Source: Opisthocomus hoazin (taxonomy: Eukaryota; Chordata; Aves; Opisthocomiformes; Opisthocomidae). From it: a DNA stretch of 64,000 nucleotides. Location of the stretch: assembly GCF_030867145.1 (NCBI RefSeq), contig NC_134429.1, positions 19,391,115 to 19,455,114 on the forward strand, given 5' to 3'. How positions within the stretch are numbered: the first letter of the stretch is position 1; each line of letters opens with the position of its first letter. The notes beneath the pieces are model-generated. The model made no database searches and was not told the origin of the DNA. It saw only the letters and a program-made list of their open reading frames with translations. Below, piece by piece: positions 1 through 64,000 of this stretch. A program made the translations under genes and the position numbers.

Positions 1-3000
1 AACCTCTTTTTCAGCAAGTGCACTCACCTCAGTTGAACTCCAAAGCTTGTTACAACGAGATCACATGCACTACTCATGTGCCCATGAGTTTGCAGACTTA
101 ACTGCAGAACCTGAAACAGCCATTGCATTTCCCTCCAAAGACTCTCAGAGCTCACTGCAAATACTACTTCTCATCTGGGACCCAACTGCTGCTGAAAGCA
201 GAGATCAACACGGGACTACACTAACGAAGCACTAACACTTGGCAGAGTTGTCACCACTCAGTTTCAGGCACTGAGAGGAGAAATAACATCAATCCATGCA
301 GACCGAGACATGAACTTTTATCCACACATTTCTTCCATGTCCTTGTTATTTTGGGATCTCACAACATGCTTATTATATTAAGATATTTTCAGCTTACTGT
401 ACAGCTGTAATAGTACAGCTTCTCTTCTTACAATGGCCAGTAGTAAGTGTCACTACTTATTAAAGCAAATGCAGTAAATCCTGCAGTACCATTGCAGCTG
501 GAAGTGGTGAAGATTTCCAGGGGACCAGTCACTAACTCTGACACATCCCCTTCCACAACATGTAGTCAGAAAATAATTAGCACCAGTGCCTTCTTAGGAG
601 ACTACTTTGAAAATGTCTTACGCCATTCAACCAACATAAAAAACAATCACCCCACCATGGGCACCAAAAAAAGAAAAGCCAAGCCCAAAACATGCTACCC
701 CACCCCAAACGCCACACTGTTAAACAGCAGGAGCACAAGCATTGCTAACTAATTTTGGTTATGAAATCTTTAAAACATTAACAACTTTGTAATTCGCATT
801 ATCAGTGATAAGCTGTCAAATGAAAGCGCTTTAATATAAAAATGTTAAAATATTTCCTTCTTCTTGAGGGTTTATTAATACAATTTAAGATTTCTCCAAT
901 TGAGCAATATAAATCTCAATAACTCAGCACATTTAGCTGCTGACAGATAATGCCAGTAGAGAAGCTGTGACTAGCAACTTCTGCTAACTGGAAGGGTGCA
1001 ACTTCAGTTCTCTTACATGGTCAACACTGACCTACAAATCGTAACATCAATACAACACTGAAGTTTCAGCTACCAGAGTTTCAGTATTTAAATCTGTTTA
1101 CTGCCACTAAGATATCTCATATTGACACTCCTAATTTTTTAACACACTTAGTTTCCTAAAACACAGGACATATATGTGGCTTCAGAACCTATCAGTTTCT
1201 TAGAAGTTTTCCTTATCGGTAGTAACACAGAGTCCCTGAACTCAGAAGACTGAGATAGGATATCTACACCTTAAGAGCCTGAAAATACAGAGTTACCAGA
1301 GCACCTCCTATACACTGCGAGAGTCTGAAACGGTAACTTCCTTTTAAAGGCTACTGTGTACTACCAAATAAATGTGCACAAATGAAAATGGTGAAGTTGC
1401 TGAATAATAAAGTTTGGTAATAAGAGAAGTGTTACCCTTCCACCTTCCTCTTCTATGTTTGAAGGAGAACCATGGCCTAAGTCTGCATACTCTATGGCAA
1501 AAAAATAAGACCTACATACAAATTATATTTGTAAAAGCAAGAAATGTAGGATAAGATTTGACCTAGGGACTGGTTGCAGATGGACATCCTGTTTGACAGC
1601 TTTTAAGGACAGTTTATGGCTTTCTGCATAGTCCTTACCCCTCTTCCTCTCTTCCCTTTGCTTTAAGGTCTCAACATAACCCTGCAGGGATGGTAACTAT
1701 TCTATTCACAAACTTCAAAAGACCTTCAGTCTGACTTCTGCTGGAAGATTAGAACAGAATGTTTAAAACCTCCTTAGTCAGAAAATATGAAAGCACACTA
1801 CAAAGCAAATGGAAAATCACTGAACCAAGGTAACAGCAGAAACTGATAGATTGATTATTCGGATACAAAAAACATCTAATGCAGACATTTGTTTTCCAGA
1901 GGTGCAAGTGGCTGCACAGAGATATCAAGTACAGCAAGGATGAAATTCAGGTTGGCGAGTGAGACTCATTGCAAACCCTTTTGGAATGAACGAACCACTG
2001 CAATCTAAAAAGGCCAAAAAAAAAAAGAAAGTAACTCTTCTTATCTAGTATGTTAAGTTTAATGAAAGAAAAACAAATGCCAAGAAACACCACCACCCCC
2101 CAAACTGCTGAAGCGTGGGAAGAAAGAATGTATTAACCTTCGGTTTTCTGAGTCCAAAAGAGAACACCATGATGTTATAAAATGCAAGCACATTATGAAG
2201 TTAAATCAAGCCTGTTTAAACCACTTCATAATTTCACGCATTAAAAAGGATAAACTAGCAAGAAGAAACATAAAGACAAGAAGTGACTGACTGCAGATAC
2301 TTCCAACAAAAGCCTACCAGGTAAATCGAACATTTCACCCAGATGTTGTATGTAGAGGGCTAAATTATGTTTTACAAATGCATCAGAAGTTAAAATTCAG
2401 ACACTTCTGCAAGATTATTTTTGCTTTAAAAGGAAGTAGCATACAATTAAGATCAAGTTTTAGCAGGCACTAGGTAGGCCTAACTTTTGGAAAGTAAATT
2501 AAGCTTGCCTTATTTTATGTCTGACAGATATTTTCCTCTAAGTTGAAGAATGGAATAAGCACAGTTACTGATACAAATTCTACATGAAAAATTTGGCTTA
2601 ACTAAAACCCGTAACCACTACAGCACTGCACAGACTAGAGAAGTTAACTCTGAAACCCGACTTGCAGCATTACAAAAATCTTAAAGATTCATCAAATAGG
2701 AGACAAACACTTGAACAAAAATTTTAATACGTTTCCTAGCATAAATATTTTCAAAAAAAAGCCTGAAGTACTTATGCAAGATCTTAGGCTACACATTACA
2801 AAGCACTGTTGATGAATGTTCATTAAGATGTTCAACGTTGAAGGCTGGACTCCAGACTTTGTGTTCAAAGTCACCCGCAGTTCTGTAGAACTTGCATCCT
2901 TTAAAGTCTTGCAATCCCTTAACAAAACACCTTGAAGTTTCATAATACCTCAACTTCTTCCCAACTCTTCTTCCTCTTTTAATCATGTGTTCTTTCAAAC

Positions 3001-4476
3001 TGTAGTGCAACATGCAGCAAGACACTACTCTGAACTGGTAAAGCAGACTGGCTTTGAGCCAATGCAGACATTTTCCTGAAGTTTACCAGCAAACGAACAC
3101 CCTCACTGCATGGGCTAGTTATTTCTTCAGAACAGCATCAGCAGTTCATCTCTATTTTATCACTTGTGCTATTCTTGCCGTAATTACATAGGATGTTGCT
3201 GAAAATAAACATTTTCCAAATACATACATTTTGTTAATTTTTAATTAAAATTTTAAGGGAGAAGAGACTTGTGAAAAACATTTCCCTGCCACGACTGCCA
3301 GCATAACATCAGTCACACCGGAAGTGATTTATTTCTTCTACAAAAACAGTGAGGAAGAAAAAGGCTAGACCTTAGAAGTAAATTTAACTTTGTCCTTAGT
3401 ACTCTGGTTTCAAATAAAACTCAGCTCCAGTACTATGAGCAGAAAAAAAACAAAGAATAGCACCCTTCCCCCCACCAGCAGCTACCGGTAACATCATGTT
3501 TCCATAGAACTGTCACAGGTAACATCTGATACCAAGTTTAAGCACTAACAGCACATCCTACGCTGCTCACAGTAAGATGGCTGCCAGACCAGATGCTTCC
3601 ATGACTTACTCAAGTCTGTTGTTTTTATTTAAATGTGACACACAATTTACACATAGTTGTTTAGCTTACTGTGCTAGGAATATGTGTATTTTAATGCGAA
3701 TGTTACTTTGCATAACAACAACAAAAAAAAAACCCTTTATCATGTTCCTGCAGTGCACAGGGGAGGTTTAGGAACATGAATTCAGGCAGATCCGGTCTCT
3801 CCTGTCCATCAGTCCGTCCCAGTCTCCCACCTCCCCTTCTGAACTCAGCCAAGCTGAAAAAACCTGCAGTGCTAAATAGATGAACCCTCATAATCTCAAT
3901 GACATTTAACATTCCGAATCAAATACTTGGTCCAGTTTTCCTGCAACAGGAAAAGGTTCCCTTTCAGTGCATAGAGCAGTTCCAGTCTTCTGGGGCATTA
4001 AAGTGCAAAAAAAAGAAAAAAAAAAAACAAACAAGAACAGAGGGAGAAGAGGAGCGTTTAAGTTTTCCGCTGCCAAGGCACGGGAGCTGTTCTGCGCCGG
4101 TCGAACTCGCCAGCTCGTGTTTCGCAGCGCTGGATCCCGAGGTCCGCCAGGACGGGGGAGCAGGCCCCACCGCCCCGGCGAGCCCCGCCCGGAGCAGGGT
4201 GCGGAGGAGCCGGGCTGCGAGCAGGCCGCAGCTCCCAGGCCCGCGGGCCTAGCAGGGTGAGGCGCGGGCCCCGAGCCCGGCCTCGGACCGCCCCGCCGCC
4301 CTGACAGCCCGCCCGAGCCCGGCGCCAGGGCAGGCAAGGCAGACAGGCTCCGCGCTAGGGCGGCCGAGGAAGCGGCCCCGCTGCGGCCCGGAGGCCGGGC
4401 GGCCGCCAGGGCCGAGACCGCAGCGGCGGGGCCCGGCGGCCGGAGGAAGGCAGGGGGTCGGGCGGGCCCCGGTTAC
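1..4476 (-). other. SSU72: SSU72 intron 1 (5' part only)
   Basis: This stretch follows the SSU72 first-exon donor on the minus strand and runs off the left edge. It is AT-rich up to about 4,050 and then rises into the CpG island. I looked for the second SSU72 exon (the part following the S at residue 27) and saw nothing matching it, so intron 1 extends beyond the window. An A-rich run lies near 4008-4030. No other gene, RNA gene or clear repeat was recognised here. Confidence 0.75.
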
Positions 4477-4880
4477 CTGAGGATGTTGTGCGCCTCCATG
4501 CTGCGGTTCTGGTTGCTGGAGCACACCACGGCCACGCGGAGCGGCGAGGAAGGCATGGCGGCGCAGGGAAGAGCCCGGCTCCCTCCCCGCGGCTCCCCAA
4601 CCCTCTCGGCCCCGGCCGCGACGCGCACAAAATGGCGGCGGGAGCGCGGCGGCGGGCGGTGCCGGGACGTGTCACCAGGGCCGCGCCGCCCCGCCGCGGC
4701 CAACCGCCGAGCCGGCGTCAGGGGGCGGGGGTCGCCGCCCACCCCGGAGAGCGAGGCGGGGCGGGAGCGGGGCCGCGCCGGGGGGCGGCCCCCGCCTGCG
4801 CTCGGCACTGGCCCGCTCTGCCGCGCCGCGGAACCGGCGGGCAGGACCTCCGGTATCAGGCCGGCAGCGGTCGACAGGCC
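4075..4880. promoter_or_regulatory. SSU72: CpG island / SSU72 promoter region
   Basis: The base composition changes sharply near 4,075 to very GC-rich sequence with many CG dinucleotides and ends where the CR1 element begins, near 4,882. It covers SSU72 coding exon 1 and about 325 bp upstream of its start codon. No TATA box is obvious, which fits a broadly expressed housekeeping promoter. The transcription start cannot be placed from sequence alone. Confidence 0.8.
4477..4556 (-). CDS. SSU72: SSU72 coding exon 1 (RNA polymerase II CTD phosphatase, N-terminal part)
   Basis: The exon encodes 26 residues beginning [12 protein letters not shown] plus the first two bases of a serine codon. As I recall it, this is identical to vertebrate SSU72. 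It carries the phosphatase P-loop C-x5-R (C12 to R18, CSSNQNRS), whose cysteine is the nucleophile in this family. SSU72 removes phosphate from Ser5 of the RNA polymerase II C-terminal repeat and works with the pre-mRNA cleavage/polyadenylation machinery in the nucleus. The exon ends at a consensus donor (CTCAG then GTAACC). The remaining exons lie to the left of the window. FNDC10 is upstream on the same strand, as in the human locus. Confidence 0.96.
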
Positions 4881-4881
4881 C

Positions 4882-5460
4882 CGGGTTGTCGAGGGAGGTT
4901 CTCGTCCCCCTCTGCTCTGCTCTAGTGAGGCCCCGTCTGCAGTGCTGTGTCCAGTGCTGGGCTCCCCAGTTGAAGAAAGATGAGGAGCTACCGGAGAGAG
5001 TCCAGCGGAGGGCTACGAGGATGGTGAGGGGACTGGAGCATCTCTCCTGCGAGGAGAGGCTGAGGGAGCTGGGCTTGTTCAGCCTGGAGAAGAGAAGGCT
5101 GAGAGGGGACCTTAGAAATGCCTCTAAATATCTGCAGGGTGGGTGTCAGGAGGACGGGGCCAGACTCTGTTCAGTGGTGCCCAGCGACAGGACAAGGGGC
5201 AACGGGCACAAACTGAAGCAGAGGAAGCTCCAGCTGAACATGAGGAAGAACTTCTTCCCTCTGAGGGTGACGGAGCCCTGGCCCAGGCTGCCCAGGGAGG
5301 CTGTGGAGTCTCCTTCTCTGGAGGTATTCCAGACCCGCCTGGACGCAGTCCTGTGCAGCCTGCTCTGGGTGACCCTGCTTGGGCAGGGGGTTGGACTGGG
5401 TGACCCACAGAGGGCCCTGCCAGCCCCGAACATTCTGTGATTCTGTGTGATTCTGTGTTG
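4882..5460 (+). mobile_element. CR1 LINE fragment, 5'-truncated, with ORF2 C-terminus
   Basis: This is the 3' part of a CR1 non-LTR retrotransposon. It contains the typical CR1 text around 'agagtccagcggagggc' and 'ctggagaagagaaggct' and ends in the ATTCTGTG-type repeated tail near 5430-5460. A reading frame that is open across the fragment to a stop at 5438-5440 corresponds to the C-terminal end of the CR1 reverse-transcriptase protein. The reverse-transcriptase and endonuclease cores are missing, so it cannot move by itself. The element abuts the SSU72 CpG island, about 325 bp upstream of the SSU72 start codon, and points away from it. Confidence 0.93.
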
Positions 5461-8400
5461 TTCTCAACGAGAGCCGCTGCGCAAGGGCTCGGGTGTTTAG
5501 AAGGGAAAACGGGTCACTTGGTGTGAATTGGCAAATCTTGCTGCCTGCTTAAACTGCAAACACCGCCTAACTCGCCAGCCGCTTGCCAGGAGGGAAAGGC
5601 CACCAGAAGAGTCACGGCACCGTTTATTTCCTCCCATCCAGCCGTGCTTCCCGGTGTTCTAAGCGGAGCAAGGGGCTGGACACAGGTCTGCTGCTGGCCC
5701 CACTGCTGATCCTCCCGGACAGCCCGCCGTTCGCACGCAGCCTCCTGCCCCAGAATGGTAGCACGCTGTCCTGACCGACTGCTCGGCCATCAGGTGCCTT
5801 CCTCCAGTGCAGGTCCAGCTTCGGGGACAACCGTGAGGCGCAGAAAGGCACCTGAAGGAAACCGGCCGAGGGCTAGCACAAATCAGGGAGCAGCTGCGAG
5901 AAAAGGTCCGGCTTTCCTATTAATCACCATTAAATGCTGTGGATTTGTACTACTCTGCTGTAAACAAGGACACACGTACAGCGTTTTGCTGGATAAACAT
6001 TCACATCCTCACGTAAATTAAGCATAACGTAGGGATGTAGAAAACCCCCGATGGCATACCCGACCGGGTTAGCGCTTTCACAGCTGACCGCGGCCTTGTG
6101 CTTCTACCGCGTAAGCAAGCGGCTCTTTCAGAGTCGAACGCAACAGCTACAAGATTCCAGCAGACACCAGCAGCGTCTCTATTTGGTACTCCTGTAGTTC
6201 TGAAGAGTCTCGGGCACACGTACCATTAGGTTTCACCTCCGTGTGCCAAACAGAGAGACAGAAATGTAATAATTTGCTGTGACCACAACAGGCGATGCGT
6301 TCTAATCAACCGCAGCTCCAAGTCTCCTAACGTAGCCGCTAAACAGCCCTGTCTCATTTTTCCAGGCAAATTTTCCAACATCCAGAAAGAAATTACTCCA
6401 AATTGACAATGTAAGGTCTTGGGCTTCCCCTTCTTCTTCCCTATTGCCATATTTCACACCCAGATAATTCCCATGTGCCTGGCAGTGTAAGCCACATCCT
6501 CCATTAGTCTGTTTTCAGCAGGATGTGGTTCAGGCAATCGCTTTTTCCCCGAAAAGCAGGGTGTTCTGGCCACTTGCCTTCTCAGCACTAGGTGGCAGCC
6601 AGAGGTTGCAGTGGGGCCACGGAGCTGGGCCGTGGACGGAAGGTCCTGGGAAGCGGCGTTTGGATGGAGAGCTGAAACAGCCCTACAAACAAATAAACTG
6701 GGTTTGACACCCTGGACCAGTCCCATCTCCGTGTCTGTGCCCAGAACACTCTGTGCTGAGGACTCTGCAGTGAAGATGAGGCAGACGTATGCTTTCTGTT
6801 ATGTTTAATTGCGGAATTCTGCATTTTAGGAGTAAACTCTCATGCTTTTACTAAAAACTGTTCAAATAAGAATGGCCCAAACTAGGTGTTATTTCTGTAC
6901 CTGCCGACAGGTAAAATGCACTGATTTCAGAATTGTTTTGCTCACCTACAGGTCAAAATGATCATGGCACTCCTTGCTCAGCCCAGACCAATTCCATTTT
7001 TCTCCGAGGCTTTCGTCATCTTTTCCCCTTTCCATATCATTGTGCTTTTCCACCTTGGTTTACTTGCACTGTTTCAGCAGACTCCAATACTCTCCAGTGC
7101 TCGAGAAATGAGACAGCAAGGAGAGATGAGAAACCAAAGCTTCAGCAGGACGTAGCGGTTTCCTCCTTCGTTCCAGCAAAGGTCCTTTTAGAGCAGTGAG
7201 AGGACATTAGCAGGTTGGTGAGGTGGAAGCTTATCTCTTGGAGTTTACAAGGCTATTTCTGCTGCTGGTGCAGAACACAAAGGAAACCAACTCCAGTTGG
7301 AATGTGCATGCGTGTGTTTTGTCCAAGCACAAAACTTGTCTGTTAAAATTTGACACCATGAGAACAGCCACATGCTCTAAGCACAAGTCTGGTCCATCTC
7401 GTCACAGGTCCTACCCTGGCAGTTCCAGGGCTGCGAGCGGAGCTGAGAAGCTGTTTGGTGCCACTGTGGTTAACATACCTGGGGGAAAGTGAATAGTGGT
7501 AACAAGAGAGATTGCATTAAGCAGACACCTGGTCCCCAGCTCCTGGCAATTCCAAAACATTGAAAGCGAAATAAAAAGAATGCTCATTACTAAAAATCTG
7601 CCATTGATGTTACTTTGTGCCAGATTTGGTTGCATTGGCCCTGAGCTGAATCACAGGCAGGACAAATTCTTGGAAATTACTTTTTATCATAGCCCTCTAC
7701 CTCTATTTATCTGGTCTCAGACAGATAGAATGAATTTCTTATCAACCGCCTACTACAAACTGCGATCTGAGAGCAACTCTGTGACAAAATCAATTTGATA
7801 TTAAAATGAGTGCAAGTTAAATGGATCCATCAAGATGCTAAGTGCTTCCTGCCACGGGAACAAGCATCTTACATTCTTGCTGAATTCAATATAGCCGTTG
7901 GACAATGAATATTTTACAGGATGAGGTTTTAAAAAGTACTTATGAAATTTGGAACTGTATTAAAATGGTGACTGGGGCCTCATCTTCTTTCTACCTTGGA
8001 CCGAATACAAGATGAAACAACTAGTGGTGCAATTAAAAACTTTTTTATTATCATGTGGGAACAGCCGTTTAGACCCCCAGCCTGTTCTTAAGATAGTTGC
8101 TTATGCCATCACTCCACACCGACCTCAGCAACTCCAGGAGCTCTGGCCATGAAGTTGGATCAGTTTCGCTCTAGCTTGAGACGATTCATATCAGGAATGC
8201 ACAGTCCACAGGGTGGGGACAGCATTAAAATTTAGATTCATCCATATCAGGTTGCAGCTGGTGTGGCCTCTGGGGTTACCCTTTTTGTGACACTGCACAA
8301 TATCAGGAAGGGAAAGTTCTTATTATTCTGTAAGTTTCATCTTTAGGGGGATACTCATGTTAAATGCTTAACTTCAGGTATTCTGAATTCTCCCCCCCCC

Positions 8401-10120
8401 AAAAAAAAACTTTCCTGTGACCACCATTTTATATGAAACTTTTGCACCTCACTGTGATCTTCTGAATCATCACCCAAATTAGATTCCAAAAGCAGCCTAA
8501 GAGAGATGGTATGTCTACTGCTATGGTTGCCTACGGGCAGAGCACCATACGCATTAGCCCTCTTCTTCCACTCCTGTGTCAGCCATAGCCTTTGAGTTTA
8601 AAAGTGTCATCTCAGTCCCGCCTGGAGCAATTACATGGAGCTGCTGACAAGTGAAACAAATATAGTTACACTCTACCAAACCAGTGTCATGATTCTAGCA
8701 GGCCAAACAAATTGCCATCAGGACTGCAGGCAGCAGGTCAAGCTATTTGCCATGTATTCCTGTGACAGGAAATTTATAATATAATGGAAGCGTTATATAC
8801 AAGGACTATTAAAGAAGATAGTACAGTTAACAGTTATTTAATTTTCATTCTAATTCTTTTCAGTATTTATTAGTTTACCATTCATTCAGTCTAAGACAGA
8901 ACTGAGACTCCTACCCTTGTAAGCTTTATTATGTAAAATACATCATTAGAAAGTGGTCAGCAGAGAGATGAAACTCTGAAAGTACTTGGGAAGCTTAACT
9001 GAATGTGACTCCAGCTCTGTTTCAGGAAGGCAACGGAAGAGTGAGCGCTGAAGTAAAAACACAGGACTTAGGCCTCTAAAGAGAATGACAATAAAGAATT
9101 GTTATGAGATGGATAGGATCATACTATACTATAGGCAATACTGCCTGCAAATAAAACACAAATTCCTTAACAATACTGAGTGACTAAGATTAACGAGCAA
9201 AAATTAAATTGGAAAAATCCCTGCTTTTTCTACAAAAATGAAAAACCTTTATAAGAAAAGAATATCTGATAGGACATTTACAAATGAGCTTTTTCTTAAG
9301 ATGCCCACAATTATTTCTAAAAACATTTCCAGAAACCTCGCTCCAAAGATGAAAGCTCCAGACGTACCTCTAATATTATTGTATGCTGGAATTAACAACT
9401 CAAAACACAAACCTTGCAAATGTGAGATTACCTAAGGCAGAAGAATTTAGGACATAAATATTCCAAAAGCAAGAACTAAAATAACCATCTCCTGCTGCAT
9501 TTATCCCAGGAAAAATTTTATTGCACTAGAGCAGAAATCTGGGACACAAAGACCCAAGATAATTATACATTGGTCCCAGCATTCACATGCATCTGCTTGC
9601 TCTTAAAAAGTATCCCTACAGAAATAAGGTCCAGCAAAGGATATGTGGGCAAAATACCTCCACACTTATGTGGGGAAATGCAAAAATGACAAAATTTATA
9701 ACCTGAAAATTCAGAGACAGCATGAATGAAGGAAGGAGAAGATAACAGGCCATAGGACAAAATAACCAGCTGAATATATATCAGGAATTTTTCTCATACA
9801 CAACTAGTGCTCCAGAAGATAAACCATCTACAGGCATGTTTTCACGCAGATCTTGCAGCCACATTATAGAATAAAAGGAGATATGGGAAATAAGACAAAT
9901 ACTAATGACAGATAAAACCACACCAAAAATGGAACATGCAGGAGACAAAAAGGAGAATAGTATCTTAAAAAAAGCCCTGGTGCAGAGACCAGGAAACAAA
10001 CATTATTCTTGGTGAAAAAGTATTCTATTGGTTTTGATGTCTGAAAAGCATAAATACAATCTATAGAGGGAGTTAGGAAATAAATATACAAGAAGAGACA
10101 TTAGACACAAGAATAAAAAA
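5461..10120. other. Intergenic, no gene recognised (SSU72-FNDC10 interval)
   Basis: The first kilobase is moderately GC-rich and the rest is AT-rich. Open frames here are short and match no family I know. A C-run followed by an A-run at about 8392-8409 is the only simple-sequence feature that stands out. I see no tRNA, no CR1 tail and no splice-flanked coding segment. Confidence 0.6.
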
Positions 10121-10569
10121 TAATGCCTTCTCAGAAGAGAAAAAAGACCTCATTGCAGCACCAGCTCTGGCCAGTCCCAAACACTAATGCCTCCCGTTCT
10201 CCCAAAGGGAGAGAGGTACAACGCCACATCCAGCCCACCGCCTCGCCGCTCCGGGCAACAAGAGGGCTCGGGAGCAACCGGGACCGCGGATCTGCGTCCC
10301 AGGCCCTACCTTCAGAGCAGAGCCGCTCCCCAGGGCCCCTCTCCGCCATCCCCTCCGACTGCCATCACTGCCCTCGTAACCAGCCTGCAGATTCTTCTCG
10401 CTCGTTGCTTGCAGTTTCTCCAAAGCCTTCCTCCTCTTGCTTACTTTGGCATGGCAGGAGCAAGAGAAATACAGGAGACAAGATCAGGACATCAAAGAAA
10501 CAACTCTATTCCGCAGCCCAGGTGGATGTCTAGCGAGGCAGGACTCTCCCTGCCCAGGAACGGGTGCTT
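10121..10569. other. GC-rich intergenic patch, function unknown
   Basis: Within AT-rich flanks, roughly 10190-10380 is GC-rich and contains several CG dinucleotides, forming a small CpG-rich patch. On the minus strand a splice-donor-like string (CTGAAG then GTAGGG) occurs near 10305-10315. Together these could mark a promoter and first exon of a noncoding RNA, but nothing in the sequence proves transcription. Long open frames here reflect composition. Confidence 0.35.
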
Positions 10570-11345
10570 CTGCTCTCCTCAGTGCTTCCTAAACATATTT
10601 TCCGCCCTCCCATTAACACTTTTCTCACCTCTGTGCTTTCTGAGAAATTCTTTCCCCGCTATCACCTCAGCACTTCCAAAGAAAACCTTTTCCTTTCTCT
10701 CCCATGAGCACTTCCCACAAATGCCTTTCACCTCTTTCTCTTCAGTCCCTCCCAGCTAATTCTTCCCCCCCTCCCTTTCTGCTTTGCACGAAAGCCTTTT
10801 CCCTCCAGCGCATTCCACGGAAAGCCTTTCCCTGCTAGTCCCTCGACATTTCCCCACAAAACCTCTCCTCCCTCATGCATTCAGCGCTTCCCGACACCGT
10901 TTCCCTCTCCCTCCCCTCAGCACTTCCAGACGAGCTTTTTCCCGCCTTTTCCCGCCTTTCAGCCCCAGCTCACACAACTGCGCCTCCTGGTAAAACCTCT
11001 CCCCCTCTTCTCTTGCATTTCCCATTAAAAAACCCTTTCCTCGCTATTCCCTCGACTTTCCCCACAAAACCCTTCCCTCCCCTTCGCTGTTATGGCAGCG
11101 CGCTCCTCTCTCCTCAGCCCTTCCCACCTCACCTTGCCCTGCTGCATGCCAACGCAGCCCCGCGTCTCCCGCCAGAACGCGTCCCCTCTCTCCCCTCAGC
11201 GCTTCCCGCCAAAAGCCTTTCCCCCTTTCCTTCCTTTCCTGAGCGCCTGCCTCCCTCCCAGCAAAATGTTTTTTTCCTTCTTTTTTCTTCACTGCTCTTC
11301 GGCACAGCCCAGCCGTGTTTCCCCTGCTGCGCTCTCCACTGAAAC
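10570..11345. repeat. Degenerate pyrimidine-rich tandem array (minisatellite-like)
   Basis: About 780 bp are strongly C/T-rich on the plus strand and are built from diverged copies of a unit of roughly 35-40 bp. The core resembles 'tcagcacttccc', then an A-rich stretch of about 8 bases, then 'ccttttccctctccctc'. Clear copies start near 10664, 10700, 10880, 10918, 11106 and 11197. A longer block (10824-10875) recurs about 212 bp later (11036-11085), sharing 'ccctcga..tttccccacaaaac', which suggests a higher-order period. Few stop codons fall in pyrimidine-rich sequence, so the long open frames across it are not evidence of a gene. Confidence 0.7.
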
Positions 11346-13555
11346 CTGTCGGCCTCCCGCCTTGGCTCTCCCCTCGGCCATTGCTGCGGAACCCGCCCCG
11401 CTGGCTGCAGCGCCTGCTCCTCTGCTACTGCTTATTCCCAAAGGCACCCTGCAGATCGCCTGGTAGGTCTGGGATCCCTGGTAAGCGAATGAATTCTCTG
11501 AATGTGTATGTCTGCTTTCACAAAGGGCCGACGGGTCAATGCCCAGAGGTGTCCTCTGGAGAAGTCTTCACCAAAAGCCCTTCTGAGGGGTTTGCTTGGC
11601 ACGCTGTGGAAATACTGTACTGCACCGTGCCATCATTTACACCTCGGCAAAGCAGGCTGAAAATACTGCCGGTGAATTTTAAATGATGAGCCAGACATTG
11701 TGATATGAACATTTCTGCATCAAAAACCACACTTTCAGGTGAAAACAAAACAAGGGGTTTGGGCAATTTTTTCCCAGATGAGACCAGACAATGCACAAAG
11801 ACAGGAGATGTGGTGACCAGATTGGTGACGAAGCAATACCAGCCCAGGGGGTATTTGTTCAGGCTAGAACTGCAGAAGACCCCAGCCAAGCATGACTGCT
11901 GTAATTCCTAAACCTTGCAGAGGAATGTGACACAGCTAACTGCAATCTGCCACTTTTTCTCCTTCCAGCCCACTCTTTCTAGCCTTTCTTTTGGAACATA
12001 CTGGCAAAATACAGCAGCAGCTTGCAGTCTTGGAAGACTACAACTCCAGGTCTCCATGGAAGCAAAATACCAGCTTTCACTTGCACCTCCAAATAAAGCC
12101 AAGCAGCCTTGCCTTTCATGTACCACAAAAAATATCATAATGGAATTAAGAGAGATTCTTTGCCTGAGGGACAGACTGTTTCCTCCAGAAGATTCAAAGT
12201 TGGGGTCAGGCTGAGCTCAAGCTGCTTACATTTAAGCAGCTGTTTTCCTCACATTTAGCACAGGGCAAGGAAAAAAAAGCTTGTTAACAAGCATATCACT
12301 CTCCATTTCAGCTCCTGCAGAAATGGATATGGCTTGATATTTGTACTAGAAATTCCCAGATAAACGCAGGACCATGTACCACCTAAGAGTATACCATACA
12401 GGTTTTTAATACCCAAGTACTCGTATAGTAATACAGAGAATGTGTAGTTGCCTTTGAAGCTATTTCCACTTTTTCCTAAAGCATTAGGTACGTAACAGCC
12501 AGCTTCTTGGCAGTCATAAATCAGCATACTGCCACTTCTTTATAGCTGCCTGGACAGGCCAGGATTGATTGCAGCTCTACAACATACTCTGCATGTTTCA
12601 GGAATTGCTGCAAATACTGGATACAGCTTTCTTTAACTGTGCAGTCGCACAAAGGCTTGTAGAAGTCCAATCAATATCAAGTCTATGTACACGTAATTTT
12701 CCCCATTATTGCCAAAAAGTAATGCCTATACTCACGACGGATGAAATTTCTATACTTGTAATGGAGGAAAAACCCACAGTTATCAACAGGTCGGCTGATG
12801 TTTTGCGTAATGTCACATCATAAAATAAAACAGGGAATACTCTGATTTTCTTTTCCAGACACCAGGATGCATCCGGTTAAAACTTAATCCACTGAAAATG
12901 AATGAGAAGCTATGAGACATTGTTTCCCACATCCCATTTATAATGCACGGGAAAGAAAAAACTGATAAAAATAATCCTTCAGAGAACTACAGAATTTCCT
13001 CCATCAGGATTTACATCCTTGTTCGACATATTTTGCTCTTGCTTGTCTATCCTCTGCCCAGCATGCTGTTGCAATGCAATCCACAGAGACAGATGCATGA
13101 AGATGTGAGATGACTACAAACAACATCTCTATAGTATCTACTAGGTGCTGGGTTAACAGGTAACCATCCTATCAACGCCTGCAGAGGTGCCTTACTGAAG
13201 GCAGTCACACACAAAACTGTAAATTAGATTTGGTGCTCAGTTTCCTCAGACTTACATCAGTGTTACCGCAATGAACAGTGCTGGCTGCACACAAAATGAA
13301 GTAGCTTGAGTTGGTAAACACATTTAGGGGATAAGGGCGGCTCATTCAAAGGTCAAATACAGATCATTTATATTCAAAACTAAAGACACCTGGCTACCAT
13401 AATTAATGGCTTTGTCTCAGCGAGTTTTCATATAAAATTCCAGATCTGCCTTCCTATATCTGAAAGACTGGAGCGATTAGCAGGAGTATTGCGCCTGTTT
13501 TGCCCCTCCCCTGCCGTTGGACACATGAGCTCCTCGTACCGGGTGCTGTCACCTC
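11346..13555. other. Intergenic, no gene recognised
   Basis: The sequence returns to average composition after the tandem array. Only short open frames occur, on both strands, without conserved motifs or consistent splice signals. No repeats beyond short A/T runs were recognised. Confidence 0.55.
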
Positions 13556-13835
13556 CTGCTTGATAGGAGTATTTTAGGCTGGGCCAGATGATCTCTCTAG
13601 CCCAAGTCTTTTTTTTACAATTACAGACAGTACGATGATGGAGTTCAGGCAGCAGAACAACTTGCCTGGAGAGGCTGTGCTGTCTCTGTCCCCAGCCGTT
13701 TTCAAGGCAACACTGGGATACAGCCCTGAGCAACCCGGTGTGATCCCACAGCCAACCCTGCTCAGAACAGGAGCCTGAACACGATGACCTCCAGACACCC
13801 CTTCCAACCTGAATTACCCTGTGATCTGATAGTCT
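13556..13835 (+). mobile_element. Old CR1 3' fragment
   Basis: The segment resembles a diverged CR1 3' end: 'ggagaggctgtgctgtctctgtcc', then a block similar to 'gagcaacccggtgtgatcccacag', 'gatgacctccagacaccccttccaacctgaatta', and a terminal 'ccctgtgatctgata' resembling a worn CR1 tail. It is much more mutated than the copy at 4882-5460, so it is an older insertion. Confidence 0.75.
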
Positions 13836-16140
13836 AAACCTCTAGTAAACAAAAATCAAGTATTCAGAGAATAAATCTCTTTTCATTTTCCCATTAACGT
13901 TGTCGTAATTTTGCAATAGGCAATGGAATGTCACTATGTCCAGTCTTTGGGCAGATGTGCTCACTTTGAGTCAAACAAGATCTTGAACCATTAAGTATTT
14001 GTGACATTTTCATTTCTTTTCAGTATTGTCTTAATTTATTAAGGTCAATGCCAAGGTGGTACAAGGCTCTTTATTTATACATTTAATTTTCACATCTGGC
14101 AATTCATGACAAGATGAAGAACAAAACAGTTACCACTGGTTGACAGAAGCTGACGGAGATAGACAAAATCGGTGCCACTCTAACAGTCCTGCGCAGAACT
14201 GGCTACAGGAAAGACTGACTTGAAACTTCTTTAAAAGAACTTTGACCCAAATTTACTTTGTGTTTAAATTCACTGAACTAAACCACTAGATACAACTTTT
14301 CTTAATGTTCTTAAAAAACTGATTTGTCTTAATGTTCTTAAAAACTAATTTCCTTTTCTTTGAGCAGTCAATCTCCTCAGGGATAAAAGAAGAAAAATTA
14401 TTACATCATCCTTCAATATCAATGAATGACACCATCTTTCTGTTACCGCAATGCTAGATATTGTCAGGCTGCTTAAATCAAGTACGTCGGCAAGTTAATA
14501 AAGAGAACACTTAAATATAGAGTCAGCTGCATGTGAGAAAGAAAACAAAGCAAGAATAAGAAACAAATAGAAGGTATTTCTGCCTGGTGAAATACAGACC
14601 TTCAGTTTCTCAGCCACACTCAAATTATTGAAGGGATTACGATTAGTACAAATACTGCATTTTATTAAGGATTCCATATACTTTCTACATTTACCCTCTA
14701 CTAGCAAGTTTCTACTTCACAAACTACTCTCACAAAGAAAAGCATGGGGCCATTCATCAGTGATAAACATTTACACCAACAGATGCCGTATGGAACGGAC
14801 GTGTTTTAACAGCAATACCCCTTTACAGCAGAGCTGCTCCCCTGCTTTCGCTTTAGGTGCTCGGTTCAAGTGATATAAAGTCATTTTCTGTTACAGCAGT
14901 CAACTACAGACAAACAACACTAAGTAAAAACTAGCTCACTAAATAAATACCTCTCAGACAGAATCTAACTCTATTTTGTGTGTATATTAAAGTTCAAGTA
15001 ATGATCAGCCTAAGTTCGTTTTTTTCCCTAAAAAACCAAACAACCAAACCAACAAATCAACAACCACCAGTTCCAGAGACAAAAACGCGAGGGGAGATAC
15101 AGTTGTCTATGAAGACTACGAGAACAGATATACCAATATAAATGGGACAAATTCTTAGCACTAAGGCACAATAGAATTAATACTAGAATATGGCTAAAAC
15201 CTCAACTTACTACAGCATCGAGTGAGCGGTTAACAAGGAGTGTTCCTATGCTCAAAACACTCGGCTACAACATTAGTAAGTTCTGTGTTCGAGACGCTTT
15301 TACCCTAGCGTGGTGCACACGGCTTTCCTAAAAGATGGGGTTTCAGAGGGCAGTGACGGTGCTCATTTACACCAAACTTCTTTTATCATCAGGGATCGGT
15401 TCATACTTGCAAAGCAAAATGGAATTTCCATGCTCAATTTGTCCCGTTGCTCTTTGTGGAGACTACCAATACGACAGTTCTGAAGGGAGAAAAGCGGCTT
15501 CAGCCGGTGTAGGATGCCGACGGTCACTCCAGCCGACCAGAAAACCCCCGTGGTTTTGGACAGTGGCCAGCCCAGGTCCCAGAATCTGCGGCCACCGTAA
15601 GGGACGATACAAAACCCACGTAAGTCACAAGATTTAGGTGGGCTTTGGATCAAACGCACACTTGGCTACGGGTTTTGTGGTTCCACCGGTCTGTTCTCCC
15701 ACAGGCTTTCAAGGACACTCTCCCTCGGGAAAAAAAATCCAAGCACACGCCTCAGAGCAAGGGGATTTAGGCTCAAAATCGGGGTGCTCCGGAGCGTCTT
15801 CTCAAACAGGCCCTCTGCAAGATCTGCCGCTCGCTTTTAAAAACTGACACTTCTCTGGCACTTGTGGACTTTTTAATCCGCTGAGATCCCACGAGTTCAG
15901 TAACCACGTACGGCTCAGGCTGAAAAGCCACCCTAGGAGGAAAGAAGATCTCCGAACACTGAGGAAAACCCAAACCCCGCAAGCCTGCGAAAGGCAAACC
16001 CCGCGCCACCCGACGCTTCAGACGAGGCCCTGGTCAAAACCGCCCCGAGAACAGTTGGGAAAACTTCTCCCCCTTCCCCTGAGAGGCCCAGCAAGCCGGC
16101 GCCGGGCCCGCTGCACGCGGCCAGGGAACCGGGAGAGCAG
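13836..16140 (-). other. FNDC10: Downstream flank of FNDC10, probably including its 3' UTR
   Basis: FNDC10 is transcribed leftwards, so its 3' UTR must begin at 16140 and run into this stretch. Candidate poly(A) signals on the minus strand include ATTAAA near 15872-15877 and AATAAA at 14661-14666. The second is followed within about 45 nt by a GU-rich string (TTTGAGTGTGG). I cannot tell which is used. A T/G-rich minus-strand simple repeat lies near 15030-15070. No further gene was recognised. Confidence 0.45.
14661..14666 (-). terminator. FNDC10: Candidate FNDC10 poly(A) signal (AATAAA)
   Basis: The minus strand reads AATAAA here, about 1.48 kb after the FNDC10 stop codon, with a TG-rich stretch downstream as expected for a cleavage site. 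Other AATAAA or ATTAAA strings occur on the same strand both before and after it, so this is only one plausible end. Confidence 0.3.
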
Positions 16141-17172
<1,032 letters not shown>

Positions 17173-17189
17173 TTAGGCGCTTCCCGCCA

Positions 17190-20100
17190 GCTGCAGCAGA
17201 CCTTGCTCAAAGAAATGGGGAGAGGGTTAAGTGTTTCGATGGCTGTGCCTGGGGACTAGGGCTGCTTTAACCCCTTAGGACTGGAAATTCTGAGAAACTG
17301 GGCAAGGGGGTAACGCAGGGAGGAGGACACGAGTCCCCCGGAACCGCCGACAGCAGAGATGAGAGACCAGTTCTGTGAGACCAAAGGAAAAAGGTCCTCG
17401 TCGTGCTCCTGTCTTCTAACAAATTCCATCTTCCCCTCTCTGCAGCAGGACCAGCCCACGGTCCGTCCCTCTGAGCTACAGCCAGCTGTGTATTCTGTAG
17501 CAGAGAAGAGGACTGCAGGAGTGAGAGCAGTGCTCCACGCCAGCGTTACACTGTAATGCTTCCTGAGCCACCTCGAAAGGTTTACACTAAGGTACAGACT
17601 TGTCTAAATAGGGAAACAAAAGATCTCTAATGAAACAATAATAAAAATATACTTCACCAAAGCGATGTTTGAAGATTCTTTGAACAGGTCAGTTAGTAAA
17701 AACTGCTTTAAGTCATTTTTCCAAGTTGCAAATTTCATATCACACAAAAAAATATGGGTTATATTCATTTGGTTTGTGCTTTGATCAGGTTTTACACAGT
17801 GTCCTGTTCCAGTTTTTACAGCAGAACATAAGAACTTGTCTGTATTTATCTTGTGAAGTAGAAAAATGACAATGTTACATGGATAAATATGTACCTAAAA
17901 ACATAGGCGTAGTTTTTCTTCACTGTGTTACCCATTTGGAAATAGAAGATCTATAGATTAATATGTAAGTTTTCTTTAAAAGTGTTTATTGTCTTATATA
18001 AGTTTAAAATATAACAAAAATAGATTCTGAAGCTTATTTCATTTCATAGCATAAACAAAAAACAAACCCAAATCATAAACCTTAGACTTCATTGAAGGTG
18101 TTCCTTGAATATATACAAAGTGTAATTTGTAGCAACATGTTATGGTCTCATCTCAGGACACGTTTTTGTGTCTGAAAGACTTGCCTTTTTAAAGCATATG
18201 GCTTCTTAAGGAAATCTTCAAACATAATTTAACAATGCAAAGTACTGTAAGTTATTTCCACAGCTAGTTTTTAAACCAAATTTAATGTTGGCGGGGGAGG
18301 GTGTCTGCTAGCTTATAGAACGCTGCTAGAAATCTCTTTTGAAACCAAGAGGTAGCAGTAGGAATCAATGATAAAAGAGGATCAGCATAGAAAAGGATGC
18401 CAAAGTTGCAGTAATGGCTGCTCTGCTTGCAAAACCCTCGGTGGTCACAGAACAGGAGGTGCTGTGCTGCTGAAGGCACTTCTTGGTGGCTGAGGCAAAC
18501 TTACCTGCTGAAGTTCCAGTTAGGATGCTAAACTGAAGATCTGACAGCCCTTCCTGAGAAATGTGTGGGTGTTCAGGACGTGGCTGGAGCCAAACCGACC
18601 AAGTTTCGCCACCTTAAACTTTGTGCAGTTCTAACCACTACTAATAGCAGATCGCACTCCAGAGCTGTCATTGTTTCAATGATCAGGGAAGAGATACAGC
18701 ACCAGCCTCTGATGTTGTTTATGATTTGCAAAACACTGAGTTCTTCTGTTGAGAGATCCAGCAGAAGGGGCTGGCATTTGGTACAGGAAAGGAAAGCGGC
18801 TGGCACAGCAGTGGAGACACCTGATTGCATGTGCCACAACACTTAGCTCTGGACTTAATTCCAGACTTGTCTTTGAAGTTTCAGAAGAGGGGAAAAACAA
18901 GCTAACAAAAGATACTTCATTTCATGGAAAGCTGTGGAAGCTTCCTCAAATGTCTTTCCCAGAATGACTGCCAGAATTACCAGGAATTGGAAAAAATAAC
19001 CATCTTTTTCCCTTCGGATTCGAGTCCTGAACCTCTGACTCGTGCAAGGCAGTAGTATACCTGCACACTGTCTTCCATTCAGCCATTTACGTACTACGAT
19101 CAGAATAACTGGTTCTGTGATCATGGGCTGGAACAGGTTTGTTGTTGGACAGAACAGTGAACTGACCTGAACGATCACGAAACCTGTTGAGTATATCCTT
19201 GTGCCATCACCATCATCCTCAGACCTTTTGGCTTATACGTGTACCCTTTACTGGAGACCCACAGTCTTCTTTCTTTAGAAGACATCTGGATAAACACGTA
19301 TTCCTCCGATTTCCAGATTTTCTTCAGGCACACGAGTGTAAGGATATAGAACACCCCAACCCCCATCAGTGATATTTCCTACCTTACCTTTTCCATGTGT
19401 TATTGATCTTCTCTAACACTAAAGCAGCACAGAGTTCAGCAAAATTGTCAGGCTTCCCTCGAGAGGTGGTCAAGTGTAAAATGGCACCGAGAGAGATGTG
19501 GGTTGAGGTGAGAAGACATACATCACTGCAAGGTGCAAAGAAGGAAGGAGCACTGAAGGATGTTCATTTCCTGGCAGGCCTATACTCCATCAGTCTAGGT
19601 CAGATTTGTATTTAATCCCCAAGTTTTACAACAGCCAGTCTCACTCAAACTATACAGAATATGAACAGTAGTCATCCTCAGAAACAACTGTTCTGCTTAA
19701 GTCTTATATATAATTAGAAATGAGAGGACATTCTTGGTTTGGGGACGTGCAGACAGTTCACACCTACAGTGTGCAAGGGTTTATGGCATTTTCCCCTCCA
19801 ACTATTTCAGATGTCTTGGAGAAAACTCTCATTAAACTCCTAATAGATTGTCACATTTTAGCCCCTAAAAAATGCCATGTAAATGAACAAGCCTAATAAT
19901 CCTTAACAGGTTTCCAAGTTAGAAGTGGATTGACACAGAAGTAGGCTTCATTAAACAGAGATTTAACTAATAGGCATATGTTTTCCTCATCCATGCCTTT
20001 ATTTTAAGGGCACAGGATGTACTATTAATTCTCATCATCTGGTTAAAGGTGTGGCCAAACCACTTAATACTTTAACATCATGCATACCCTGGAAATATAT

Positions 20101-23100
20101 TTGTTTACAGAAATTAATCTACGTCATCGTGTTGGAGTCCAAAGGAAAATAAAGAGCAACACTTCAAAAAAAAAAATTTTAAGAACACTACAGGTTAACT
20201 ACACTTTATCCTGCACTGCGTCATTTGGCCTTGTACTACATCTCTAAGCAAAACACAATTATTTATGCAAGAGACAAGCAAAACCACATGCTTTGGCTTG
20301 GCCAGTCTGCCAGCACTGGCTTCACATGAATACTTTGTCTCCTTGTTTGCTCTCTTAGTAATCCAGCTGTTTCCCAAGACCTTCTTCTGTGTCCCAATCT
20401 GCAATAAAACTCAGCCTGGACTCCTCGTGTATTGCTTCAACAGTTTGCCACTCAGGCAAAGCACTATTTGCTTTAAGCAGCAAACCCCCAGGCAGCATAT
20501 CAAAATCGGCAACATCCCATATTGCTTTACAGGCCCTCAGACAGACCCAACACCACAGGTTTTCTGCTTTTCCGGTTCTCCTCCACTGGGTTTATTGTCT
20601 CCTGTTTCATCTCCTTTCAGAGGGAACAGTGAGCTAGGACTAAAATGGAGGCAACTTGCTATAGGCCAGACACAGAAGCACTAACCACCCACAGCTAACA
20701 ATTTATGCAACACTGATAATTTTAGTGCTGGATACCGCCAGGGCAGACAATCCCTAGGGCAGAGATGCTCTCAGCTGAGGGCAGCGTGCGACATATGGTT
20801 GCTAAAGCATTCTCCTAGCAGGGAGCTTTACATTTAGGGCTGAGTTGTTACAGTCCCCTCCAAGTCATAACTTTGAGGATTACTCATCCTAGACATGCGA
20901 AAGCAGAGAATTTGCCTCCTAATTTAGATAGCTGCTGCAGTCTCTCTGAACCAGCACGCAGTCTCACCCCCACTGGGGTTCTATTTCCAGCACTTGATTT
21001 GCTTCCAGTAAGGTCTGAACCTATAGACTCTGACAGTCACAGGCTAAGAGAGGCATGGAAGAGGGGTGAATGAAATTCAGCAGATAACTGTACTACATAC
21101 CTCACTGGGGCAGCTTGGGCATGCAGGTTTGAACCAGGCTGTATTGGCCATTGATCCTACATTAAACTGTGAAATGATGACATCTTACCAGCCAAGCCAA
21201 GAACATTTTTGATCAGGATGCATCTGAACCACTAACTGCAACTCCAGCTGATCTATTCTGAACGTGCTATTTATAGCAGACAGAAGTATTGCATCGTACA
21301 GCAAGGCTGGTAATACAAAGCACTAATACAGCATTAACCATTTCAAGTCATTCTGGATACGTTACACGCCATTATAGTTTTGCAGTGAGCTCCTCAGCAG
21401 GCTACGTGACCATCTATGGCACTTGGCTAATAGACCTTTTCCCAGACTCCCTGGAACAGGCTCTGGATGCTGTTCTGCATCTGGCACCTTTGCTTATTCT
21501 TGTCCACAGAGACACCAAGGAGTATGGTGAGGACAGAGCCCCTGGAACAGCATTTGTCTTCTCTGGAGATCTGTGCGCACACTGAGGCCTGGATACCTCT
21601 ACACTTAAAGCAGGGTGTTCTAGGGAGTGATACAAAATCGAAAGATCAGAAAACAATTTATAAATTGGGTTTTTGCTGAAGCTCTCAAATGAAATAGCTT
21701 AATTTAAATAGGAGCTGAACCACTCCTGGATTTCTGATCCAGGAAAAAGCTCCGGGAAAAAGAAAAGCAGTATACAGAGAATGCTCTGCAGACTGAATGC
21801 TCCTTTCCAGGCCTGAAAAAGCTCTTCAAGTGGTGGGTTGCAGCTGAACTGCTGCTGCCAACAGCTCTACAGTGACTGTGGCTGGGGTGCTCTGCCTTTG
21901 GCTTTCTTAACTTAGCTGAGATAAGGTGCCTAGGCATGGCTGCAGATGGAGCTCTGTAGCCAGGAGCTCTCTCAACTCATGTCCTCCCAAAAGCTACCGT
22001 CATCTGTATTCACCCGTGAGGAGTTCTGTATTCTCACGTGGTTTTGGAACACACAGTTCAAAACTGTTGCAGTGAGGCTCTTCATGGTCTCAGTGCACAG
22101 GTACATCCTCCCCGATTTCAGCAAGCAGCAGATCAGGTCTGCGAGGTCCTAACAACGTGATTGTGCTGGACTCTGTAATAACCAGCAGCACCATCCAGCC
22201 GACCTGATGCTGCAGCTCTAGAAAGGGCAGCACCTGGAAAAGCAGAGCTCTTGTTGCTTCCACACAAAGCAAGCAGAGCCAACCACATTAACTGCTCCAA
22301 TCCACCCCAGGGTCTGACTTGCACAGCCGATTGTGCTGGTAAGAAAGACAAGCAGAATAAAAACAAAGAACCAGCAAGTCCTGTGACATGTTAATTTCAA
22401 GCTCCATTAGAATCAGTGGAAGAAAAAAATCAATACTGTCTGAATGAAGACAACCAAGCTTATTGGGATATAAATATTGTTTTTCCAAGTGTCTAAAGGT
22501 GCATACAAAATATGCCCCAAAACAAGGGATTAGAAAAGGCTTAAGTAATGCAAATAGGGAACAAAGATCTCTCCTCTGATCTTTTATCAGGTCACAACAT
22601 TCAACCACAAGCTGCATTTGATGAGTGAGGTCCCAGAGTCCAGGACTTCTGACATGGTGATGAGGAAGAAGACAGCTCAGGTGCATGGGTCTCGCACAAG
22701 GTAGGAGATGTGACAGCTCTGCCCTGTTCCCATGAGTTGACCAGGCTTTGAGATGATATGATGAAGCCCATTTTCCTTTCAGCTGCCTCCATCTTAAATT
22801 GCAGGGACTCCAGCTGACTCATTCCTCCTTTCTATCTGAGGTCAGTCTCCACAACACATCCTGCCTAAGTAAAGCACTACAGATTTCAATCTACTGAATC
22901 AACAGAACTCTATAAATACCCAACTTGCTGATTAAAAACCAGACCTGTCTGGAAGGAGCAAAGTTTATCTTAGCTCCCTCTCAAATATTGGGAGACTGGA
23001 AAGAAGCTGAACAGGATGTAATTGCATTAGTCAGGCTCCAAATATTCCTTCATATCTACCATCACAAATACTCTTCCTTACTTTCCCCCCACCCCTCCTG

Positions 23101-24329
23101 TGCACCAGATACCATCCTTAGCAAGCCTTTCATGCTTGCTTGGGAATCCTGCACAACCTAGGGAGGTGCCAAAAGCTGTGTGTCAGGAAGACCGGGAGGG
23201 AGGAGGTTATGGGCCTGAGAGGCAGATGCAGGCTGGGCTAAGCTCTGATACCTTCTGCCGGTAGCCCGAGGATGGCAGAGCAGAGACAGCTCTGCTGGGA
23301 TGCTGCAGCTGCATCAGGAATAGTAAGGTTTGAGCAAACAAAGCCACCAGAGAAATGGATATCTGCTCCCATCCTGCTGCTTGCATTTGTAAACTTGCAG
23401 CAGTGGATAGCTTAGCCCTCCCCAGACTCTGTTCGTGTCCCACTGCAGGCACCCACACCACCAAAATGCTACACCAGGTAAAAAGAATATCCCATCAGAG
23501 GGACTGGCAGCTGTGCCATGAAGTGCTTCCCTCACTGCAGCCGGTGAGCTGCAGAGGTTACTGCAGGGCTGCAGTTGTTTCTCTGTGTGGCAGTCCCTGC
23601 CACCATCCCAGAAGAGCCTGTCTTAGCTCAGGGCAGCCCACATCTCCAGGAACCCGTGGTGCAGCAGCAATGTCAAGATAAGATGCACGGCATTAGATGG
23701 GGATGCTCCAAGCCCAGCAGGACAGTCACAGCTCAAAGCCAAGGAAAAGAAAACTCTACAGGGGTTCTACTCCGAGTCACTGGGAAGGGTCTCTGCCCCA
23801 GGAAGAGGACCCAGTTGTTCATATACACACACGCACACACAGCACTGCCTGGCACGTGGTCATTTCTGTTGGTGCTCATGGTTAGCTATCACCCTTGCAT
23901 TGCTACAGACAAACAGGCTAACTTCCTCTCCACTTTACTCTGAGGGGAGCAAAGGATGTTATAAAGAAACACCGCTGAGCAAAATATTTTATGAAGACAG
24001 ATTCCTTTGTATTAGCAATCAGTTGAGTAAGTCCAGGGACCAGTTCAGGCACCCCTCTGCTGCTCAGGGGGTTAAAAAAAGTAAGAAACACCTCTCCAGC
24101 TTGGGAGGGGATAGGGAAAACAAGAGGGTGAAGAACACAATAAATCAAAACGTGCTTCTAAGAGAAGCAGCAGGATAAAATCATTCCTACAGTCTGAGAG
24201 CACTTCCATGCTATTGACCGGAGAGGCAGCAACGGCCCCACACACGTAGATGTAATTAGCACATCAGCAATCGCCCTGCTCAGTGCCTGCGAATACAGTT
24301 ACCTCCTCCTGCCTTTGTTCTGGGCAGTG
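17190..24329. other. Intergenic between the GOLIM4-like gene and FNDC10, no gene recognised
   Basis: About 7 kb of average to AT-rich DNA (17,580-18,280 is very AT-rich) lies upstream of FNDC10 and downstream of the GOLIM4-like gene. It may hold FNDC10 enhancers and part of the GOLIM4-like 3' UTR. Short open frames on both strands match nothing I know. An A/C simple repeat lies at about 23823-23840. No CR1 tail was seen. Confidence 0.55.
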
Positions 24330-24335
24330 TTTAAT
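24330..24335 (-). terminator. Candidate poly(A) signal of the GOLIM4-like gene (ATTAAA)
   Basis: The minus strand reads ATTAAA about 75 nt after the stop codon in the last predicted exon. The downstream sequence is not clearly GU-rich, so a more distal site is equally possible, for example AATAAA on the minus strand near 20,000. Confidence 0.25.
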
Positions 24336-24406
24336 ACAGGAGCCAGTTCCCAGGAGGAGTTCCCATCCCCTGATTCCTAGTGCATTCCATTTTCCTTCAG
24401 CGTCGT

Positions 24407-24517
24407 TCAGTAGTAGTCATCCTTCTTGCCATCAGCTCCCTGTATGCCTGCATGGTCCTTCTGGTCTTGGACAAGTTCCACGTCATCATTGTCATCCACC
24501 TCACCTCCATGATCCTC
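24407..24517 (-). CDS. GOLIM4-like exon 15 (last coding exon)
   Basis: The exon encodes 36 residues, very rich in Asp, Glu and Lys (starting EDHGGEVDDNDD, ending KKDDYY), and then a TGA stop. This fits the acidic C-terminus of GOLIM4-type proteins. The acceptor is strong: a run of 15 T on the sense strand (24546-24560) and a pyrimidine-rich stretch precede CACCCAG. Its reading phase is 0, which does not match the phase-1 end of exon 14. Confidence 0.7.
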   Translation of the reverse strand, partial: EDHGGEVDDNDDVELVQDQKDHAGIQGADGKKDDYY

Positions 24518-27500
24518 CTGGGTGCAGAGGGAACAGCCAGGAAGGAAAAAAAAAAAAAAAGAAAATCAGCAAGGCTTGGAAAAGGAGACCCTAACCAGCA
24601 GCGCATCATGCTGCTTCTGAGTACAGCTGTTCTACCATTCCAGCCCAGCCTGGGAAACTCAGGAAAACAGGGAAGAATCCATCTCTGTCAGGGACCATTA
24701 GGTGCCATTGGCAAGCCACTTAGCCAAGACACAGAAGTAAGCAAGAAGCCTGTGTTGCCATGATCAGCCTATTCATTTTAAGCACATAAAATATCCTGGC
24801 ATTACAATGCAATTTTAACATCTCAGCCTGTTGCCACTGCTACACGAGTAGCAGAAGATACCCTACATCCACCACATTTAAAACTGTGTAACAAATCCCA
24901 CCCACAATGTGCAGCAGCCAGCACAGTCTGCATGGGCACTTTTAGGTCCAATGATCTGGTGTACAAGCCAGGTTCTACACATGGGATAAGGTTAGCTCCT
25001 GACATGAACTTTTCTCTGCCCACCCCTTATTTCCCCATCCCCTGCATTCCCAGCAGGCAGCCCAAACCCTCAATTCTTCATCAATCCCATTGAAACTGCA
25101 GAGAAAGCCAGCAGCAGCCATTCACAAAGGGCAAGGAGAGGATGAACAAGACTGGAAAAGGATCCCTCATTTCGATCTACATGAGCCCCAAGGCCCTAGG
25201 GTCATCCTCTCTAGTACTCATGCCCTTAATCTTTGGTGCCCTCCAATCTTTCTCCTAGAAGAATGCCAACTTGTCACCGACTACGGTAGTCCTGGGGCTC
25301 TGAGACACAGCAATAATACCTGTTTTCAGCCAAGTGGAGGAACATTTGCTTCCTGGCAAATGTGGCCCAACACACCACCTCCCACACTTGCCCATTCTGG
25401 GGATGGATGTCTTATTCTTCTGCCACCCATACTTCTGTTAGACTTGTTGGCTGTAACCCAATGACCCTTCTCAAAGTACAGGTGTAGTTCTCCCCAGCTC
25501 TTCCATAGACACCAGCTAGGCCCAGTAGGACCTGTGCAGCAGCAGACTACAGGGCTCCCAGTGAATTCCTCACCACAGGAATAAACCCAGGGTGATGCTC
25601 GGAGAAACACATATTGATCTTGCCTTGTAATTCAGCCCAGCTGCTGCTGGTAAGCATCTCTCAGCTCAACTGCTGCAGATTGATGCAGAAAGGAAGGAGA
25701 TGGGGAGACAGAGCATAAAGGGTACTCTGACCACCTGAAAAAGGGAGCAGAGGTAAGTGAGCTCCAGGTTTGTTCTGGAGACCCAGCTCACTGAGCAGGC
25801 AGAGACAAAACTGAAGGCAGTGCACACATCTGGTTTCCTAACAGCTGGGTCATCCTCAGCTCCTGGCTACCAACATACCCAGGTAACAATCACACCAGAG
25901 AGGGAAAGAGGAAGAACCTTGGTGTCGTACAATTTCTTGCTCCTGATCTTCTTGATAGTCATCCACTGGGTCTTCCCTGGGCTTGGCAGGTCTGCCAGCG
26001 TCCTGAAAAATACAGCAAGTGAGACGCTGCTGACACTGCCCCAACCGACTTCCATTCCCTGCCAAGGATACAGCTCTCTCGCATTAGAGCCCCAGATCTG
26101 GAAGACTGGGCTCCAGATCATGAATGAGGGGCAGCAGAGAGACAAGAAGGCAACCCAAACTCCATCTATCATTTTTCCACCCAGTCTCTTCCCACTTGCT
26201 GGCAGCAACCACCCAGCTCCTTCCACTGTGAAGGGAGAGGCCACTCCTGCAGCAGGAAGGTCCCAGGGCCAGGGCTTTTCATGAGGTCCCAGGACTGCAG
26301 GGAATCTAGAAGTTATTTAGGGGAGAGCTTTAGGGAGCACAGCCCAGCCCTGTCTGAAAGTCAGGCATTTATGTCACTAATACTTTCCACATTTTCACTA
26401 ATCTTAAGGAGGTGTTGCTCTGTGGGTGCCAGCATCTCTTTCTCGTTTGATTTCATTGGCCTGGATTTCTTTCTTTTTTTTTTAAACCTCACTATTAATC
26501 ATGATTTTAGAGCCTGAGAGATAAAACACTCCTTTTTAAAACAGGCAACACTCAGCTGCTTGTCAAAACAAGCTAACATTTCCCTGATGCAGTCTGGCTT
26601 CAGATAGCAAGAAGCACTCTGCAAAACTAATGGATTCCATCTGCAAGCAGGCAAACAAGGAGGCAGAGTTCTCGCGTGTTGTCACTGCTGCCAAGAGCCT
26701 GCTGCATGCCCATCCCAGGAACAGCAATGACTGCACTGACCAGACCCCGAGCACAGACTCTTATCGTCTCTGGTTTTGATCTCTCAAGTGCTTGAAAAGA
26801 TACAGCACCTCTGCAGTAATAGCCGTGGAGTGAGACATCTCCTATTCAACGTCTCTCCAGCCACGTAGGTGCTGCAAACGCCGGGGCTGACTTCAACAAG
26901 CAGAGAAGACAGAGCCGGAACAAGTTCTGGAACTGACCGACCCACTGGTTCTCAGAAAGATGTTTCTCCTGCCTGCCATACCCCTTCAGTGGAACTACGG
27001 ATCCATCCAAGAATGCAATGTTTCCCTTTGAGTCCTTAAGCTCTCTACCTCCCCCCATTCACAGCTGGGGATCTCTCCCTGGCCCCTGGTGGTTGCCCTC
27101 ATGTCAGTCACCTTCAGTGGCTTCTCCTTAGACTCTTCCTTCACACTGGGCTCCTTGAGCTTCTCCAAACCTCCCACTTTCTCTTCAAAGTCAGGTCTCT
27201 CCAGCTCAGCTTCCTCAAATTCATCCTCGCCTTGGTTATTGGGATCCTGGGCAGGATCTGCAGCATCATCTGGCATCTGGACAAGAAAAGCCTCACATGA
27301 ATACCAGGCGTGGTATCCCCTTGGGAGACAGAGGCCAAGGTGAGCCTGCCTTCCCCAGCAAGCAGGAAGCGCTGGCTTGTATCACTTCAGTCACACCTCT
27401 GTTCATGCACGTTAGCGGTTCGAAAAACCAAAAACCCAGTCTTTGTTACCCCTCTGAATCCCTCCAGAACCAAGGAGAAGTTTGGAGTTGCATGTTACAG

Positions 27501-30500
27501 AAACTTGTGGGAAAGCATCTAATTAAACGGGACAGCTGGATTCTTATTCAGAGCTGGGCTGCATCCAGATGACAGCATTGCTTACCATCGGCTCCTGGAC
27601 AACAGTCTCCTTCTCAGAATGCAAGTTCTCCTCTCTCTCAATCACTCCCGCATCTGCAAGGAAAGGGGACAGTTATCAGTGTACTCTCTCAGAAGTCAGT
27701 GCCCCCAGTTAAGATTCCCCCTGTTGGGGAGCGGCTGTATTAACTCTGTGCCAAGCAGGGATTTGTCTCAGCCTGCAGGCTGAGGCAGACAATGCTCTGT
27801 GTATGTTTTCAGAGGAATGCTTCTTCCGTGCCATTTGCAAGAGTTCAGGGCAAAGCAGCACCATGCTCCCACAGCTGCCAAAACTGCTGCGTTGTCCCCA
27901 AGGCTGGGGCACAAGCATGTGTTGAAGCACGCCCCTGACTTACCAAATAGTACATATGACACAAAGACAAGAACCAGCTCTGAATTCAGCCCCCAATCCA
28001 TATCGAGATGCACCTTTCTCTCATGCCACTGCTAAGTCTGGGCAGTATCTATAGCAGCAACCCAGCCACGCAGCCAGTCAGAGCATCGCTGCGAGCCGAA
28101 CGAGAGCACGGCAGGTCAGCACGGTAGTGCCACCTTCCCCCCTCCTTGGCACGCAGCTGGGGACAAAAGGCAGGCTTCTTGTGTCAGGTAAGGGGACATT
28201 CAGGGCAGGAGGAGAGTGAAATACAGCCTTTGCTTTCAACTAAGTAAAGGCTTAATCCTCACCCTGAATTGTATGTGGCTCTGGCACTCACCACTGCCAT
28301 CACCACGGGCTCAGCGCTTCCCCCAAAACACTAAAGCAGCCTGTGAGACAGCAGTGTTCCCACCCAGACAGCAGCACAGCCAGGGCAGTCGAGTCATTAC
28401 TTCGGTTGTTAATTCCAATTAGGACACAGAGGTCAAGGGCTATTGGTCCTCACACTCCCTTATACCTGCCATGAGGCCTTTTCAGGGCAGAATTCCCTTT
28501 GATGTGAACCAATTAGTTCAGTTCCTCTCAGGGGACTTGCTGCAAATCAGGTCAGCAAAACATGAAATAGCAGCTAAACAGAGCTGTGGGAAAGCACAAG
28601 AATACCAAAGCTCCTCTCCAAACGGGCATCTGTGTGCACGTTAGCTGTTACCCAATGTTGCTGTTCTGGAAGGGAGGACTTCACCTGCACAGAGGGAACT
28701 GAGCCAGTAGCCTGGGAGGAAATCACCCATCTCGGGCGATTTCAGCCTTTTGATCCAAGATTCAGTTAGAACCACTGACTTTCATCTCTGCCCCATGACA
28801 TCCCTCCTCCATTCCAAATCCAGAGCCAAAATCTACTGTCAAGAAACCAGGCTCAGACCATTCTTGTAATACGTAATAGGACGCAAGTCAGTATTTCAAA
28901 TGAGACCCTCACAGGAGTCTCAGCTCCCAGCTTCCCTGCCTTACTGCATTCGAGATCGCAGCAAAAAATTAGCTACATGAAAAACCACCTACTTAGTCAT
29001 TCTGCCTCAGTCTAGCAACAGATTGAATTAGCATTAGTCATATCCACATTTCAGTGTCTCTTTGACAAAGGTAACTAGCTAACTTGCAGACCTTACAGGT
29101 TATTTCCATGTCTTTTTTATTGGCTTCCAAAGCAAGTCTGTGGCTTCCCTCTTACTCTCGTAGACATACAGCTGCAATTAAGTCAACCTCCCCTTTGCTA
29201 CTGGACCTATGCAAGTGCTGCAAGCCCCCTGCCCACCCACTGCAGTTTTCCAAAAGGTCTAGTCATTTTACAGCTGTTTTCTGTTGTTTCACACAACAAA
29301 ACTGGTTAATTGTTCCCTCATTTTGCCACTCACTTGTGATGACCATTACAGGCCCATTGATAAACCTCACCTGGAAAATGAGGCAAAGAAAAGATTCTGC
29401 CCTCACATACATAATCTAATGGATTACTCATTAGTTGGTTTCATGGTGTGATGACGAACTTTACACCAACTCAAAACGTTTCTCCCCTCCTGTTATTAAC
29501 CAAGTGAGTCAAAGCACAGGGGGCTGAACAGATCTGGATCAGAAGACCGAGGAATTCTAACTCAATGTTCTAAGAGCTGGCCTCCAACTGCACAAATGCA
29601 ATTACCTACTGGACTTTACAACAGCTGTAGGTGCTCTGTTGGCTGACTGACAAATACAGCTAGCTGCCCTTGAATTTATTTGCTTCTAGCTCCTTACGGA
29701 TGGTTGGGAAATTTTCTGCCCCAAGTTAGAAAACCCACTTCTAAAAAATATTAAATCAATTCCTATAAGAGACTGATATCAAATCTTGCAAAAAGCAGTG
29801 ACATTTTCCCCATCATTCCCATAGGAAAGAAAGAAGAATTGACTTAACTTACACAGATTTTGACTCTACTACCTTCAAAATGTGTGAGGTTTTCCTTTAA
29901 CACAGGCAGAAAGCCTCCCCCCCCCCGCCCCCCCCCCCCCCCCCCCCGATTAGCACTAAATTAGTGCTGCATAGCATAGGATTAGGGAAACGATACCCAT
30001 TTCAAGTTCCTCATCATTTGTCCTTTCCTTCTCGCCTTCCTGTGCAGCTATTTCATGCTGTGCCCCTCTCTTCTGACTGGGTGGCTGAGGGCTGCCTTTC
30101 AGCACCTCCTGCCCAGGTTTGGGATCAAAATGAAGGCTCTTTGGGTGACCGTGCACTTGTTCTTCATCCATCTGGGCATTCACTTTGTGAACTATGTCCT
30201 TCCAGCTGCAACAAAGGTACAACACAAAACAGAACACCCTCCCCTCAGTATATCAAGAGATATTTCATAATGCCATTTCATAAAGGCAAGCAGAGAAAAA
30301 GCCTCCAGAACATGTAGAAGTTTGTCCTAATTTAACTTTATGGCAAAACGAGCAGATTGCATTAGTTACTGTGATAGCTGCTTGGAACAGAACATTTAAT
30401 ATGCCACGTAAGTACAAAATAAGCTATGCTTTATAAACACAGTTTATTGTAGAACTGATTTATATCATTCATATGATACAACAACATATCCACATAGCAA

Positions 30501-33500
30501 TAAATTCCAGTTCTAAATAGAGACTTACTCATGCCTCACATGCCCAAATACACAAATCTAAGTTGTTGAAAAAATATCAAAAACATAAGTCCTCTCTATT
30601 GTTCCAACTTCATTTAAAATTAAGATAAAGTAAAACTGTAGGATTTTGGCCTATAAGGAGTAAAAGCCTTTCAAAATAAACAGGAAAGCTGCAATACACA
30701 GTTGACAGTTTCTGTTGTCTGGTAAATTTATTTTAAAGCTTCAAGCTCTCTAGGAAGCTTTGCAAGTGGGATGGATACTTTAACCAGCACCTGCGTATAA
30801 AACTCTTCCACAGCATGCACCTATCCCCTGTACAGACCCAAACAGGAAAACAGAACCAGCTGAAAGGAAACATTCACACGTTGTTTTGATTTTTTTTTTT
30901 TAGGTGAACGTGGGAAAAAGTGTTTTATTTCTTCATTCAGTGAGGAAAGCCGTGTTCCAATATGATTTACTCCTTTTCCTACCACTACCCCCCACAGGTT
31001 TTTATCCATCTACTGACCTGCAAAATCAATTATTCATACACAGCTCTATTTATGAGAGTTCAGGCAGCCATAGGCAGGAATTCCTTCCTCTGCAATGGTT
31101 CCACCTCAAACACACTTCTCCTGATGTCTACATCAATATCTACGTCTGCTTCCTTCTTAGCAGAAGTGCCTCAGAGGGACAGTGACTTGATACCAAGGTA
31201 TACACCAAACGCAACACATTTTTCCTTAATGCCTCCCTGCCTGCAGCAATAGCACAGCTCACGTGGATGCCCAGCCAGAGGCTCAGCAGCAGAGTGCTGA
31301 GTAGCATAACACTGCTCTACTGCATGGAAATGAGCTGGAGTTCAGAGAAGAAACAGAATTATCTTCATATTTGTCCGAGCGAGCCCCTGAGAAGCCCAGA
31401 AAGCAGGGCTGTCTCTTAAGGAATGTTTTCTTCCCAAGTATCTTTACTCAGTCACCTTCAGAAATGAAGAAGGGTAAAGGAAGGGATGAGTTCCCTATAA
31501 TAAGGAGTCTCAAAAGTGACTGGAACTAAAACTTTTAACCGGAGTATGTTACCATCAGTTTCAAGCAGGATTACTGCTTGGTCTAGCCTGTCCTGCTACA
31601 TGAGCCAGCTAAGATTTAGAAATCTACTTAACACATCTAAGTTTTTAACTGCTGAGAAAGGCAAGTGGCCTTAGCTTTAGCAGCTTTTTAAAGCCAGCAT
31701 ACTACCACCACAAAGAACTTTCAGTAAGAAAAATCATAACCCAGCCTTCAGCTCAGATTTCCCCCATTACAAAACGATCAAAATGCAAATTTGCCACCAA
31801 GAGCTCATCTGGAATCTGCTGGTCTCAGCCACCCAACGCAGCAGTTCTTGGCATTGGATGCATGGCCTCTTTTGTACTCCACTGCGGTTTGATATTGTTC
31901 TTGGCATTGATACCTTCCGGCTAAAGTTGGTTTCTGCGCTCCTTATCACAAGTCTCACGCAGTGTTAATAACAGCCTCCAGCTCCTCAGTAATTTCTTGA
32001 TGATAGATCCAGGAAAAGAAAAGCACACCAAACATACCATGACCTCTGTCCTTGCAGAAATCATTTCCCAAACAAATCCAATAGTCACATTTTCTGTTTC
32101 ATAGACCAGTGACAGTACCTCTCTAGGCTCTGCATAGTTGAGGGAAGGGCATTCTGCCATCACAACTTCAACTCTCACCTTCAGTCACACCCACACAAGT
32201 CCCTCCCTGTAAGAGGGCAGAATATCCTCTGTGCTGTTACTCTGTGTGTCCACGCAGATGTTATCTAAGCAGTACGGGAAGGATATTGCCCTTTAAAGAA
32301 ATATGCAAAGGACAATTTTTGACCTGGGAAGATTACAAGTTAAGTGAACAAACAAAAATGGCACAGAAGAACGAGTAGGATCTGGCTGATAATTTACAAT
32401 GCAATCCAGAATTCTTCTCCACAGATAAAACAGAAATTGAATCTTGTTTGCTACAGTAAACTGAGCAGCTATGACCTGGACACAAACAAGGGATAAATAA
32501 GTTAAATGAGGAAGCACTATTTTCAGTCAGTTTTTGGATCATGGCCAGACTTTGATGAATTGCAGCCTCAGAAAGACACTTTCTTCCTTTTGCAAAACAG
32601 ACCAGTCTTCTGCAAGTGCTGCTGAGACAGTAAACAGTTTCTCCTGTGCCTGTACAGCATCCAGTACAACAGGATCCTGGTCCCTGACCAGACTCCCAGG
32701 TACTACAGCAACACAAGTAACATACTGCAGGAATTATCCATTCTGTTACCTGCACGGAACGGGTAGGTTCATGCCGTTCTCTGAACCTCTGCCCTTTCCG
32801 ATGGACTCCGCTGCCCAGAGCTCTCCTCTCCCGTTTACCCCAAGAACGGGTCTGGAGAACACATTGCCCTGAGGATGTCCGATACAAGCAACAGTCCCAA
32901 GCTGCAGGGAATTTTAATACCAAGGTTTCAGCTAAGCTCAGTTCCAAGTCTTTTATCGTAAACCCTGATCCTTGTATTGATATGGCTGAATTGGTTTGAC
33001 TTCTCCAGATGAAGCTGCAGTTGATTTAAACTACATTATTTGAAGTGCAGGCATGCAGAAAAATAGACAGGACAGAAGCCTGGGCTGTCCAGTGGATTCT
33101 GGTTGTGTCCTCATTTCTGGCATAAACTATTGCTGTAAACTGTTTTACCCTATTCTGGATAAAACTCAATTTTGGGATCACAGGTCTCCAACTCGTCTGA
33201 CTTTTCACGTTCTAATCAGTCTCTGTGAAGGAGAATCCCTAGCATAGCTCAGGAGTGCACTGGCAACAGGAACCCAAGCTCCATTCCCTGGGAGGAAAGG
33301 AAACACAGAAGAGAGTATGCAGAGCTTGGGAATTTGTCTTTGCCCTAGAAGCAAAACCAGAAAAAACTCTAGTACCTAACTGGGGCTGGTTGCCTGCTGC
33401 TTCTAGATTACCGTATAACCTTGGGGATGAGAAGCTTTCAGATCTTCAAGGTCTACTCATTCCTGCAGAGCTTGGCAGATTACTGATTAATTAGTGGAAA

Positions 33501-36500
33501 AATGAGCAAGTTGCAGCTCTAATACACAGCTTAATGCCTCTTATTTATAGAAACCGAAGGCATTTTTAGCCACCTTGCTGCTGCAGATGGGTTGCTTCCA
33601 TCATGCAGCATTTCTTCAATTTGCTAAACAAAACACGATATTAAGTCACCATCGCTGAAAGGGAGGAGACTGCTCGAAGTCAGTTCAGACTCCCATCCCA
33701 CCTCTCCTCTCGCTAGCAGGACATCCTTGCTGAGCCGATCTCACTCAGCAGTACCTCCTCTTTCTCTCCTCCACACACAAACACTTCACTGAACAGTTCT
33801 GATACGAAGGCAGCTACAGAGCACGCACCAATAACATGAGTCTTTTTTCTTTTGGCCAGCACAGCACCCACAGCAGGCTGTGCATTCCATCACACAACAT
33901 TGCCTGGAACACAACTAATCTGCTTCGGCTGAGATAGAGACCTGGCAGCAACATTCAGCAGAATTAGATGACAGTGGAACCAATAACTAACACTTTCTTC
34001 AACCATCTTTCAAGCAGAAACCACAATAAACACCAGGGACGAGCTTGCATGGTACTTTTCGGCCTGACCATCAAGAGCAGAAGGGAGTTTTCTTTCACCG
34101 ACCTTTGCATTTGCACCTGCTTGCTCCCTGTAGGGTGGTGGTTGTCTGGCATCTGAGGTTTTTCTGCTGCAGAGGGTTGTTTCGGATCAGGCAGTGACAA
34201 TCCAGGAGCCTGGCTTTCCTCATTGCTTTGCACCTGAATGCGCATCACCATCTTTAGATCCTGCAGAGAAGACGCATGCATACTTAATACACACAAGCTC
34301 CTCATCTTATCAGACACCTGCAGATCCCCCTTGCATTTGGGCAGGCTTACGGGCCAGAAAAGTCTTTTGTCAAAGAACAACAGGTTCAAAAGTGCTCCAG
34401 AACAAATCTACAGTCCTGTCCAGCCAGCCTGCAGCAAAAGACGTCCTTCTCCTTCCACACAGCCATGAGGAAATAATTTGGATCCTATGTGACCCAAGCT
34501 TGTCTTGAGTAGGTGAATCTCCAAAAAAAGAGGAACAACACAGCCACCTCTAAAAAAAGAAACCAAAACCCATCCATTGCCATTATAATAGTTCCTGTAA
34601 TTATAATCTAACCACACTGCAATTATTGTCATTTTTTCAGAGGTTTGCTTTCTATGAGCTCAATCCCAATCACCCCAGGAGACAGGAGAGCTGCTTTTAT
34701 GATTTACTCTTTGCAGGTCTGTCAGGATCCAGAATAAGAACCCCAACCCGTTCACCTGCGCCCAGCAACTACACCACAAACTCCAAGAGTGCACAGGAGT
34801 CTGAAACCCGAGGCTGGGACAGCTTCCCCATCAGGGAAGTGGAGCACACAATATGCACGTCGGTACAAATATCATAGTTCTGAGCTTCAAGAGCAAGGGC
34901 TACACCAAACAAGCAGCGAGTGTGCAGAACTTACTGGGTTCCCATTTGGGAGGCTGTTCATGGTCCGGGTGAATCGGATCACGTGGTTGTCCCCACGTTT
35001 GGCTGGCCAGGCTGGCATGGCATCCGGCAGCAAGTTGGCATCTTGCTGTGGGGCTGGATGGGTGAAGAGCACATTAGCCTGTGGCCTCGGGCCATCGTTA
35101 CTGTACGAGTTCTGGCCCAGCAGCAGAGGGCTATCTGCCTGCTTCTGAACCCCAGAGACTGGTGATGCCAGCGGGTTCGCAACAGGACGATTCTCCTGAT
35201 TGACTGGAAAAGCCTGCAAGGGACAAAGGGCAAGAGCAACCTCTGAAGGAACAAGCTCGGTTCCCTCCAAGTTCAAAGCCCCATGCTGAAAACCCAGAGA
35301 AGCCCTACAGAACTCTCCTCCCCAGGGTTCCCTGGGAGTACCACACCTTCTGCCTCACGAGCTGCAACGGGCTGTTGGCTGGCACCATGGGCTGCTCCTT
35401 CAGCGCCTGAAACTGCTGCTGCCCCTTCCCAGCTCCTCCTCCTTTGAAACTCGGCATCTTCTGTAGAGCTTCCTTGAGCTGCCTGAACTCTTCCATCTGG
35501 GCCTGAGGGGATGAGAAGGGTACAGAGAAACCTCACATGGCAACAGCGTTAAACTCCTTGCTGAGAACAGCCAGTCTCTTATGGCCAGTTGGTCAGCACA
35601 GATATACTCCTAAAGAAGATATATGTTTTATATATATGAAAGACTGGAGATAATCCACAACCATTAACGACAAGCCCAAGCTAGTCTTCAGCTTTCTCTC
35701 CAGATTTCACAGATACTCTGTATTCCTCCTTTGCCAGTCTTGTGTCTTATTTTAGTGCATACTATTACCCAAGAAGTGCTGACGATGACTCCAGTTCTTT
35801 GCCCAATGCTATTCAGTGCACCTTTGCACAAGAGGAGTATGCTAGGTCTTGTTAGGTGTGGCTGCCCCTCCTCCTGTGCCTCACATGCAGGTACCACCTT
35901 CGGGTCAGCTTTTTTTCTTCCTGTGGAGGCATTTCTCCATGGTTGCACTCATCTCAGCAGGGCTGACAACGATTGGCATAATCCTACTTGACAATTCAAT
36001 TTACTTTGCAAGACAAATGAAAATTGATTCTCCTATACCGTTAAGCAAATGCAATGCTTTTCTCTCTACTGCAGCTTATTTCTTCCATCTCCAACCCTGA
36101 AAACTAGGGCTTGAAAAAGCTACTCAGGAAAAGCTCCCCACTCCTACTCCAGTTATTTATAGGAAAGTGAGGAGGGAGAGCTTTTCATATGCTCACCAGG
36201 GTACCTGGAAACAGACCAAATTAGGGACTGGGCAAAGTAGGAAAGCTTCCAAGCAGCAAGGAAGGTTTAGCAGGATATTAATTCCTAAGCAGGCTCTGTT
36301 GAGTTCAGTTCTTGCCCCCGAAATTTGAGCTTAAGATTAACATTAAAAAAACAAAACATAACCCAACAAAACAAGTCATCAAAGGTAACATAAAAGGAAT
36401 GAGGGAAGGAAATGGAAGCCAAGAACAGTTCATGGGATATAGCCCTAGCTAGTAGGAGAGTGCTTCTACTCACAACAAGCCATATGGAAACAAAACTCAT

Positions 36501-39500
36501 CAAAAGCCTTTTCAGGTGGTCAGCCCAGAGGGAAAGAAGCCTAGCCTTAACGCACAGACTCCCACATGCTGTTTGCACCCCATCACAGCAAGCTGTGCAT
36601 ACATCACTTGATGCCTCCATACCTCATTTTACCTGGCAGACCAACTGATACGACAACTACTGCAGGCTGGGCTTGTGAAACGCGTTAGAATCCTTGGAAC
36701 ACAGACGTGTGGTCTCGAATGCAAGTTACTGCCCTAAACTTTCACCTGCCAGCAGGAAGCAAGATCAACAACAGGATGCTCAGTGCAAATTGACACTGCA
36801 GAGCTGATAAAGGAGCTGGGAGCCTTTGTGAGTGTCTGCTCTAACGTATGGCATCTTGCCCCACTGAAGGCAAACACCATTCCATTCACCTTTGTGTTAT
36901 GAAACACTGGTGAATCAGAGAACGGTTTGGGTTGGAAGGAACCTTTAGAGGCCATCTAGTCCAACCCTCTGCACTGAGCAGGCACATCTTCAGCCAGATC
37001 AGGTTGCTCAGAGCCCCTCCAAGCTGACCTTGAATGTTTCCAGGGATGGGGCATCAACCACTGCTGATTAGACACTATAAAGGACTGATCAGAAAACTAA
37101 ACAGAAAACTAAGATTTAAAACTAGGGTCACTGTCAAAATGATCCAAAGTATTTTCTGAAACCACTGGGACCAACCTCTGCCACTTCTGTAAGAGCCAGA
37201 AATAGCAGCCAGACCGATGGCTGGAGCACAGCTTTGTTACACGACTGTCTAGTACATTCGGAGCAGGGGGCTGAGCTGTGTCTCCCACACCCAGGGCAAA
37301 TCCTTTTACTCTTGCTCACGCTTAGTTTTGGCAAGGAATGACAGTGAGCTGTTTATTGCAAACTGCTTTTCCCACTGACCACAACACGGAAGGGGACAAG
37401 TTAAGACTGGCAGAACAAAAGCTGCCACCATGTTTTCCAGTCTGCGAGCACTTGGCTTTGTAGGCTCAGCCATCTCTAGACAAGTTTTTTTTTTAATGCT
37501 GCTCAGATTATGTGCTAACTTGTGCATTTGAACTGCTGACTGCTTTCTCTAATGCAGTACCATTAGTTGAACAGCATTTTAAGCGTACTCTGCTGAAGAG
37601 TAATTCAGGACTGGTCCTACACGGTGTGCCAGATGCAAATGCACTCAGCACTGACCGAGCAAGACAAAAGTGGAAGTACGTCATGGCAAAGAGGACCTTC
37701 GATCAACTGATATTGACCCAGGTTGTCAATGGCAGAGGCCTGTATGATGGGAGCTGGCTGGGTCTCAATGTTGCTTGAGAAGAAGGTACAGACCAGTGAT
37801 AATTGCCAGCTACTTTAAAAGTTTGGTCAGGAGGCCAAAAATGAAGGCTGAGACACATTTTGATAGCAGGAGGTGTGAATGTAGGCTGGCCAGGGCACTG
37901 CAGAAGCTTGGAATCACCTGCTGTTTCAATTCCTAGGATGGGCTTGTCCCGTGTGGCCACAAACAGCCCGCTGATGATTACCTGGGCACTAAGGAGCTGC
38001 GAGTGAACTTCCTGGTGGGCCTTCCGAAGAAGCTTGCTCTCTTCTCTGAGTTTAAAGACTGTATCTGTAAGAGAAGAAATCTGCTTGAGAGCACTATTTT
38101 CACAAGTGTAGCATTTCTCTTCCTTATGATAAATTCCTCTTGACCTCATAGACCTCTCCAAGCCCAGGAATTACAGTGAAGCACTAACTAGGGACTAGCC
38201 AAACACACTGACAAACCTGAATCACCATTCTTTTCAGCACTGCCCATCCAAGGAACTCCCTCCTCTCCGGAGCGTCTCTGCTAACTTTTGCTATCAGGGT
38301 CAGGCTCTTGCTGCACTTGCTATCAGAATAAGGTATTTGTTTCTTTATTTTCCTTACCCATTGCAGCTGAATCGCAGGGAGAGCAGTGAGCAGTGGTCAC
38401 TGTCCCTCCCTGTGGTAACTGGAAGGTTGAGAAACAACTACAAGAGAGGGCTGTCAGGTCTCCTGAACCCACAGCAGATCCAACAAGGAGGTTCCCTCCT
38501 GCTGCACAGAATCTGCCTCTTGAAAGGATGGTACAAAAAAACCCCACAACCCACTTACAGAAAGCAATCACAGGACAACTTGATCCTTGGGTGCATTTAT
38601 TCCTGTGCTGCTAAGTAGCAAGCTTGTGCCTTGCAGCCCCTAGCTTGGGCTCCTTTCAAGTTCTCTGCACACTCTCAAGCATGTCAGTGACAAGACACAA
38701 TGCATCTATGTTTCACTGCCTTGAACATAATTGTATATCCTCCAATAAAAGCAAAGACTGTCAAAAAGCATCAGCCTTATTTTGGATCTTGAAGCTCTCT
38801 TAAAATATCACTAGAACTGCATGCACTGGGATTTCTCTGCAAACACAGTGGCACCTGCCAGGACAAGGATGGGAATTTTTCCCGTAACAGGATGGTCCCT
38901 TTGCTGCAGGCTGAATTTCATGCGAGATTTCAGCTCAAGTTTACAGATATTCCTGATTACAGTAGTGTATCTGTTTTTATAACATTCACCCATGGGACAG
39001 GACATTTTGCCATTGAGGTTGGGTGCTGAGTTCTTGCCTCACAGTGAAGGTTAACGTCAAAATGCGAAAAAAGGCTCTTTCCTGCAGCCAGAAGGAAATC
39101 AGGAATTATGTCCTACGGGACTACAGCTAGAACAGCTTTAACTGAGTTACCTTGTGCACAGACAGTGCGGAAAGGCCACAGAGCTGTGGGCGTTTCCAGG
39201 CAGCTAGTCCAGGCTAGGTGACAGCTAACACAAGACTACTACTGCTAAGACCTCCGACTACAATACAGCCATTCCCCCAGGCCTTCAAGAGAACCAAAGG
39301 CACCTCGACTGTGGGAGAGACGGGTCCAAAAGAATCCTGCAGTTTCCCTGAGCCAATACCTCAATAACATCTAGGTCTTCAAAGCATATTCAGAAACTGG
39401 AAATCAAAACCTTCATGCCATTGTACATCCTTCCTCTACCACCAGCATGGCAGACATGAAATCCTGGTCCCAGTGATCTCATCAGGAGTTTTACCACTGG

Positions 39501-42500
39501 TGTCAATGGGAAGAAAATTTCAGCTGTAGCTACGGGGTCCGTATCTCCGACAGAAGCTCAAAGATCAAAACTAACCCTCTGCCTTCAGAGAACACTGTGC
39601 CAATGTGGGATGAGAAGAAAACAGAGAGTACAGAATTACTGTGGGGGAGCACAGCAGAGGACAGGCTGTGCTGGGGGTGTGAAATGCAGCAGAAATAGAC
39701 TGCAGGTCCTATAAAGCAGAGGAAAAAATAGTTCTTAAAGCAGCAGGAGAGGGCCTGGAGTAGGGGGAGGAAGGATTAAGCAGGCCCTGGTTAACAAGAC
39801 TAGGAAGCTTCAGCTATCTGAGCATATAATCACAGCCCACTAACCAGCATTCAAACACCACTTGCAGAAGCAGAGATTTTCAGGAGCAGGACACAGATAC
39901 CCCACTAGCACCACAGCCACTGGGTCATGTGGCACAGCTGCATCATCCCCAGATCCCAGCATCTTCTGCATGCAGATAGCTGTGTCACCAACCTGAGAGC
40001 TTCCCCAAAGCTGTAAAGCAACCAGGACCACCAAAAGCAGCTACTAAACCCAGCCCCACCCATGAAAGCAAGCCCTCCTACTTCCCAGTGTGTTTCTGCT
40101 GTCCCCCGGCATCCCTGGGGTGAGGGTTTCATTTTTGCGATTGAACCTAACAAAAATCCCTCAGTTCCATTTTAACGGCCCTGAGCAACGCCCCCGACTC
40201 AGATACCTCTTCTGCTCTGTTATACTCACTGACAGAGGCATGTCTTCCAACACACCTCTCCTGAGGGCGCATTATATATAGAAAGTAGTGGTGGAACATA
40301 AGGAAAGAAAATAAGGCATTAGCAAGGCTACTAGCTCTCCATCTTTGCCACCTCATGAGACTGGCTTGCTCTTCCGTATGGCATGGTTACCAGTACTTAA
40401 GGGAAGATTCACCAGCCAGCTCTGAGCTTCAAGCACAGGAGAGAGATGGTACCAAGTGAACAGTAGTCTGGGAAGACGACAGAGAACATGAATCTCAGCC
40501 TTATGCCCACCTTCCTCACTAGCTTCCCTCTTTGAATTCTTTTTCTGATCTTTATTCTCCTTCCTCTGGCAGAATTAGTTTTCTTACTTCATTGGGGGCT
40601 GCATATTTTAAGAGGAGACAAAATCAAATATTTGTGTTTCACTTGCTTGTGCTCAATTTCCCCCTTCTCCCCCAGGAGTGATCATCAGATACTAGGGCTT
40701 TGTTGATCAGATAAAGGAACCAAACAAAACATCAGCAGATTTTGCTCTCAGACCTCATCTAAGTAAGAACAGATGCGAACCTTAAAAAAACGATAACCTA
40801 ATTAAACAGCAGACTAAATAGAAACTACTCTTTGGGAATTAAAAGGATCAGCATTATCTGCAATACTTGCACTATTAAATGCATTTTATAGACCTACACC
40901 ATTAATTACAAAAAGTATGTTTAATTTGCTCCCAAGCTTAAATGTTAGAAATTACAGGATTCTAGTAGTATGGAAACTGGTTTCCATTGTCAAAAGTGTA
41001 CAGAGAAGTAAAAAATGTATATTGAAATAGATGGGATACGTAAATGTCACAGTGTTTTATCTCTGCCACAAAACGCATCTCTGCTAACTTTGCTAACTTA
41101 CAGTTACACTCTCCCACCAGAGAAAGCATAGGGTAAGGCACTATTATCCTATGGATGAACTTGTTGTTTCTGCCCCAGCCTACTGTGGAACCACAGGCAT
41201 GTACCTCTACTTTAGCCTCATGCCCTTTATTTTTGGATTATCTTACCCATTTTGAGTGTGACCTCCTTGGGATGTGGCCTGCTTCACAGTCTGACTACAA
41301 TCAGCATCTGGCACAATACTTTAACTTACCTTGCTCTGCACAAATTCTACACAAATAAGATCAGTAACAGCTGCAATAAGAGTAAGCAGCCAACAAATGT
41401 CAATTAGGCTTTTAAAATAACACCATGAAAGTGCTGGTGTTGACAGAAGCCAGGGATGCCCCACGCAGTATAACAGCGCAGAGGTCTCTGAACCCCAGAG
41501 AACTCAAAGTATGGTCAAACCCAAGGTCACACAGTCTCCCACAGGGCTACAAAAAAAGGAAGCTCCTCTCCTCTGTGATCCTACACTGCCCATGCAATTA
41601 CAGCCCGATCAACGCACTTGCCAGCCCGAGCAGCGCAGAGGCTTTTGTGGTGTGTATCCCTGCACAGAAACACCGGCTGTGAACCCCAGCAGCTTCGCCC
41701 GCAGGGGAAAGCTACTTGCCAGCCCGCTCTGTATCTCGCCGCCCCTCAATACAGCCTCAGGACGCCTGGCTGGTCTTGACACTGCCCTTGTTCCTGCACC
41801 ACCACCCCGAGACAGGACAACGCTCCAAGCGAGGTGTGGACGGGCTAAGGCGCTGCACACTCACACAGAAGGGTCCTGCTGTATTTGCAGACCTTTGGAG
41901 GCCTGTAGAACAAACACTGTCCTCTCCTGAACTCAGTTCTTCAGTCCTTTCTCTGCCTGGTGTTTCCTGTGCTCTCCACCACACTCACCCTGCAAGTTTG
42001 CCACTTCACTGTCCTTCTCCTGCTGCAGCTGGGCATATTTCTGGCTATGGCTCTCCAGCATCTTACGATGTTCCAGTTTCAAGCTGTTGTGCTGCAGCTG
42101 CAGGTCAAGCAGCTGCTTCTTGACATCTTCGTGCTGGTTCTGAATATGAAAAGAAGTGACAAAGAGTCAGTACAATGAGAAGAGTAATTTAGCTATTGCC
42201 AAGTGCTACTCGAGTGCCTCGGGGAGGCAGAAGAGATGTTCATTCCTCCAATAAGGTAGCTAGAAATCCCAGACACAATGAAATATTCTTTATGTTCAGT
42301 GGTTCAGGAGGGATGTGAAATGCCAGTTAAACTCTACGTTGTGAAGCAGTTTGGGAGGTCTCCTTGGAAGCCACTAAACTGGAAGCAGAGTGTGGTGGCA
42401 AGTCCACTCCTGCCTGAAAAAGAAATGGAGACTCTGGGACACAGCCAAGAACTACTCCTACTCCTTCCCAACTTCACTGCACACCCTGCTCTGACAGCGA

Positions 42501-45500
42501 TGCAGGCTGTAATATTTGCTGATATCAAGCCAAATGCCTGCGGAACGCTGCACAGATCCAAGGTCCTTTCCAGAGTCCCAGACATGCTGAAAAACACCAG
42601 TACCTGCAAGGATAGCTTCTGTGGTGCACACCGCATCCGTCTGCACACCACGTTACAGGAGCAGTTTGCCTTTCTGCGTGTAGGTATTGCTCGTCACTTC
42701 GGACACACGGACACCTCAACACTTAGGTTGCTCTCTGCTTGGTTTGCTTCCCGACAGCCTGGCCGTTTGCCCACCCACCACTGCTGCTAGAACAGGAGGG
42801 AGACCTTCTGCAAGGATACCACGTCCTCTCACATGGCGAGACTAGGGAGAGCCTGCATTCCCCATCATAACATGGGGCTCACAGGCATCCCACGCCAGGA
42901 TATCAAGGCTCTCCAAGACCACAGACTATTTCAAGCAGGTCAAGAATTCATCAGATAGAAGCGCATTGAAGAATTCTTCTCCCTCCCCTCTTGCAGAGCC
43001 CAAGAACAAAACATGCTGAGACATCCTTTTGCTCAGACCCACTGAACCAGAATTCACCTCCTTTTTTTGTTCCCATGGTAACCCAGAGAGTCCTTCCACA
43101 TTCAGTTTGTCAACACCAATTACATATGCAGATTGATTAGCTTGCAGGTGAACCCTGGCCCTTCCACACAATAGCTCCTTGAGACTTGGGCAGCAATTTC
43201 AATCAGCCTTCCTGTAAAAAAAAAAACCCATCTTTTTTTAAAAAAACCAAACCTCTAAATGCTATCAATGCTTGCATTTAGCCCCAGTAAAACAAAGCAT
43301 CTTTGGCCCAGGCATTCACCCCTGAAGCAATTATCCTCCACTAAAAGGAGAGAAATAAATGCTCCTAAAATACATGCAGTGCAGAGAAAAAAACTATTGG
43401 TATGGAGGGGTCCCATAGACAGAACAAAGAAGAGAGGCAAGGATGTCAGGTTAATGAGATCACAAGATCAGGAGGAAAAATAAAGAGAATAAAAGATTCC
43501 TGCTTTGGCTTTCAAATACATTAGGTACTTCCAGTTCTCATCAGAGCCACCAGCAGAAAGCACAGCAGAGCAATCACCTCCCTAAAATCATTTTGATACA
43601 ACACCTCAGAAGCCACCAACATTAGCAAGTGAGAACCGATTTTAACAAGAAACTAAGCAATTCAAGGAATTTTAAGTCCTCATCAGCTCAGATCAATTAA
43701 TTCCTAGCCCATATTCTGTCTGGCAGGTGATGTGCATAATGTCTGTCCCCAGACTGCTTGCAGTCAGGAAGGGAGGGAATATTCATCCTTTGATAGCAGC
43801 AGAAAGCCTGAGAGAGAGATAAGTGCCTTGACCAAGGTCACACAAAGCACCTGAGGCCCCGTCCAGCTCATTACGCACACAGAGCATCCTCACTCGCACT
43901 GGGTTCTAGGGATGGCTGTAACCAATGTACAGGAGGAATCTAAAGATGCTGTTTTGTTGTCATTGCAGCACAGGAGGTCTGTGCGTTCTTGACCCAGTCA
44001 AGACCAAAGCCAGGTATGCCAACAGCCCTGAGGAAGCCAGGAACCTCTCATGTCCAGAGCTGCCCATCTGACTATTGTCATTCCTCCTCCACCTCATAGA
44101 TATGCTGCTTCACTCAGTCAAACAGAAACTGCAGGACACAGCACATGAGTGTTGTGCAAATCATGTGCAAATGTAGCCGGGCGTGAGGGAATACAGAGAG
44201 ACCACGCTGCCGTGACATCTCCCTCTGTGTCCCGACCCATCATGCCTGACACTGCAATACGGGGAAATCATCTCCCTCAGGAGGTCAGCTAATCTTTCAA
44301 AAATCAGGAGTCCTTCGCTCAGCCGTATGAATACAGGCTTCTCATCCCACCTCCCCTCCCCTCGGCTGCTCAGACACGCAGTGCCCAGGACGCATCAGCT
44401 ACGCAGTAGCTCTATCTCACTGATGTCTCCGGGAAAAACAGGCAGGTGGGGGGGGCAGGTGAAGAGAAAGAAGAAAATAAGAGTACCTCAAAGCCGTGTG
44501 TGTCTGCCACAATTTAGCAAGCAGCTTTGCAGAAAGCATTGTACAAAATGGAATTGGCAACTGGATCCTTAGCCCACAAGCAAAGGAAGGGCACACCTCA
44601 TTGCAAGCTGCCAGGTTCCAGCAGCTTCAGGAAGTCCAAGTCAAAAATCTTTTGTTTAAAGCCACTCGCCTCCTTGCCTGCCTATTCCAGTGAATGCTAG
44701 GATGCATTTTGCAGCGTGACATTAACAAAAAACTTTAATCTCCACTCAAGAGGATAAAGGAATTGTAAGACAAAGTCTGGCCCCAGGAAGAATCCAGACA
44801 CAGGCAACTACCGCAGCTGCTATTTTTGGACAAAGCCAAGCCCCTTGCCCCTTGGAGTCTGGCGTGCCAGCTGCAGATGTTAATCAGACACAGATGACTT
44901 CAGTACAGACCAGAGTGACAGCAGTAGCCACAGACACCAGAGCCAGATACATTGAAGTGGCTTCACAGAAGTTTTTGGTCATATTTGGGACCTCCAGCTC
45001 AACAGACAGCATTACATATCTGCTTGCTAGGTAATGACATTGCTGGCAGCAATCTTCCTCCTGAGGAAGCTAGTACCAGTGGGAAGCATTTTTCGCCTGT
45101 GCTCCAGTAACAGAAGTGTTGCTCAGTCTCGTAACTACCTAGAAGTTGAGCTGAATACAGCTTTTTCAGTGTGGGAGGGGGCTGAAGTCTACCACACAGC
45201 AGCCCCAAGGGCTGGCCTGTCTTTCAGCAGCTGTAAATGTAGTTACAAACATAGTTTATTCCTCCCCCCCTCCTGCCCCAATAAAAGGAAGCAACAGAAA
45301 GGGAGCCAGGATGAACTGCTCTGGCAGTCCCCTTGCGACAAGAAACGAAGAGCATCCTGCTCAGACTGCAGTTGCTATGAAGAGGAACGTTACTGTTGCG
45401 AAGTGTTCCCAGAATCTGCAGTGCTGGATAATACCCAAGAGACAGAACTGTACTTCCCTTTTCCCGAAGTTTTAATCCAAAAGCCAGGCACAGCTGGAGG

Positions 45501-48500
45501 TCCGACCCTGCTCAGGAAACACAACCCAGCGGTGCTAAGGGTTGCTGGAATCTAGCCTTCTTTCTGCATCCCAGAATTAAATTACCATTTCACTGCCAAC
45601 GCTCTAACTAAAAACATTTAAATACCACCACCACCAGCCATGGTTGCATTGCTCTAACAAAAACAAACTTTAAGATCAAGATATGCTTCAGGTAGAGCAT
45701 GCGATAAGCTATAAAATGCCATAAGCTGCCCCCCTCTGAGCCTCTTACATGGACTGGAATACACTGTATTAGCCCAAAGGGCAAGCTGCAATGAATAGAC
45801 CCATTTTCACACTACGAGACCCAGAAAAGAACACACTGAACAACAGAACTCCTGTGCGATAAACGGCACAAAGGCTACCATTGAAATGAGGTGTAGGTGA
45901 AGGCTGTAATCTGATACAAAGCCCAACAGAATAAACAGGGAACTCCCATGAACCTGAACAGCCAGGAAGGAATGTAGATCAACACGGCTGTGTGGTCTCC
46001 CCGCTCCGCACCAGCACAAGCTGCAGGGAAGCCTCGGTCTCTGCCGGTGCGTTCGCTTACCAGAGATGCCCAGCTCCTGCCAGGGAGCATCCTACCCCGC
46101 AGCAGACGAAGCCAGAAGCTTCCCTTACCTTCAGTATCTTGTGCTGGGAACTGAGGGCCCCGTATCTGTTCATAGAATCTTGCTGGAAAGAGAAAGATTC
46201 AACAGTGCCATTAGATCCCCGAAAAACCTAAGGCAGGGAGAAACACCCATGAGAACCCGCCCAGCCACTGCACCAACAGCACGTCCCCGCTGCCCCTTCG
46301 CACGCACACGGTGACTGGGAACGGGCTACCGAGGTGACCAGCGGAACATGCAGCCTGAGCACGGCTGGAAAAGAACCCCTGCAAAGCAGCCGAACCCCCA
46401 GCTCATGAACTGCGCTCTCTCCATTCGCTTTCAGAGCGGTTCTTCCCCCCATCTTCAGTTCTTTATCTAGGACAGGCCCAGCACTGAAAGAGCTTTGCAG
46501 AGTAAAACCCCCCGGAGCAGGCTGAGCACTCTTCGCAGCGCCTGAGGGGGAGGCAGACAGCACCAGAGTGAAGACTTCTGCCTACACACAAAAATCGCAC
46601 CATTTAACAAAAAATATTATCACTAAGCAATCGAGTAAGCCTCAAGCAAGCTTCTATAACTAGGTGCAGCTTTCAAACTAAGTTCAGCTGACACAAACCA
46701 GCAGCAGAGAGGGACTGACGCGTGTCCACAGAGGGTCTGTACAGGTTTAACAGATCTGCTTACGCCCTGCTAAGAGTCACGTTCTTCCCCTTTGTCCCCA
46801 GGGCACCATCCTTCACCACAGCAGGCCTGAAAGCCACCAGCCCCGTGTGCCCAAAGGCCAAGTCCCCACAGCAGCAGCGGCACCCGAGAGGGAACACACT
46901 GCAGCATTTTCCATTACAGGCAGCTTCACAAACATCTGCTGGGATCTATGCTTAAAGCAACATGACCGAGACACTAAGCAGCACCACAGAAGTGCAAACT
47001 AACCACCATGCAGAGATTTCCACTACAAGCCACAATTCAACTCATATGATAAATACTCACTACGGCATGAAATATTACCAGCAAATGAGCGCAAATTGCA
47101 AGGGAGCTCCCCAGCCAGCAGAGTATTCAGACATTCACCCATGAGTTTTTCTGTAACAGGATGACATTCACCCACAGATGAGCAGGCTAAAAGCAATTCC
47201 TCTTCTCCAGCATCTCATCAACAGATGCTCCGAGAAAGGAATAAAACCAGCCTTATAACTTCAAGCGAATGGGACAGACTGTAACCCAGGGATGCATTTC
47301 TTCCTAACCCTCACTGAAGAGTCCTCCTCCTCCCTGCTGAATGAGAAGTCCACAGGCTAGTGGAAATCATCTGACAATCCCTGGAGACAGAAAACAATGG
47401 CTATGCTTCCCCCAGCAACACCACGGCCTTTCTCCTCCACGTTCCCTGTGGTGTGCCTTGCATTCAGTTTCCCCAGGACTCTTCTGTACCACGGAACAGC
47501 AATTCTCTTCTCAGGCTGCAGCGTGGGACTCCCTGCTACGCCCGGAGCTGAGAACCGAGTCATCTGTCACACATGGGAGAGTAGGCAGAACAGCTCTAGC
47601 ACAACACAGTCTTTCCCTAAAATGAAGTCAATCCTCACACACCAACAGCCTTGGCAAGGTGGAGTCAGCCAAAGTTCATCTTGTACCATACACACTCAGT
47701 CTGTCACGCCTTCCAGACAGCAGCAGTGGCCTCACGACTGAGGTGGTACTAGAAAGATCTTTACCACTGTTATACACACACACTCTGAGGAATAAACCAT
47801 ACCTACCTTCTCCTTGTTGAGAGCTTCCTGAGCTTCTAACTTATACACTAAAAAATCTAGAAATGGAAGAAGAGAAGACAATTTAATAAGCTGGAATTTA
47901 ACAAGAATCTGTTTTATATTTTGGTGGGGGGAGAGAAGGAGGAAATCGGCCCCTTGCTGAGCAAAAGGCTGCAACTCAACAAGCTGGAATGCAGCCGGAA
48001 TGCTCCTAGATGCTGCTAGGAGACTCCACCCAATGCCCTCAGAAAGCTGGAAGTGGTTCCCACGAGAGCTGTCCACCCATCCAGACTGGCCCAACTGTCC
48101 TTCGTTTCCCATGCTAAAGGGAAGTGCATTGGTGAATGCCTACTTCAGCGCACAAACAGCTACATTTTGATGTCACTGAAACGGCGCAAGGATTTGGGGC
48201 GCTCTGAAATGAGAGATGACTCTGGAAAAGAGAAGCCAAAGCTTCTGTGAGACCAAGAGGAACTAATCCGCTGACCTCATCTGTGCCACCCTCTTAAAAT
48301 GGGAAGGTCCTACGACAAGATAACATTTATTAGGATGCTTCATTCTCTCAGTCAGTCCCCACCAAAGAAATGAAAGAAGAGACAGAAATGCAGCTTCTCC
48401 CTCAGTACATGGCGACAGCCAACCCTGGATGCTGTACACCAGCATCTCCAGCAACAGAGTGCACGCAGGAGTAGAGAGCAGCGATGTAGCTCCACATACC

Positions 48501-51500
48501 AGTTCTGAAGATAAAACCCAAGCTATTAACTTGCCAGCAACAATCAGGTGCAAAGGGGTCTGACATCCAAGCGTGCTGCTCCACTGAAAGGTACATGAGC
48601 TGTCTGTTCGCTTTCTACTTCCTGCTGTATTTCATGGCCTTACAACATCCTGCATATGTTTGTCTACTTTTGTAGATCAACTTTAAAGGATCAGACAGTC
48701 TCCACTGTCCATGTATTAGGGAGTGCAGTGATGCTAATATTAAGCACTTCTAGAGCTCACCATCTTCAAGATCACTGTTATACGAAAGTTTATCTATTTC
48801 CAAGAATAAAGCATGGCCTAGCGCAGGGTCTAGCTATCACTTAAAGAGCACATCACGGGTACTGTTACTTACAGATTAGACTGAGGACATATGTAAGGAT
48901 ATGAGAGAACAGGGCCCGCCTCCCAGCACCTTTTGCCTCTGGGCAACAGACAAGTCAGTTAAGTATTCCTTTAGGTACAAACCAGGGATGAGTCTCACCT
49001 GGGGGACGTTCAGTAACATCCACACATGGCCCTGAAGGCAGAAAATGCCTTGGGTGCGACACACACATCTCCCCACGGGACAGCTGGAGGGATGGCTGGC
49101 CACTGCCATGCCACCCACGCAAGACACTCACCTTCCTTTGTCTTCTTGTGTTCCCCTCGCTCCTTCTGCAAGGATCGTTCTAGCCGGGATCTGTGCTCGT
49201 ACACGACTAGGGAAGCAGAAAGAGGCAGAGCGTGAGATAAGCCCTGAAGTGGCTTCCAGTATATTCTTTCCCCCCAAAACAGGCCTCTCGCAGGTCATGC
49301 AGCCAGGGACACGTGGACCTCAAATCCTGCTGTGGACTGCACCAGCAAGTGCCCAAGAGAGCAGGTTTGGGCAAAAGAGCCTTTCCTGTTTCGAACGGCC
49401 TGCATCACTGTTTCTAGGCTTCAGCACACAGCAGCTCACAGGTAAAATCCAGACCAAGCAAATCAACAGTCCTGCAATACGTGCAGATACCCGATCTCCT
49501 AAGCAGTGAAAGGGTCAGGCCCAGCTACAAACTGTTTGCACTTCCTTGTCAGCTGTGAACAGATAAGGTCTGGAGCAGAGTGGGGACAACTGGACTAGAG
49601 ACAATGGATATTCCCGATCTAACACACCGGTCTGCCATCCTGTCAGCATTTGCACTCAGGTTTTGCTTTACAGTCTAAGCTGCCAAGTCCAAGAGCTGGC
49701 TTTAGTGGCCAGTGGGTAAACTGCACATTTGCGGGCCAAGTCCACTACCAGGCTCAAGACAGCCAGAGCCTTCCAGGTCATCTGTTCTATAAAGACATCA
49801 GCAGCACACAGGAGAGACATTTTCTCCCTTTCCACAACTCAACCATTAACTGGCCCTCAGGCCACTAAAGAAGAGCGAGCCAAGCAGCTCCCTCTCCCAT
49901 TGCACAGGAGCCGGGAAGGGAGAGGGATGAGGCTGCTTCGTACAGCAGCCACATGACAAATGGAAGTGCCAGAGAAGCTTGCTGATGGATGGTGATTTTA
50001 ATCCACCCTGATGTCTGAATGCTGAGAGCTTTCCCTGAGTCCCAGCACTCAGCTGCACGAGGCTCCTCCATCCCCTCTGCACAGAGACCACCAGCACCAT
50101 GCCAGAACCGCCCTGGGCAGCGATTCAGAGCGGAGGGGCGATAGCCGAAACTGGCCTCTGGAGCCAAGATCTTTGGGGGCAAGTCATGCCACGACGCACA
50201 GTCTCCAGGAAAACAAACACAGCGAGATGATATTTGCAAGCATAAAACAAGTGCTAACCCATTCCTTGTTGAAATCTTGCCAAGCCAAGGGCCCCAGGTG
50301 ACCCGTGCTCTCACTGCTAGCTCCACTCCAGTCGTACGGGAGCAGCAAAGGCAGCATGTGCCCTGCATTAACAGGCGGTTTGCTGCCTGAGAGCAGGCTC
50401 TCCAGTCTGGGGGAATAAGAAACACAAAACATCCACATGTATAGCTACTGTTTTACACCGTTAGTGGCACTAAGCCTATGGTAGTGCAGATGTCGCTCTC
50501 AGTATGTATGTAGAGAGGAGCTCATAGGTAGTTCTAGCATCTGAAATATCAGGCTAGGGCATTTTTCTAAACAATACTAAAGCTCATCCAGGAGCTGCAA
50601 GGCTGAGGTAGGGACTACACAAGAATCAAACTTTGTGATCAGAATAGTCCTTCCTTGCCCTACCATCTGCAAGTCTGCCATCTCTGCAGTCCCTAAAGGA
50701 AAACAAATGAAAAACCACCCAAAGAAAAACACTTTTTCTGCTGTCCCACCCATTTCTCCCCAGGCAGAGAATCAAGCCACTCAGTTCTGCAGACCTCCAC
50801 CGAACTCACAGCCTCCCTATGCCTCACCTCCTCCTTCTGCATTGCAAAAAAGCAACTATTCCTTGCATTTTTAGACTGTCTTCCTCACAGCGGGTCTCCT
50901 AATTACCCTAAGCGCATGGAAGACTATAATTTCACCAGGCAGCAAAGCACTGCTCCCATGACCATTCTTCAAGAGCTTTTTAATCAACGCTGGACATTCA
51001 AGGGAAGCATTCCTCACCTTCATGAGCCACATCCCCCTGCAACTTCATGCAGGCAGACCTGAGAGTACAGTTTAATCATTCTCTCCAGCTTCTTTAAAAG
51101 CCTAGTTCCGCACTGCGTGTTTCTCTTCTGTTGGATCACAACAAATCCAAGTCTGGTGGATTTACCAGGACCCTCACAATGACTACTGTTTTTCTTCCCA
51201 CCTGGAAATGCCTTTTCTGCACAGAAAAAGAACCTCCACATGATTTAACTCCATGATTTTTAAGCCAAGCTCCTGACACTGGCTGAGTCCAAGCCTGGGG
51301 TTTTTGCAATACTTCGGTTTACCAGCAGTGGATCGGTTAATACTCAGTGATCTCCAGCAACAGCTGAGTGCCTGAGAGAATCAGGGGAAAGCAGCAGCAG
51401 TGATAAATGAAGCCAGGCATGATAAAGTGTTGAAGCCTAAGGGTTTTGCAGATTGTAGTTCAACTGCTTCCCAAGCCTTCTGGGGGCACTAGCCCAAGGC

Positions 51501-54500
51501 AGGCAGGCAAGCAGCCTAGATACTGAGGGTAGCTGGAGCAGAGGCTCTGGCTTCAGGACACAAAGTGAATCCAAACATCTCTGTATCCCACTGTCCCCCA
51601 CTGAGCATCTTCAGTGCCTCCGGGCAGTGACTTTTCCTGTGCTGAAATCAAGGCTTCAGCGGGACAAGACAGACAAATTGGCTTTTGCTGGACTAAGCTG
51701 GTTTTAGACACTGCAGGTACAAGGACTGTTTTCAGCTCTGCCAGCCTGGGCTCATCATGCGCCAAGCTCTGTCCCACCCCAGACTGAGGAGCCATTCCCC
51801 AAGCACACATCCACCACCAAGCTGTCTCCCCTGACCCACCAAATTCCTTCTGTCATTTCTGACCTCGGTCAGGGAACAGGAGGGGCCAGTGTCCTAGGTC
51901 TCCTTCCTCCTTCCTTCTCTTTGTCACCTTCCCTAGTTAACAGACATCCCAGGGGTGAAGATGCCTCCCCTGGGCTGGGCCACTTCATTAATATTTTCCT
52001 CTGAAGTAAGGAAACTACCATATTCTTCAAACCATTACAACAGAAGTATTTGTTTGCAATGTGAAAGGGTTTTTGCCCCTGCTGAGCACACTGATAAGCA
52101 GCAAGCCCAACACTGCAGCTGTCCAAGCGTCTACTTCATGACAGCTTTATTTTTAGAAACACTTCTCCCAACAGACTACTCAGATGTCACCCCGAGGGCT
52201 TCCCCAGCCTAGCTAAGCACATAGAAGACTGTGGGTGCTTCTTCACTACATGCTAAAAAGCTTTGTTCAACGAAATTGTCATTCTAAGAACATCAGCCAC
52301 TTCCCAAAAGATCTGAGAGCTCTGGGGACTCATGTTTCTGACACAAGCATCTCGCTTGCTTGCAGTCTTATCTAGCAGAGCACTTGAGGACAAGTCTTTG
52401 ATGCAATGGGAACCTCACACCAGCAATTAGGGATGCCCAGCAATTCACAGCCTCTACCGTGCCTTTTCACATACTCTGAGCTTCCAGTCTGCATTTCCCT
52501 CAGCAGTTCTGGGCCTGGAGGAGTTCCCCAGGCTGGAGTTTCTCCTGCAGGCATTTTATTTAGCTCTCTAGTAACCCAAGTATACTGGAAGAAACCGGAG
52601 CCTATGTCCAGGGTTAGAAACTCCTCCTGCATGGGCAGGTTACCCACCTCTCCAGGTCCCCACAGCTGAAGAACCCAGAGCAACCAACGCAGCGACCAAC
52701 CTCCCTGACAGCACAGCTCAGCTCCATCATCCCCAACGGCAAAGGGCACCGCGTACCACAGCAGGCAAACTGAACAGCTACAGCCTCACTCAAAGCCCAA
52801 GCACGCCCAGCACACGACCAGGCAAGTAAATAACTATTTTGTGCAGAAAAGGTCTGCTCAGATGACCCCAAGCTACCAGGTGCTATTGATCTCACATAGT
52901 AAACGGGAAGCTAAAGCACAGGAAAGCGTCGATAGCAATAGGCTTGTGCTAACACTCGTAAGCACAAATCCTAATGCAAGCCCACAAAGCAGATGAGTCT
53001 TCAGGGACAGCTCCATATCACAGGCTGTTTATTCACAAATTTAGGATGCAAAACCTGGCTCTTCCAACACTTTTTTCATAAGTAAGCTGAAGTAACCTCC
53101 AGTAACTAGAAAAAAAAAAAGTTGTAATCTGTGCTGTGATTCCTCCAGGTCTCCAGAGGCCAGAAAAGGTGGGTTCAGCTTTACACAAAGCAGCGAGTAA
53201 GTAGTCTCTCTACTCATCTTTGTGGTGGAATACAGCAACAACTCAGCAGACCAAAATGGCACTGCAGAGCTTCAGAGGACAGGAAGCCAGGGAGTCTTTA
53301 ACAATTTGCAATTAAAAGAAAGAACGAGAGTGGTCAGTGTCTAAGTCCAGGCTGGAGTTCAGCCAGAACTCAGCACTAAAGCACCATCACCTGCTGCCAA
53401 ATGAGCTAAAATGCAGAACTTGAACTGCTGAAACAATGAAATCTCTTGCAGTGCATTGCCTTTGGGAAAGAAGAACAGGTCAGGCCTTCCACAGACTTGT
53501 TCTTGTCTTAAAAGACCACAGGAAACAGGGTGATTGAGTGAAGGTGTTGCCTCATATACCCCAGAGTACCAAGATAAACATCTGCCAGGGAAAGTTTAAG
53601 AGCTCCATAATGAGAGAGTGATTCCAGTCTTGCCGACAGTCTCAGGTTTTACTCTCCTTCCGTTAGAGTGTCTCCATTCTACCCCTGCCTGGGAGGGCCA
53701 CAAGTACATGCCAGCTCCCTGCTTTCGTGGAGCAAGGCAGCCAAGGTGTCAGATTTGCTGCTCAGGTCCTGCTAAAACTACGCAGGGTGCAGATTTCGTT
53801 CGGCCATTTCTATGCCCGTAGCACATCCTGTGGGAAGAGTCAGCACCCTGCCCATGGCCCGCAGCCCCAAGCAGCTCTCCGCACACAGAGACCAACACTA
53901 GCTTCCAGGCTGCACCGTGCTCCTTCCCCTCTCACAGCTCATCACTCCTGCCAGTCTCCATCCTGTCACATCACAACTAATCACCCGCGGCACCAGTCAC
54001 CCAGGCTCACGAATCATCCAGAGCAAGTGATAAGGGGAGCAGAACGAAAGCCAGACTCATCATACCTCCCTCTCTGATCGAGAGAGATGGCAAAGAGAAG
54101 ACAGATTGTGTAAAACACAACCGATGGCGAGGACAGGAGTGTGGCATCCTCACGCTCAGCCACTGTGCAACGCCAGCCTGCTGTGGGAGAGAAAATTCCT
54201 CCATCCCAGACACCAGTTTGATGTGCCCTTGTCAGGCCACGCCAGGAACGTCAGACAGAAGTGGATGGTACCACAAATGCACCCTTCCTTCCCAACTGTT
54301 CAGGGAGTGCCATTGCTAGTGAACTGACCGAAATAAGCACCTCTCATTCCACTCAGCACCTCCACAGCCAGACACCTATGGAAAGGGGGAGGTGGCACAG
54401 CCGCACTGCGCTTAGAGCCACCTGCTACGTAACTCAGCGTGACACGAGCTTGGGGTGGGGGCTGAGACAGAACAGACTCATCTGCAGCGCACACCAGGGC

Positions 54501-57500
54501 ACAGCTCACCAGACTGAGCCTCTAATGCCCTCCAAGCCTCGTGACACAGCACCCGAGTCCCCCAAATCACGGCCCATAAAGGAAAGCCCAGTATTTGGCA
54601 AGGTGTCTCCGTGTACTTTCAGACATCCTCCAACCCCACCCGGCAGAAAGAGAAGAGATGGAAGGACAGAAAAGGCAAGCAGACTTTCCTCCTGGATTCC
54701 ATCTGGACCACAACGCAAAAACAGAATCACTGGGTCACTGCAAACAGCCACCTCTGTGCGCAGCAGCAAGAGCTGGCCGGGACGAGGGGAACCAACCACC
54801 AGGGAAGAGCTTGGATGGGGTCACACACACGACACCACCTCCCTTTCTTCTTCTCACACAAGGTGTTTTACCCTACAGCAAAGCCAGCAGCTGCTTCGCT
54901 CTTATTGTAGAAGAGCGGATGAGATCCACTCCCCTGTGCGCAGCCGGCAGCGGACAGCACGTGGGACAGGCAGTGCTGGTTTCCAGACAGCTTCACTCCC
55001 ATTTTCCCTTTCACTCAACTCTTGGCCCAGCCCTACACTTTCAAGCTTTATTTACAGAGGCTACCAGAAGTATTAACGATATATTATACTCAGATATAAA
55101 AAGTAGGAAATACTTGATAGCTGAGAGGAAACACCTCAAGCACTGGTTAAACAGTGCTGAACTCCACCTCAGAATAACACCTCCTCCTTTTGTAGGCAGA
55201 AATCAGAAGCAAAAGACACAGCAATTAAAAGCACACAACAAGTCAGCACCGGCGCAGAGCCCAGAGCCCTGCCACCCCGCTCTCCTGCGCCCAGCACCAA
55301 CGCAGCGCAGGGAGCAGCGCCGCGAGACGACAGCCACGGCCGTGTGCACAAGGTACCTCTGCGCTGTGAGACTTCCACGAACACGGCCCCCCTCTGCCAA
55401 CCACTAGCCTTCTCCCACCAGCCAAATCCAAAAAGCAGCTTTGCCTTTGTAAAAATTGTTGGACGAGTGCGTGTCTTCTCGAAATAAAAAGGGTACCCAT
55501 GGCAACAACAGTATTTTGGAATGGGAGGGCTGACAGGGGGTTAGAAACCCCAGCAACAGGCTACAGCTCTGCCAGTCAAACATCTTTGGGTGGAAAAAAA
55601 TATTACGAGCGTGTCTCAGTTGTTTGCTTGAGCCTGCTGCTCCCAAAACTGGGGTTCCCCGAGGCTACTGCTGTCAGCTTATTCTCTGAAGCACCAGCCC
55701 CTCTCTCCCAGAGCAGCAAGAGATGCTGACACACCAGGAAGGAATGTGGGCTAACTTCTGCCCTGCCGATCTTCCCATCTCAGAAACACAGGACGCGGGT
55801 GGAAATCGCTGTGGCTGGGACTGTGCAATGCATCAGGAGCTGTAGTTGTTTGACTGCCTTGTGATGGAGTGAGAAGAAATGGAAACAAAACGTCAGGTGA
55901 CAGCAGTGAACCCCTACACACGTTAGATCGGTTCACAAGATCCGGTTTTTTAGAGCATGTTTCCTTGAGAGACAAATGAAACCCACACACCACACTCTGC
56001 CCCCCAGTTTACAGGCAGAAATACAGAGCCCGGAGCACATGTACAATGCCACATTTGCATCACGACGCTGCACACAAACCCACCAGAAAAGACTGAACCC
56101 TGCAAGGCAGGGATGTGGAGTCACAGATCGGCAGCATTCCCCAGCAAGACAGGCTATCGAAGCAGCGTCACTGGATGTGTCAACAGAAGTCAAAATGGAT
56201 ACCCCGCATTTGATTTGAGCCCAAGGAAGAGCTCTCGATTTAAACACTATCATATAAACCCACTTGTTTGAAGAAAAAGTATTAAATGCATCTCAAACTT
56301 GCGTCACTAGAGCCACAGGCAGACAATATTTTGTCCATGTAAAATTCATTCTGCAGGCACTCCAGAACCAACCCGTCCTCCAGCACTACACACACAACTG
56401 CTGGCTACCAAGGAGTGGATTCCCACCAAACCCCTCTCGAGACTCCAAAGCTAGCGACAGGTGCTGGAAACGTAGCTTTGGTGGATGCAGCCAGGCTAGA
56501 ACGACAGACTGGAGAAAGGAGATAAGAGTACAGCAAGGGAGTAACATGGGTCCTCAGCCTTCCCTACTGGGATCTCTCCATGGGCTAAAATGTCACCCTC
56601 CCGCCGTCAGACATTTACGCAAGGAGGACAAATGGGGGGGGAGAGAGGGAGGGGCAACATAAACATTCTGCTTGCATTGCGGCAGCTCTTGCCAGAGGAA
56701 CCAAGCACTGGTCAGCAGGCTCAGAAAAGCCAAATCTTCCTCCTCCTCCTCCCCCTTTACTGGGGAGCCCTGTGCTGCAGCATCTATCCGCCCCAAAGAA
56801 GCTGGCAAGACTTTCCCAGCCCCAGATCACTCTCCCGAGATGAAGATAGGTTTGTTTTCCTTGCAAAGGCAACGGGCAGTAGACAGCATGAAGACAAACT
56901 TTCCTAAAGACCCCCTGCCTCTCCATTCACTGCCCGGACAGACGCTTCGCGAGAGCGGAGCCACATCTCAGAGCCTGCCCAAACAGTCTCGAAGGCCTGG
57001 TTTAATTTTTACTGCTTCACGTTTAGAAAGCTGTAGGACTAGTCTTTGTGGCCAAAGGGAACTACGGGGAGAAGAAATGGAATAGACGTGACGTAGCTGA
57101 ACTCGCCAGTCCCGCACACGCCGCTCCCCTTGCTGCTCCGAGCAGCGATTCAGACCCAAGGCTACCCTAATTCTAGGCAGCAAAGGGGGGAAGGAAAGAG
57201 GCGACGTCTTCCTAGGGCTCTTTAAAGCCAAAAGCCAAACCTCGCTCCCCAAAGGCACCCAGCTGGTCACTGGGCTGAGCGGCACCAGCACCAGCGGGTG
57301 ATGTTGGGAGAGAGGGAAGTTCAGAGGGCGCGCGTGCACCCACGGAGAGCAGCCACTCACCTTGGAGCTGCGCAGACAGCGCTTCTTGCTGCTGTTTGTA
57401 TTTCTGGGCCAGGGCTTCGGCATTCCGCACCTTCTGCTGCAAGTGGTGGTACATAAAAACTCCCGAGCCCAAACACGCCACGGCCACCAGGCAGAACCCG

Positions 57501-57547
57501 GTCTGCAGGAGCCCCTTCTGCCTCCTCGAACACAAGCTGGTACCCAT
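24407..57547 (-). CDS. GOLIM4-like (GPP130-like) type II Golgi membrane protein, 15-exon gene
   Basis: Fifteen splice-flanked exons encode about 620 residues: cytoplasmic N-terminus (1-12), signal-anchor transmembrane segment (about 13-33), lumenal coiled coil (about 35-225), a Pro/Gln/Asn-rich linker and an acidic C-terminal tail. The first 200 residues align without gaps to human GOLIM4 as I recall it, with runs such as VVYEHRSRLE and LVYKLEAQE, but with too many differences for a bird-human orthologue. The tail is shorter and shares mainly one motif (DPNNQGEDEFEEAE, residues 513-526). GOLIM4 cycles between cis-Golgi and endosomes and is turned over in response to manganese; whether this relative does so is unknown. 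Exons 1-13 sum to 1,671 nt, exactly 557 codons. Exons 14 and 15 do not join in frame, so a small exon is probably missing from the model. It is probably a paralog of GOLIM4, so I give no symbol. Confidence 0.88.
24518..25917 (-). other. GOLIM4-like intron 14 (may hide a small exon)
   Basis: The interval between exon 14 (phase 1) and exon 15 (phase 0) should contain one short phase 1-to-0 exon if both neighbours are right. I scanned the minus strand for an acidic coding stretch between AG and GT and found no convincing candidate. Confidence 0.5.
25918..26002 (-). CDS. GOLIM4-like exon 14
   Basis: Encodes DAGRPAKPREDPVDDYQEDQ and then EQEIVRHQ, resembling the GOLIM4 tail around its 'DEQYQEEAEEE' stretch. 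The acceptor (TTTTTCAG) is good. The donor CAAG then GTTCTT has a good exon side but a poor intron side, and leaves phase 1. An alternative donor 39 nt downstream (CTGG then GTATGT) is stronger but would add non-acidic, unlikely residues and is also phase 1. Confidence 0.65.
26003..27111 (-). other. GOLIM4-like intron 13
   Basis: About 1.1 kb between exons 13 and 14, phase 0 at both ends. No repeat or additional coding segment was recognised; a short T-run lies near 26474-26484. Confidence 0.65.
27112..27276 (-). CDS. GOLIM4-like exon 13, conserved acidic motif
   Basis: The exon encodes 55 residues (503-557). It contains DPNNQGEDEFEEAE, identical to the GOLIM4 tail motif as I recall it, followed by a charged stretch rich in E and K. 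This motif is the strongest evidence that the tail exons belong to a GOLIM4-type gene. Splice sites are clean (TGTCCAG acceptor; CTGAAG then GTGACT donor), phase 0 at both ends. Confidence 0.94.
27277..27585 (-). other. GOLIM4-like intron 12
   Basis: A compact 309-nt intron, phase 0, between two acidic-tail exons. Nothing else was recognised in it. Confidence 0.75.
27586..27653 (-). CDS. GOLIM4-like exon 12
   Basis: Encodes 23 residues (480-502, DAGVIEREENLHSEKETVVQ then EPM) of the acidic tail. It has a CCTTGCAG acceptor, a GATG then GTAAGC donor, and phases 1 in and 0 out, which fit exons 11 and 13. No direct family match is visible; the call rests on splice signals, phase and composition. 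Confidence 0.78.
27654..29996 (-). other. GOLIM4-like intron 11
   Basis: About 2.3 kb. Its first 80 nt on the sense strand contain a long poly-G tract (listed separately). The rest shows no recognised repeat or gene. Confidence 0.7.
29917..29947. repeat. Poly-C / poly-G homopolymer tract
   Basis: The plus strand reads ten C, one G (29927), then twenty C. On the sense strand of the GOLIM4-like gene this is G20-C-G10, beginning 49 nt after the exon 11 donor. G-runs just inside introns are known splicing enhancers and can form G-quadruplexes. Such tracts are also prone to length errors in assemblies, so the exact length is unreliable. Confidence 0.95.
29997..30205 (-). CDS. GOLIM4-like exon 11
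   Basis: Encodes 69 complete residues (411-479) plus split codons at both ends. The sequence is hydrophilic with acidic clusters (DEEQVHGHPK, EGEKERTNDEELEM). The TTGTTGCAG acceptor is strong. The donor is ATGG then GTATCG. Phases 2 in and 1 out fit exons 10 and 12. It has no obvious counterpart in GOLIM4 and belongs to the diverged part of the lumenal tail. Confidence 0.8.
30206..33573 (-). other. GOLIM4-like intron 10
   Basis: About 3.4 kb, AT-rich. A 204-codon minus-strand frame (32333-32947) lies inside it but has no family match or splice context. No CR1 tail was recognised. Confidence 0.6.
33574..33623 (-). CDS. GOLIM4-like exon 10
   Basis: A small 50-nt exon encoding QIEEMLHDGSNPSAAA plus two bases of the next codon. 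The acceptor is TTGTTTAG; the donor AAG then GTGGCT is mediocre. Phase 0 in and 2 out fit its neighbours exactly, which is the main support. A different small exon could be used instead. Confidence 0.62.
33624..34116 (-). other. GOLIM4-like intron 9
   Basis: About 490 nt between exons 9 and 10. Nothing else was recognised. Confidence 0.6.
34117..34260 (-). CDS. GOLIM4-like exon 9
   Basis: Encodes 48 residues (346-393) starting DLKMVMRIQVQSNEESQ, then a Pro/Gln/Lys-rich stretch ending GSKQ. The acceptor is TCTCTGCAG; I chose the donor CAG then GTGCAA because it is phase 0, as required by exon 10. A second possible donor 17 nt further on (TCG then GTGAAA) would break phase. Diverged linker of the lumenal tail. 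Confidence 0.74.
34261..34934 (-). other. GOLIM4-like intron 8
   Basis: About 670 nt, phase 0. No repeat or further exon was recognised. Confidence 0.65.
34935..35213 (-). CDS. GOLIM4-like exon 8, Pro/Asn/Gln-rich linker
   Basis: The longest exon, 93 residues (253-345), phase 0 at both ends. It follows the coiled coil and is rich in Pro, Asn, Gln and Ala, so it is probably unstructured. It contains KRGDN (RGD at 325-327). Splice sites are good (CCCTTGCAG acceptor; CCA then GTAAGT donor). I see no counterpart in GOLIM4, so this may be a lineage-specific linker. Confidence 0.84.
35347..35502 (-). CDS. GOLIM4-like exon 7, end of coiled coil
   Basis: Encodes 52 residues (201-252). The start, MEEFRQLKEALQKMPS, matches the GOLIM4 segment VAEYKQLKDTLNRIPS, marking the end of the coiled coil; the rest is Gly/Gln-rich. 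It is joined to exon 8 by a short intron of 133 nt. Phase is 0 at both ends. It directly follows exon 6, so the GOLIM4 28-residue exon that normally lies between is absent from this model. Confidence 0.9.
35503..37981 (-). other. GOLIM4-like intron 6 (expected extra exon not found)
   Basis: About 2.5 kb. In GOLIM4 as I recall it, a 28-residue exon (QQHKNLLSEHEQLVV...) lies at this point. I searched the minus strand for its His-Lys and acidic pattern and found none. An antisense CR1 3' end lies at 36905-37068. Confidence 0.65.
36905..37068 (-). mobile_element. CR1 3' fragment, minus strand
   Basis: The plus strand reads 'gaacggtttgggttggaagg', 'ccatctagtccaaccctctg', 'agatcaggttgctcagagcc' and 'ttccagggatggggcatc', which is the reverse complement of the common CR1 3' end. 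It sits within intron 6 in the same orientation as the gene. The tail has lost its repeats. Confidence 0.88.
37982..38064 (-). CDS. GOLIM4-like exon 6, coiled coil
   Basis: Encodes 28 residues (173-200): DTVFKLREESKLLRKAHQEV and then HSQLLSAQ. This closely matches the GOLIM4 stretch ETVYNLREENRQLRKAHQDI. Phase 1 in, phase 0 out, with clean splice sites (TCTTACAG; CCCAG then GTAATC). Confidence 0.95.
38065..41988 (-). other. GOLIM4-like intron 5
   Basis: About 3.9 kb, phase 1. Short open frames only; no repeat class was recognised. Confidence 0.65.
41989..42139 (-). CDS. GOLIM4-like exon 5, coiled coil
   Basis: Encodes 50 residues (123-172) starting NQHEDVKKQLLDLQLQHNSL and containing QKYAQLQQEKDSE, the same length as the matching GOLIM4 exon, which has QKYLQLQQEKEQE. 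Strong heptad pattern. ATATTCAG acceptor; GCAGG then GTGAGT donor, leaving phase 1. Confidence 0.96.
42140..46128 (-). other. GOLIM4-like intron 4
   Basis: About 4 kb. It contains two plus-strand (antisense) open frames of 170 and 173 codons (42278-42790 and 45034-45555) with no known family match. No CR1 tail was seen. Confidence 0.6.
46129..46182 (-). CDS. GOLIM4-like exon 4, coiled coil
   Basis: Encodes 18 residues (105-122), QDSMNRYGALSSQHKILK, matching GOLIM4 QDSNSRYSALNVQHQMLK position by position. CTTTCCAG acceptor; GAAG then GTAAGG donor; phase 0 at both ends. Confidence 0.96.
46183..47806 (-). other. GOLIM4-like intron 3
   Basis: About 1.6 kb, phase 0; nothing else recognised. Confidence 0.65.
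47807..47856 (-). CDS. GOLIM4-like exon 3, coiled coil
   Basis: Encodes 17 residues (88-104), DFLVYKLEAQEALNKEK, nearly identical to GOLIM4 DFLVYKLEAQETLNKGR. The first codon is completed by the last base of exon 2. ATTTCTAG acceptor; GAAG then GTAGGT donor; phase 0 out. Confidence 0.97.
47857..49131 (-). other. GOLIM4-like intron 2
   Basis: About 1.3 kb, phase 1; nothing else recognised. Confidence 0.65.
49132..49206 (-). CDS. GOLIM4-like exon 2, start of lumenal coiled coil
   Basis: Encodes 25 residues (63-87): VVYEHRSRLERSLQKERGEH and then KKTKE, matching GOLIM4 VVYEHRSRLEKSLQKERLEH. This is the most conserved segment of the gene. CTTCCCTAG acceptor; GGAAG then GTGAGT donor; phase 1 at both ends. 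Confidence 0.97.
49207..57360 (-). other. GOLIM4-like intron 1
   Basis: The largest intron, about 8.2 kb. Its 54,261-55,407 part is unusually free of stop codons in two plus-strand frames (see findings). No CR1 tail or RNA gene was recognised. Confidence 0.65.
57361..57547 (-). CDS. GOLIM4-like exon 1, cytoplasmic tail and signal anchor
   Basis: Encodes residues 1-62. The ATG is in an excellent Kozak context (GCCATGG). A short basic cytoplasmic segment (MGTSLCSRRQKG) precedes a hydrophobic segment of about 20 residues (about 13-33), then the start of the coiled coil ending LSAQLQ, as in GOLIM4. The pattern MG-x3-CS is shared with GOLIM4 (MGNGMCS). Donor CCAAG then GTGAGT; phase 1. This orientation gives a type II membrane protein with a lumenal C-terminus. 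Confidence 0.96.
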
Positions 57548-57876
57548 GGCGGGCCCGAGGCGCAGCGATGGAGCGCTCCTTCTCCGGCGCAGCTAACGCA
57601 TCCGATGGCTGTCGCCCACCAGCCCCTTCCCGCCGCGAAGCCGCGGGTCCCGCTGCCAAGCCGCGATCCAAGTCTCGCCTTCGCTCCTTCCCAGCGCTCA
57701 CAGCAGCCGCGGCCGCCCCAGCCGCGTCTCATTCCTCACCGCCCGCCGCAGAGGAAGGCAGCCCGGAGCCGGGAGCAGCAGCCGAGGGGCCGGCAGACGC
57801 ATCCTCCGGTCCCCAGCGGCTCCGGGGGACGGGACCGGGGCTGCCGGGGCGCAGGGGGACCAGCGGACGGGAGAGA

Positions 57877-57897
57877 GGAGGAGGAGGAGGAGGAGGA
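57877..57897 (+). repeat. (GGA)7 tract, left arm of an inverted pair
   Basis: Seven exact GGA copies, 330 bp upstream of the GOLIM4-like start codon. It is complementary to the (TCC)7 tract at 58037-58057. Confidence 0.95.
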
Positions 57898-58036
57898 AGA
57901 AAACTTTTGCTTCCCATGTGCTGCAACGGAGGCGGGGGGGGAAAGGGGGGGTACCTCGGCTCTTCCCACCTCCCCTTCTGGAGCGCCGACCGGAAAAAAT
58001 AATCCGGCGGGGCGACGAGCGCTCCCGCCGCTCCCC

Positions 58037-58057
58037 TCCTCCTCCTCCTCCTCCTCC
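58037..58057 (+). repeat. (TCC)7 tract, right arm of an inverted pair
   Basis: Seven exact TCC copies, 139 bp to the right of the (GGA)7 tract, giving 21-bp perfectly complementary arms. The flanks do not extend the pairing. Confidence 0.95.
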
Positions 58058-58310
58058 CCGGGAGGAAGCGGCGGCGGCGGGGCCGGGAGCGGGGCCAGGA
58101 AACCGGCGGCGGCATCCGGACGGCGGCGGGTCCGCCCTGCGCCGGGGAGGGGGGGGGCCGCTGCCCCGGGGGTTCCCGCATCCCCCCGGGGGGGGCGGGG
58201 GTCCCGCTGCCCGGCCCGCATCACCCCGGAGCGCGGGGGCTTCTCCCCACCCACCCCTCAGAGCCCTGGTTCAGGGGGGTGTCAGCATCACCACCCCCCC
58301 AAGCAAACTC

Positions 58311-58519
58311 GGGGCACCAACCTCACCTCTCTGTTTAACGCTCCCTTTTCTAAAGGAGCTGGCCCACCCTCTGCCGCTGCCGGGAGACAGATGAGGGACA
58401 CCTGCGCTAATGAACAAGGAGGACACATCTTGAAATGATTTCTCGAGAAGCTGAAGGTTTTGAAGAGCTGTTGTTTCCTTTCAGGAAAGTGTGGGGGGAT
58501 GAAGCCCTGTGGATGCTAC
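58311..58519. other. Flank between the CpG island and CR1, nothing recognised
   Basis: A short stretch of average composition with no recognised element. Confidence 0.5.
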
Positions 58520-58700
58520 GCAGAGAAGGATGCACTGGAACAGGGAGGCTGTGGAGTCTCCTTCTCTGGAGATATTCCAGACCTGCCTGGACAAGGTCCT
58601 GTGCAGCCTGCTCTGGGTGACCCTGCTTCAGCAGGGGGTTGGACTGGGTGACCCACAGAGGTCCCTTCCAATCCCCACCATGCTGTGATTCTGTGTGAGA
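58520..58700 (+). mobile_element. CR1 3' fragment
   Basis: A short 5'-truncated CR1 copy: 'ggaggctgtggagtctcctt', 'cagcctgctctgggtgaccc', 'gggttggactgggtgaccca', ending 'gtgattctgtgtgag'. It is closely similar to the 3' part of the copy at 4882-5460 and so belongs to the same subfamily. It lies just upstream of the GOLIM4-like CpG island and points away from the gene. Confidence 0.93.
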
Positions 58701-58821
58701 TGAGTTAGGCTCCTTCAGGGTGTCCAGGCAGCCGCTGGCTCTCCTGAGCAGCTGCCCTTAACACGGGCTGTTCTCTTCTGGCAGAGCCTGACTTGTTTTA
58801 TCCACGTGTGTGACGCACAGC

Positions 58822-58992
58822 TGTGTCCTTAGCAGCCCTGCTTCCCCATCCCTGGAAGCCTTCACGGTCAGGTTGGACAGGGCTCCGAGCAGCCTGATCT
58901 GGTTGAAGATGTCCCTGCTCATGGCAGGGGGGTTGGACTAGGTGGCCGTTAACGCTCCCTTCCAAGCCAGACCGTTCTATGATTCTATACTT
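58822..58992 (+). mobile_element. Second CR1 3' fragment, different subfamily
   Basis: Contains 'tccctggaagccttcacggtcaggttggac' split over several blocks, 'gagcagcctgatctggttga', 'gggttggactaggtggccgt' and ends 'gttctatgattctata'. The text differs from the neighbouring copy and matches the more common avian CR1 3' end. Confidence 0.9.
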
Positions 58993-61900
58993 CACGGGAC
59001 AGGCAAAACTTTCTGGAGCCTTGCCCACATTCTGAGCTTCGATCTGCTACTTAAGACCCCCAGGTTTATCATGAAACTTGGCTGCACCAACAGCCTGCCT
59101 GTCAGGTTGGCTCATCTCTTGTCTGAGCTCACAGGGATAATTCCTCCGGAATTCTGCCAAGCTCCGTATTTCAGGCATCTGGGGAACAAGCAACAATCAT
59201 AACAATTAATTCTTCAGCAGCAATTCCCCTCCAAGAATCATGCGTGGTTTTATAAATGTTCACCAAATGAGCTTCACAGTGCTGCTGGGACGCAGCTGAG
59301 TGGCGTTCCTGTCTCCCTAATTTGCAGATGGGAAAACTGAGGCACAGCATTCCTGTAAGGTTATGATTTATCCAAAGTAACTATTTTTTTTTATATTTGG
59401 GGTTTTCCCCCCCCACCCAAGCATTTTAAGTGGATTTGGTGTGTTGTTTGAGCTGTCTGCCAGAACAAGGGTGCGACTCAGCCTACTGGAAATCGGGTGA
59501 TTTGGCGAACAGTCCTGGCTCTGAGCACAGCTTCCAGAAAACATTATATATTTTCCTTAATGAATTAACTGATTATTCCAGACTTACTGCTTAGCTCTTT
59601 CTGAAAGCCAGAATAGCACTGATGTGATGCTTTGTGCAGCCTATGTCTGCTGTGGACCATTTGCCTGTAGGACCAGGGATAATCTTGTTGATTCACGTCC
59701 CCTCAGTTCAAGAGACACCCCAGCTACACTATACAGAGGGTGTGCATCAGGCAGCCTTACTGTCCAACTGCTTCTTCACATGACTGTCCCGGGGGCTTGC
59801 TGGACGCCCCAGCATCTCTCCAGGGTGTTTGTCAGGAGCTGGAATGTCTTCTGTCTGCATCTTGAGGACTGAGGAGGCAGCCTGTGGGATGAGGGAATTG
59901 AGTCTCAGTTTTGCCTCTATTCAGCACATTCTTTTTGTTTTTTTCTCCCGCTCTCATTAATTACTTCCTCATGTGCTGGGTCCTGCCTGAGAAACACTGG
60001 GAATTTCTGAGGTTTTGACAGAGAGGACTCTGGAAAAGGTTAAAATCCTGAATTAGGGAATGGCTATCTGAGAAAGATTTGATTGACGATGTTTCTGTGA
60101 TCTTACACTGTTCTACCACTGTAATAAACTCAGTTACAGAGCTAGCTCCATATTTCTGCACCAGCTCTAGGGCCAGATGAGTAGCACAGCCCCAGCAAAG
60201 AGCCAAAGCTTCTTGCTCGTGCTCTGCCAGTGTTTATGTTTTGTGGCCTGCTAGCAAAATCCCAGCGCACTGAGCACTGATCCCACTTCCCCTGCACTCA
60301 GTGATAAAATCCCCCACTTCGGTGCTGTTCTTCCACATCAAAATAATATAAGGGTCCACGGCTTTAGCTACTCTTATAAGATGTTTTCCAGTTTTCAGGA
60401 AAAGCTAAACGACTGCAGGACCCCAAAGAGATCAGGGCATCTCAGTAGAGCACTCAATAAACAGCCAAAATGGGAGCAAGCTTGTTCACAAAGATGGGAA
60501 AATAGCAGCACAGAGATTGGACTGCCTTGTTCTAGGGCACATTCCCCCAGAAATGAAGTCTCTGTTCTAAGATCCATGGCACAAACCCCCATCTTCAGGG
60601 AGTTCATTTTTATCGTGCCTAATTTGTATTTAATATTTTAGCTTGACTACATCTTTATGCTCATCTGACTGGGATAGATCAGAAGTTCTCTTCGCCAAAG
60701 ATTTCTGTGCAGCAGATGAAAAAGGGACATCTTGATGATTTTGCAAGGCCCAGGTTGGATATTTACCCGCTATTCACTTTTGCACTTTTTTCTTTTAACC
60801 GTGCACTGTTTCTGAAAAGGTGTCACATCAGCCAGCTCAGAGGGTACTTCCTTGAGCAAATTACGACAACATCCCACATCCCTCGAGGTCTACAGCCACT
60901 AGGCATCTCAGCAAGATACAAAGGGGAGGGAAGCACCCTGAGCTAAACAAATTGACTGTAGGTGACAGCTCTCTTCAAATCCAACTCAAAATGCTTTGTG
61001 CCTCAGGGATTATCTGATCATCTCCTTTTGCTTCCTCTAATCCAATGGGTGATCACATCTGACGATAGCTTTAAAATAATAATCTGAACCAAACAAGCAA
61101 TTCCCATGGGAAAGCTCAGACTGTATGTACTTGTAAAGAAAATGCCACTTTTCCTCCTGTAGAGCAAGCCATGGGTATTAACCATCTGCACAAATATTGC
61201 AGTCCTGGAAAGCTCCATCCAGCTTTAATCAGAGCTTTGGATTTCATAGCAGGCATTTAATCGGCTGTGGGAGTGTTTTCAGCCAGGTTGTGTAAATGCT
61301 GTCAAGAAACCAAAGACACATGTAAGGAATGTGCTAGCAGGAGGCAGAGGGGAGGCTTTATTGCTTAGAGATTGCTGTTTCACAACAGTTTTTTAAACAC
61401 CTACCGACCAAATTGGCCACATCCACACCCCATTGAAGCTGGCTAAGCAGCACACTGTAGCCCTACAGCCTTTCTGCATCTTGCAGGGAGATCCACTCGA
61501 GGAATCTAGTGCATAAATGTTGGAGGGTGTAGGCTGAGCAGGAGAGGAGCTGGAGGCAGGAGTCTAGTGTCTGAGAAACGACAGGCACAAATGTTTAAAA
61601 GAGAACTTTTTCTCAAGTGGGCATCTGTCCATGTATGTGCATGAATTTACAGCGTTAGAGGCATCTGTGCGTCACGCACCTCCTGGAGGTGCCCGCCCTA
61701 CCACACGCAGAAATTCCCAATTAATTTCTTGCAGGAGTGAAAGTGCCCTAAATTAAACAATTCCTAGGGGCAGCTCTCGTCCCAGTCTCTCCAAGGTTAA
61801 GGGCTGGGAAAGCTGAACTATTCCTTCCTTCCTGTAACAAGAAGTGACAACTGCTAATTAGGATCCATTAGAGGGTGCCCCAGGGAACCGATGGGACCGT

Positions 61901-64000
61901 TTTTCGGCATGCATTGTTGGAATTATTTTTTGTCTTAGAGTGGCATGTTGCCTCAGCCATCTCGGTTATCTTCCCCAAGCCTATGTGTGTATTTTGAGTC
62001 ATCTTGCTGCTGTGCCATGCTCCAAACTAAAGGTTATGAGATCTCAAGAAATCCTGATGCTCTCACAGCCTTGTCAGACCTTAGGGACAAGTGCTGAAGA
62101 AACTGTGGGCATGGTCACAATATAAGAGAATGTGAATGGGGGGAACATAACAACTTTTTGAGGTACAAGGCTCCAGGCTCGAACTCGTCTAGCAGACTAT
62201 TCCATAGAAACTGGAGCTCAAGGAGGTCTGCGCTCACATCCACGACTGCCAGAAGATGTGTCAACACAGCTAGCAGGCTGGCACCAGCAGAAAGCCACCA
62301 TCTATCTATAAAAACTGTTGGTAACTTCAAGTCCACAGAACACATTTTAAGTGTAGGGCAATCAAGGTACAGAACAGATAAGCTACCTCCTTGAGGCCCT
62401 GAAGAATCACACCTTACCCAGCTCAGTGTACCGCGGTGTCCTTCCATCAGAGCACAGCTGTCCAGCGGAAAGGCCAGAGAAGCATCTTTCACCAACAGTC
62501 AGAGATGCTCCAAAATGCAGTCAGGGAGCTCAGACAATTTTGAACCCACCTTACTGAAATCCACCCTGATGATATCGACGTCAATGCAGGATCCAGGCTG
62601 GAAGGAACCTGTCCTCCATGCAGCTGAGATCTCAAATCGATGACACGTACACAAGACTAAGCATATTTGAGAATGGCAGACACGCCTCAACAACTTCTTG
62701 TAAGACCATTCCAAGACAACCTAGATTCAGCTATTTCTGTTGAGAAGCACCCATCCATATTCCAGCAGAAAGTGGTTGGTGTCTGGATATTTTCGCATGT
62801 TACTTGGTACTTTCCTTAAAACATCAGCTCCCAGAGTCAAAGCATTATGAAAGAAAGTCATTATTCTTTCAAAAAACAATCTACATTCCAAGCACTTATA
62901 GTGACAGAAAAGCTCCGGAATGTGAACTACTGCATCTTAATTCCTCTGGAAAAAGAAAGGACATTTACACTTTAATTCAACCTTATCTTTAACAGGTTGG
63001 ACTGGTAATCTTCCTGCAAAGAGGGTACCTTGCCTGGAGTGAGAAGAAGCTGTTCTGAACCAGTCTGGGTTTTGGGTTCCTTTTTAATCAAAAGCAATAA
63101 GAATTGGTTTCAGAGGGACAGAACAAAACAAGAAGGGGCAAAGAGCATATTCTCCATGGAAATGCATCACAGTACAGAGGCCTGTGACTCCATTGCCTGT
63201 TTTCAGTGTCTGCAACACACACCAAGCCGTGTAAAGGGAAGCCAGTGCCCTTTAAATACGCACAAAGCCTTTGCTGCCTTACCAAGGTACAGACATTTTT
63301 ATTAGAGCCAGGGAACATTCCAGCTCTCAAAGGTAATAAAAATGCGGTTTGCCAGAAAACAATAGCAAACTAGCAAAGGGGTTTTTGGTTTGTCGAGGTG
63401 CTGCTAAACTCGCTGCTACTGCCTCTCTCAGTGGGGTTCCAGCATCAGCCCCCCCTTATAGGACAAAGACTCCTTGTATTCCTAAACTCTCCGGGGGCTG
63501 CTGCGTCTGGCCCAAGCCTCACAGCTGCGTGCCTTCAGGACTCGGCTGAGCCTGTCCCTTGGGGCTTGTGAGCCTCCGCGCATGAGCTGAAGGACCTGGG
63601 GATTCCAGCTCTGCGCTCTGCTCAGCCCCGGACCATCAGGTGGCCAAGTCCGTGGTGGTACAGGCTCCTCTTCTTTCCCTGTATCCTTTCGTTTCCGTGT
63701 CAGGTTACAAGCAGAGATGCCAGGAGAAGTCTTTGCACATGGCTAGCGTGGATAAAGCCTTAACTGTCCATTCCAAAGAAGCAGTAGTGGAAAAAGATGG
63801 TTGAACTGGAGTAAAGCCAGCGAGCCAAGACCTGCCTGCCCATGAGGCAGTCAGTAGTGGGAAGGTGAGGTGGGGGGAGAGGAGGGAGGACTCATGTTGA
63901 GCAGCAGGAGAAGAGCTTGGCAGGACTAATCACAGCCTGCTGGGCTCAGCCACAGGTAGAAGCCTTCCTCATCTTAAAAGTGAAGGAATTTATCTCCAGG
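58993..64000. other. Intergenic, no gene recognised
   Basis: Five kilobases of average composition to the right edge. By comparison with the human order, a gene such as MIB2 would be expected further right, but I see no exon of it here. Open frames near 62115-62714 on the minus strand are unsupported. No further CR1 tail was recognised. Confidence 0.55.

Follow-up and report, generated by a model that had tools for sequence, protein, structure and literature searches.

An intact, ancient GOLIM4 paralogue between FNDC10 and MIB2 in the hoatzin, most likely the 1p36-side copy of an early vertebrate duplication

Structure and neighbourhood of the gene

We analysed a 64,000-nucleotide stretch of the Opisthocomus hoazin genome (the window), which contains no N. 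Its minus strand carries a gene (57547-24407) that we modelled as 14 coding exons with an open frame of 605 residues, all 13 introns being GT-AG. The earlier note had given the limits 24407 and 57547 on this strand, and these coordinates proved exact, with the ATG at 57547 and the end of the stop codon at 24407; it had also counted 15 exons, one more coding exon than our model gives. Since the splice sites are weak at exons 10, 11 and 14, the count could shift by one. Exons are numbered after their GOLIM4 equivalents, so that the model consists of exons 1-6, exons 8-14 and a last exon, and the choice of exons 10 and 11 was guided partly by keeping the GOLIM4 phases. The gene begins in a CpG-rich region, its probable promoter (57500-58499, GC 0.69-0.71, CpG observed/expected 0.69-0.80), and a polyadenylation-like signal, ATTAAA, lies at 24335. 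No repeats of at least 60 bases were found inside the gene region.

The neighbours named earlier were confirmed by Pfam. FNDC10 is the downstream neighbour (16144-17172, minus strand, E 2.3e-72), followed by exon 1 of SSU72 (4479-4556, minus strand, 27.5 bits against a cut-off of 25.3). The MIB_HERC2 domain nearest to the start codon is 33 kb off and was taken as MIB2. The gene is positioned between FNDC10 and MIB2.

A separate GOLIM4 with 16 exons is present in the same genome (C4:24677120-24711060). Its expected place near SERPINI1 and PDCD10 was borne out for PDCD10, 115 kb away, and not for SERPINI1, which a query not fetched from a database did not recover from 160 kb of this region (C4:24590001-24750000). 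Because GOLIM4 is located on C4, we rejected the reading that the window gene is itself the orthologue of GOLIM4. No convincing third copy emerged from own-genome searches, in which only the C4 and C16 loci match convincingly; among the matches listed for the GOLIM4 query were C4, C16 and one weak match on C7. We attributed the weak additional matches on C3 (E 0.72) and C7 (E 1.36) to chance. A scan of a genome-contig collection with the window protein and one of a viral-contig collection with GOLIM4 returned no relative.

Kinship to GOLIM4 along stem and tail

As claimed earlier, residues 1-200, encoded by exons 1-6, align gap-free to GOLIM4, here taken from the same genome. The lengths of these six exons (187, 75, 50, 54, 151 and 83 nt, respectively) and their phases are identical in the two genes. 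Exon 1 (57361-57547, phase 0 to 1, donor GTGAGT) encodes residues 1-62, comprising the start codon, a short basic cytosolic tail, the membrane anchor and the start of the stem, and was matched at E 8.8e-7 when the genome was searched with GOLIM4. About half of it had been said to differ; it is identical at 29/62 positions to bird GOLIM4 and at 31/62 to human GOLIM4, the human sequence used in all our comparisons not being fetched from a database. Identity to bird GOLIM4 is highest in exon 2 (49132-49206, residues 63-87, phase 1 to 1; 22/25) and exon 3 (47807-47856, residues 88-104, phase 1 to 0; 14/17), which together reach 36/42. It is 12/18 in exon 4 (46129-46182, residues 105-122, phase 0 to 0), 20/50 in exon 5 (41989-42139, residues 123-172, phase 0 to 1), 13/28 in exon 6 (37982-38064, residues 173-200, phase 1 to 0) and 12/19 over the first 19 residues of exon 8, where the stem ends (35347-35502, 156 nt, phase 0 to 0). 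Each of exons 2-6 and 8 outscores all 500 shuffles against GOLIM4, including exons 5 and 6 (0/500 as good).

The best hydrophobic window is at residue 13 in both proteins. A crude measure of heptad periodicity was not significant in either stem (0.3 in the window protein; 1.4 in GOLIM4, against a shuffle 95% value of 3.1), and 'coiled coil' therefore remains a putative label. For GOLPH3, the basic cytosolic residue pair of GOLIM4 is K11 and R12, according to the available part of PMC11178546; the window protein keeps K11, has G in place of R12, and has R8 and R9. No Pfam model matched it, the single match of GOLIM4 lying far below the cut-off, and neither protein contains an N-glycosylation sequon.

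The tail had been described as shorter and mostly unrelated, which our comparison upheld: 386 residues follow the stem, versus 448 in GOLIM4. When seven GOLIM4 tail exons, exons 10-16, were tested by shuffles, exon 13 stood clearly and exon 14 narrowly above every shuffle, and exons 10, 11, 12, 15 and 16 did not. Exon 13 (27112-27276) carries the DPNNQGEDEFEEAE motif common to GOLIM4, with none of 500 shuffles as good and a tblastn match at 2.5e-07; exon 14 (25931-26002, weak donor GTACGA) scores 41 against 40 for the best of 500 shuffles. The exon 9 equivalent (34935-35213, 279 nt, acceptor 6.3, donor 3.4) has the phase of GOLIM4 exon 9, which gave no tblastn match at this place. The equivalents of exon 10 (34103-34260, phase 0 to 2, weak donor GTCGGT), exon 11 (29997-30205, phase 2 to 1) and exon 12 (27586-27653, phase 1 to 0, splice scores 5.0 and 4.9) share the phases of their GOLIM4 counterparts without sequence similarity, and the last exon with the stop (24407-24517) is not similar to GOLIM4 exon 16. 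Tail phases thus agree with GOLIM4, though they were partly picked to agree. Since most tail exons are unrecognisable, the missing exon 15 is not meaningful. Compared with that of GOLIM4, this shorter tail is less acidic (pI 4.68; net charge -33 versus -88) and richer in proline (10% versus 4%). The protein retains the overall GOLIM4 layout, in which a short basic cytosolic tail is followed by the membrane anchor, the luminal stem and an acidic motif at the end.

Age and origin of the duplication

Over 219 residues, the window protein is identical at 122 positions to bird GOLIM4 and likewise at 122 to the unfetched human GOLIM4 sequence, these two agreeing with each other at 197. Of the 22 sites at which those two disagree, the copy has the human residue at 6, the bird residue at 6 and neither at 10. 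Synonymous sites between the window gene and bird GOLIM4 are saturated (maximum-likelihood dS 4.87, dN 0.37; dS undefined by NG86), and dN/dS is about 0.08, averaged over both lineages. With the caveat that the human sequence was not fetched, the equal distances, the 6 versus 6 sites and the saturated dS indicate that the duplication predates the bird-mammal split.

In the available portion of PMC8717283, Appendix 3 lists a 'Golim4 (681aa)' beside MIB2 in frogs and caecilians. By neighbour and name this is probably the orthologue of the window gene, which is therefore probably not specific to birds. A recent, fast-evolving duplicate confined to birds or sauropsids would suit both the 97/219 residues unlike bird GOLIM4 and a search that covered one bird genome. 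Such a copy should side with bird GOLIM4, however, and the even split of sites, the equidistance to bird and unfetched human GOLIM4, the synonymous saturation and the amphibian gene beside MIB2 all speak against it; we regard this origin as extremely unlikely.

The earlier note had further argued from duplicate regions shared by human 3q26 and 1p36, and the three families tested bear this out in the hoatzin genome. Dishevelled (seven matches listed) lies at C4:18.67 and C16:19.08-19.10 Mb, p53 (six listed) at C4:16.41 and C16:21.14 Mb, and the best two of nine listed Ski/Sno matches are at C16:19.90 and C4:23.82 Mb; we take these C4/C16 pairs to be 2R pairs. The evidence by itself dates the event only to before the amniote-amphibian split, which would also accommodate an old, pre-tetrapod duplication of segmental or dispersed type. 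A single GOLIM4 copy in gar and reedfish, as given in the accessible part of PMC9664204, would fit such an event; it would mean either that ray-finned fishes are without the MIB2-side gene or that only the SERPINI neighbourhood was counted there. Against it, the three families occupy the same two segments, and the C16 segment from Dishevelled to p53 spans 2.06 Mb, or 0.14% of the genome, a small target for chance; we therefore hold a non-2R origin to be improbable. Decay into a pseudogene, to which the unrecognisable exon 7, the mostly unrecognisable tail and several weak splice sites might point, is at odds with 605 open codons, GT-AG at 13/13 modelled introns, the conservation of exons 2 and 3, the low lineage-averaged dN/dS, the CpG-rich start and the polyadenylation-like signal, and seems very improbable. 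Taken together, the separate GOLIM4, the distances and the shared duplicate region support the proposal of a second GOLIM4-type gene of ohnolog origin: the window gene is an intact ancient paralogue at FNDC10-MIB2, most likely the 1p36-side copy from the early vertebrate genome duplications, its 2R age being deduced from this context.

The exon 7 segment and a possible function

In human GOLIM4, the exon 7 segment of the long isoform serves binding to ATP2C1, the Golgi Ca/Mn pump. This segment is unrecognised in the window gene, as protein or as DNA, which is a new observation for the MIB2-side copy. In the intron where the 84-nt exon would be expected (35503-37981), the best score of the exon 7 peptide, 17, was equalled by 151/500 shuffles, and the best DNA placement, 35/84, is the shuffle median. 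Human GOLIM4 exon 7 is an alternatively spliced, RBFOX2-dependent 84-bp exon required for ATP2C1 binding, according to the available parts of PMC8373120 and PMC11178546. The human short form, GOLIM4-S, also lacks it, so a gene without it is a variant form that can still belong to the family. In bird GOLIM4, exon 7 still carries GGAA, and three TGCATG motifs lie just downstream, a motif found within 300 bases behind 0/15 other exons.

An 84-nt open AG-GT stretch of phase 0-0 at 37656-37739 (minus strand) is a weak candidate for an exon 7 that has diverged strongly, which would yield a full-length-type protein with an altered stem segment. Length and phase are those of GOLIM4 exon 7, the donor is GTCAGT versus GTCAGC, and in register it matches 28/84 bases (shuffle mean 20.5, 72/2000 as good) with a peptide score of -6 (shuffle mean -23.6, 123/2000 as good). 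It was, however, chosen after the fact, its splice scores are weak (1.7 and 0.8), other placements within the same intron score higher, and one proline and two cysteines occur in its peptide. Unlike exon 7, the other six stem exons that were tested (2-6 and 8) outscore every shuffle, and even a real exon here would have little in common with the ATP2C1-binding segment. We consider a diverged exon 7 unlikely.

Given the unrecognised exon 7 and the need for this exon in human ATP2C1 binding, a state like that of the short isoform may be fixed in this copy. It is possible, though we would stop short of calling it probable, that the product resides in the Golgi as a type II membrane protein and works like short GOLIM4. 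Such a protein would retain the functions that exons 1-6 and 8 give the stem and would not recruit ATP2C1; it could then be a scaffold that does without ATP2C1, or it could compete with full-length GOLIM4. A broader and distinctly more doubtful scenario is that ancestral GOLIM4 made long and short isoforms through an RBFOX-controlled exon 7, and that, after the genome duplication, both forms persisted in GOLIM4 whereas the MIB2-side copy came to make the short form alone, as a genomic counterpart of GOLIM4-S modulating or competing with ATP2C1-recruiting GOLIM4. In the available portions of the literature cited here, on secretion, Golgi manganese handling and cancer, GOLIM4 is handled as a single gene; a retained sister copy in a bird, with a probable amphibian orthologue beside MIB2, would alter its evolutionary history. 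If it truly is a natural exon-7-less GOLIM4, the copy would offer a separable genetic test of the ATP2C1-binding segment, and GOLIM4 would neatly exemplify how alternative splice forms can be split between two duplicate genes.

The closest known system is GOLIM4 (GPP130) itself, with which the window protein shares the gap-free anchor and stem over 200 residues, the lengths and phases of exons 1-6 and the acidic motif of exon 13, yet is 56% identical over 219 residues. The amphibian 'Golim4 (681aa)' has the same MIB2 neighbour and a GOLIM4-type name; in the available part of PMC8717283, however, it is named simply Golim4 and served only as a Tas1r2 flank, and the comparison is by name and position. 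GOLM1 and GOLM2/CASC4 are also proteins of the Golgi and, like GOLIM4, bind GOLPH3 through their cytoplasmic tails, according to the accessible text of PMC8421267, but the GOLIM4 search of the hoatzin genome listed only C4, C16 and the weak C7. Human GOLIM4-S (delta-E7; available parts of PMC8373120 and PMC11178546) resembles the modelled gene in that exon 6 joins exon 8 in frame without the 84-bp exon 7. Unlike that human form, a splice form of one gene, the short state would here be fixed in a separate gene.

GOLIM4-type genes of the hoazin genome

The window (C16:19391115-19455114, in a genome of 1.48 Gb) carries, at 57547-24407 of the minus strand, a GOLIM4-type gene that we model with an open frame of 605 residues, GT-AG boundaries at 13 of 13 introns, a CpG-rich 5′ end and an ATTAAA signal 72 bases beyond the stop. 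The earlier note had counted 15 exons; our model contains 14, with no fifteenth found in the gene, and E10, E11 and E14 are its least certain parts. A whole-genome search with residues 1-252 of the product identified a second locus, from position 24677120 of contig C4 onward, which encodes GOLIM4 itself (16 exons, 695 residues; comparable stem, with 197/219 residues identical to a provisional human sequence). The reciprocal search, with GOLIM4 residues 1-284 as query, matched the same two loci and gave no convincing third copy. As the earlier note anticipated, the genome thus has a separate GOLIM4, and PDCD10 lies 115 kb downstream of it, in agreement with a conserved GOLIM4 neighbourhood, but SERPINI1 was not found in the surrounding 160 kb. 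Passages of PMC9664204 place GOLIM4 near SERPINI across vertebrates, including sauropsids.

Since the lengths (187, 75, 50, 54, 151, 83) and phases of E1-E6 are identical in the window gene and bird GOLIM4, the duplication is a DNA-level one. The corresponding residue identities are 29/62, 22/25, 14/17, 12/18, 20/50 and 13/28; exon 8 adds 12/19 over its initial 19 residues. Sequence databases may already carry the window gene as GOLIM4 or GOLIM4-like; in the open-licence literature we found no description of it as a duplicate from the early vertebrate genome duplications (2R), or of its exon 7 state.

Age and setting of the duplication

The window protein is identical to bird GOLIM4 and to the provisional human GOLIM4 sequence at 122/219 residues each. 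Where these bird and human sequences differ (22 sites), it agrees with human at 6, with bird at 6 and with neither at 10; a bird-only duplicate would be expected to side with the bird, so this even split counts against such an origin. Synonymous sites are saturated between the window gene and bird GOLIM4 (proportion 0.825; ML dS 4.87, dN 0.37). According to passages of PMC8717283, which use the two-lined caecilian as reference species, Golim4 (681 aa) adjoins Mib2 in the western clawed frog, African clawed frog, Tibetan Plateau frog and Gaboon caecilian; the paper's text also names the American bullfrog, and itself gives the two genes as flanks of Tas1r2 in mice. We infer that this MIB2-side amphibian gene, known here by name and neighbour, is the orthologue of the window gene.

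The order on C16 is SSU72, FNDC10, window gene, MIB2, the nearest domain match that we take to be MIB2 lying 33 kb past the window gene's start codon. A retroelement reading frame, presumably CR1-like, at 4481-5437 (plus strand) overlaps the SSU72 exon 1 stretch (4556-4479) on the opposite strand. The earlier note's proposal of a 1p36-side ohnolog of the 3q26 gene drew on duplicate pairs split over two regions, and this split is borne out: the Dishevelled, p53 and Ski families each occur on C4 and C16. Genome searches located Dishevelled domains at two places only, C4:18.67 Mb and C16:19.08-19.10 Mb (7/7 matches), p53 domains at C4:16.41 and C16:21.14 Mb (6/6 matches), and the best 2 of the 9 Ski/Sno matches listed at C16:19.90 and C4:23.82 Mb, the other 7 being on C1, C4 (73.7), C10, C14, C26, C40 and C41. 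We take these to be DVL1/DVL3, TP73/TP63 and SKI/SKIL, pairs assigned in human to 1p36 and 3q26. Human GNB1 is at 1p36.33 and GNB4 at 3q26.33, according to passages of PMC6952978. Standing amid these pairs, GOLIM4 (C4:24.68) and the window gene (C16:19.45) would look like the products of a whole-genome duplication. What counts against a simple 2R picture is the single GOLIM4 of gar and reedfish: in the passages of PMC9664204 concerned, duplicated GOLIM4 is reported only in some teleosts and a MIB2-side copy is not mentioned. The single copy reflects either a real absence of the MIB2-side gene or the limit of the neighbourhood covered by that paper.

Several separate observations concern the rest of the genome. 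With two Dishevelled and two p53-family loci only, DVL2 and TP53 had no match genome-wide; the region of these two genes, which are neighbours in human, may be missing from the assembly or very diverged. Ski/Sno matches of equal score on two large contigs (G000:C40:18931240 and C41:87043185) possibly mark the pair of sex chromosomes, or else a region that has been duplicated. Feather-type keratin gave 150 matches, arranged in arrays on C3, C26 and C30 (150/315 candidates were scored), in keeping with the earlier note's view of the genome as that of a bird.

Exon 7 in the two genes

GOLIM4 exon 7 is 84 nt long with phase 0-0. In the 2479-base E6-E8 intron of the window gene its peptide scored 17, a value reached by 151/500 shuffles; each of six other stem exons (E2-E6, E8), searched against about 2.5 kb containing it, beat every shuffle. 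Compared as DNA, exon 7 in its best position within this intron matched 35/84 bases, the shuffle median, and E4, E5, E6 and E8 scored above 200/200 shuffles. Counting against the reading that exon 7 is missing is an 84-nt open AG-GT stretch at 37739-37656 (minus strand) with the length and phase of GOLIM4 exon 7. Its splice scores are weak and its donor resembles the one at GOLIM4 exon 7; aligned in register, 28/84 bases agree with exon 7 (72/2000 shuffles as good), and the peptide score is -6 (123/2000 as good). By these comparisons its candidacy as a strongly diverged exon 7 is borderline.

The human 84-bp exon 7 is alternatively spliced, its inclusion depending on RBFOX2 as well as on an exonic GGAA motif (passages of PMC8373120). 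GGAA is also present in bird GOLIM4 exon 7 (G000:C4:24698708-24699026, exon 7 and the start of intron 7). Three copies of TGCATG, the RBFOX motif, follow at +79, +140 and +229, and none occurs within 300 bases downstream of the 15 other bird GOLIM4 exons; in the 300 bases upstream, one or two are found at four exons (5, 8, 10 and 14). The exonic GGAA and the TGCATG just downstream suggest that bird exon 7, too, is under RBFOX control. Deletions in human intron 7 had no effect (passages of PMC8373120), so that a role for the bird TGCATG motifs stays conjectural.

Predicted working of the window protein

Our reading of the protein as a whole is tentative, with somewhat less than even chances. 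Given its anchor, its basic tail (K11 kept, R12 changed to glycine) and its nearly unchanged E2-E3 segment (36/42 identical to bird GOLIM4), it would be a Golgi type II protein with some stem partners in common with GOLIM4. Human GOLIM4 without exon 7 neither binds ATP2C1 nor rescues secretion (passages of PMC11178546), and RAB26 binds the long GOLIM4 form more strongly (passages of PMC8373120). If it lacks a working exon 7 segment, the window protein would be expected not to recruit ATP2C1. Compared with GOLIM4, it has a less acidic tail (net charge -33 versus -88) that is richer in proline, so its luminal functions probably differ.
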